64,000 nucleotides of DNA from Heterotrichella gracilis. Taxonomy: Eukaryota; Sar; Xanthophyceae; Tribonematales; Xanthonemataceae. Below the pieces are notes generated by a model that saw nothing but the letters and a program-made list of their open reading frames with translations, was not told where the DNA came from and did not search any database. This document shows positions 1 through 64,000 of the stretch, one piece after another (within the stretch, counting starts at the first letter, position 1; each line of letters starts with the position of its first letter). Both the position numbers and the translations under genes were made by a program. Where the stretch lies: the NCBI GenBank assembly GCA_032358255.1, contig JAULBX010009438.1, positions 45,734 through 109,733 on the forward strand, given 5' to 3'.

Positions 1-93
1 GAGGCCTCTGACTCGACAGGAGGTGCCCAGGCCGCGCCCAAGCTGTCCCTAAACTCGGCACCAGCCAAGCCAGCAAAGGGCGGGTGCTGCTAA
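1..93 (+). CDS. C-terminal tail of a Rab-type small GTPase (5' part outside the window)
   Basis: Frame 1 is open from the first base and stops with TAA at 91-93, giving 30 residues. The tail is rich in Ala, Pro, Lys and Ser and ends in KGGCC. A flexible hypervariable tail finishing in two cysteines is the double-geranylgeranylation signal of Rab GTPases, which anchors them to endomembranes. No G-box motifs are visible because the rest of the gene lies to the left. The Rab subfamily cannot be assigned. A different prenylated or acylated protein with a -CC end is possible but less likely. Confidence 0.6.
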   Translation, partial: EASDSTGGAQAAPKLSLNSAPAKPAKGGCC

Positions 94-1181
94 ACGACAG
101 ACCCTGCGTGCACCAGTTGGTTGCAGCATGGTTTGTGCACCTCCGCCCTCGTTGTGTGGGTTTGTTGGGGTGGTCGTTGGTTTGTAGGCTGTTTTCACGC
201 ACGGCTTGTGGTCTGGGGTGGGAGGATTGTGCAGCATTGTAGCTGTACACCTGGGCAGAAGCACCCGGCGTATGTGTGAAGTGACCTTGTATTCGTGCCG
301 GAAGTGGGTGACTCTATCCTTACTGGATTTGCTGGACTGATGCACTATTTTCAGTGACACATAAAATATATGGAATATATGGCTAGTGTCCATGTTGTTT
401 TGGTACTTGCTCCATCTTGTGTTCTTGCTATCGTGTGTAACACAGGAATGAGCCATATCCTCTCAGTCCCCGCTTCACCTGTAAATGTGTCTTGTGCTGA
501 TAACCTGACAGATAGGCAACTGTGCTGCGGGGGCTGTTTACTTAGTTCAACAGGAACGGGTGACTATCCTTTTTGTCACAACAGGAACATGTACAGCACT
601 TGCCCTGCATACTGGCTTTGGCTAAGGCCTTGCTTGACCCGCCGTCCTGGCTGGTTGTGGTGCCCTGGTGCAAGTCAGTGGCCTCCCAACTCCCTTGTGC
701 ATCCCCTTCCTTCCGGTCTTTCTCTAGGTCAGACATCGTTTTGCAGCTAGTGAGCGTGGGCTGGACGGTTCACACAAAAGTGCCATGGCTCCTCCAAACA
801 GGCCTTGCATTCAGTGGACGAGACTGTGTACAGTGTACAGTAAACAGTGTACCCAGAGCACCCACATTGCCACGCCTTGGCACTCTGGCACCCACCTGCA
901 GGTGGGGGTTTGACCCACCTGGATGGTTATAGCCCTATAAGGGTTTCAGTGTTTGACATTGCTGGCACTGGCTGTCTTCATATTGTTCAAGGCCTAGTCA
1001 AGACTCGTGGCACAGGCTGTTTGTTGTGTCTTTCTGCCTGCTTGCATAACCCACTTCAAATCAAGCACTTTCCCTGTGACAGACAGTTCTAACTTTGGTG
1101 CACAGTTTTGCTTGATAATCAAGGCAGATGCAAGTGACTTTGGAGTCGCCCACAAGCTGCTGATAGGGTCTGCGTCTGATA
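94..1181. other. Non-coding stretch after the Rab-like gene
   Basis: No convincing exon is seen. It probably holds the 3' UTR of the Rab-like gene and the upstream region of the next gene. Base composition is more AT-rich than the exons. Open frames here have no family-like composition. Confidence 0.4.
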
Positions 1182-1811
1182 ATGACGACTCCTACCTCCC
1201 TCACCGACGCGCAGCGGATGCTGGGCTTCTTGGAGACAGCGCTGGCACAGGCATGGCATGCATGGTGCATGCATGTGTCATGACTCGACAACAGCACCCA
1301 GTGTGGTTCACTGTGGGCGCCAACAGACGCTGACGGCGCATCTTGGCTTGCAGATCGAGGGAGATCAAGGAGACTTAGATGAGGAGGCGCGGGAACAGCT
1401 AGAACTGCTGAGGAAACACTCGCTGGCCCTGGCATCTGCAGTGCACGGCAAACCAGTGGTGCAGCAAGTGTTGACTGACGTGGAGATTGCAAAGCAGCTG
1501 GAAAGGTACTGAGTAGCACGCGCTCTTGCCTCGGTTGTCTATTGTCCCGCACGCGGTACCCAGTCCCACTGCAGTGTCTGCACATGCATGCATGTGACTC
1601 ACACCTCTGCTGCAACCCCTCAGTAGCTAACTATGCTCCCTGCCACTTGCTCAGCCTTTCAAGCAAGCTCTCAAGCTTCGAGAACGCGCTTTCCGGCGCA
1701 GACCCCGACACCAAGGAGCTGCTGAGCCACAGCACAGCTCTGTGGCTGGGACAACAAGGACAGCCGGGTGGTCCTTCGCAGCTACAACAGGACCCGGCAC
1801 AAGGCAAGTAG
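1182..1811 (+). CDS. Small helical protein of unknown function, 3-exon model
   Basis: A tentative model joins 1182-1250, 1354-1505 and 1655-1811 into 125 residues with consistent phase. The protein starts MTTPTSLTDAQRML, is rich in Leu, Glu, Gln and Ala, and is predicted mostly helical, followed by a Gly/Pro/Gln-rich tail. Intron 2 has a GT donor and AG acceptor. Intron 1 needs a CAG|GC donor, so it would be a GC-AG intron; another first exon could be the true one. The last exon ends in AAGGCAAGTAG, where AAG|GCAAGT is itself a good GC-type donor, so the protein could extend further. I do not recognise the family. Exons 2 and 3 are the best supported part. Confidence 0.4.
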
Positions 1812-2778
1812 GAGAGCAGGTGGCCCTAGCCTTGAGACACCTTTAGCAAATGAACCCTAATCAGCGCACAGCTTAAGCTCCAGGGCGTGGAACAATGGCA
1901 TGTGATGTCATCACTTGGCAACATTCACAACCAGCCGTAAGCGTCAGCCCAACTCCACCCAGTTTACCGAAAGGACAGTCGCAGCTTGGAGTGCTGAGAC
2001 CCCAATCACTGCCCCAGCTTGTGCCTCAGTCTCAGCTGCCCCTCAGCTGGGCAAACCAATATTCCGTCCACCCACCCACCCCAGAAAGCACCCCAGCGCA
2101 CATCCCTCCCCAGCCCTCCACCACTCCACGCCTAGAATCCGGGCCTGAACACCGCGCTGTCCTGGAAGGTGACCCGCGACGGCAGGGTGTGCACTCCAGG
2201 AACCCTATCGGGGTGCCACTCCAGCCACGCACCCCTTTCGGGCCCTGGACACAAACCCCTGGGGAGGGGTGGTGACGGCACAGCAGCTTTGCTGCAGTTA
2301 GGAGGCCTGGGAACCACTTCCTGCAACAGCCACACAAGGAATGCTGACGTCAGACAAAATGGATACCGCTTTGCGCTTGTGCTGGGGAAATGGGGGTATC
2401 AACTTCTGGGATCGCCAAGTACCATCATGGGATCTAAAGGACCATGGTGTCGGGTCTGAGAGGGTTTGTACAGAATTCATGGAATTGATCGGAACCCATT
2501 TAATCAAAAGGGACCAAAATGTTTCATTGGCAAGTCCTTGCTATTGGCCTATCAACCATCATTTACATTGTTATGCGGGTTTCTCAGGGAAGACGCTCAA
2601 TGCGTTATGCTTCGCACTCTTTTAGGACGTTACACCTTGCAGGGTTACTGTAACAGCATCATGTTAATGTAAAGACATGCTATTGCGAGGCAGGACCACA
2701 TGCCATCTCGAGACAGGGCCATGCAATACATACTATGGCAGACGCAAAACATGTAGCATCATCCACAAACCACAACGC
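1812..2778. other. Intergenic stretch between convergent genes
   Basis: No supported gene. It lies between the 3' end of the unknown plus-strand gene and the 3' end of the F-box gene on the minus strand, so it should hold both 3' UTRs. AT content rises after about 2340. Confidence 0.4.
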
Positions 2779-4624
2779 TCATAATTCTATAATTCTATCA
2801 TGTATAATGCACAGTGGATGCACCAGGGCCATGTGCACACGCACCCGCTTGACAGACACCCACAGCGACTCCGAGGCTGGGTCGCTGCTTGCGTGGCGCG
2901 TGTGGCGGCAGCCGTCAAAGTGGCGGTTGTAGATGGTGGTGTGGTGTACGCGCCTGTTGCAGCAGGTCCAGCGCAGGCCGGTGCCGTTGAGCGTCCCGCC
3001 GCTGAACAGCACGCCGGAGTGGTACCTGCAAGCAGTCCTTTGATGGAAAATAAGGGAAAATGGAGAGAGAAAAATACAGTTCACAAGATTTTCACATTCC
3101 ATTCGTGGTGCCCTGATGCAGTGGCCCCTTAACTCCGCCTCTGTGCATCCCCTTTCTTTCTTCCTTCCCGACAGTTACAGTTAGGTCTCAAGAGCCCGGT
3201 AGGGTGCATCAATCAGTCAGTGCTACAGACCCCAGGCAGTGTGGGTAGTGCACCTGCATGCGATGGGGTTTAGGGTTCAGGGTGCCGCACCTGCATGCGG
3301 TGGGTGTGTTGCGCCCATCCCTGAACTCCAGCTTGCATCGCCCGCACACGTGCACGCGCGCAAGCACCCGATACACCCAAAGCTCCTGCAAGCGTGGAAA
3401 TAATACATGAATTTATGAAAGCGCTCTCTGTTGTCCCCCTCTCACCCCCTCACCCAGGCTGCCACAAAAACGCAGGCGGGCCCGCCAATGCAATGCAGAC
3501 CTGTTCCAGCCATCCCACACAGGAGCGCCAGTCTATTTGCTTTGTTTTCGCTTTTTCTTCTCCTCCATCTGCACACTTTCTTCCCAGCGCCTGATTGCTT
3601 TGTGCAACCCCCCAAGCAAAGGATGAAAGGTCCAGGGTCAAACTCTGGGTCATACTCACAGGCTGTGCACATGCGCACCTCATCCCCGGGAGATGTCTCC
3701 ATGGCCCCTGCCAGCGCCACTGCCAGCTGCCTGCATTCGCTGTTTGTCTCCATGTCCCGCTGGGCCAGCAGCGACCACAGGGAGGGGGCACGCGCAGCGC
3801 TGCGGAGGCGCTTGGCGCACCTGCGGGTGGGGGATGCGAGGTGGGTGTGTTAGGGGGTGCATGGGGAAGGGGGGGATAGTGGTGGCACCCACTGTGGAGG
3901 TTCCTGGAGCGCCTGCGGATGGGGGCTGGAGAGTGGGGTGGCGCTTGGATGTGGTAAGCCGGTGCAGGTGGTGGGAAGTGGAATGAGGATAGTATTATAG
4001 GGTGCGGGGGGACATAGGCAGGCCACGCGTGGCACTGGCTCAATTCAACTGTGGCAACCCTGTCCATCTGTGCAGACAAACCTGTCCAAGGGTATTGGAC
4101 ACTCACTGCTGCAGGGTGCAGATGTCTGTCACTGGCAGGGCCAGCAGCACCTGGTGGAGGATATCAGGGGGCAGGTCGTGCAGCGCCACCCGGGCAGCTC
4201 CCCCAAGCGCAGCTGGTTCCGGCGGGGAGGGACAACCCGCAATCCCGTGCCCAACAGCGGTTTCTGACAGGGAGCTGGACGCAGCTGGTTCCGGCGGGGA
4301 GGTGCAACCCATAGTTCCGTGTTCAATAGATGGCAAGTGCTTCTCTTCTATTTTTACAGCTGTTTCTGAAGGGGGTGGGCCACATGTCGCCTCGTCGTCA
4401 GCTGTTTCCATGGGATAAAAGCGGTTCGCCGTGGTGCGCACAGGCGTTGTTGAAGGGGAGGGGGCATCCATCCGAATGGAGGCGTCGGGGTGGGGTCCAG
4501 GGCTGCAGGGGAGGGTGCTGCGGGTGCTGTGCCGTTTGGGGGTGGGGTGGGGTGGGTTTGCCTGTTGCTGGTGCGGGGCTTCAGGTGTGCAAACAGACGG
4601 CAAGATGGGCGGGCTGTGTAACAC
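2779..4624 (-). CDS. F-box protein with C-terminal CHORD-like zinc domain
   Basis: Four exons keep phase: 4107-4624, 3679-3820, 3291-3385 and 2779-3025, giving 333 residues. The F-box starts in exon 1 at LPPDILHQVLLALP (about residue 150) and continues across the first intron as CAKRLRSAARAPSLWSLLAQ. F-box proteins bring substrates to SCF ubiquitin ligases through Skp1. Exons 3-4 hold a Cys/His set: CxxC, then C-x13-C, CRYH, RWTCC and C-x4-H. The spacing resembles a single CHORD zinc-binding domain, except that the first pair is CxxC rather than C-x4-C. The N-terminal region is Pro/Ser/Thr-rich with an internal 24-codon duplication. The exon 2 donor was set at GAG|GTGCGC because the stronger GTGAGT 19 bases downstream breaks the frame. 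The start could be an internal Met, such as MDAPSPS, instead of 4624. Confidence 0.75.
4207..4347 (-). repeat. In-frame 72-bp tandem duplication in the F-box exon 1
   Basis: Two adjacent units about 72 bases apart share the segment CAGCTGGTTCCGGCGGGGAG (starting at 4210 and 4282 on the plus strand). Each unit encodes a peptide containing SPPEPAA in the Pro/Ser-rich leader. The spacing is 24 codons, so the frame is kept. Confidence 0.7.
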
Positions 4625-5415
4625 GAGGAAGTCTGTTTTCGGATTGCAAGCCTACGGGGGTGTGGTATGTATCAGGATCGGCAGCAAACGTGGTGCATGC
4701 ACGTCTACATGCATGCATGCATATGGTTTCTCAGGAGTCAACATGTACGTGGTATGGCAGAGCGAGGCGGTAGTGCGCGGGTTGGAAGCATACAGTGCCA
4801 CGTTGCCGCCCTACAAAACAGCTTCTGCCCAAAGCAAGGTCTGCTCAAACCTCTTGAGGCACGCGCTGTAAGGAAATTTGAAACTCGACCTGCCTGCATG
4901 CCCAAAACCCTCCCGCCTGTTTATCATGTGATTGAGCCCCAGGGCCCTGGAAGCCACTTGCACGCACTGCTCATAAACAGAAGTGCCTGTTGCTTAGCGT
5001 TGTATATCCTTCTGCTCGGAATTTGCTGCGTCGTTATTCAGGATGATGCATGCATGCATTTGGCATGCCAGGATACACAACTGGCATGTCCATATTCCTT
5101 TTTACGTGCAGCGCCGTGACTCCGCCATCATCCGCAAAATGCCAGAAGTTGAGCATGGCTGCAATACCAATATGCTCCCTATGTCGCAAAGCTATCAAAG
5201 GATAGCTGTCCTGGGGGGGCGCCATGTCGCATACCCCAGCTGCTCCTGGCAACCTATACATGCAAGCCCTCTTTACACGTTGAACGCAACGGACCTGGCA
5301 AACGGCTTTCTGTTAACCTGGCACCCGTGATCGACTTGCGACGTGCGAGCCAAGAGGGCCTGAGTCCATCCAATTGGGCGAGTCCATTCAACTCAAACTC
5401 CAACCCACTCCAACC
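4625..5415. other. Divergent intergenic region between the F-box and transporter genes
   Basis: This region separates two genes transcribed away from each other, so it must hold both promoters. It contains GCATGC-rich runs near 4710 and 5045. No TATA box or other promoter element stands out clearly. In-frame Met codons upstream of 5416 (for example at 5374) could extend the transporter by 14 residues. Confidence 0.4.
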
Positions 5416-8400
5416 ATGGCATCCACTCCAACCCACGGGTTCTACTTCAACAAGTGGTACTCGTTCGTGGCGTGCGCGTTCGTGCAATGCGCGGTGTCTG
5501 GCCTGTGCTACACCTTCAGCATATACTCCACTGACGTGAAGGAAGCCCTAGGGTATACCCAGGCACAGCTGCAGGGTATGGCTGCCCCCCTGCTTAACCC
5601 CAACTACCTGGCGTTCGTGCCGGGGCTGCTGTACGATGCGCTCAAGGGGAGGCACCTGGCCCCAAGGTAAGCCTCAGAAGGCAAAGTTCTTTGTGCGCTA
5701 CATACATGCATGTGGCGGGGGCCTAGGTTCAATACCCCAGTTGAAGCCCACACTCCACCAACCCTCCCATTCCACCCATGCCCCCTTAAATCCCTCTGAA
5801 CAACTACTACAGGCTAAGGCTGTACTGGCTGTAGGAACACTGCTCACCAATGCAAGGAATTGTTGGCTGTAGCTCCCTACAGCTTCGCAGCTGATGCAGA
5901 CCTATGCACGCATGTAGCTGTCACAGCCTTAGCTGGTTCCCAGTGGTTCACCCTTTACCTCCCCACACACACCTCACCAGCCCCTCTCTCCCTTGTCTAC
6001 CAGGCTGTGCGTGGCGATAGGCACCCTCCTCACCAGCGCCAGCAACTTTGGGCTGTGGCTGGTGGCCACCAAGCGCCTGGTGCTGTCCTACCACCAGGTG
6101 GTGGCGGTGTGCATGGCCTCCACAGCAGGACTCATTTTCACCGACACCGCGTGCATCGTCACAAGCGTGCGCAACTTCCCAAACGAGCGGGGGACGGTGG
6201 TGGGTGCGTGCGCAAACCCTACAACAACCCTCTTGCCCAGCTGTGTTTCTTGCAACCAGTGTGCACAATTTCTCGGCGATGGTGGGCACGTTCGGAAACC
6301 CTTACAGCGGGATGCAGAACCCCACAGCTATATGCAAAATTTTTGCAGCCAGGTGCAAGCATACCTGCTGCACAGCTGCGTGGCCAGTGAGGGCGACTTC
6401 TCAGCGTGCGAGGGATTGTGGTGGGTGCATGGCGCAAATCCTAAGCCTTAAACCATACCGGAGGCTGCACAGCTGGCAGGCAATGGTTGGCGCCTGCTGC
6501 GGCTCTGATACTGTCAAGCCATCACAATCACATTCTTTCACCACAACCCCACCCACCTGCGCACAATGCAGCCCCATGCAGTCCGCATCTGCAACCAGGT
6601 CGCCTGCATCCCTTCCCGAGAATGCATTTTGATGTGAGCGTGTTGGGGGTGGTGATGTAGTCAATCTGGTTGCAGGTGCGGCTCCTTGGGGCCGCATTGT
6701 GCACAAATGGGTGGGGGTATGCTGAAACATTGTGTTTGTAGCAACTAAAGGGTGTCCATTGCAGAGCTGAGCAGGCGCAAGTCATGTGCTGTATGCAATA
6801 TGATTCAATGCTCCTAAAGTGAAATTCAATCTAAACAGAGTTCAACCTGTGCTTGTTTTTAAAGTATGTTGGGCCACATACCAGCTGGTATGCAATGGTA
6901 GTTTTGCATTGTGTCGGTGTGGAGCAGATCCATTGTGAATCTCAATGTGCACGCTCAAGTTGGCCACAATGCATTGTGGTTGTGAAGCAACTTTCTGTTT
7001 CGCCTGTAGGTGTGATGAAAGCCTTCCTTGGCCTGTCTGTCAGGGTATGCATCCGCATATACTCAGCACCATTCCAGTTCAGGGGCGCAGGTATTCCTGC
7101 CCTTTCTGTACTCTACCCTCTCACAGTACAGCACTCCACCAATTGACAAGACGCTGAATGCTACAGCATGACACCAAACTAAACCACCGTGACCAACCCT
7201 TGACCGCAGGCGTGATGAAAGCCTTTCTGGGCCTCTCAGCCAGCGTGTGCATCAGCATCTACTCAGCGCTCTTCCAACCAAGGGCCCTGGATTTCCTGCT
7301 GTTTCTGTCCATTGCCCCCCTGGCGGTAGGCCTCCCCGCCCTGGTTTTCATAAACCAGGTCCCCTTCGTGCAGCGGTGTGAGTGGGAGGGGGGCAAGGGG
7401 GCGTACACAACAGGTGGGGGGTGGGGGTGGGGAAGGGGAGGAGGAGTGTGGCAAGTGGATGGAGGGCCAAGGGGGCGTACACAATGTGGGGGGTGGTCCA
7501 CAGGGTCTTGCTTCCTCTCATGTTACACAATCACTCATCATGGTCTGGCCTGCATGTACCTTTGGCTGTAAGCGTGTGGTGTGCAGGGCAGCGTGTGGTG
7601 TGAAAGGTTCGGGTGTTTGCCCTTCCCGCAAGCTTTCCGCAAGGGTCTTGCCCTTCCCTGGTTGCCCCGCGTTCCATTCTTGCCCCCCACACCCACCCCC
7701 CGCAACCCTACAGGGTCCCGCTTCCTCTCAGCCTACACAATCATCTCCCTCCTGGCACTGAATGTGACCCTGCATGCGGTGCTGGGGACAGCCATGGGGA
7801 TCCCGAAAACCCTCCACCAGGCTTTCCTGGGGGTGACCCTGGTGCTGCTGGGGGGGCTGGTGGTGGTGCCGGTGGGGTCTGGGGGGGTGGCGGCTGTCAA
7901 GGCGGTGGTGGAGGTGGATGCGGAGGTGGCTGGGGAGGGTGGTGGTGAGGGGATCAGGTGCGTATGCGTGTGTATGTGTCAGTTTTGATTCTTGGATGTG
8001 GGGATATACCAGTTTAGTATGGGCGCAGGAAGTAGGGTTTAGGGTTTTAAGGCTAGGGTTACATGCTGCATGCTGCACCACAGCCTCCATGTGACCTATC
8101 CTGCACCACCTGTTTCACCTACCACACGGTGTGTCCACACCATGCCCGTGCACGAATCAAACCATCCCACCAGCCACCGACCCCCCTCCCCCCTTCCTGC
8201 ACCACAGCACCCTCCAGGAGCCCCTCCTCACCCCCGCCCCACTCCTCCCGCCCCCTGCCCCCACCACCGCCACCACCGCCACCCCACCACCACCCCACCA
8301 CCGCAAGCTGCACCGGTCCCGAACAGTCCAGCTGGCGCTCAGCGGCATGCCGGACATGAGCCTCCCGCAGTGCCTGCAGGCAGTGGAGTGGTGGCTGCTG

Positions 8401-10676
8401 TTTTTTGTCTTTGGCGCGGGCACGGGCTGCAGCATCATGTTCGCCAACAACCTGGGTGAGTTGGTGGTGGTGGGTGGATGAGTGGGTGGGAGCAAAAATC
8501 CTACGTCCGGCATCCTCCCTATCCCAATACCCATCATTCATTGTTTTCAATCCATGGGCTGCAGCACCATGTTTGCCAAAAACCTGGGTGCGTGGGGTGT
8601 GGGGGTGTGGTGGGAGCAAAGAGAAGCCCCTGCCATCTCGCCTCCCAATTTAGCCATGCAAGATCTCGATGAGGGACGCGCTGCCGCTTGAATGTGTACA
8701 GGTTTCTGCAGTCCATGTCAACTTATAATCCACGTATGATCCACAACCCCCATGGTGTGCATGCCATTTTTTCCCAGTCCCCACCATGCATTTATAATCC
8801 CCCGCAGGTCAACTATCGCAATCCCTGGGAGGCGCGCATGACGGCCAGGACGTGTATGTGTGCCTCCTATCGGTGTCAAGTGCACTGGGGAGGCTGGCGA
8901 TGGGGTGGGGCCCCGAGAGGGCGCTGCATGCCAGGGGCACCCCCAGGTGGGCATGGGAACTGGGAATAGGGATGGCGGGAATTGGGGACTTGTGGGACCG
9001 GCTAGTAATCCACATCCCCTTTTGGGGTAGGAGGGGACTGGTGTGTGGGACAGGTAAATCACCATTACAAAGGGTGCGGTGATCCTCAAGTAGAGTTGGG
9101 GTTTGGGGTGTGTGCAGGGCGCACAAAGCATGGTGACACCTCTGTAAATTAAGGAAAAGAAATGGGATCCCCTTCCTCCTTTTCACAGCCTGCCTGAAAG
9201 GTGCCAGCCATCGATTCATTGCATTGATCGCAATTTAAATCGTGTTTAATGACCAATAATCACCTCCAAATACCCACAATCACCACTACCCACTAGTCAC
9301 CTCCAAACCTACAATGTTATCCCGCAGGTCCCCCTTCCTCTTGCTCACCTCTTGCCTCCAATTGCTTTCTGATCACCTCCGATCACTATCCAATCACCCA
9401 CGATCACCGCTGATCACCTCTGATCACCCCTTCTCTCGCAGGTCCCTCTTCCTCCTGCTCACCGCCTGCCTCACAGCCACCAATCAGCTCCTACTAGCGT
9501 TCGCCAAGCTGCCCGCCCTCTACCCTTGCGCCCTACTAGCCGGGGCCACCCTAGGTAAGGGCACATGAGGGAATGTCCAGCATTTGTACTTGTAAAACAC
9601 CATTCTCTGCAATGTCCCTGTCTTCTTACTCGGTTGCCAATTGTGACACCCGCAAGTGTTTTCGTATCGTTTTGTCTGCACACCCCAAGGGTTTTTGTCT
9701 TGCTGGTACCCACACGGGCCTCGGAGCTGTTTGGCCTCACGCACGCCCGCGTTCTGTACTTATTGAACAATTCAAGCAAGTTATTTTTTGGTGGGCCCTC
9801 CCAGGCTTCCATTTCTCCCTGGTCCCCACCCTGGCCTCGGAGCTGTTTGGCCTCACGCACTACGGGAGCAACTATGGGAGCCTGTGCATGGCGCCCACCT
9901 CCCTTGTCTTCCTCATGAGCACTCAGCTGGCAGCCAGGCTGTACACGTGGGTGGGCAAGGGGCATGGGGATCCCCGCGGGGTGTGCCTGGGACCCGACTG
10001 CTTCAGGTACGACCCCGCAATGTGAAAAATCAGGGGGTTGGATTCAATTGCGTTGGGGTCAATTTACAAAAGAAATGGAATCGAATTACCATCAGTATTT
10101 TAAACCCATACGACAGGCTGCTTCAGGTGCATCCCGGGGGTTGACATCGGCATTTGGATGTGTGTGGTGACGGAAGCATCGACGTCGAGTGTAAAGCAAC
10201 ACATGGTGCATTCCTGGTGTTCCACATGGCTGCACATGACAGTAACCCCCCGTTCACCCGATTTGCGGGTACAACATTCTGGTGCTGGCGGGGGTGAGGC
10301 TGGCTGCGTCTGGTGCAGTACCAAACCACACACGCATCCCCTGCACCGCACAGAACGAGGTTTTACTAGGGCACTGGCTGCCATTTACCTGCCATGGCGC
10401 CCAAAATAAATAAATAAATAAACAAATACTGCTTTGGCGCCCAAAACCCACAGGACAATGAACCCCCCCGTTTGTGAACGGTGAAACTGATTTGCTTTGG
10501 TATGCAGGTACACCTTTCTGGTCCTGGCGGGTGTGGAGGTGGCTGCCGCGGGTGCAGCGCTGGTGCTGTACCGCCGGACGCGCGCCCTGTACCGCACCGA
10601 GTACCGCCAGCTGCACAGATATGAGCAGGCAGTGGAGCACAGAGCGCAAGAGGGGGAGGCGGGGGGGGCACAATGA
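5416..10676 (+). CDS. Nodulin-like major facilitator superfamily transporter
   Basis: Nine exons keep phase throughout: 5416-5666, 6004-6203, 7210-7377, 7714-7957, 8208-8455, 8808-8946, 9442-9554, 9805-10006 and 10508-10676, giving 577 residues, a normal length for the family. The N-terminus has the nodulin-like pattern: KWYSFVACAFVQCAVSGLCY, then an early Tyr-Thr-rich membrane segment and GTLLTSASNFGLW. About twelve hydrophobic segments are visible, split by a Pro/Thr/His-rich central loop (start of exon 5). The second half has NLGQLSQSLG and a VCLLSVSSALGRLAMGW segment. Family members are membrane transporters; the substrate cannot be read from sequence. The C-terminus is charged and cytosolic-looking (YRRTRALYRTEY). 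Introns carry degenerate copies of exon ends, described separately. Confidence 0.88.
6245..6500 (+). repeat. Degenerate copies of transporter exon 2 end in intron 2
   Basis: The exon 2 end (6157-6203 and following intron bases) is echoed at about 6259-6306 and again at about 6383-6440, with GTGGGTGC/GTGGGCAC-type donor remnants followed by CAAACCC-like bases. The copies have indels and stop codons and are not coding. Confidence 0.6.
7009..7085 (+). repeat. Degenerate copy of transporter exon 3 start upstream of the real exon
   Basis: GTGTGATGAAAGCCTTCCTT at about 7010 mirrors GCGTGATGAAAGCCTTTCTG at 7210. The similarity runs for roughly 65 bases and includes an AG before the copy (GTAG). The real exon keeps the reading frame to the GTGAGT donor at 7378; the copy does not. 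Confidence 0.75.
10235..10370 (+). repeat. Degenerate copy of the last transporter exon inside intron 8
   Basis: The stretch from about 10245 (CCCGTTCACC then GCGGGTACAACATTCTGGTG) parallels 10470-10600 (CCCGTTTGTG then GCAGGTACACCTTTCTGGTC) with a comparable downstream Cys/Arg-rich coding-like run, but has indels. A third partial copy lies after the stop, at about 10802-10860. Confidence 0.65.
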
Positions 10677-11697
10677 ACAAGCGTTTGCTGTGCAGTGCTG
10701 CAACGCCAGTTGTTTAGGGTTTAGGGTGGCATGCAGTACGTGCCCATGCATGCCATAGTGTGCGGGGTACGCATGTGGCACAGGATCTGTCGCGCATAGT
10801 ATTGCCAGGTGGACAGCTTCAAGCAGGCAATGGAGCACACAGCACAGGAGGATGGGGAGGGGTCTGTGGGGTTATAGAACCCACATGCACATCTGCTGTG
10901 TATAGGTACACAGCACTTTCTTGGTCGTCACGGTGCGGGGTGGGGTGTGGCGGGTACTGCATGCATGCAGTGGAGCAGGTGCTGTATCGCCCCATGGAGT
11001 GATTATCACATGGTAATCATTTGAGCAGCATTACCTACGGCATCTGATGAACACTGCCTTTGCCACCCAATGGCGCCTGGCGGGGCCCATTCTGCACTCC
11101 CTCTAGATACTATATCCTCCATAGCCACTACTCCATCCACCAATATGTTTCCCCCTCCCCATGACGGGTTCCCTGATTGACCTGATTTGGGGGCCACCCA
11201 TAGTATGCGCAGCTACTATGCCGCCTTATTCACGCCTTTGGCATCTATTTTCTTTTCTTATTTTTACAGTTTACAATGGAATGCCTGGGAAGTCAAAACA
11301 GCATTATGACAATCTTCCTTGACTAATATTATATGCATCCACATTCGAACACACTACAAACAAACAAACAGCGCATTCCCAGCACATACAATGTCGCAAT
11401 TCTCCCTTGGGACTAGTAATTGGAAATACTAGATGAATACGCTCAAACAGTACTTTGCCAGATTTCCCGTACACTGCCACGGTACACTGAAATTTACTGC
11501 AGCCACCACACTGTCAGTGAGTGACGCAGTGTCAAACATACATTGCTATATTAGGAAGGAAAAAACATGGAGTAACTACTGTTATTACAGTAACAATAAC
11601 ACGATGCTTGTCACCATAAAATGGTGAGACGGGACAGTCTTAATGATACTGCAAATGCAGGCTGCATTACCAATGACCCCGCGCACGCAACATCAAG

Positions 11698-12095
11698 TCC
11701 TAGTGGTGGCACTCTGGGCCAATTATGGGGGGGGCATGGACCATGCGATTTGGACCCCTTCCGGTGGTCAGACACACGTTTGAACACATATTCGGAATCA
11801 GCACGGCGTCATTGGTTTTCACGATGTTTCAGAAAGTGTGTCTAGGACGGCGAAAATGGCCATGTTTTCGTTACAAAATCAGTCAGCAACTAACCCAGTC
11901 AAAATCGTCCCAAAGTCGACGCACAAAACGACTCGAAACGACTTCCGAACAACACAAAAAAAATTCGAAAAGCGTAGATACGCTTCTCGTCGAGTTACCT
12001 TTGCAACACCGTTTTTAATAGTTCGAAATTCGTCGGGAATTGGGACCATGGTCCTCGGCCCCAGAGTGGGAAATCAGAGAGTGCCAGCACTAGGA
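11698..12095. mobile_element. Non-autonomous DNA transposon with 7-8 bp target duplication
   Basis: The left end starts TCCTAGTGGTGGCACTCT and the right end is its inverted partner with one mismatch in 18. CATCAAG lies immediately outside both ends (11691-11697 and 12096-12102); one more matching A would make the duplication 8 bp. The 398-bp interior is AT-richer and has no transposase-like frame. A 7-8 bp duplication fits hAT- or P-like elements, but no superfamily is proven. Confidence 0.8.
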
Positions 12096-12279
12096 CATCA
12101 AGTGCTTTCATGCTTGCCGCTTTCACAAGGGGCTTTCCTAATAGTATTCATGTTCCCCCAGTATGGGGATTCCCGCCATTCGTTGACTTCCCTACCATCC
12201 GCCCTACTGCTCACCGCCGATGGTGACTAGTGAAATGCCCCACCCAAGCCCAACCTGGCCAGGCAGCTAATCAATCATG

Positions 12280-12419
12280 GTGTGAAATCTGATTGGCACA
12301 ATAGGTTGGTTGATTGATTATGTGCCTGGCCAGATTGATTCATCGATTGCAATTGATAAATCAATCTGGCCAGCCAGCAAACCAATCAACCAACCAAATG
12401 TCCCAATCAGATTTGACAC
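12280..12419. repeat. Long inverted repeat (hairpin of two ~61-base arms)
   Basis: The left arm (12280-12340) starts GTGTGAAATCTGATTGG and ends CTGGCCAGATTGATT. The right arm (12358-12419) is its reverse complement with roughly 85% identity by eye. The loop is about 17 bases. It could be a foldback element or the stem of a small-RNA precursor. Confidence 0.8.
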
Positions 12420-12766
12420 AGCTGCAGCTGACTGTTGGACCCTGGATCAGCCAACCCTCTCGACAAGCTACCATTGGAGCGCGTCCCACAAATGCGCTAT
12501 GCTGCACAGCCCAGCTGGCCAGCCCAAACCATTTACCAGGGGTCTACCAAGGGGGATGGGGTCCCTGAAGTGCAACCTGAGGATGTCACCGTCTACTTCC
12601 AGCACGATGTGCATCCCAACATGTGCCCTGCCCGCCACAAGCGCTGCACCGGCTGTGCCCACGCCCTGCCTGAACCCTGGCAGCTCAACACTTTTGCAAG
12701 GGTGCCCATCACAGCAACCAAAAACCACACGACCCTGCATCCACCACGGAATCCAGCGGACGAGAC

Positions 12767-15555
12767 TCAGGCGTGCTGCGGCACCTTGCTGCTGCTGGAG
12801 TTTTGCGCTGCAGGGCCCTGTTTGGCAGCTGTCTTTCTGCCGGGTCCCAGTTGGGAGGCCAATGCGAGGTAGCAGTTGTAATCGTGCTCAGCCTTGCTGA
12901 CGTTGGGGCTGGGGGCTGCCAGAGGCTGCTGGTCAGCTGTCTCCTCCATGTCTGCGATCATGTTTTCTGCCACCTGGCAGTAGTAGTCGAGGAACTCCTG
13001 TGTGCGCTTGAGAACAGCTTTTTTGGGGGTGCGTTCTGCTGCCATTTTCACTGCCATACGGTGGTAGGCCTTCTCCCTGCAGAACAAACAACCTTGTAAG
13101 CGCACCACTCCAGCTCCGGCAACCCGTGCTGGGTCATGATATGCTTCATGCAAGAGGCTGCCACAGCCACAACCTATGAAAAAGGAATAAATAGTGAGTA
13201 CCCGCTGCGACTTGTACAAACCATCAGGCAAACACGCTAGAACAGGGGCAGCATCCCTGCAGCGGAGGTGTCAGAGCAATGCGCGCCCATATGCAGAACC
13301 ACCTGGTTTGCAAGAACCAGTAATCCCAGGATATAGCCCTAACAAAAAACTAGGAAAAAGCCCAGTGGCCCACCTACCCTCCACAGTCCACAACCGAGAA
13401 CCCACGCAGACCTATCCAAACATAACAGAACAGGGCGAACAGCGTACATCAGCTTGCCTCTAATCCAGCTCAGACAGCTCAGACGTTCACCAACTGTGGC
13501 CCCACGCACACCAACTTGCCTTTGCTGGATGAGTTCTTCAGAGTACAACCCGCTGGTGCGGAACATTCCCACTCGCAGCTCGCTGGGCATTTCAACCGTC
13601 GCCCTCAGCCGCTCGACGGCGCACTTGTTGAACATCTCGTGCGTCGCAACCATGGAGTGGGTGACGGAGTACAGGAGGACCGCGGTGGGGCGGGGACTTC
13701 GCGACAGAGCGCTTGGCAGCAGCAGAGCGTTTGGCACCAGCAGCTCCCTTCTTGGCGCACACCCTGCAAGCAAGCAGACGCTGCCACTAAGCAGGTGCGA
13801 GACCCACGCCAGGAAAACAAGGTAAAGCTCTTTCAAACCCTCGGGACACTTCCGACACCGCAGCCAAGCAGTAGGAACGTTGGTGCACCGCATGCATGCA
13901 AGTTGGAGTCTGGCGCATATGCATACCATGGGTGGTTGTCAGGTACGAAAGGGCTGTGGTTGAACCGCAGCAGCACAAGTACACCCCCTTGCGTCAAGTG
14001 TGCCACGTACACTGAGCTGCTCGCCACCCTTGGGCTCGAGCTTGTTGCAGGCAGGGGTGTGAGGATCGCCATGGTTGGGCAGTCCTCGTCACCAGCGCTA
14101 GGCAAACGAACAAGCTGCGTGAAGCAAGCTGCGTATAACCCAGCACCTCAATAGGCACAGGAGTGCAATTTACCAGGTACAGCCTTCAGCCAACCACCGT
14201 GCTCACAACCAGATGGCTGTTCAGACAGCTCACAAAACGTTACTGGCTCGCCGTTGAGAACAGTGCAGGTAACCCGACGGTTCGCTCAGACCTCTAGGAC
14301 TTACAAGATATGACACAAAAGCCAGTAGGTATCGCCACTTTACAAGGACTGACCGCTGTGCTGCTGTTGGGAATGGGTGTAATACGCATGCATGCATGCA
14401 TGCATCTGCCCAGCACCACCAGAAGCACGTTCCTGAAGTATACGGTGTATGGATACACAACAGCCCTGAAGAGACACCAGTACTCCCGTGACGCATTGCC
14501 TTAACGACGGAGGAGGTAGGAGTTAGGTGGGAGACGCAACCACAACTATGCTGCAAGTGGGTTTTCTGGGACGTAGGTACCTTTCTTGTGTCCCCATATG
14601 CTTGGGAATTTTCTGAGAAGCAAAGGGCTTTTAGTTTATATTTGACACGGTCTGGTGTTACAATAAAGGGTTGTGCAAGCAGTAGAGGGTTTTGAGGCGG
14701 ATGCAAGAAGCAAAATGCCACCCCGCACAATGGCACACCATGAGCCAGGGATGAAACACAAAGACAAGCCAGGCAGCAACCCGTGGAACACGGCGTAGGT
14801 AACAAGTGCTGAGCACCCTAAATGTTTACCCGTTTTCCAGAAGATTGTCCAAACTGTACAGTGCTATCGTGCAGATGCTGGAACCAACACACACCTGAAA
14901 ACATGGCCTGCCGCAGAATTTCTGGAAAACGGGTACATGAATTGCACCGCTGCTTGTCCAACTGTGTCCAGCGCTGCAATCATGTACCGGTTTTCCAGAA
15001 CGCTAGCGTGTTGTGTGAAAGGTGGTGGTCCTGCCGCACATTAAACGACTTGTATGCAGCATCATAACCTCCCAGACGTGTAGTGATGAGTACCCGCTGC
15101 GACTTGAACACACCATCAGGCAAACACGCTGGGACAGGTGCAGCATCCCTGCAGACCCCAACGGAGGTGTCAGGGCAATGCGCGCCCATATGCAGGCCAA
15201 ATTGGTTTGCAAGAAAGAAGGCCGATCCCAGCTAAATGCCCGATAAGGGTTTGCAAAAACAACTAGGAAAAAGCCCAGTGAACCACCTACCCTCCCCATT
15301 CCACAATCAAGAACCCACGCAGTCCTATTCACAGATAACAGACCAGGCGAACAGAGTATATTAGTTTGCTCAGTATGCGCAGCTCATCCAGCTCAGGCGT
15401 CCAGCAATTGTGGCCCCACACACCAACTCACCTCGCCTGAACGCCTTCTTTAGAGTACATCCCGCTGGCGCAGTGCATTCCCACTCGCAGCTCGCTGGGC
15501 ATTTCAACCGTCGCCCTCAGCCGCTCGACGTCGCACTCGTCGTAGCTGTCGCAAC
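12767..15555 (-). CDS. Unknown protein, last two supported exons (5' part unresolved)
   Basis: Exons 15432-15555 and 12767-13076 join in phase with a GTGAGT donor and CTGCAG acceptor, giving about 144 residues up to TGA at 12767-12769. The first contains VERLRATVEMPSELRVGM. The second starts REKAYHRMAVKMAAERTPKK, continues with a helical stretch containing EFLDYYCQVAENM, and ends in a low-complexity Ser/Ala/Gln tail. Upstream coding is likely (for example near 15985-16085 on this strand), but phases did not join cleanly, so it is left out. I do not recognise the family. A second copy of the penultimate exon lies inside the intron and is decayed. Confidence 0.55.
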
Positions 15556-16005
15556 CTGCGAGAGGGTGATGGGGTAGAGAAGGGCTATGATGGGACTGGA
15601 ACCCCTTGACAGAGCGCTTGGCACCAGCAGCACCCTCCCTGGCGCACAACCTGCAAGCAAGCAGACGAAGCCACTAAGCAGGTGCAAGACCAATGCCAGC
15701 GGTTGGCAGTGCGCAGCAGCCTCTATTCCCAGCAGCGTATGAACCCCCAAAACTTAATTGTAAACCCTTTCAAAACCTTTCAAAACCTCGGGACACTTCC
15801 GAAACCGCAGCCAAGTAGCCAAAGCGTTGCTGCACCACAGCGCAAGCAAGTTGGAGCCTGGCGCATACTGCACCTCATGGGCTTGTGGTTCACCCGACTC
15901 TTTGTATCACCGTATTGTGATACCGCAGCAGCATTAGCAAACCACCAGTTGGTGACCACCTTGCATCAAGTGTGCCACGTACCCTGAGCCGCTCGCCACC
16001 CTTGA
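13197..16005. repeat. Diverged tandem duplication, units about 1.9 kb apart
   Basis: The block starting at 13197 (GAGTACCCGCTGCGACTTG) recurs from 15088 with the same order of landmarks: GCAAACACGCT, CGCGCCCATATGCAG, an exon copy, then a CTCGCCACCCTTG segment at about 14017 and 15990. The units are diverged and carry different insertions. Confidence 0.75.
13520..13650 (-). pseudogene. Decayed duplicate of the 15432-15555 exon
   Basis: This stretch matches the intact exon over most of its length, including VERLRATVEMPSELRVGM. Three lesions are seen: the acceptor CAG is ATG here, a 7-base insertion near the 5' end shifts the frame, and the donor GTGAGTTGG is GCAAGTTGG. The GC donor alone could still work, but the lost acceptor makes normal inclusion unlikely. 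Confidence 0.7.
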
Positions 16006-16329
16006 AATCAACAACCTTGGTGCAAGCAGAGATGCGAGGAACGGCGTGAGTGGCGACACTTGCCACCAGGCGCAGCTGTACCTGCAGTGGCATTGGGTGG
16101 GTGGGATAACTGGGTGCACCACTGGGGTGGTGGGGTGTGGAGGTTTGTGTGATACTGTGCTGGTGTGTTATGGTTTCACTGAGGTGGAGTGGAGTGGAGT
16201 GTAACTCCTGTGAGTGGGACGTTATCCAGTCGCAGGCGTTGGGGTTTGACATACGGATGCGTGCATGCATATGACGGATGCATGCGTAAGTTGCACAGCA
16301 TGCTTCGCACACCTGAAGGGACAAAAGTG

Positions 16330-17629
16330 CTTACTTGACGTATTTTCTTAGGCCACGGATTGTGTATGTAGTCCTTGTGCGGCCAATCACTGTCTATCGC
16401 TCGAGCAATCTCAGAAACGGCTGTCATGGGTTATTGGGAATGGCCCCCGGAATGGCCCCTCAGAAGCCCCAACGGGCGGAACGTTGCAAACGTACAGCCG
16501 TGTTCCTTATCCACTGAAGTTGAACTGTATTAGTTGTCCAGTTTATGGAAAATACAGTTCGCTGCATTGTTGCAATAGAGTGTCCACCGGCCTGTCTCCC
16601 GGGAAGGCTCTTCAAGACCCCACACCCTAACTTAGGGTTAACCTGGCAGGTTAACCCAATGCCCCGGGTGGACGGCAAGATCTTGGCAATGAAAAGCTGA
16701 CTGTGGTGGATTGCAAACGGATGACCAGGGCTGGAGCATAGGCTGGTAACTTGCTTACACTTAATTCTCGGAGGTATGCCTGGCAGCTGAACCAACGTGT
16801 CACACAAGTATAAATTGTCTTCTCAAAACACAATGCACTCCCGTTGGCCACAATTGGACTTGTAAAACTTGATGTACAGCACACCCACTGGTGACGCTGG
16901 AGAGCATATGACTTTCAAGCACTGTGGTGGTTCCAGCACCGTGTGTATCATCTGAATAGTCCCTGGTATACACCCAGTATAAAACTCCAACTCTGGACAG
17001 TGGGGTAGTGCAGGCAGCCAGTGCGCACCCTAAACCCTATACTCTTTATGACATACGCTTTGCGGCTCCCAATGGCTGGGCCTAGGTGCAGAACCGACTC
17101 AGGCGCCCACTGTGCACTGTGGTTGTGCCCTCCGTGGCCCCAAACCCCTTTCAATCGCTGTTCTATCAACCCCAGCTTAGTGATCGCTCTAGGAACTGCT
17201 CGCCAAGCTCCTCCCACTGCTCTCAAATATTGTACAACCCCATCAAATGCGGTCTGCACTTGATGGTACAAACCCCAGCTGGCGCGTGTCCTGCAGCAGC
17301 GCCTCGGTGAAGAAACCCCCAGAGATTGCCCCCCCACAGAATGACGCTCTTTTGGGAGCACGAGGTGGCGCCTGCGCTCTGCAGCACCTACTCCCCTTCC
17401 CCTGTCACTAACCCCTTGACGGTCATGTCACAATTGCGCGCCCGATGTATGGCTGCAGCCTCAGCTGGCGCGTGTCCTGCAGCAGCGTCTTGATGAAGAA
17501 GCCCGTCTCCTCGGGGTTTGCCACCTAGCAGTAGCTCCACATACGCGTGTGCGCTCTGCAGCACCTGCAGCTCCCCTCATCCAGCCACCACTTTGGCCTG
17601 GTGATCACAGTCCAACCCAGCCGCCCCCC
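16330..17629. other. Non-coding stretch downstream of ISN1
   Basis: It holds the ISN1 3' flank with two degenerate copies of the ISN1 last exon (17278-17345 and 17443-17530). No separate gene is supported. Confidence 0.45.
17278..17530 (-). repeat. Two copies of the ISN1 last exon beyond its stop codon
   Basis: The segment CTGGCGCGTGTCCTGCAGCA of the real exon (about 17656) recurs at about 17278 and 17464. The nearer copy also includes the GATGTATGGCTGCAGCC that overlaps the ISN1 stop region. The copies are not needed for the protein. Confidence 0.8.
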
Positions 17630-20600
17630 TCACTCGATGTATGGCTGCAGCCGTAGCTGGCGCGTGTCCTGCAGCAGCGTCTTGATGAAGAAGCCGGTCT
17701 CCTCGGGGTTCGCCACCCACAGGATGGAGCAGCAGTCGCGCGTGGCCTTGTCGTTGCCGCTCACGGTGAAGCGGTCGCCCACGTGCATCACCTGTAGGGA
17801 GTTTTGGGGGTGAGTGTGTGGGCGTACTGACTGAGCCGCCGTGTGGTGTCTTGGTCGCACAAAAGAGCATGAGCTGCAGCGAGCGCTGTGCATCAAGACT
17901 GGTGTGTCAGCCAAGTTCCCTGTCCTCGTAGCATTTGTTGCCCCGAATTCCGCGCCTCCACCCAACCCGACCCTGCGCCTCCCACAGCCCCAGCCCCGCG
18001 CCCTCAACTTTGCCCACAACCCCAGGAACGCCACCTCATTTCCCATGAACCCCTAAGACCAAACCCAAAACCCTACTCCTTGCCTGCACCTCCCTTCCCC
18101 AGAACCCCAGGAAGGCCATACGTGCCTCCAACCCAATGCTCTTGTTGCCCACGTCCACAAAACCATCACCTCCCACCGCCCACACCCTACCCCCGCACTT
18201 CGTTTAGCCAAACCCTAAAACCTAACCGTTGCACACGTTCCTCCTTCCCCCTGAACCCCAGGAACGCCATGAGCGCCTCCAACCCAATGCCCTTGCTAAA
18301 CCCTAAGACCAAACCCTAAACCCTACGCCTTGCGCGCACCTCCTTCCCCCTGAACCCCAGGAACGCCATGAGCGCCTCCAGGCCGATGCTCTTGTTGCCC
18401 ACATCCACAAACACGTCGTTGCCGCCGTTGAAGGCGCAGTAGGGCATGGCGGCGTCCACCAGCTGCAGCTGCGCCGTGATGGCAATCTCCTCAAGCACCT
18501 CGTACACGGTGGAGACGGTGGGGATGACGCCCACCGCCCGCTCCTTGCGCAGCAGCTGCAAAGGGTTTCAGGACGCTCCATCAGGTTGATTATGTACAAT
18601 CAAAATTCTGCTACAGCTATTATCACTGTTAATCCATTTATTTATTAGGGATATACATCTGGAGATATATTTTGCCTTCCACCCACCCACCACCCACCCA
18701 CATACCCACAAACACCCCCCCACCCACCTGCACAGGCACCCGCAGCACGTTTGCCGCACCCAGCGGCAGCGACTGCGCCACATCCAGCAACAATTGTACA
18801 TGACCATCCAGCCACGAGCGCATGAGGGCACCCTGCCCTCCACCTGTTACCCATATATACATACTACCACCCTTTCCATCCTCCACCTCAACCCCTCCAC
18901 CCACCTGCACCGGCACCCGCAGCCTGTTAGCCGCATCCAGCAGCAGCGACTGCGCCTCATCCAGCAGTGCCTGTATGTGCTCGTCCTTCCATGAGCGCAT
19001 GAGGGGGCTCTTCCACTCATCGTCGGGCACAAACTCCAGGCTGCACTCGGGCCACGTGGCGCGCAGCAGGTAGTTGCACTCGCCGCCCATCACGTGGAAC
19101 CTGGGCAAGGGTTAGAGTTTAAGGTTAAGAGTCTAGGATTTGCCCACACGTCATGCGGAGCAGGTAGTTGCACTATCCCCCCACCGTCGCGTTGAAACTG
19201 GGCAAGGGTCAAATTTAGGGTTCGAGGTAAGGGTTTAGGGTTTGCCTGCAATAAGGCAGCTTGCAAACGCAGCATTCCTTCTGTTGTAGCAAGTTACTGG
19301 ATTTTGTACTTTATGCCTGACTAACTCCCAAATCCCTATCCTCAAGAACACCCCACATGACACACGAGCATGGCACGCGCGCATGGGTGATGCTGGGACC
19401 TATAAAACCCCAAACCCTAAAACCTACACATCCACCCATGCGCCCCACCTGTCGATGATGTGCTTGGGAAGGCGCAGGTCCCTGAAGGCAGCCAGCAGGC
19501 CCTGGAACCGCGCCTCAACCCCCCCGCCTCGCCTGGGTACCCCGCCGCGGTCACAACCCTTAAACCCCAAACCCTAGCGAATGCTACCACATGCGGCAGC
19601 CAAACCCTTAACCCCATCGACATGTCGCACCTGTCTGTGATGTGCTTTGGCAGGCGCAGGTCCCTGAAGGCAGCCAGCAGGCCCCGGAACCGCGCCTCAA
19701 ACCGGCTCGCCTCCCCCGGGTACCCCGCCGCGGTCACGATCGCCACATGCACGTTGCTGCGCATGAGGCTCACAATGTGCTGGATCATCTCCGAGTCCTG
19801 CTCGATGTGCGCGCCATCGGCGTACAGGGTGCCGTCGGCGTCGAAGGTGACGAGCTTGAGGTGGCGGGCGCTGGCGTGCAGCTGCGCCAGGTTGAGGATG
19901 TGGCGCATCTCGGCAAAGTTGGGGGGCACGTAATTGCGCCGCGACAGCGCAAAGAACTCGTCGTACTCCTGCAAAGGGTTTCACAAGTCTATTCAATAAT
20001 TTTTCTGATTATTAGATGAAAGGGATTGTGGATGCAACCGGCCGTCATGCATTCCAGCCGTACAGCCCGCTCAGTCAAGGATAATGAGGTTGTGATAAGA
20101 GAGGGCCAGGTTGAGGATATGGCGCATCTCGGCGAAGTTGGGGGGCACGTAGTTTTGCCGGGGCAGCGCGAAGGATTCGCTGTACTCCTGGGAGGGGTTT
20201 CACGAGGGTTTGGTTGGGTACGCCCTTGACTACGGTGCAGGATTGTGGATGCATTGCAATGAAGCTGATGATCATATGGACAGGTACGAATATGCATGCG
20301 TAATGCTGAACGTAAGTGCAATCTGGCTTCCAATCAGCAGCACAGTCAGCACTAGTGAACGCATTCCAGCACACAGCCAGATTCGCAGGCAGAATTACAC
20401 ATGGGATGCGCCACATGGCTCTGCCTGGCAATGGTCATACCTGGAATGCGTCCACCAGCTTGAGTGGCGTGAAGAAGGACCCTAGGTTAGGGACCAGGCG
20501 GGACAGGCGGCTGCGCCTCGGGTCCCTCCTGTGCTCGTTGATCCACTTTTCCACCTTCTGCATCACTTCAAGCGAAGTGTGCGTGTGGTGCATCTGGACA

Positions 20601-21247
20601 AAAGAGGAAAGCTTCAGATGAACTGTTCAACAAACTATTGATTTTCCGCGTTTGATTCATTTCTATTTCTATTTTTTTGCCGTTTACTGTGCGACGCTTT
20701 ACAGATTGCCCAAGAAGACGCCAGGGGCCCCCATCCAGATTTCAGCCATATGAAACTCTGATGTTCCCAAACGCACCTGGAGCATAAACTCAATGAACTG
20801 GTCCTGTTCCTTCAAGTGGCCCTTGCGCCTCAGCACCGCGGCATCCGAGGCGGAGCGCGCTCGGCCAAACAGCTGGGGCTCGCTGGTGTTGAGCAGCTCA
20901 TCCCAGTAGTGGGTGTTGTTGCGGCGGGGGAGTAGGGGGTTGGGTAGGCGCGGGGCGGAGAGCGTGGTGGTGGTGGGGGTGGTGGATGTGGCTGGCGCGG
21001 GGGGGTTGTAGGGGGCGGCGGGGGCGCGCGCGGTGGTTGGGAAGGTGGGGAGGGGTGGGGCGGAGGTGCTGGGGATGGGGTGGTTGGCGCCGTTGGTGTG
21101 GGGGGTGGCGCGGTGGGTGGGCTGTTCTAGGACGTGTTGGACGCGGGGCAGGGAGCGGGGGTGCGGGTGGGGCTGGGGAGTGCGGGGCTTGTTGGGGAGC
21201 GGGGTCCCCAGGTGGAAGCGGTGGGTGGGGAGGGGTGCTGACCGCAT
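17630..21247 (-). CDS. ISN1: IMP-specific 5'-nucleotidase (ISN1 family)
   Basis: Six exons in phase: 20777-21247, 20441-20593, 19631-19968, 18905-19100, 18340-18555 and 17630-17791, giving 511 residues. ISN1 enzymes dephosphorylate IMP to inosine in purine turnover. The HAD-type nucleophile motif is in VTFDADGTLYADG (Asp near residue 251). Other family blocks are RRNYVPPNFAEMRHILN, the glycine- and asparagine-rich CAFNGGNDVFVDVGN, and HVGDRFTVSGNDKATRD near the C-terminus. The first about 100 residues are Pro/Thr/Ala-rich and probably disordered; they could be a targeting or species-specific extension. A further upstream exon is possible at about 21301-21365, where a good GTGAGT donor follows an open frame. 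Almost every intron carries a copy of the neighbouring exon. Confidence 0.88.
19448..19552 (-). repeat. Copy of the ISN1 exon 3 end in the following intron
   Basis: About 105 bases from 19448 match 19630-19740, including GGCGCAGGTCCCTGAAGGCA and the Gly-Tyr-Pro-Gly-encoding end, with a short deletion and substitutions. The splice-donor region (CACCTGTC on the plus strand) is included in the copy. Confidence 0.85.
20103..20200 (-). repeat. Copy of the ISN1 exon 3 start in the preceding intron
   Basis: GCCAGGTTGAGGATATGGCG here parallels GCCAGGTTGAGGATGTGGCG at about 19890. Similarity runs through the acceptor region (ACTCCTG then GGGTTTCAC) of the real exon. Confidence 0.85.
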
Positions 21248-22809
21248 CCTGCTGGCTGTTTAGGTGTGGATATGGTTGAGGATATAGGTGTGGCTGCCTG
21301 GTATAGCACTCACTGCGTGCACACGCCTGTGCCTGTCTCTGGAAGGACAGACGGTAGGACTTCCAGTCAGACCTCCAGGAACAAAACAGGGATGGGGTTG
21401 GAGGAGGGAAGTGGGGTACAAGAAGACATTGCCTGGTGGGTTGCAAGGCCAGGGGCCTGCAGGGTGCTGTTGTGGGTGTCGAGGTGGAATATACTGCGGG
21501 TGGAGCACAACCCCGAGAGTGCAACTAGGCCCAGCCCCACAGACAAAAAGGCCACACCAGCAGGAGGATCGGGAGCAAGAAGAGGGATACACCACAACAC
21601 AGAAACCAGGACGGGACTGCGGACAACGCTAATTGGCACCCACCCCTTGTAAATCCCTTGCTTACCCAACTGGCGAGGTCAAAGCAGGTGGGCCGTGCAC
21701 TGGTACTCGTGAAAATAAGGCTCACAAAGACAGTATTATTCGGTGCACATTCATGAGGCCACACTTGCTGCCTTGGCACTTCCAGACCAGTCAGGTGGCG
21801 AGGGTGGGGTGGGTGAGCAGCATATGTATGCATGTGGCATACTGACACGGTCAGCCACACTTTCAAGGGTTTCTGAAAAATGCCAGACGTTGCCGGTGGT
21901 GGTGACGGGATGTAGAAAGACAGGAGGTTAACAGAAAGGGTTTACGTTGTTGGAGCCTGGACATACCTTTTCTCGTTTTCTTCCAGACACAGCGCGAGGT
22001 GAAGGCCGCCCGATATACGTATCGGGGGCGACGTGGAATCCCTGTGGTCTGACCCTCTCAAGAATGTGACTGAACGGGCTTAAAAAAGCTTTTCGTCGCC
22101 GCGGCTGTCTTGCCTGGCGTGGTCTGAAGTACACACCTCCTTCCGTACTTGGGCACGTTGAGCACGACACTAGCAGAAAGGACCCACCAGGTCTCTGGGC
22201 CCCTGGGCTGTCAACGCCTGTGCAGCTGTTGCGAAGCAGGAACAGGGGTGGACGCTGGGGCGGTTCTGCAACCAACAGCGAAGGTTTTGCGTTTAGAAGG
22301 CAGGGCAGAAGCAGAGGCGTGCAGAAGGGTTTTGCAGCACGTTGCCTTGCTGGCATAGAAACAGCCAGGGGTGCAAAAATGGTCCGGGGTAAATTATGTA
22401 ATCAATCCGATCACTCGCATGCCCGCGTCTGATGAGGATCCGAACGTTTTCACGGTCCAGTTTTTTGGGAACCGACGCTTGGTCAATGCATGCATATGCT
22501 TGCAGCAAAGTCCTCTTCTGAAGCAAACTCCTCCCTGCAACAGCATTCTGCGCGCAGGTGTCTTTGTATCACCAAACTGGTGTGGCTTGAGCGCGTCACG
22601 CGTGCCAGTGTAGCGGTTGGGGGAATCTGCGAACCGCTTCCGAATATCTAGGAATTGCCCCCTCGCCAAGTTTCTACTGCCCCACTCGCTGCCCCACAGC
22701 AAAACTTACCAGCCCATAGCCTCAAACCAACGAATTGAAATCCACACAGCCCTGCAACCTCCGCCCCGGGCTCTGCTCCGGCTGAGCCCCACCCTACCCC
22801 ACCCCCAAG
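21248..22809. other. Divergent intergenic region between ISN1 and CDC73
   Basis: The region must hold both promoters. An open stretch at 21301-21365 on the minus strand may be an extra 5' ISN1 exon. No other exon is supported. AT-rich and GC-rich blocks alternate. Confidence 0.4.
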
Positions 22810-25800
22810 ATGGACCCCCTGGTGCTCTTACGCGAGTTCACCATCAACAAGCAGCTCGACGACGTGCTGGTGGAAGGGGATCGAGTCCAGTTTGGGGACA
22901 AGTTCAGCTTCCCCAAATCCTCCGTCACAGCCTACAAGTCCCTCAAGGGAGCAGGGGATTTGTACACCCTCGAGACCCTGCTCCACTTCATCAAGAATGT
23001 GGGGCTGTCCGTGGGAGCGTATATCAAGGCAGCGCGGGAAGAGGGCATCAAGAGTGTGTCCACTCTCGACAGAAAGGTGCGGTCTAGGGCTGGTGCAGGG
23101 CTTGGCTTACATATGAGTGTGCTACCATATGCATGCATATGTGCTCAGCCTTGTATTGCCAACATTAGCAAGCACGGCAGGTGTGGTTGAAATTTCCGCC
23201 TTCTATCACTGATTGCCAACAGGTTGCACTGCTTTGCTGGTGACACAGTAGTGTATGATCCATCTGTGGTCTATGCACTCCCCTGCCTTCCACGCACCGC
23301 CGCGAATCGCCAAGCGAGTACTAACCTCTGTCAATATGCTTCCTCTCCTTACTGCATGGAACCTCACCTCACTGTACCCCTCCACCCACAGGATGTGGAG
23401 TCCTATCTGACTGGCCTACAAGCAACCTCAGACTTCATCCAGGCGGTGGCGGTGGGCCTGCAAGACCAGGTGCGGTATACCCTACAGGGCGTACCTGAAA
23501 CCCTACCATACCCTAAACTTCCAGCTGCAAATTCAGGTGGCGCTTGGCCTGCGAGACCAGGTACGGTGCCAGGCACCACTTTTAAAAGGGTCAAAATCCA
23601 GCTCTCTCGCCTTTGTGTTAGGGTGGTAAACATGCCAGTGTGCAAAACTGGGTCCTTCACTTTCTGCCCAGGATGGAGGATTTCTCCATAGCAGCACGCA
23701 TGTACGTGACCAACCTATTGTGCCGAGAGGACCAATTGCATTCTGCACTAGCGTAAACCCTAAGCTGACCCTAGCCTGTCCCTAAGCTGACCTAGCATCT
23801 GCCTAGCTTGACCCTAGTGCTGCTTGTGCCAGGCCCTTGCGGACGGAGACCAGCAGGAGCCTGCCAAGAAGAGGGCACGTATCGCACAGACAGCAGGTAC
23901 CTTGACGCAACCTCTGACCCTACCCTGACCCTAAAACCTAAAACCTAGCCCGCCAAGAAGAGGACACGCAAGCAATGCACAGCCAGCAGGTACCCAAATC
24001 CTTGCCTGACCCTAACCTGTCCGGGAACGAAACTACTGAATTGAGAACTGCCCTATGCATATTGCCACAATTCGGCAGCTCAGAGCGAGATGTCAAACAG
24101 GCTGTGCTTCTGGAGCGCAAGTAATTAACCAACAGTAAAATAATTAATAGAAATTAAAATAAATTGTGACAATTATCTAAAACAAATGTGTTAATATCAT
24201 ACCCCCCCGCAGGCGATGGCGATGATGCCGACCCCATCCTGCGTGAGATCCGGGCCTGCGAGCTGGTGCTGCGTGAGCGCAACACCATGATGCTGGTGCC
24301 GGGCAAGGACTTTAGGAAGGTGCTGGACGTGCTGCAGGTGAGAAAAAGGGCCACCTGAATACCCTTGGTTAGGGTCCCATCCTCAGGGGAATATTTGCAA
24401 ATATAAACCATGTACAGCCTGGCAAGGAAGCGACACAGCGAACCCGCTTTTTTTGGGTTTTAAACGCATGGTTTCTGTCAAGGACAGTGCATCGAAGGCA
24501 TTAATGCAGTTTTATCAGCAAATGTTTTTGTCAGTAAATCGTTTGTCTTTAGAATTGAGAATTAGCTGTTGGTATTTGGGTTGTAGACGGGATTACAAGG
24601 GAAGAATGATTTTATCTAATGCCCAACTCCCCTTTGCTGCAGGGCCTGAAGACTGCGCAGGCCAGCCGCCAGGCGCCGCCTCCAGGCTCCGCCCACAGGT
24701 CCGCCCCAGTTGACCACCACCGGGACTCACATCGGCGAGACAAGGTGGGGATGGGTGTAGCGCGTGAGGGGTGGGGGGTAGGGCGAGGCAAGATAGCCAT
24801 GGTGCTGCCAATGTGGTGGATATTCTTTCCTATGCACTTGGCGTGCGACACATGGCATGCTCTTGGTGTGTGACACATGGTGTTGGCATTTGGAACAGCA
24901 TTGGGGAGATAAGGCACAGCAATTGCATCGCGGCGCTTGTAAACGTGCATTTCCTGTAGCCATGGTGTATGCCAATGGACATTTGCCATGCGGTGTGATG
25001 GTGGCTGTACCTGGACACCCCACAAACAAAATGTATTGGTAAATTTTGCGAAGCGCTGACCGGTCACGCGTTGCAAAGGCCCTGCCAAAACCCTACGAAA
25101 TCTCTGACGCCCCCCCTGCCCCCGCAGCCCGCCGCCGCCATCCCCATCCTGCCCAGCAACCGCCACCTGCGGGGGACAGACAAGGACACAACCCTACAAA
25201 CCCTAGGGGCAGACGCATCCTTTGTCATCAACCCCTATGGGCCAGCAGCGGACGCGGGGGGTGCCAACGGAGGGGCGCCCCCCCCACCCCCCGGGGGCGG
25301 CCCCGCCCCCTCCCGCCCCCCATCCGCTGCCCCCCACGGGCATCGCAGCGGGGGCAGTGGGGGTTCGTCGCAGCACCGCTCGCAGCAACATCGGTGCGCG
25401 TGCATGTGGGGGTGTTGGGGGCACGAAAACCCTAAACCCTAGCCAGGGCACTACATGTCACAGCAAGAACAGCGGGCATACCACACAACGTTTACAATCA
25501 TGATTGCAATCAGGAATCATGATCATAATCTGGAAAGACGGGGACCATGATACAGCAGCCATCTGGCACGCACCCACCCCCGCCCCCACCCACCACAGGC
25601 ACCCCTCCTCCTCCGCCCCCCACCCCTCCACCTCCAGGCCCCAATCCAGCAGGGGTGGGGGTGCTGGGGCGGCCCCCCGATCCACCGGCATCCCAATCAT
25701 TGTGGTGCCAGCCGCACTCAGCTCTCGCGTCAACATGTTCAACGTGCGTGCGCTGCTTGAGGAGGGGGCGTACAAGACGTGGGAGGCGTGCCAGGCGGAG

Positions 25801-26802
25801 GGGGTGAAGAAGCAGTCGGTGCAGGTGGGTGGGGCTGGGGATGTGGCCTAGGGTGCAGGGTTGAAGGTTTTCATTGGCGAGTTGGGGACGTTGTTGAGGT
25901 GTGAGGTGCAGGCTTGGGCGGCTGGATAAAATGTTTGGCCTACCGTATATTTGTTGCCATGTAGAATCTGCACAGCAAGGCCCGGCTAGGGTTTCAGGGT
26001 TGCAGGATTCTCACCCGTGTTTCACCCCCATAGATCATTCACCACAAATTTAGCTGCAAGCAGCCCCTACCCTCCCCGGCCATGGCATGACCAAGGTGGG
26101 TGCATGCCTCTAGGGTCAAGTATGTAGGGTTTAGGGTTTTCACCCGTGCCCCACCGCCCCGCAGATCATCCACCGCAAGTTTGGGCGCAAGAAGCCCCTA
26201 CCTTACCAGGTGATGGACAAGTTCCCTGAGAACCCTAAGGACCAGCAGCGGGTGGTGGCCACGTTCTGCATCGGCAAGGCGTGGCAGTACAAGGACTGGG
26301 CGACGTTCAAGGTGAGGGGAGGAAACACATGGGTGGTGGGTGAGGTGGTGCAATTCTTGGAGGGAATGTCGGGGAGGGGGGGGGACTCCAGGGACCAGCA
26401 GAGGGTTTTGGTAGGGTTTCGGCGTGGCAGTACAAGGACTGAGAGAGGAAACGGGGATTTAGGGGGAGGAGTCTGGGGATAGTTGTATGCCATGCCTTGG
26501 AATATCATCTGCTGTACCCTGCGCCCCTCCCCGCGTACCCTTTTACGACCCCTCATACCCCACCCCACCCCCACCCCTTGCAGGGTGCCGACCAGGGCGA
26601 CCTGGTTGACCTGTTCCAGCACGTGCTGGGTGTGTACCTGCACTACCACGACGAGGCCGTGCCCCCCGCGGTCAAGTCATGGAACGTGCGCGTCATGCCG
26701 CTGCACCGCAACGACCGACACCGCGACGCCACGGTGGTGCACGACTTTTACAAGCTGCTCGACGCGCACTTGGCCACCACCAAGTCGACCCTGGCGTACT
26801 GA
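22810..26802 (+). CDS. CDC73: CDC73/parafibromin, Paf1 complex subunit
   Basis: Nine exons in phase: 22810-23076, 23392-23469, 23833-23896, 24213-24337, 24643-24744, 25128-25393, 25599-25824, 26165-26311 and 26584-26802, giving 497 residues, close to other CDC73 proteins. The Paf1 complex travels with RNA polymerase II and promotes histone modification and elongation. The N-terminus MDPLVLLREFTINKQLDD with YTLETLLHFIKN matches the conserved CDC73 N-terminal domain. A Lys/Arg patch (AKKRAR) may be a nuclear signal. The middle, about residues 230-320, is Pro/Gly/Ser-rich. The C-terminal Ras-like domain starts near IPIIVVPAALSSRVNMFNV, includes KFPENPKDQQRVVATF, and ends with a helix containing VVHDFYKLLDAH before TGA. 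Confidence 0.93.
26030..26100 (+). repeat. Copy of CDC73 exon 8 start in intron 7
   Basis: TAGATCATTCACCACAAATT here parallels CAGATCATCCACCGCAAGTT at 26162. The copy keeps the AG and about 50 bases of exon-like sequence but ends with an in-frame stop (TGA). Confidence 0.8.
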
Positions 26803-28013
26803 GCGAGGAGGGCGCATGTGTGCGCGGTGTGTGGTGTGTGTGCGCGCCATACCGCTGCATCAATATGACTGCCACCCGCGACCCCAGCCTTGCGCACACC
26901 CAGCAACTACAAAGTCAGCCCTGGCGTACTGAGCGGGCGTGGTAGCGGCGGGAGACGAGTGGGAGACGGGGTGTGCGTGGATTGGGAGGCCTGCGGGGGT
27001 GGGGGAGTGCACCTGTGTGGCATGCACGGGTGTGGGTGGTCCCCTGCCTGGCTGCTGTGGTGGGCTCACCACTTCTTGCGGGGGACAACAGGGGGTTGGG
27101 CGCGCGCGCAGGAGCAGGGTGATGGGTGCTGGCGTGACGCATGGCGGAGGTGGTGCGTGATTGAGTCATTGCAGCATGGGCGGTGCGCGCGGCCATGCCC
27201 TACCGAGCAGGCGCAGCGCGCCTGTAGGTTTAGGGTTGAAGGGTCAGGCGCTGCAAGTGCTTGCAGTGGCTGGACTCTTGATCCTTGCAACAATGCCCTT
27301 CACATCCCCTAGGATGGCCTACTGGCCCAGCACTTGTAGTTGGCTCCACCTGCAAGCCAAGGTGAAGCGAAGTTGGTCAAGGTTTAGGGTTTAGGGGCCG
27401 CCACGAGTTGCATTGAAGTTGACGGCCTGAATAATTGCCCTCCAGTGTGTATGCGTTGCAGACGCATACAATCTGTTCATGGCCCTTAAATGAGGATGGT
27501 GTTTTGAGCAAGCTTTTGGTCTGGGACAACGTGACTGATGGCCTTGGCTCATGATCGCACAGCTGTAATAGTGTAAAGTCAGTGGTCGACAATGTGTGTG
27601 GTCAGCAACGGTTTTAACCGAAAACTTGTTTGCATCAGCATCAAGACTTTGGGAAAACAGAGGTGAGACCTTTGTGTATATTGGCTATGATTTGTAAACT
27701 AATTAATTTGCGGAAAATAGACAATAGGCTGAAATAGGCCACAAAGCCTCGACTCGATTGCCTGTGGCAAACCATATATGTGTGTGATGGTGCACGTCAC
27801 GTCGACATGCAACGCTTATAAGCTTGCAGAACAAGTGCTGCAGACTTCAAAGTTTGTGATAGACATCCACAGCTCCCATTGCGCGGTCGGTGGTTGTGTA
27901 TAACCCTCCGAGTGCTGCTGAGTGCATGCACCATTGTACATATTTTATATATTGACACCCTGTGGCTGCGGGGCCTTGCAACCAACCTCTAGCCCTGTGC
28001 CACCTGCGCGCCG
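26803..28013. other. CDC73 3' flank and intergenic region
   Basis: Begins with a copy of the CDC73 terminal exon end, stop codon included (26845-26937: CTGGCGTACTGAGCG occurs at 26791 and 26923). The rest, more AT-rich after 27400, shows no supported gene. The KDM4 promoter should lie in the last few hundred bases. Confidence 0.5.
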
Positions 28014-35874
<7,861 letters not shown>

Positions 35875-38305
35875 TGGGGAACTACCCTGAGCTTCAAGCC
35901 CTAAGCACCCTCGGTTGGGGTTTGGCGGGAGGGACAGCAAGGGGGGGATACCCTAGGGTAGGGTTTTGAAACGGGACAGTGCTAGGCGAGCACCCTGCGC
36001 ATACCAACTGCGCGGAGGTTTGCCTAGGTTCGGAGTGTATGTGGGCGTTCAGGCAGGGCGGGGTCAGGTTGGAGGTTGAGAAGACCTGTGCAGGTGATTA
36101 TACTTTAGGGTTTAGGGGTTTGGGGTGTAGCCGGATGCCCAGTGGTTGGTTCCAAATGTGGAAGGGCGTGGAGGTTGGTACAAGATACAGTGTTATGCTT
36201 TACTATTTTCCAGCGAGTACGCCTTACCAGGTGCTGGCTGGATGCTTGGAGCCAGCAGTTTTGGGGCGTCTGCAGCTTGTGTGTGGGAGTTTTCATGTTT
36301 GGTTGGTGTTTTGAAAGTCTGACGCTTTGCTTTGTGATAGTTGTTGCTGCTCAAGCCACGTTTGCAACCGTGTTGTATCATGGTGCCTGTGGCTGGTTCC
36401 AAGTTTTATTGTAGAGTTTAAGGTTTAGGGTTTAGGGTTTTGCAGCTTGCGTTGGGGACCATGGTCGTTGGATGGTCAGTGAGGTGGGGGTTTCAGTTTA
36501 GGGTTTCGGATTGGGTTGAAGGGTCCTGACCAGCTGAAGCAGTCGACGGTGTAGGGTTTGAGGTTCTAATTCATAAAACCTAGCACAATTCCCACACAGT
36601 CCCCATGCATGGCGCATATGTGCGCTGTTTTTCCAACAAGTACGTACATATCTATGCGTTTGAGGTGTCATTGGTTGGCAGTTTGGGCGGCATTCGCAGT
36701 GGTCTGGTCAATGACATCTGATTCAGTTTACCAGAGATTTTGCGCCCTGGTTTCTGTAGCAAACGAAGCTTTCGCAGGTTGCTTTTGGCGTGGCGATGGC
36801 CCGCGCGCTTTCTACCTGACCGTTTGGCAAAGTTTCCTTCCAATTCTTTTTGCTTTCCAAGCTGCTTTGGAAAGCATTACAGCAGCTGCTTTCAATCCGA
36901 TGATCCATGTGTAGCCCTGAGGACATGCTGTAGGCCAGGCACCACAGTGGAGTATATGTTGTGGCTCAAGGCTCTAGCCTAGAGGCCCCAGGCAATTGAG
37001 GAGCAAAGGCACACACGCTTTCATATTATGGGTCCAGCAGCAATGCTACAAGTTGCCATTATAGATCTGTCGGTGGTTTGTTCGCACAGTACCCTTTGCC
37101 CCCCGCAATACACACTGACAGACAGTAAAGCCTATTAGTTTGAAACAATTTGAAGGGGCTGTGCCTGGTTACCCACGCGATGTTCTGGGTGCTGCCCAGC
37201 CAGTTTGCCAAATACATTTGCCATGTGCAAACATACCACAGTGTGTAATATTATACTGTCTGTGCTCAGCCTGGCTGGTGATGCCGCATGATTGTGCTGC
37301 AGTCCATGGGTGCATTGTGTTTCTTTTCAAGACACACTATTTCTGGCTGCAGCATGTGTAACAACAAAGCATGGCTATGCTTGGCATTAATGTCATCATG
37401 ATTGAATCAGATACGAGCAACCGGACAATTATTGCAGGGCTGCCCTAAGGGCAAGGCTTGGGAGCTTGCAAGACTGGGTATACCTATTTTACGTAGAAGC
37501 AACGAAGAATGCAATGGTCACAATCGATTTAATCCATTGCAGTCGTGGGATGGCAGTTCCCAGTTGTGAAAACTCTTCAACGATTGCCAAGACTGGTGTC
37601 ATATGGCAAGGCTTGACATTATACGGCAATCATTGCATTTGCTGCGCCTGGCGCGGGGTGGGGCCCGGCCACACACAGCCATTTTTTGTCATGTAATGCT
37701 TTCCTCAAAGGACTTCAAAAGCATATCATACTGACAAAAAAGATACACGAACTCATCGCTGCCAGTTTCAAGGCGCTACTGGTTTGAACAAGCGCTGGAC
37801 GCACACACATGGTTTACCATGTGGTGCACTACCACTATGGTATCCATTGAGCTGCTGTGTACAACTTCACAATGCAGTACTTTACAATAAGACTCCTTGC
37901 ATTACGCACTGCAATGCAGAGCTAGTGGGACCAACTGTAGTAGTACAAGACTGCAGTGAAACATGGAGGCAATGCTGGTGCCCCTCAATTGCTGCTGACA
38001 GTACAGTTGCGCAGTCCCATATCCAATGTGGCATGCGTTTTGGCGGTTGACCGCCCTGGGCCAAACTTGCTGTAGTTGGGCCGTCCAGTAGATTTGCAAG
38101 CTATGCCATGCCCCCACTACCCCAAAGCGATTGCAGACCTAACCCCCACCCATGACACGCCCTTGCCCGAGGCCAACCACCGCCCAAGCAGGAACCTCTC
38201 TCCCATCCCACTGCTGCTGGGATTGTGATCACAATCCCGGGATCTTGCATGTCCCGAGGGCTTCCCTGCAATCGCAATCCCCGCGAAAAGTAGGTTGAAA
38301 ACCCT
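35875..38305. other. Convergent intergenic region between KDM4 and GAPDH
   Basis: It should carry both 3' UTRs. A TTTAGGG cluster lies at 36420-36445. After about 36550 the sequence becomes AT-richer and simple. A 101-codon open frame at 36609-36914 has no family-like features and is not called. Confidence 0.45.
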
Positions 38306-41952
<3,647 letters not shown>

Positions 41953-42773
41953 CGTGGAGTTGGGTGTGGAGGAGGTGCTGGTGGTTCACGAGTGATGTGC
42001 TAACAACATGTGCGAAAGAACGTGCGAGGGTTTTGTACGGTGGTGGGTCGTGATGCTTTTTTGCAGCCCTTTCGCAAAGTCACGCCACTTTTGGATACGA
42101 ATCCCCACAGAATGGTCCCCAAGTAACCCCTGTCCCCAACACGTATCCCCAATTATTTCAGGTGCAGAAAGGGGAATTTACAGTAGGCGAGAGCCCTTGC
42201 AACATGGTGAGCCCACTTGCGTTTCCATGGTCATCAGGTACGGGATTTCTGGGTTTTAACGTTTCGTGTTTGCTTCTCCAGCTTCCCTTCTCCGCCGGGT
42301 GATACCCTAAACCCTGACACCCTAACCCACTGGCTTGCTGGTTTGCGCTGCTCCTGTTTCCCTGAAGCCCTAGTCATTGAAAAAAAATTGCCACCCGCAG
42401 CCTGATTACAATTGTTACTCGTTTTGGGCCCACCCCTCGTGCCCATTCCCCCGTTGCTCCCCATACCCTCCCTTAAATTGGTATTTTACTTTGCTTTATT
42501 CTATTAAATTGGTATTTTACTAAAGTAAAACAATATAATCTATTAAAGTATTCTACTTTGTACAACACTTTGCCTCATCCGTCCCCTCAAACCCTTGGGC
42601 TGTGTTCAACCCTTCCCACTGGGCTGTGCGCGTCCCCCCTCCCCCCCAAGCACTGCGTGAAGAACCCTCTGCGCTTTCCTCCCCCATCTGTGCATCCATG
42701 TCGTCCCCACATGTGGTGCACATCTGCGCTCCCCTGTGCCACTCCCCTGCAACCCCCCCAAAGCACGGCCCAC
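41953..42773. other. GAPDH promoter side and VPS25 3' flank
   Basis: An AT-rich block at 42470-42560 contains two direct copies of ATTAAATTGGTATTTTACT. A short copy of the VPS25 stop region (GCGTGAAGAA) lies at 42655. No gene is supported. Confidence 0.45.
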
Positions 42774-45338
42774 TCACTGCGTGAAGAATTTCACCCCCTC
42801 GTCATCAGTGGCGGCCCCCTTGAACAGCCTGCGCCAACCACACACACACATGCATCACCCACACACCCGCTATGGACCCAAATCAGATCCCAACCATGGC
42901 CCTACCAGCCACACACACCCCACACACAGTCATAGTGGTGTGTGGTTGAACATAGACACAACCTCGATGGCTTGAGTAACCCCTTGGCCTTGAATTCATG
43001 CATTCCAGACGTATTTCACAGCATACTCCAATCAGTCACACACGCCTCCTCCATTGGCTTGATTGTGGTGCAACCAAGTGGCTAATCCTCCAGCTAGTTA
43101 ACGGTTGGAGCATGTCGATTGCGCACCTTGCTTTGCCCTGGCCCTCCAGCACCTTGATGGCGCGCAGCAGCAGCTCCCGGGGCATACCCTCCACCTCTGA
43201 AACCAGGGGGGGCCTTGCGTCAATAGGGATAATCCAAACGCTCAGCCCTAAACCTGAAACCCTAAACCCTAAGCAGCGGCAGCGCCCCGCGCGTACCTTC
43301 CAGTTCTGATACAGGGGTGGGCTGGGGTCAGTAAGGCATACTCTAAACTCTCAACCCTAAGCCTGAAACCCTAAATCCTAAACCCTAAGCAGTAGCAGTT
43401 CCCCAGCTTTAACACAGGGGTAGGCGAGGGAGGGGGGAGGGCCTCCCGGAGGGGCATTGCATTGAATGTTCCATCGCTAAATCCTCTTTCATAACCAAGC
43501 GCACGTTGCATACTTCATCATTGTGAACTTTTTCATGCCTGCCCCCCCACCCATCCCCACCTGTGCCTCTGGACTCGTCCCCGGCCGATATCTCATCCAG
43601 CGTTGTCACCCCCTCCTCCATGCCCAGCCCCCTTGCCCAGCTGTACACAGTATCCGCCCACTCCTCCACGCGCTTCCACAGTATTAGGCACTGGGTGCGG
43701 GCCTTGTCAAGCCACAGGGCATTGCCTGGGAGTGAGCAGGTGGGGTTGGGAGTGAGAGAAGGCCGGGGGGTGGGGAGTGGCGGAGTGCAGGGAGTTGGGG
43801 GGGGATTGCAACTGGGTGCACATAGACCACTAGTTGGAACTTTTGTCAAGGCACAAAGCAGTGGCAATGGTAACAAGGTGCGTCGCAGCGCTGCTATTGG
43901 CAGGAACCCCGAGCGGGAATTTTCACGCCACGCGGTGGGGTGGGGAGAGGACATTAAGGTGGAGGGGTGGGGGGCACAAGGCATTGAGATGTTACCACCA
44001 GACACATGCGAACAAGTGGCAGGGCGTCTGGCAAAGCCTAGGTGCGCCTGACGATGGTTCCAGCAGAGGTGAGCTAGGATTTCAGATTTAGGGTGTAGGG
44101 TGAGGGTTGATCAGTTGAAGGGTCACGGTTTACCTCTGCTGGCCAGGTCTTCCAGGAAGAGGACCCTTGCCTCAGTTGTCAGGGACCCTGCAGGGGGTTT
44201 AGGGTTTAACGACTTGGGTGTGGCTGCTACTACGTTATCGCCAATGGCACTGCTGCCAATGGAGGCACTGCTGCAAACGAAGTGCATGACAGGCGTTGCA
44301 AATGGATGGCACCGTTGCAAATGGACGACAGAGTTTAGGGTTTAGATGTTAGGCTTTAGTGTGACTAGGCAGCAGGTAAGGGGTGCATGATATGGCCAAC
44401 GCCACAAAATAGCATAAGGGGGAATACGTACTGTCAATCTCCGTGTTTACAAACAGCGGGAAGTCATCCACAGATATGATGAAGGCCTGCAAGGGAATGA
44501 TGGCATTGGGGAATCAACTGGCAATACTGTCAGTATTAGTATACTATAAATTAAACTGCGCGGCGAGCACTGTGGGTGTGAGGGGTAAGGACATCCATAG
44601 AATCTCAACTTGTGGTGATCATGGCAGCTCAGGAGGAGGAAACAAACCAGTGCTGAAGAGAAATATTGCACCCACGAGGGGTGTTACAGAAGCTGAGATC
44701 TGGTGCTGCAGGGTGTGTTGTAGGACGTGTAGGGTATCACGTAGGGTATTCGAGCGCCCGCCTTGTGAGGATCAGTTGCCGCAAGGGCATTTCTATTAGG
44801 GTTTAGGGTATTCAAGTACCCACCTTGTGGTGCTTGCAGTAGCTGAGGATCAGTTGCTGCCAGGCCTGACGCTGCTTGGACTGCGTCTCTTTCACAGGTT
44901 GGAGCCTGGAGGGACGGTGGGTGCATCGCTCAGGGGCTTAGGGTTTAGGGTTTTTGGGCCAGGTTGTTGAGCAAAAAGCACCTGGCGCCGCCGGTGCAGT
45001 GCTGACTGCTAACATCGCGGCCTATGCAAGTAGTTTGAAATATAATAACCCTTTTGAGAACCGTGGGAAGTCCAAGATATTGCAAGCAATGCTGCAAGTG
45101 TACTGAATGCATGCGTTTAGCATAATTGGGCGCGTGTCCACGTGGTATTGAATCCACTTTTGGGTTTCGCCAGATGGCGTGTTCCAGCAGTTCAGGGACG
45201 GGTAAAGGACCAGGCATGCACTGTTATAAGCATCATATGCATGCATGCAATGTGGGCATGTCAACCACGACCTAACCACACTCACGTGAAGTATGGAGGG
45301 TAGTGATAGAAGTAAGGCAGGTTGAAGGGTGTCGCCAT
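42774..45338 (-). CDS. VPS25: VPS25, ESCRT-II subunit
   Basis: Seven exons in phase: 45286-45338, 44824-44905, 44432-44486, 44134-44187, 43561-43725, 43127-43196 and 42774-42828; 177 residues, the usual VPS25 length. VPS25 is the ESCRT-II arm, made of two winged-helix domains, that recruits ESCRT-III during sorting of ubiquitinated cargo into multivesicular bodies. The N-terminus has the aromatic-proline pattern FNLPYFYHYPPYFT that contacts VPS22/VPS36. Further blocks are QRQAWQQLILSYCKHH, LFVNTEIDRSLTTEA and, at the end, GMPRELLLRAIKVLEGQG then LFKGAATDDEGVKFF. Introns carry exon-end copies next to CCCTAAA runs. Confidence 0.93.
43255..43420 (-). repeat. Repeated CCCTAAA-plus-exon-edge units in a VPS25 intron
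   Basis: The acceptor edge at 43190-43215 (CTCTGAAACCAGGGGGGGCC) recurs at about 43300 (TTCTGATACAGGGGTGGGCT) and 43415. Units are separated by CCTGAAACCCTAAA and GCAGCGGCAG/GCAGTAGCAG tracts. Confidence 0.65.
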
Positions 45339-46019
45339 AGCGGCGGGCTGGCGGTGGCCACGCCAGCCGACTGGGGAAAGAAGGCTTTGCTAGATCTCAC
45401 ATGGCAGTGCAATCTCCCACTCTCGTTTGTTCGCTTTTTGGGCAAACCACTGTAGAGGTGTGAACAGCCTCTTCTCTGAAACTACCGTATCGAGCCGGCT
45501 CTAGATCCAAGTTTGGTGCAGCTATCACAGAGTCACAACAATGGGGCCTCTGCAAGGGGCTTGGGCGTGGGTGAAGGTTTGAATGCCTGTCACAGACCCA
45601 ACTGGCCTGAGGTGTAGAACCTATTTCTGGGAAGCACTTTGCGAAGTTTGAACCCAAAGACAAGCTGTCTGTCCTTCTCTATCCGACTGACCCAGTTCTG
45701 TGGTATCTACACTCAGCAACTCCACGAGTTGAGGTGTATTTGGGCCAGCACTGGGGTTATCGGTGATAGGTATCAGTACCTAAAAGGTTTCGGTTTTGCT
45801 TGTTGGGTCAATTGCGAGTATTGCTTAGTCAGAATACCATCGCCAGCCCAAATCGAGACGCTTTGTAACACTCTGCCTGGTGCCAGCGCTGGTCGAGCTT
45901 TCCCTCTAGAGCCCTGGGCTTGTCGTGGCATATGCATGGCATGGTGTCGACATAGGGTTTAGCCAGTCTCAGCGGGTAGCCATGGCGGACTAGGCGTCGT
46001 CGCCACACGCGCGTCTCCC
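45339..46019. other. Divergent intergenic region between VPS25 and PAN2
   Basis: About 680 bases hold both promoters. No TATA box is obvious; a TACCGTATCGAGCCGGCTC stretch near 45485 is simply GC-balanced sequence. No further gene is seen. Confidence 0.4.
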
Positions 46020-49000
46020 ATGTACGCGTCGTATGGTGACGGGGGCGCGCTGGGGGAGCTCCGAGTGGCGCCCCTGAATGCTTCGGTGCAGGAAGCGGTA
46101 CGGGGCATGCCTTGCCTTGCCACTGTAACATGCCTTGCCTTCATTACACGACCGCGCGCTTTGGCACTGTATCGCGCGCCTTGAAAACATCTCATGACGT
46201 GTCAACGTCTCGCATCCAAACCCCTCGGTGCAAAAATCGGCACGGTCCAACTCGCCACTGGCCCGTGCCTTCTTCACGCGCTTGACCAGTACATGCACTG
46301 TGACAAACTGATAGCAACATAGATTGGCGTGCTTTACAGATCACTGTGCTGCGGTTCGACCGTCAGGAGGAGCTATTATGGGCGGGTGGGTCAAAACATC
46401 CCCATGCCCATGACGCCTTGCCTTGCATATGCATGCATATGCACCCCATAGCTCCCGCATATGCATGCATGTTGCAAATGCACTACTTTGCTTACCATTC
46501 TGCAGGCAAACCCGTGCCACGCAAATCAACTTTCTATTCTTTGCAACTTCTGGGATGTAATAGCATACGAATGGAGCACTGTCATCCCGTTGACCTGCCA
46601 TCCATCACCCCATGCCTGTTAGCTATCATCCCTCCTCGAAACCTCCCCAGCGTTCCCAATGCTCATCTCTCCACACAAAACCTGTCCCAAATACCTGCAC
46701 CACTCCATCCCACTGGCATTCCCCCCTCAATCCCCACCCCCAATCCCCACCCTCACCCAGGCACCGGCAGTGGCGCGGTGTACGCCCTCCTCTCCCCGTC
46801 CCTCCAGCGCTACTGCAGCACCCCTTGCCACACCAGCCGGGTTCTGGACATGGTGCCTGTGCCCCAGGGGGGGATGGTGAGCCTCTCTGCGGGGGGGCTG
46901 AGGTGGACAGCGGTGGGGGGCATGGGCTTGATGGGCGTGGCACGGGGTGACGAGGTGGGTGTGGGATATGTGGAGAGTGCACGGCGAGGGTCATTTGGTG
47001 CATGTCGGGCGGTTGGGGTGGAAAGGGTGGGGTGCGTTGGGTGGTTGGGGTCCATGTGGATGATTAGCAAAGGATGTGCAGCAAGGGGGGGCGATGGGGG
47101 GCATGGGCTTGATGGGGATGGCGCGGGTTAATGAGGTGGGGTGATGTGGTGGCGGTGGTAGTGATGGGGGGGTTTGGGTTTGGTGGGGGCATGGGCATGG
47201 GCTGAAGAGGTGGGGCGGTGAGGGTTGGGGGCCATGTGCATGCTCTCTGGTGGATGTCGTGGGTGGTGGGGGGTGGTGGGGGGTGGGCATGGGCATGATG
47301 GTGTCGCAAGTGCTGAGGAGGTAGGGCGGGGGATGATGGTAGTGGTGGGGGCATGAGCATGGCGGCTGTTTTGCTGGCGCCTAGGGTGATGCGTGATGGT
47401 GGGTCAGGGTAGGGAACTTTGGGGTATGTATGATGGTCATCCAGCGGGGGGCGAGGGTGGGGCGGTGGGCATGGGGCACTGCAGTGGGAATGCTATGCTG
47501 GATACCTCGTAAATGAGCAATCCCATGCTGTGGTGCATTGGATGAAAGCTGTGTAAACAAGTTCGAACCGCATATGGGGTGACATTGGTGAGGGGGATGG
47601 TCGGTGAGGCACTTTGAAACCTACCATCAGCAACGTGGTGGGTTGTTCATTTGCTGATGAATATTGCATATGCCTGCCTGCCCTGACACCCACACTAATG
47701 TCCACCCCTTGTGCAGGCGCAGGAGTTTGCCGGCTGCGCGCTTGAGCCAGGGGGAAACAGCAGGGTGGTTGTGGGTCACCAAGGGGGGGAAATCAGCGTG
47801 CTGGACCTCACAACCGGAAAGCTGCTGGCATCGGTGCGTGGTGGCCTTGGACCCTAAACCCTAAGCCACGAAACCCTAAATCTTAAGCCATTGGGCCCAT
47901 GCATTGCTAGCATTATACACTTTTTGGCAAAGTGTTTTATATTTTATATTTGGCGCAACCTTTTATTTTGGCTTTTTCTGTTCTGTTTTTTTTCTTCCAG
48001 ACGTAGCGGTGTCAATGCGTTGTAGTGGTTGGCAGCAACTGGCGGTGAGTGATCATGCGTGTGATAATCCCGCGGCTTATGCTGGCCACTGCTAAGTGTC
48101 ACATTGGTTGCATTGTTGGCGCTCGAAAATGAGTCCCACACCACATGACGACCACTGGTGAAGAGTCTAATGGTGGCGATTGTGGGGCGCCTGACGGCCG
48201 CTGCCGCACAGCTACTCTCACCCCCACGATAACCCTTGATTGGGTTTTGTGCAGGCAAAGACGGGGGATGGCATCGCGTTTGTGTGCGCGCCCGTGGCCA
48301 GGGGGCTGGTTGCAGTGGGTACCACGGGGGGGAAATTCTGCCTGCTTGACCCTCGCACAGGGTACAAGGTGGAGCACGCAACCCTGACGCACACAGGTGG
48401 GGATGAAAACCCTAGCAAGGGTTTGTAGGTTGAGCTCTTGTAGGGTTTCTGCAGCTGGGGGTCTGTGTGGGGCTTTGGCACTAAAAGCCCTGTTACGGGC
48501 TACAAGGTGGGGTATCCTATACGGATGCACCCAGGCTGGGGACTACACCCTAGGGAGGGTTTGTGCAGGGTTTATATTGCATTTCGGCTTCAGGACCATT
48601 TAGGCACATTTTCATTTGATTGCAGAATCACGTCAATCGGCGTATTCCCCCTTGTATGCAGGTGGCCTTGCCTGCATGGATGTGAGTGGCGACCTTGTGG
48701 CCACCTGCGGGTATGGGATGCGGCTGGGGAGGGTAGTGGGGGAGGCGTTTATTAAGGTGGGTGGGGTGTGGGTGGGGGTGGGGTGGAGGGTGCGGCACTG
48801 GCCCTGGCTTTCTGAGAATGCATCAGTGAACAGGGATTTTATGGTGGGTTGTCAATCAGGGGTTTCCTGCACAACTGCCACAGACCCATCATTATTCTAT
48901 ATATTCTATAAACCAAAACAATATTGGTTTTGGTTTTTAAGGTCCCCACCCCCTGCAGGTGTACGATGTGCGCGCCACCCCCCGCAACCTGTCCAACCTC

Positions 49001-52000
49001 CCCTTTGCTGGCGGCTCCCCTACCATGCTCACCTTCCACCCGAAGTTCTCTTCCACGCTGCTGGCGGCATCGGGCAACGGCATGTTCACTGTGGCGGATG
49101 TGCACCAGACGGGGTATGGCACCACGTGCAAGGTAAGGGTGGTGGCAGTGTCTGGGGTTTGGATAGGGTGTGATGAGGGTGTGAGTACGTACAGAGGGGA
49201 GAAGGTGTCGCTTGGGTGTTGGGGTTCAAGCTATGGGTTATGGCACTACCTGCACCCTAGGGAAGGGTGTCGCTTCCCTTCCCCTGAAGGCAAATGCCCA
49301 TGGGGTGGACCAGGTTTGCCGCAGCATCCGCAAAACCCCTGCATAGGGTTCTTACCCCCCTTCTCCCCCTGCAGGTTGAGTGCGAGGGTGACCAGCTGCT
49401 TGCCTGGCTTCCCTTACCCTTGCCTCACTTTAGGGTTTCCCTGCATGCCTACACCCTAAACCCTAAACCCTAACTGCAGGTTGAGTGCGAGGGCGACCAG
49501 CTGCTTGCCTGCCACCTGTCATCCACCGGCGAGGCCATCGCGTTGGGTGGCGCTGCCGGCTACCTGCACCTGTGGGCAAGCACACGGGAGCCGAGGGTCA
49601 ATTTGTACACGCAGGTGCGGTGGCATACAAAATAGTAAAGCATAAAATCCCAACCATAAAAGAATAAACAACAGCAAACCATAAAACCAAACCATGAAGG
49701 CATGTTGCACGTATGATGTTGATATGCAAAGTGACTGCATAACAGAGTATCGACGCAAAGCCGGTCGCAGTTGGTTGATGGTACCATGTGCAGGCGGAAC
49801 TGCCTTTTTTTAAGTATATGTGGTTCCTCCCCTCTTTCACCTACTCACCCCCTTCTCCCCCTTGCAGTCCCAGCTCACCCTCCCCACACCCCCTCAACCC
49901 ACCTGGGCCCTGGGCGAGGACGACCCCCCCTCCCTGGCCCCCCAATACTACCCCCCTGAGGGAGCCAAGCCCCTATCAGACATGGAAACGCATGCGCTGG
50001 CGGCCACTGGGCTTCCGCCACGTGTCATCGACCCAACGCTGCTGGAGGGGCTCAGGCAGGTAGGGTGTTAGGGTGTTTTGGCGGGGTACGAGGGTTTCTT
50101 GGGTATGTGTGTTAGGGTTTTCCTGTCTCACCCTAAGTATACTTACTGCCACATATGGTAGTATGTTATGGTCCAGGCTCGTCATGTTCATTCCATGCAG
50201 CTGGGTACAGGACAGCGATGCAAAAGGCCCGGTGCACTACGGGAAGCCTTGCGGCAGTGCGTCCTGATCCCTCCCTTCCCCTCCCTGCAGGTTTTATACC
50301 TGTTACCCTATATCAGGGTTTCACTGCCTGCATCAAGATCTGCTGATTACTCCCTTCCCACTCTGCAGGTTGACTTTGTAGGGTATGTCCAGAACCCTAG
50401 CTACCGGAGAGGTGGCATGAAGGGCGAGGGTGCCTGCCTGGTAGCCCGCATGCGCAACATGCGGGTGGCACCTCTAGAGGGGAAGGAGGAAAGGTGGGTG
50501 GGTGATGGGGGAGGTCAAACGGAGGGGGAAGAGTCATGTGCCACAGACAGTCCCTTTGGCCCACCATCACATACACCACCGCCAAAACCCCGCACACCAC
50601 AACCGCCATCACATACACCGGGCGCAGTCCCCTGTCCCCTATTGGCACAGTCCCCCCACCACACATCATCACCACCACCCAGTCACACTTATTACATGTG
50701 CACCAGCACCTACATTACCATCACTCACACATATTCTCCCTGCAGCGCCAACCATGACGCAGCCCGAAAGAAGTCGCTTGCCGGGCGATTTGGGGTCCCA
50801 TCACGCTACCGGCGCCACAAAATCAAGCAGCAAACGGGGGCCAAATTCGAGGAGTTTGACTTCACGTATTATAATCGCACCAGGTTTGCGGGACTGGAGA
50901 ATGACATTGCGAACTGCTACGCCAATGCGCTCCTGCAGGCCATGTATTTCACCCCGCAGCTGTGGTGAGAAGACAACCCTTGCAGACCCTAGAAAACCTT
51001 AACCTTGACCTTGAAAGTGAACTGGTACGCCAAGGCTTGCTAAACCCTTTGATTGCTAGGGTCCTCTAAAAAAAGCCGCACAGGCAATATACCCCCATCT
51101 TGTGGTGAGTAGGAAACCCTAACGAAGGCAGTAAGGTCCATTTGAGGCTGAAGGTAGGTAAGTAGGGTTTCCTTCACAGAATGAGATGCAAGATGTTTAC
51201 CACCTGCAGGGCAGCCATTTTGACCTGCCGTCCAGAACCATGGACACCCATTTATTACCTAGGTTGGGGTATGATACCCCCAAATACTCACCGTTACACC
51301 CCTCCCCCTTGCAGCGCCGCCATGCTTACCCACCGCCCCGACCCAGACTCCGAGTTCAGCCTGTTGGACGAGCTGGCGTTCCTGTTCAGGATACTGCACA
51401 CGGCGCATGGCCAGGCCTGCCAGGTGAGTGGACGGCTGTGTAGATCGCTTAGGTGGTGGTGATGTGTCAGTGCCCTCAAATATTTCATAAGATCTTTCTC
51501 GGGATCTTTCGAGGCCAGGAAGCTTGGCCGCGCACCAGCCCATGATAAAAAACCCAAATACCTGAACTCGGCATGCCTGCGTTTGCCGGTGCCTCTCGCA
51601 TGCTGCGGTGCCTGCGCCAGTGCCCCCAGGGAAAATATGACCCCCTACAATCCCGCAACCCTAAACCTTCTAAATTCATCAATTCCTAGTACTTTAACTT
51701 CCTACAATGTGCAGGCCACCAACATGCTGCGGTGCCTGCGCCAGAGCCGGCAGGGCAGCGCGCTGGGGCTGATAGAGAGCGAGGACCAGGGCAGGGGGGG
51801 GGACATAGAGGTGGAGACGGGAAGGGAAAAATCCATATCCCGGCGCATCCAGAGCCTGTCCCGGTTCCTGCTGGAGCAGCTGCACAAGGAGGCGGCTGCG
51901 CAGGGTACGGCTAGGGTTTGATTAGGGTTTGGTTTCAAACTCAAGAGTACGCAATGATTGGGGTATGTTTAGCTATTTTCAGGTAGGGAAGGGGTGGGGT

Positions 52001-55000
52001 TTTGATAGGATAGGTGTTGTTATCTTGTCACTGTTGCACGAGGACTGGGTAGAATTCGGTTAGCACCCCCCCCCCCACCCCCACCCCAACCCCTTCTGAC
52101 CCCCTCCACCCCAGGCTCCCCCTCCATCATCAGTGCTGTGTTTGGCATGCGCGTGGTGCTGCGCATGGAGACGCTGGGCAGGGTGCAGGCGCCGCCACAA
52201 ACAAGGGAGAGCGAGGTGTTCCAGGTGGGAGGAATACCCTATGCTAGGGTTTTAAGGTGCATAATGTTGTCCTGAAACAGGGGCTCAAGGAGTCGTCGCA
52301 GACAAGGGGGAGCGAGGTGTTCCAGGTGGGATATGCCCTGGTGGAGGTTCAAAGGAAGAAAATATATGAAGGCTTTACCTTGTAATATCTATGTCGCCCA
52401 TTTGCCAACATTTAGTTTTTTGGGGGTCGTGAAAAAGTGCCGGTGGCCCGAATGTATCGTCCTCACCGCTCACACCAATTCCCCGCTCGTCGCAGATTGA
52501 CCTCCAGTACCCCCCTGCCAAGGAGCGGCCCCCACCCACCCACCTGGGGGCACTGGTGGCCCTCAAGAAGATCGAGGCGCAAAAGCCGGATCCCGAGAAA
52601 AAGGGGCCCAAGTCCCCACCGCCGCCGCGGCCCGCGTTCTGCGAAATTCTGGCCAAAAGCATCAAGGCCAGTAGTGAGATGCGGGCCTGGTTCAGCGATG
52701 CGGTGGGGTACCAGCCAGTGCGCCAGGTCAGGATGCCACTGAGCCTACCCCAGGTGCGTGGATTACATACCCTGCTAGGGTTTGAGCATAAGGGGTTAGA
52801 GGGGTTTGGGTGATGGTGCCGTAATTCGGTTCATTAAGGGTTGGAATCCGGGCGTGGTTCGGCGAGTTGGGGACATGCTTGCAATCACAATCACTTCCAT
52901 GATCGCTCCCCATCTCGATTACTTCAATCCAACTGCAGGTGATGGTGATCAGCTGCGGCCTCCAGGACAGGGGGGACATGGCATGGTGGCAGCCCCTGCC
53001 CATTCCCTCGCCTGAAACTGATTCCACCGCCCCCCCTGAGGCGCGCGCACTGGATTTCAGTGAAGCGGGGGTGCCAGGGGGAAAAGGGGATGCGGGTGGA
53101 GGGGGAGAGGGGGAGGGGGTGGTGGTGAGGCCCTGGCTGCCTCTTGCGGTGGTGGTGGAATGCGATGCTGAGCGATCTGAGGTGAGTGTGGATGGTTTGG
53201 GACCCTCACTTAGGGTTTTATGGGATTGCATGGGAGTATCATGCGGGGCGATTGGATTCAGGCGATGGGTAGGGTTCATGAAATTGCATGGGAACCATCT
53301 CTGAACATCTCCCAGTGCTCCACAGCTTTCATAATGCACATTTATGTATTATAAAACAATTAAAACTATTTTTTTCAATAAATTATCAATTAAAGGTTGA
53401 TAAAATCAACCCCATGTGATGTGGGTTGATAGGTTATGGATCATACTGCTGTTGCACATTGGCAACACTCACGTTTGCTGTAGGATACCTGTAGAACGTG
53501 TGTCATACGGACCAGTCTTTTGGGCGTGAAGTCTCTTTTGTGTGGTATTTCTTGCAATGCTGAGTCAACAGATAAAAATGCAGCTATTTTACCAGTAACT
53601 CATGCCGTTCAATCGAATGCAGGTGATTGTCAAAGAGGTCTCTGTGGATAGCCTAGCCACCACCTCCACCTCAACCACCACCACCGAGGGTTCTGCTACC
53701 GCCCAAAACCCTAGCAAGGGATCCGCCAAGGTTGCCCAAAACCCTAGCAAGGGCTCCGTCAAAGCCTTGGAAAAGCCTAGCAAGGGCTCCACCAAGGCTG
53801 CAGAAAACCCTAGCAAGGGTGCCGTGGGGGCCTCGGAAGGCCCTTACCCCCCCTGCCGCGCTGGTTACCAGCTGACTGGCATGGTGGCGTACATGCTCCA
53901 GGAGCATCCTGGTCAAGGGGGGAAAGGGGGGAAGGATGTGGAGGATGGACACCTGGTGGCACTCATCAAGGTTGGGGGGGGGGAAATTGAAAACAAAACA
54001 GAATACTGCTTAAAATGAAACTAATGCCAAGGGCATGCGTAAGAGTGCGGATTATATTGATGATTTGTTGCTTTGCGTTTTTCCAGACATCGCCCCTTAG
54101 CCTCACGCCAACCCCATCTACCTCTCGTTATTGCCCTACTGAAAACCCTAATAAAAACCTCCCCCAAGGTGGATGGCCTGCGTTACTGTTTACCCTACAA
54201 CCCTGACAGAAACCCTGCCCCCTTCTTCAGGTGGACCCAGCCTATCAGGACCCCGAGCTGGGTGTGCTTCAGACAGCGCCCCTCAACCTCACGCCTCCCT
54301 CGGCGCTCCTCACAGCGGGGTCGCTAGGGTTGACCATACCCTCCTCCGGGGTTCCGGCAGCGTCCAGCATACCCTCCACCGGAGTTTCGCTAGGGTCCAG
54401 CGTACCCGCCACCCCCACCGGGGCCCTGGCATCGGCAGCTGCAGCAGTGGCCAATCAGGGGGCAGCACAGGCAGTGGAGGCGGCCAATGAGAGCGCACCA
54501 CCCGCTTCATCAGCCACCCAGGTGCCGCCACCTGGCGGTGTGAAAATCCCCACAGCACCGTCGCAGCCAGGGATCCCCACTACACCCCTGCCTGCCAAGA
54601 AAACCCTCCCAGGCCCCGGGCTGGGGGGCCAGCGGTCGCTGTCGGGGGGATTGTCGTCCAGTTTCATCACCCCCGGGAGGGGGCTGGGGACCGGCAGCGG
54701 GGATTGGCTGCTCGTGAACGACTTTTGCATTGTGCCTGTGGATGAGGAGGAGGTTGGTCAGCTGTTTGGTGGGCTCAAGGTGCCCTGCCTGCTCATGTAC
54801 AGCAAGGTGGGTGGAAAAGGGGGTAGATGAGTGCATTAAGACTGAGGTGGAAATGAGTATGGAATCATGCTTCTCCGAATCATGGTAACAAAGAAAATGC
54901 TCGATCAACCTCGCACAGGCACTTGGTAGGGTGTTGCAAACGCGAGATTGAAATATATGATGCACAATCCGCAATGACACAGCCCCTTAATCCATTCCCC

Positions 55001-56871
55001 ACCCACCGCAGGTGGACCCCCCACCCACCCCGCCGCCACCGCCACTCCCCACCCCCAAGGCCTTCCTGGATCCCCGCTCCTTCTACCGCCTGTGCAGCGC
55101 ACCACCCTTGCAAGGGGCCCTGTCGCGCATCCGCCGCACATTTAAGCCCCTGGACCCCGAGACAGAAGGGCCTAAATCGGGCACCCTGGTGGCGCTGGAT
55201 GCGGAATTTGTGGCGCTGGGCCCCCCTGAGAAGTCCATGCAGAGGTGGGTAGGGTGGTGGGGCCCGGTGGGGTGGGTGCTGGTGGCGACGGAGGGGACCT
55301 TGTGCCTTGGGTGTGGTGCGCAGATGGCCTTTGTGCTATGAGTTATAGCCTATAACCCCTTTAGGGTCTTTACGTTCAGGATGGTGGTGTGTACAAGAGG
55401 GCTCGAGTTGGGGTGGCGTGGGGCGAGGGGCATAATGGCGGCACCTCTTTTCCAGGAATACAGCTAATTCAATTAGGACCAGCTCTTCTATTATGACACT
55501 GCTTTTGCCACTGCACCGTGAATCCTTCCCCAAAAATGCACCACATTTGCCTCAGGGGCGTGGAGGTGGATATGCGCCCCTCCCGCCTGGGCCTGGCTCG
55601 TGTGAGTGTGGTGCGTGGCGTGGGGCCTAATGCGGACACCACTTTTCCAAAATAACATCCATTCCCAAATTCAATTAGGACCAAGTCTACTCCGCATTTG
55701 CCATTGCATCGTGATTCATCCCCTGAAAATATGCGCGTCATTTCTCCCAGGGGCGTCGAGGTGGACGTGCGCCCCTCCCGCCTGGGCCTGGCGCGCGTGA
55801 GTGTGGTGCGTGGCGAGGGGCCTAACGCCGGCACCCCCTGCATCGACGACTACATCAAGACGGTGGAGCCTGTGTATGACTACCTCACGAAGTTCAGTGG
55901 CCTGGTGGCTGGGGATTTGGACCCTACGCAGGTGAGGGAAACCCTAAAGTAGGGTATGACCTGGCCCCTATGGTATTCTTGGGTAGGGGCTGAATGAGGC
56001 ACACCACCTGGACTGTTGACCGGCGTCCTAACACGACTAATCGGTTGGTCATCAATATGTGCAGCATGCTCAATAGGACGTAGTGGTAGGCTGGGAAGCC
56101 TTGCAAGCATGCAAGTAATCACAATACAAGTGGATTGTAAGAAAAATATTTTTGAGTTTTAATTGCAACTGTACACCCCGTGCTGACCACCCCACCCCCC
56201 ACCTCCCCCAAGTCGCCCCACTACCTGACCACCCTCAAGCGCGCTTACACCAAGCTGCGACACCTGGTGGACTGCGGGGCCAGGCTGGTGGGACACGGGC
56301 TAAAGAAGGACTTCAGGATCATAAACATCGTGGTGCCGCCGGAGCAGGTGAGGGTTCCTTTAGGGTTTTCTGTAGGCGTTCAAGGTAGGGTTTTGTATGT
56401 CCCATGCCCAACATGCCACCACACCGTGAACACACACTCTCGCAGTGTCGCATATGCCATGCCACCATGCCACCACAAAGTCCGGCATCCTCTCCCGCAT
56501 ACCATTGTGATCACCCCTTGTGCGCTATGCCCTTGCGCCATGTCATTGCACCCCCGAACCCACCCCATTCCCCGCAGGTGATCGACACCGTGGACCTGTT
56601 CCACCTGCGCCGCCAACGCAAGCTGTCCCTGCGCTTCCTGGCCTCCTACCTCCTGGGCCTCAACATCCAGCAGGGAGGGGGGCACGATAGTATCGAGGAC
56701 GCGCGCACCGCCCTGCGCCTGTATGACCTGTACCGCCAGCTGGAGGCTGATGGGAAGGTGGAGGAGAAGCTGCAGGAGGTGTACCGGTGGGGGCGCCAGC
56801 ACGGGTGGGAGCCGGTGGTGTGGAAGGACGGGGCGCCGCACCCAGCGCCGCAGGCGGCGCCCGGGCATTGA
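46020..56871 (+). CDS. PAN2: PAN2, catalytic subunit of the PAN2-PAN3 poly(A) nuclease
   Basis: Twenty-two exons in phase, 46020-46097 to 56578-56871, give 1397 residues, somewhat longer than most PAN2. PAN2-PAN3 trims poly(A) tails in the cytoplasm. The WD40 domain (about 1-330) has blades such as [17 protein letters not shown] and [17 protein letters not shown] linker for PAN3 follows (about 330-440). The USP-like domain starts near [16 protein letters not shown]. The C-terminal DEDD exonuclease shows LDAEF (about 1180), KKDF (about 1286) and HDSIED (about 1340). The domain is interrupted by Ser/Ala/Pro/Gly-rich inserts encoded by exons 17 and 18, including repeated NPSKG. Exon 1 (26 residues) is short and was chosen from a GCG|GTACGG donor. 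The exon 15 donor could be 52728 instead of 52753. Confidence 0.93.
48470..48575 (+). repeat. Copy of PAN2 exon 5 end in intron 5
   Basis: GGGCTACAAGGTGGGGTATC at about 48496 mirrors GGGTACAAGGTGGAGCACGC at 48360; the following GGTGGGGATG and CCCTAGCAAGGGTTTG of the intron recur as GGCTGGGGAC and CCCTAGGGAGGGTTTG. Confidence 0.75.
49374..49420 (+). repeat. Copy of PAN2 exon 8 start upstream of it
   Basis: CAGGTTGAGTGCGAGGGTGA here is almost identical to CAGGTTGAGTGCGAGGGCGA at 49477; both include the acceptor. Divergence begins after CTTGCCTG. Confidence 0.88.
52262..52332 (+). repeat. Copy of PAN2 exon 14 end in intron 14
   Basis: GAGCGAGGTGTTCCAGGTGG occurs at the exon end (about 52209) and again at about 52310, donor included, preceded by a diverged CACAAACAAGG/CAGACAAGGG stretch. 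Confidence 0.88.
53704..53820 (+). repeat. Four near-palindromic repeats inside PAN2 exon 17
   Basis: AACCCTAGCAAGGG and variants recur about every 33 bases (near 53707, 53740, 53775 and 53806) and encode repeated NPSKG/KPSKG peptides in frame. The same motif is found in introns (for example 48412) and in the KDM4 Gln-rich exon. Confidence 0.85.
55395..55835 (+). repeat. Three tandem units around PAN2 exon 20
   Basis: The real exon start (55751) and about 100 bases before it are copied at about 55453-55637, and a shorter third copy starts near 55395. Shared blocks include CAATTAGGACCA, GCCCCTCCCGCCTGGGCCTG and GTGTGGTGCGTGGCG. The exon itself contains GTGAGTGTGG, a cryptic donor. Confidence 0.88.
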
Positions 56872-57763
56872 GGGACGGCATGGCATGGCGCGGGCGGTCG
56901 GGATTGCTGGGGAGGGTTTTTGGGACGGGGATGAGGTCAAGGGCTCTATTTGTGTGGGTTATGTGGGAGGAGAACTGAGTTTTGGGATGGCGAGGAGGGG
57001 ATGAGAGAGGTGGGGGGGGATTGCGGGGATACCCGAGGCTGCGCCATGCCATTACAGCGGGTGGTATAGCTGATGTAATGGGACATCAGCCATCATGGTG
57101 TGGGGTGGGGTGAGGCTATTGCACTGTTGCAATCAGCACATGGTGACATACACGTGATATTGAGAACGTTGGAATTGCCTGCCAGACCCACAATGCATTG
57201 GCATCCTTTGCCTCTATTCCTTCCACTGCCATGAATTGCAGAGCATTTGTATGATCATGCCTGTGCTCAGGCCCGTTGTGGGTCGCGACAGGAACTTCAA
57301 CTGAGCGCGTTGATGCGAAAGCTATATCCCTATGCCAACCGTCTGAGGTAGCATGAAAAGATGTATCTTGCCAACATTGAACAGAGTTGCAATAAAAATT
57401 CAAACCGAGCGGGAACACGTGGGCACTTTTTTCGCGGGCACCGGGGGCACGGCCACTTTTCAATTACCTTATCTACCTGTATCGATAACCTCTATCTAAA
57501 GCTTTCACTTCTGCAAAATTCTCGACGAATAGAAGCAGTCGGGATACATCAGCTATACCACACGCTGCTTTGACCGAGCTGTTAGGTCGTTAGGAGGCAT
57601 GCCCAACCTCCGCAGCCATGCCATCACTTGACATGTTGAAATCCTTGTCCTAATTCGAGTCCTTTAGGTAGCCTGTAGGGCCTTGTAGAAGTAACATTAG
57701 ATAAATAAGGCAACCAACCTCATCACTTTTCTGATTCAAAGTCCTTCCTGTTGACTGGCGACC
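56872..57763. other. Region between PAN2 and the first BTB gene
   Basis: No supported gene; it should hold the PAN2 3' UTR and the BTB promoter. GC content falls after about 57110. Confidence 0.4.
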
Positions 57764-58771
57764 ATGACAGCTTTGCACTACCTGCGGGCGTGCAGCCACG
57801 AGCGAGTCGCCCAATACGATGTTGAGCTCTGCATCAACGGCATCACCTTCCCAGCCCACAGCGACGTCCTTTGCTCACACTCCCACGCCTTCCAGCAGAT
57901 GGTTTCCCACTGTGGTTCACAGCAGGCCTGTCACAGCGAGCCTCGAGTCAAGAGGAGACGGCTGTCGGTGGTGTTTGAACCTCCCAAAGTCAAAATACCC
58001 GTGGATCAAGTGGCTGAAATGAGCATCCCAGAGCTGCTTTGCCTCCTGGAGCTGATGTACAACCCATCGAGCCAGAACCCATCTTTTGCCTCGTCCAACC
58101 TGGTCAGTGTGGATACGCATCCCATTTGCTCCCATGCTGCTACTTGCATGGAAGTAAAGCCTGATAGCTTGACAACCTCCCTCACAATCCAATTCACTGA
58201 AAGTGAGCCAAACCCAATTGACAGGTGAAATAAGAACCCACCTTACTATCATATGAGGCCACAGCCACGATGCCAACCCTGCACTGTCTCATTCCTGTTG
58301 CAGGTGGACTGTGCTGACAGGCTCCTGCACCTGGTGGCCTGCCTCCAAGCCCCAGCCTTGCTGGAGAAGCTGGACATGGCACTGGGCTTCCACGTCCACA
58401 ACACCATGGGCTGCTTCGCCTCCCAGCTCAACTGCCACCCATACATAGCTGCTGAGAGGCCCCATGGGATCACCCCTTTCCTGGACAGACTGGTGCACTG
58501 GACGATCGCAGCCAGCCACTATGGCTGCCACCAGCTGCTGATGTACTGCCTGAGCGTGCTGGGAGAGTGCACGGCCCATTTGAGCTCCAGCCAGGTGCAG
58601 AGGCTAAACGAGGGGCTGCCTGACAGAGTGACTCTTGAGCTGACGGGGGGCGAGGGCTCCTGCCACTATGCGCTGCAGGGATGTGAGACGCACGAGCCCC
58701 AGCGATGCGTCCACTGCAGCGGGTTCCACAGGCTGAGGGAGTATGTAGCGTTCTATGCACAGGGCTCCTAG
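57764..58771 (+). CDS. BTB/POZ-domain protein, plus-strand member
   Basis: Starts MTALHYLRAC at 57764 and ends with TAG at 58769-58771. The BTB core is visible as YDVELCINGITFPAHSDVLC with a hydrophobic helix after it, then ELLCLLELMYNPSSQNP. BTB domains dimerise and often link substrates to Cullin-3. One intron is needed because the strong GTGAAA donor at 58225 shifts the frame. Two phase-correct donors fit the CAG acceptor at about 58304: 58099 (GTCAGT) and about 58154 (GTAAAG). The choice changes the middle by about 18 residues. The C-terminal half, starting VDCADRLLHLVACLQAP, is helical, like a BACK-type extension, and rich in Cys and His at the end. The second BTB gene lies convergently downstream. 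Confidence 0.7.
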
Positions 58772-59767
58772 GGTGGCTGCCCACATATGCCCAATTTCTA
58801 CCTTCAATGGGTTGCAGGAGAGGTAGACTGACTGAATTTGCAATGCCATACAAGTGTACCATACCTCGCTACTGTACTTATTCTCGTAATTTTATGCTGC
58901 CTCGTTTATTACAATGCCAATTTTGCCTGTTTGATGGCGGGCTACGTACACAACTGTATATAACTACACAAGTCTTTTATGATGTGGACTGGCGGGACTG
59001 ATACGAAGTGCACTGCTGGCACTGCAATGCTGAGAAGCAACAGACAAGGGGCTTGCAAGCCTATACAAGGATTTTGATAACATACATGATGATTACGCAC
59101 AGCAACTGCTGTGAATAACACCCCAATTGGTTTATGGGTTCACCACCCCCATCGCTGCAATAAATTGTCCTTTTCATCACTGAAAGTACGTGCATTAATT
59201 TCAACTACCATACAAGTGGTACAAGACACTCAAACCACGCTGAAAATGTCACAATTTAAGATACTGTAACATAAGAACTGCCGAACCCGACAATCCAGCA
59301 CCCTCCTGAAGTGCCCCGGCTGAGCCCTGCCAGGTACAGGTGGTCTCCAGAGACATCAACTGTGTCTGTGTGTTGCTGCTGCGGCCGATACACAGCACAT
59401 GCCATGGCCACCCTCAGGACAACACCACCCACAATGTAGAAAAAAAAGAAAGAAAACAAAACCCTAAACACACTGCGGCCCGCCACAAGCCAGCAATGCA
59501 GAAGCCATGGCTTGGTTCATCCTCCTTTCCTCCACCAGTCATTTCAACAGCTATTTAAAAATCCTCCTCCTGGTGTATACATGTGGTCTCCCATGAGGTG
59601 AACTGCCCCGTGCGCAGCATGCACCCCGCTCATGTGACCTACAGCGGCAGGCCCTGCCCATCCCCATGCCGTCCCCCCCGCCCACCCACCCACCAGACAC
59701 CGCCCTCACCCTGCCCAGGGGTATACTAATGTACTAAGTTAGTATATTAGTTTACCCCTGCCCTGCA
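58772..59767. other. Convergent 3' region of the two BTB genes
   Basis: Holds both 3' UTRs. Two copies of the last exon of the minus-strand BTB gene lie at 59318-59350 and 59578-59650. A short hairpin (ACTAATGTAC/GTATATTAGT) is at 59724-59752. Confidence 0.5.
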
Positions 59768-61758
59768 CTACCCCTCCTCCTCCTCCTCCCACAGCTTCTC
59801 CAGCCAGGTGTAGGTGGTCTCCCAGGACGTGAACTGCCCCGTGCGCAGCATGTAGCCCGTCTGGTGCACGCTGCCCCCAAAGGTGCCCACTGTGGCTTGG
59901 GGGAACTGGTGGTTGCTGGTGCTCATGGCATAGGCGACGATGTCCCCCAGTATTGCGGGGTCCAGCTGGCGCAGCTTCTTCTTGTCGGCAGCGGGGATGC
60001 TGGGGAAGTAGGTGAAGAGATTCTGCGCAGGTGGATAGGGTATCTATAGAAAATAGGCTTAATACCTTCTATAATTTTTTCTTTTTTCAATCTCAGTTTC
60101 AGGAGCGTGTTCACATACTGCTTCTGGGCAGTTGGGAAGGGTATTACAGGCTGGAAATGGCGGGGTTCAAATGCCAAGATTCAATGATGCATAACAGTGC
60201 ACCGTGCACCGGTTTGTACACCCTAGCCTACATCCTAAAACCCTAGACCCACCTGTATGCAGTGCGCCATGAGCCGCGTCATCTTGAACTGGTTGGCCTT
60301 GGCTGCATAATCCAGCAGGTTGTTGCTGTTCAGCAGGCGGTTGAGGCGGCACTCCTTGTCGTAAAACAGGTCCAGCTTGGATACCGTACCAGTGACGTCG
60401 AAGAAATCCGCAATAGCGGCCAGGCGCTGCGCCTCAGCCAGCTGCATGTGCACACAGCTTTGTGAAAACAGGCACAATCTTGACGGAGGCGCATGTTGGG
60501 ATCCCTGGCAATTGTTTTCATTTGGTGATCATTATGGTTGTTGATTTTGCGCCTCAGCCAGCTGCATGTGCACACAAGGTTTGAACTGTGGGGGATTTTA
60601 CAAGAAGCGCATGTGGGCATTTCCTGGAAAGAATACCCTGTGATCGCGTGCGTGTATGGAGGGCACAAGGGAAAGAAAAACATACAGAATACAGGGGATT
60701 TTTGCCCCTTCATTTTTAATGTAATCCGCAATGGCAGCCAGGCGCTGCGCCTCGGCCAGCTGCACATGCGGGGACAGGGGGTTGAATAGTGGTGTATAAG
60801 ATTGTGTGGCGTGTGTGTGTGTGATTTACTTCATGCAGCTGGGGGGGTAGTTCATGTCACGAGAACGAGTGGCGGTGGGAAGGGGCGATAGGGTTGGATA
60901 AGTAGCGGGAGAGGGATGGCCTCCTGGGTAAAAGAGGTGGTGGGAGACTCACGTTCTTTATGACTGGCTTGTCTGGGCCTCCGTACATGTGCTGCAGCAG
61001 GAGCACCATGTCATCGTACTTGATCTTGTTGCCGGTGGATTTATCCAGGTCGATGCGTATGGTCCCGTCTGTGGCGCTGCCCCTCACAGAGGTCAACAGG
61101 GAGCATAGCACTCCAGAGAAGCAAGACAGCACCTGCAGGCCATGGCCAGGGTTTAGGGTTTAGGGTTTAGAATTAAGGGTCAAACTTGACAGCACCTGCC
61201 CAAAGGCTCACCTAAACCCTGAACCCCAAATGAGGAAAGCAAGACAGCACCTGCAGACCATGGCTAGGATTTAGGGTTTAGGGTTTTTGCATGACAGCAC
61301 CTGGGCAATGGGGGTAGGCAAGGCTAGGGCCACATGGGCTGCCATAAGCCCTGAACCCTAAAGTGAGGTCAGAAGGGCTCACAGCACCTCGAGAGAAGCA
61401 AGCGGGGCCCACGGCTAGAACCACTTTGGCTGACCTGACCTCACAGTACCTCTGTACTGTGAGGCAATCAATGGTGTGCCAGGACCAGACTGCTTGGCGC
61501 CGCAATTGCAAAGCTCACTGCTCTCCTGTTGCACTGCTAAATGCACGTAACTAACTAACAGATCACCTGGCTGTGGGCAGGGATGGTTTGGCCCTCGATG
61601 GTCAGCTCCACATCCACACTCTCACCCAGGCTGGCAAAGTTGCTCCGTGTGCGTTGCAGGGTCACCGACTTTTCCAGGTAAGGGGGCAGCTCCACAGCAA
61701 AGGCTTGCGCGCCAGACACCAACGGGCTTCGGGCTCGGCTGCTGTTGGACTGTGCCAT
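59768..61758 (-). CDS. BTB/POZ-domain protein, minus-strand member
   Basis: Four exons in phase: 61567-61758, 60953-61132, 60253-60441 and 59768-60022, giving 271 residues. The BTB fold is clear: VDVELTIEGQTIPAHSQVLSC, then FSGVLCSLLTSV, MVLLLQHMYGG and a helix starting LAEAQRLAAIADFFDV. The C-terminal half (NLLDYAAKANQFKMTRLMAH and LRQLDPAILGDIVAYAM) resembles a BACK-type helical region. It ends in an acidic EEEEEG tail. Likely a Cullin-3 adaptor or scaffold; the target is unknown. Start chosen at MAQSNSSRA, the first Met in a suitable context; an upstream Met at 61794 is possible. Introns and the 3' flank carry exon copies. Confidence 0.82.
60540..60775 (-). repeat. Two copies of BTB exon 3 start in intron 2
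   Basis: GCGCCTCAGCCAGCTGCATG of the real junction (about 60429) recurs at about 60548, and again as GCGCCTCGGCCAGCTGCACA at 60747, the latter with the upstream AATCCGCAATGGCAGCCAGG block also copied. Confidence 0.88.
61149..61170. repeat. Interstitial telomere-type repeat in an intron
   Basis: Three TTTAGGG units sit just upstream of a BTB exon on its own strand. Further arrays occur at 31467-31490, 34823-34842, 36420-36445, 49453-49473 and 63074-63099. They occur in both orientations. Confidence 0.9.
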
Positions 61759-62778
61759 AGCTGGGTGGCTGGTGGGGAGAGCGAGGTGTCTCAATTTAGG
61801 GTAGGGAAACCCTCACAGGTTGCGAACGTCATGGTGATGGTGATGGTGGCATACGGTGAATTCTCGTCTGGCTTGTTGATAGGGGCTAAATAACTGCTCG
61901 ATGTTTGAGGTGCCTTCAACGGCCGTTGGCAAAGGTGTCGTGGGTGGATACACAAGCTGAGATGCATGCATGCATACGTCACAAGTTTGCGGGCTTCCCT
62001 GTCAAGGTCCAACAGTCCCACCGGATATATCATATAAAGAAACCTGTTGCCTGGCACACGTTAGAACAGCTGTCTGGAACAGGAGAACGCAGGACTGGGG
62101 TGAAGTGCTCAGTACGTGTGTCCCTCAGGCACGAGAGTCACTAGTTTGAATCCTTTATAACGGTTTTCGCCCAGAGCTTGCAAGTAGGCACTAACGTATT
62201 GCCCACGACAAGAAATTTCTTTTGCTTCTATGTAGCAGGGTACCAACTGGTACTCTGACATAACCACACACACATCTGCCGGCATGTCTCTGTGAAATGT
62301 AGTCCCCGGGGTTCCTCCAGTCTCCTGGGCCGTGTAGGCAGCCCGAGAGGCTCAGATGGGTTCAAAAGGACGTGTCGTGTTAGGGGTTGATGGAGGTGGC
62401 ACCACAACTAGCTGTGCAGTGATGGATCCCACCAGTGGGCAGATCCTCGGTAGGGCAACCTCTGGCTGCAGCAACAGGTGGGTGGGTGCACACACAGGTG
62501 GTTGTTATGCCCATAAATGACGTGGTATAATAAGAGTTTGTGGTTCTCTGCAACGTTTTCAACATCTATGGTTTCGTGCAGAACCGACATGGGTGATATG
62601 CATGCATATGGGGTTGCCGCATCAGGTAGACCCTACACTGCTACCCAAAATAGACAGTGCTGCACAAACCCTACTCTTTCAGCCCTGCACCCTGTCGCGC
62701 TATCCCTTCCATATCCCAAAACCCTGCACTCACCCTAAACCCTACCCTAAACCCTGAACCCTACCTGTCACCCCCCAG
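61759..62778. other. Divergent intergenic region before the NAGK-like gene
   Basis: The missing first exon or exons of the kinase should lie here. A possible exon near 62585-62627 does not join in phase and is not called. CCCTAAA runs cluster at 62725-62765. Confidence 0.45.
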
Positions 62779-63712
62779 GAACAGCGTGGGAGCTGACAAG
62801 GCGATGCAGGAGCTTAAGGGCGCAATACACGGTAACCGTTCGAAACCTTGAACCCTTAACCGTAACCCTACTCCTTACCCTGCTGCATCACCCCCCACCC
62901 ATCTTAGGAACAGTGTGGGTGCTGACCATACTATTCTCCATACCCGGTCTGATTGGTTTGACCCAGTTTTTTCCTGAATATTGCTTGCCAATACTTTAGC
63001 TTCTTGATAATCGCTCTGGGTCAAAGGGTTATGACCCCATCCGTGCTAGCAGCTGCCGCTGAAAAGCGCCTTTCCTAAACCCTAAACCCTAAACCCTAAG
63101 CGAGGTGATGGTGTGCGCAGGCGCGCTGCAGGCTGCCAACCGGTGTGTGGGTGATGTGTGTGCGGCTTGCCTGGGCATGGCAGGGGTGGACTGCACTGCG
63201 GATGAGGAGGGGATGAGAGTGCTCGTGGCACAGTGGCTGCCGCAGGAGGTGGGTGGGGTGGGGTGAGTGTTCATCGCCGCAGGGAGGCATTATAGTGAGG
63301 CCGAGGAGGGAATGAGGGACATGGGAGCCACAATGGTTGCGGAAGGAAGGGGGGTGGGGGTGGAGGTGGGGGTGGGGGTGGGGGTCATCATGGCAGGGGT
63401 GGGTGGCGCTGCAACATGGAGGGGGTGAGTGCGACAGTGGCGCAATGGTTGGCGCAGGGTGTGGCGTGCGGGGTGAGGGGGAAACATAGCGGCAGGGGTT
63501 TATGATTGTCATATAAAGAAATATCTCCGCCAAATCCCTGCATCCTGCACTGCATAGCTGGACCTAACCACGCACCCTGCATCATGCACCCTCAACCCTA
63601 AACATCTGAACCCATCCGCAGGCGATGGTGTCCGTGCACAACGACGCGGTGGTTGCGCTGGCGTGCGGGACAGGAGGGGATCCCAACGGCTGCGTGGTGA
63701 TTGCAGGGACAG
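62779..63712 (+). CDS. N-acetylglucosamine kinase-like protein (both ends incomplete)
   Basis: Three exons in phase: 62779-62831, 63121-63248 and 63622-63712, about 90 residues. The family (BadF/BadG/NAGK, sugar-kinase actin-like fold) phosphorylates N-acetylglucosamine. Visible blocks are NSVGADKAMQEL, the LGMAGVD loop with WLPQE, and NDAVVALACGTGGDPNG followed by GCVVIAGTG, a phosphate-binding glycine loop with the expected spacing. The 5' exon with the first ATP-binding loop and the 3' exons beyond 64000 are missing. Degenerate copies of the exon edges are at about 62900-62930, 63275-63320 and 63430-63470. Confidence 0.75.
63074..63099. repeat. Interstitial CCCTAAA array before a NAGK exon
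   Basis: Almost four CCCTAAA units end 21 bases before the acceptor of the 63121 exon. Confidence 0.9.
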
Positions 63713-63927
63713 GTGAGGAGCAAAAGCATATAATTAAAACTTCAATTTGCATGCATGGACGTGCGGCATTGATGGGGATCCCTGCAATCGAGTGCAAGTG
63801 TTCAGAGCAAAAAGCAAATCTTTGAAGCTCACATCCACTGGTGAGCGTTGCGGTTGGTGTCGTCCAATCTGCCAGGTTGCGAGTGATTGTCACTAGCACA
63901 ATGCACGCCCATACCCAGCCAAAATCC

Positions 63928-64000
63928 ACACCCACACCCACACCCACACCCACACCCACACCCACACCCACACCCACACCCACACCCACACCCACACCCA
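63928..64000. repeat. Hexanucleotide satellite reaching the window edge
   Basis: Perfect CACACC/CCCACA units continue for at least 70 bases and run off the right end, so the full length is unknown. It lies in a NAGK-like intron. Confidence 0.95.

Follow-up and report, generated by a model that had tools for sequence, protein, structure and literature searches.

Duplications that cross a splice junction are already known from single cases. In the potato RdRp gene, the one case described in PMC4974935, a genomic segment straddling an intron-exon boundary was duplicated in tandem, which produced a new intron together with added exon sequence. The duplicated unit, like those reported here, crosses the end of an intron and the start of an exon, and the gene also holds an 83-bp intronic duplication; but whereas that account concerns intron gain, the introns in the 64 kb stretch of DNA analysed here (the window) appear to be lengthened, in 26 of 66 cases, and a signature of gain is without excess. 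The Rogers model of intron gain, established elsewhere (PMC3443670), likewise involves exon sequence copied in tandem together with splice sites, but its in-register structure shows no excess here. In rice, tandem duplications attributed to patch-mediated double-strand breaks (Vaughn and Bennetzen, 2014, as cited in PMC7407515) are likewise local, direct and tens to hundreds of bp long, whereas ours were examined at splice junctions and carry telomere-like tracts at some of their joints. In mammals, interstitial telomeric sequences occur at double-strand breaks, and at a few horse loci described in PMC7215372 the target is itself duplicated in direct orientation, an effect ascribed to staggered breaks; the short telomeric tracts are a shared feature, whereas here they occur about once per kb and are associated with intron duplications of roughly 75-400 bp. 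Finally, the short direct repeats near splice sites treated in PMC11782384 also lie around intron borders, but they are 4-30 bp long and link one border of an intron with the other, whereas the copies described here, which we call echoes, are exon matches of 31-114 bp inside the intron. What is new in the present case is the density of the duplications and their link with telomere-like tracts.

Our preferred reading, to which we assign a probability of about 0.82, is that frequent short tandem duplications, many of them across one splice junction, lengthen introns, and that they arise through repair by fill-in of staggered breaks, sometimes with telomerase. The part of this reading supported by our tests is that duplications of about 75-400 bp are frequent and that many cross one splice junction.

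Copies of exon edges in adjoining introns

A custom gene finder yielded ten gene models with 66 introns and 132 exon edges; Pfam served as a check on nine of the ten models, and PDB alignments as a further check on GAPDH, ISN1 and part of PAN2. In drawing up the intron list, five echo-like segments called as exons by the gene finder were left out: ISN1 20107-20187, 19449-19532 and 18728-18772, three removals consistent with homologues in the PDB protein alignment; PAN2 47082-47135, consistent with 9qtu and not clearly with 6r5k; and PAN2 52281-52325, a putative echo. Also dropped from the models were zero-length exons, antisense models, uncertain 5' and 3' exons, the part of KDM4 after 31455 and the first two PAN2 exons. 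NAGK, whose frames contain stops, lies outside the ten-model set. No RNA families or tRNAs were found in the window, and no relatives were found by scanning genome contigs with an ISN1 exon or viral contigs with a PAN2 exon.

Each exon edge (160 nt) was aligned locally against its own intron. A score of at least 22 was reached by 27 of the 132 edges and by 0 of 132 in the reverse complement control; of edges taken from elsewhere, 1 of 1056 sampled in other genes and 1 of 988 non-adjacent ones within the same gene reached it. At a score of at least 20, a 66x66 matrix held 28 matches among 132 on its diagonal against 36 among the 8580 mismatched pairs off it, and 5000 permutations at this score gave a mean of 0.98 and a maximum of 6. 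Thirteen of the 36 off-diagonal matches are to the other edge of an exon flanking that intron; the remainder comprise 11 at the edges of two repeat-rich transporter exons and 12 others. Echoes of adjoining exon edges are real. The excess over mismatched exon-intron pairs, and the rarity of matches to distant exons, leave intact the proposal of the sequence-only reading that introns here carry copies of the neighbouring exon edge.

At least one echo is present in 26 of the 66 introns (about four in ten), and the 28 echoes, 11 donor-side and 17 acceptor-side, have exon-matching parts of 31-114 nt with identities of 0.75-0.97 (Table 1). By gene, echoes occur in 7 of 9 introns of the transporter, 4 of 4 of ISN1, 3 of 8 of CDC73, 3 of 5 of KDM4, 1 of 9 of GAPDH, 6 of 19 of PAN2 and 2 of 3 of BTB (-), and at this threshold in 0 of 5 of VPS25, 0 of 1 of BTB (+) and 0 of 3 of F-box. 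That all nine genes named at the outset carry echoes is an overstatement at the threshold used: it holds for the transporter, ISN1, CDC73, KDM4, GAPDH, PAN2 and BTB (-), but BTB (+) has none and VPS25 falls just under the threshold, the edge of its intron 5 scoring 18.0 and so lying outside the 28. One of the 28, on the donor side of transporter intron 3, is G-rich, and low complexity is possible.

Table 1. Echoes, tandem copies and telomere-like tracts in the window.
Feature	Position	Strand	Copy of	Identical/aligned	Remarks
Transporter intron 1 echo	5819..5874	+	exon start 6004-6060	42/56	
Transporter intron 2 echo	7012..7118	+	exon start 7212-7317	81/106	D 200
Transporter intron 3 echo	7504..7592	+	exon start 7714-7792	63/77	8 gaps
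Transporter intron 3 donor-side echo	7446..7484	+	7376-7410	32/35	among weakest
Transporter intron 5 echo	8553..8605	+	exon end 8421-8473	44/53	
Transporter intron 6 echo	9328..9358	+	exon start 9442-9472	27/31	
Transporter intron 7 echo	9698..9744	+	exon start 9814-9860	42/47	
Transporter intron 8 echo	10269..10354	+	exon start 10508-10600	67/82	4 gaps
ISN1 intron 1 echo	20105..20187	-	exon start 19886-19968	71/83	D 219
ISN1 intron 2 donor-side echo	19449..19554	-	upstream exon end 19631-19737	96/106	D 182
ISN1 intron 2 echo	19147..19196	-	downstream exon start 19053-19099	38/47	intron side outscores 300/300 random pieces
ISN1 intron 3 echo	18728..18840	-	exon end 18905-19018	89/113	D 177
ISN1 intron 4 echo	18090..18161	-	exon end 18340-18411	61/72	D 250; additional copy at 18240-18295, giving three copies
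ISN1, three copies	17257..17717	-	around end of last modelled exon (17634-17791)		outside the 28; uncounted because the model ends there
CDC73 intron 3 echo	23947..23989	+	exon end 23858-23896	34/39	D 93
CDC73 intron 7 echo	26034..26085	+	exon start 26165-26216	40/52	intron side outscores 300/300 random pieces
CDC73 intron 8 echo	26385..26446	+	exon end 26232-26303	50/62	
KDM4-like intron 2 echo	29300..29362	+	exon start 29693-29759	51/63	D 393
KDM4-like intron 4 echo	30493..30541	+	exon part 30407-30453	39/47	
KDM4-like intron 5 echo	30946..31004	+	exon end 30802-30870	49/58	3 gaps
KDM4-like C-terminal array	35136..35694	+	exon end, several copies		outside the 28; uncounted because the model ends there; copies set apart by telomere-like tracts 35192-35229, 35398-35433, 35595-35630
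GAPDH intron 7 echo	39507..39604	-	exon start 39339-39428	68/90	intron side outscores 300/300 random pieces
VPS25 intron 5 tandem pair and telomere-like tracts	43164..43404	-			pair 43164-43381, unit 109 bp; takes in acceptor and 33 exon bases (exon 43127-43196)
PAN2 intron 1 echo	47091..47135	+	exon end 46910-46954	38/45	
PAN2 intron 5 echo	49375..49406	+	exon start 49480-49511	31/32	highest identity
PAN2 intron 10 echo	51599..51631	+	exon start 51723-51755	30/33	
PAN2 intron 12 echo	52278..52325	+	exon end 52179-52224	38/46	
PAN2 intron 15 echo	54070..54109	+	exon part 54257-54295	31/39	lowest score
PAN2 intron 17 upstream copy	55447..55640	+	intron end, acceptor and exon start		near-complete 195-bp tandem unit
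PAN2 intron 17 downstream copy	55642..55835	+			contains modelled acceptor and exon start
BTB (-) intron 1 echo	61365..61402	-	exon start 61089-61125	31/37	
BTB (-) intron 2 echo	60723..60759	-	exon start 60405-60441	34/37	
Tract, CDC73 intron 3	23927..23947	+			at joint of duplication
Tract, KDM4 intron 4	30471..30495	+			at joint of duplication; begins at donor
Tract, ISN1 intron 2	19558..19577	-			at joint of donor-side duplication
Tract, ISN1 exon end	18296..18329	-			separates exon end from its first copy; repeats at 99 bp on either flank
Tract, BTB (-) intron 1	61345-61363	-			at joint of echo

The duplicated unit and its decay

The echoes fit direct tandem duplications of 74-393 bp, each crossing a single splice junction. 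Homology extends to the intron side of the unit in 13 of the 28 echoes at p<0.05 (Fisher combined 9.5e-19), and is without significance in 15 of the 28; decay would account for these 15, but so would non-tandem copying. They are what speaks for an alternative in which template switching pastes an exon piece at a distance within the intron, with no tandem unit. Given the combined intron-side signal, that the copies keep to the same strand and to their own intron, and that PAN2 intron 17 holds a near-complete abutting unit (194 bp aligned, 154/185 identical, 1 base between the copies), we consider template switching quite unlikely.

Pairs scoring at least 20 at a distance of 40-500 bp number 57 direct and 2 inverted, multi-copy arrays counting as several pairs, and at 500-1000 bp 1 direct and 0 inverted; by class, 31 are exon-intron, 9 intron-intron, 11 other-other, 5 exon-other and 1 exon-exon. 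Local tandem duplication across splice junctions, as the sequence-only reading had it, is supported by these direct pairs and by the duplicated intron half. Its suggestion that the process is repeated agrees with ISN1, where intron 4 and the stretch following the last modelled exon hold three copies each, and with the KDM4 C-terminus, and identities of 75-97% speak for copies of mixed age. Introner-type sequence shared by many unrelated introns was not seen within this window, where distant pairs are few and the telomere-like tract is the sole sequence seen in many introns. With the intron half of the unit copied as well, the process need not single out exon edges, which may simply be the half of the unit that selection keeps readable.

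Mismatch rates of 0.140, 0.127 and 0.235 at codon positions 1, 2 and 3 indicate that the intron copy is free of coding constraint. Duplicate splice dinucleotides are retained in 7 of the 11 donor-side and 12 of the 17 acceptor-side copies, and the duplicate sites are usable in frame without a stop in 2 of 28. These results bear on whether the echoes are alternative or mutually exclusive exons under selection, an idea to which we give almost no credence. Several echoes were called exons by the gene finder, 11 of the 28 lack a frameshift or stop within the aligned part, and a protein alignment with 6r5k can take in the PAN2 intron 1 segment. Substitutions at codon positions 1 and 2 nevertheless stand at 0.13-0.14, only 2 of the 28 duplicate sites are usable in frame, and ISN1 is continuous with its homologues without the echoes: 20107-20187 is an exon according to the gene finder, yet the protein aligns across this point without it. 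The PAN2 segment, read as an exon, is an insertion relative to PAN2 in 9qtu and largely aligned in 6r5k, and its exon status seems less sure.

Under the tandem duplication that we favour, and judging from the gene models, where a unit lies over a donor the first donor would stay in use and the copied exon end would join the intron, and where it lies over an acceptor the last acceptor would stay in use and the copied exon start would join the intron. The mRNA would be unchanged and the intron would gain one unit length. The exon half would remain readable through selection on one of the two copies, whereas the intron half would decay on both sides, and through this unequal decay a plain tandem duplication would come to resemble an exon-edge echo. 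The duplications themselves may stem from breaks with widely staggered ends, or from paired nicks, followed by fill-in and end joining; in some cases telomerase may add a few TTTAGGG units before joining, which would leave a tract at the joint. Splicing would make introns tolerant of such duplications, and those wholly within exons would be purged.

Telomere-like tracts

The window contains 60 telomere-like tracts, 28 in one orientation and 32 in the other. Their number, and a (CCACAC)n array at the end of the window, would suit a position near a chromosome end, with tracts and duplications as a local subtelomeric oddity; but the tracts point both ways about equally and lie among conserved genes such as GAPDH, CDC73, PAN2 and VPS25, and we regard this explanation as unlikely.

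The number of intronic tracts is 31, 34 or 35, according to where the intron edge is placed. Of 34 intronic tracts, 9 have repeats at an equal distance on either flank and 12 have a repeat that begins no more than 6 nt away; among 1347 random intron positions the corresponding counts are 56 (p 1.3e-5) and 161 (p 5e-4). Some tract counts are not independent, as duplication copies the tract too. The flank-repeat excess weakens when all 59 tracts are taken together (17/59 vs 73/545 at a score of 20; rank test p 0.016). A tract lies within 4 nt of the joint in 5 of 29 cases (1.4 expected, p 0.011), one of the five having been added by hand, and the significance of this exact-joint count varies with the threshold from p 0.011 to 0.12 over eight settings, so that we give it secondary weight. 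Tracts lie inside duplications or at their joints more often than chance. This association suggests staggered-break repair, perhaps with the involvement of telomerase; decayed joints give no readable break chemistry.

The tracts were also considered as splice signals, with G-type near donors and C-type near acceptors. We rejected this role, as the tendency is no more than loose (the 16 G-type tracts have a median position of 0.37, the 19 C-type tracts one of 0.67) and many C-type tracts lie near donors.

Intron length, intron birth and the meaning of the duplications

It had been proposed from the sequence that introns in this window arise or lengthen by serial duplication, and the second half of this proposal stands. 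A comparison of intron length with echo number, suggested at the same time, gave medians of 273, 354 and 415 nt for introns with 0, 1 and 2 echoes (rho 0.45, p 2e-4), a difference that is partly built in because longer introns give matches more room. Detectable duplications would make up as many as 4841 of the 23001 intron bases (about 21%). The duplications appear to lengthen introns that were already present.

The first half, that introns arise in this way, was not supported. Birth would leave an intron start resembling the downstream exon and an intron end resembling the upstream exon, in register; among 65 introns this signature shows no excess (p = 0.40), and 1 of 65 reaches the 99th percentile of the controls. 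Under the Rogers model, the echoes would be remnants of introns that originated when exon segments containing AGGT were duplicated in tandem, and GT or AG is indeed present at the equivalent site in 19 of the 28 copies. However, in addition to the lack of an in-register excess, the intron is longer than the unit in 28 of 28 cases, and we believe such an origin of the echoes to be highly improbable. Very old births could have decayed beyond detection.

Intron growth is usually ascribed to transposons or left open. Junction-spanning tandem duplication is a concrete, testable route to longer introns. In six species of the Chlamydomonas-Volvox group, introns are conspicuously long and the usual short peak is absent, and the survey that describes them leaves the driver of intron length open and calls it likely ancient (PMC8226300). 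A more far-reaching proposal is that telomerase routinely and briefly caps staggered chromosome breaks before they are re-joined, leaving a tract between copies of a segment of 55-85 bp or longer, and that, with one copy concealed by splicing, this kind of repair is a main engine of intron lengthening in this algal lineage and the reason why such algae have unusually long introns; we find this doubtful. On our preferred reading, that of frequent short tandem duplications across splice junctions, each duplication carries a built-in clock and reporter in its exon half, which would make the rate of the process measurable in any genome from one assembly. If it is true that telomere tracts sit at the joints, introns would also record break repair by telomerase.

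Gene models and exon-edge copies

Ten gene models, all from one purpose-written gene finder, were used, and every count below refers to this one 64-kb window, those on exons and introns to the models of that finder. The window has a GC content of about 55%, its codon use is strongly biased (GC3 0.86 over 712 seed codons), and the introns of the modelled genes are of the GT(GC)-AG type according to the gene finder. Together with the gene content and the many (TTTAGGG)n-like tracts described below, these traits would suggest a Chlamydomonas-like green alga. A Pfam search of nine of the ten models backed all nine, namely a nodulin-like transporter, ISN1, CDC73 (both domains), a JmjC protein (called KDM4 in the sequence-only reading), GAPDH, the ESCRT-II protein VPS25, PAN2, one BTB protein and an F-box protein. 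In alignments to solved structures, the GAPDH catalytic part matched over residues 2-332 with zero gaps, ISN1 over 328 residues and PAN2 over 595 residues with gaps; beyond these homology-checked parts the models may be wrong, chiefly in the later PAN2 and the middle CDC73 exons.

Each of the 132 exon edges of 66 introns (median 315.5 nt, total 23001 nt) was aligned to its own intron, and 27 of the 132 matched at a score of at least 22. At that threshold the reverse-complement control gave 0/132 (and no match at score 20 either), edges of other genes gave 1/1056, and non-adjacent edges within the same gene gave 1/988. With the threshold at 20, the complete matrix had matches in 28/132 adjacent pairs vs 36/8580 of all other pairs, and 5000 permutations of the edge-intron matrix yielded a mean of 0.98 and a maximum of 6, which upholds the sequence-only claim that introns match their own flanking exon edges more than mismatched pairs. 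Those 36 matches comprise 13 to the opposite edge of an exon that flanks the intron concerned, 11 that involve the edges of a pair of repeat-rich exons in the transporter, and 12 of other kinds.

These 28 copies of an adjoining exon edge, here termed echoes, include 11 on the donor side (copies of the upstream exon end) and 17 on the acceptor side (copies of the downstream exon start); 26 of the 66 introns hold at least one, and 2 hold two. Echoes had been claimed for all the named genes, but the genes differ: ISN1 has them in 4/4 introns and the transporter in 7/9, GAPDH in 1/9 and VPS25 in 0/5 at the score threshold. VPS25 intron 5 contains a clear tandem pair, the 109-bp unit of which spans the acceptor and 33 exon bases, with an edge score of 18.0. 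The 28 do not include copies that follow the final exon of the ISN1 model or those at the C-terminal end of KDM4. Since GAPDH and ISN1, both homology-checked along most of their length, bear echoes on 6/26 edges, the result does not depend on weak models alone.

Tandem units and the decay of copies

For an echo to be one half of a tandem unit spanning a splice junction, the intron half has to be duplicated as well. Compared with random intron pieces from other genes, the predicted intron halves were duplicated at p<0.05 in 13/28 cases (combined p 9.5e-19), and showed no significant duplication in 15/28. The best-kept case is PAN2 intron 17, a 194-bp alignment with copies one base apart; units are 74-393 bp long, with a median of 176.5. 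The same-strand state of all 28 echoes was built into the test design. Window-wide, with telomere-like tracts masked and multi-copy arrays entering more than once, pairs scoring at least 20 numbered 57 direct vs 2 inverted at 40-500 bp apart, and 1 vs 0 at 500-1000 bp. Only one of the 57 direct pairs is exon-exon, a scarcity that would fit loss of duplications within exons.

Exon and intron copies mismatch at 0.140, 0.127 and 0.235 of codon positions 1, 2 and 3, whereas much less divergence at the first two positions is to be expected between a pair of coding copies. Because of this excess, the intron copy appears to drift unconstrained and the exon copy to be kept by constraint. With one copy held, decay acts once on the exon half of a unit but twice on the intron half; such double decay would erase the recognisable intron half first, which would explain why a duplication comes to look like an exon-edge copy. 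Duplicate splice dinucleotides are still present in 7/11 donor-side and 12/17 acceptor-side copies. With only 2/28 duplicate sites keeping an open frame if used, the survivors would, to judge from the sequence, have to be ignored by the cell or their products degraded.

Other repeats in the window are collected in the table; ATGCATGC-type 12-mers are also frequent across it on both strands.

Positions of individual features in the window
Feature	Position	Remarks
Second BTB gene	57.8-58.8 kb	model left out of the Pfam search
Direct duplication	13195-14095 / 15087-16069	~0.9-1 kb, 1.9 kb apart, 70% identity; predicted peptides alike; perhaps a decayed tandem gene or part of a gene
Tandem repeat	31807-31910	27-bp units, within predicted KDM4-like exon
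Tandem array	33319-33396	19-bp units, based on GTATAC/TATACGC motifs
Tandem repeat	53701-53819	33-bp units, within predicted PAN2 exon
(CCACAC)n array	63926-64000	perfect, 12.5 units, reaching the window end
Telomere-like tract	35192-35229	example
Telomere-like tract	43343-43391	example
Telomere-like tract	63072-63102	example

Telomere-like tracts

The 64 kb contain 60 (TTTAGGG)n-like tracts of 14-49 bp (59 once merged), about 1 per kb and in both orientations, where five Markov simulations gave 0 or 1 per strand; none of the 59 merged tracts is centred within a modelled exon. Repeats at equal distance on both flanks occur at 9/34 intronic tracts vs 56/1347 random intron positions (p 1.3e-5), and a repeat beginning within 6 nt at 12/34 vs 161/1347 (p 5e-4); for all tracts the figures are 10/59 and 16/59. 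Some tracts were copied along with their unit, so these counts are not wholly independent. Unit minus tract measures 54-84 bp in 14 of the 18 listed repeat-flanked tracts. Of the joints, where copies meet, 5/29 have a tract no more than 4 nt away (CDC73 intron 3, KDM4 intron 4, ISN1 intron 2, BTB (-) intron 1 and the KDM4 C-terminus) vs 1.4 expected (p 0.011; p 0.02 to 0.12 under seven other settings). In mammals, such tracts have been ascribed to telomerase at breaks and, at a few loci, direct target duplication to staggered breaks (PMC7215372). By analogy, telomerase acting at breaks would fit the tracts seen here.

Probable growth of existing introns

The sequence-only reading proposed that introns arise or lengthen by serial local duplication. 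Lengthening is supported: median intron length is 273 nt with no echo, 354 with one and 415 with two (rho 0.45, p 2e-4), and the summed units (4841 bp) amount to about 21% of intron bases if each was added once. The in-register structure of birth by duplication showed no excess among 65 introns (p 0.40), with 1/65 scoring at or above the controls' 99th percentile. As echoes lie in longer introns and this birth signature shows no excess, the evidence favours existing introns growing, not arising, by duplication.

A tandem duplication that crosses an intron-exon border has been described in potato (PMC4974935), there is a known model, with 188 listed events, in which duplicated AGGT exon segments give rise to introns (PMC3443670), and rice has local tandem duplications that stem from break repair (PMC7407515); the kind of event is therefore not new. 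The potato case as reported gained an intron, whereas the duplications in the window appear to lengthen existing ones. Among the open-access full texts searched, a coverage outside which most subscription journals lie, widespread intron lengthening via junction-spanning duplications was not found. What appears new is the density, the part played in lengthening and the tie to telomere-like tracts.

The visible density is about 0.2 duplications per exon edge, at a mean copy divergence of about 13% (codon positions 1 and 2). If this density held, and disregarding undetected old events, an intron would, as a rough estimate, double within some 1-2 neutral substitutions per site, and growth at such a rate would have to be offset by deletions.
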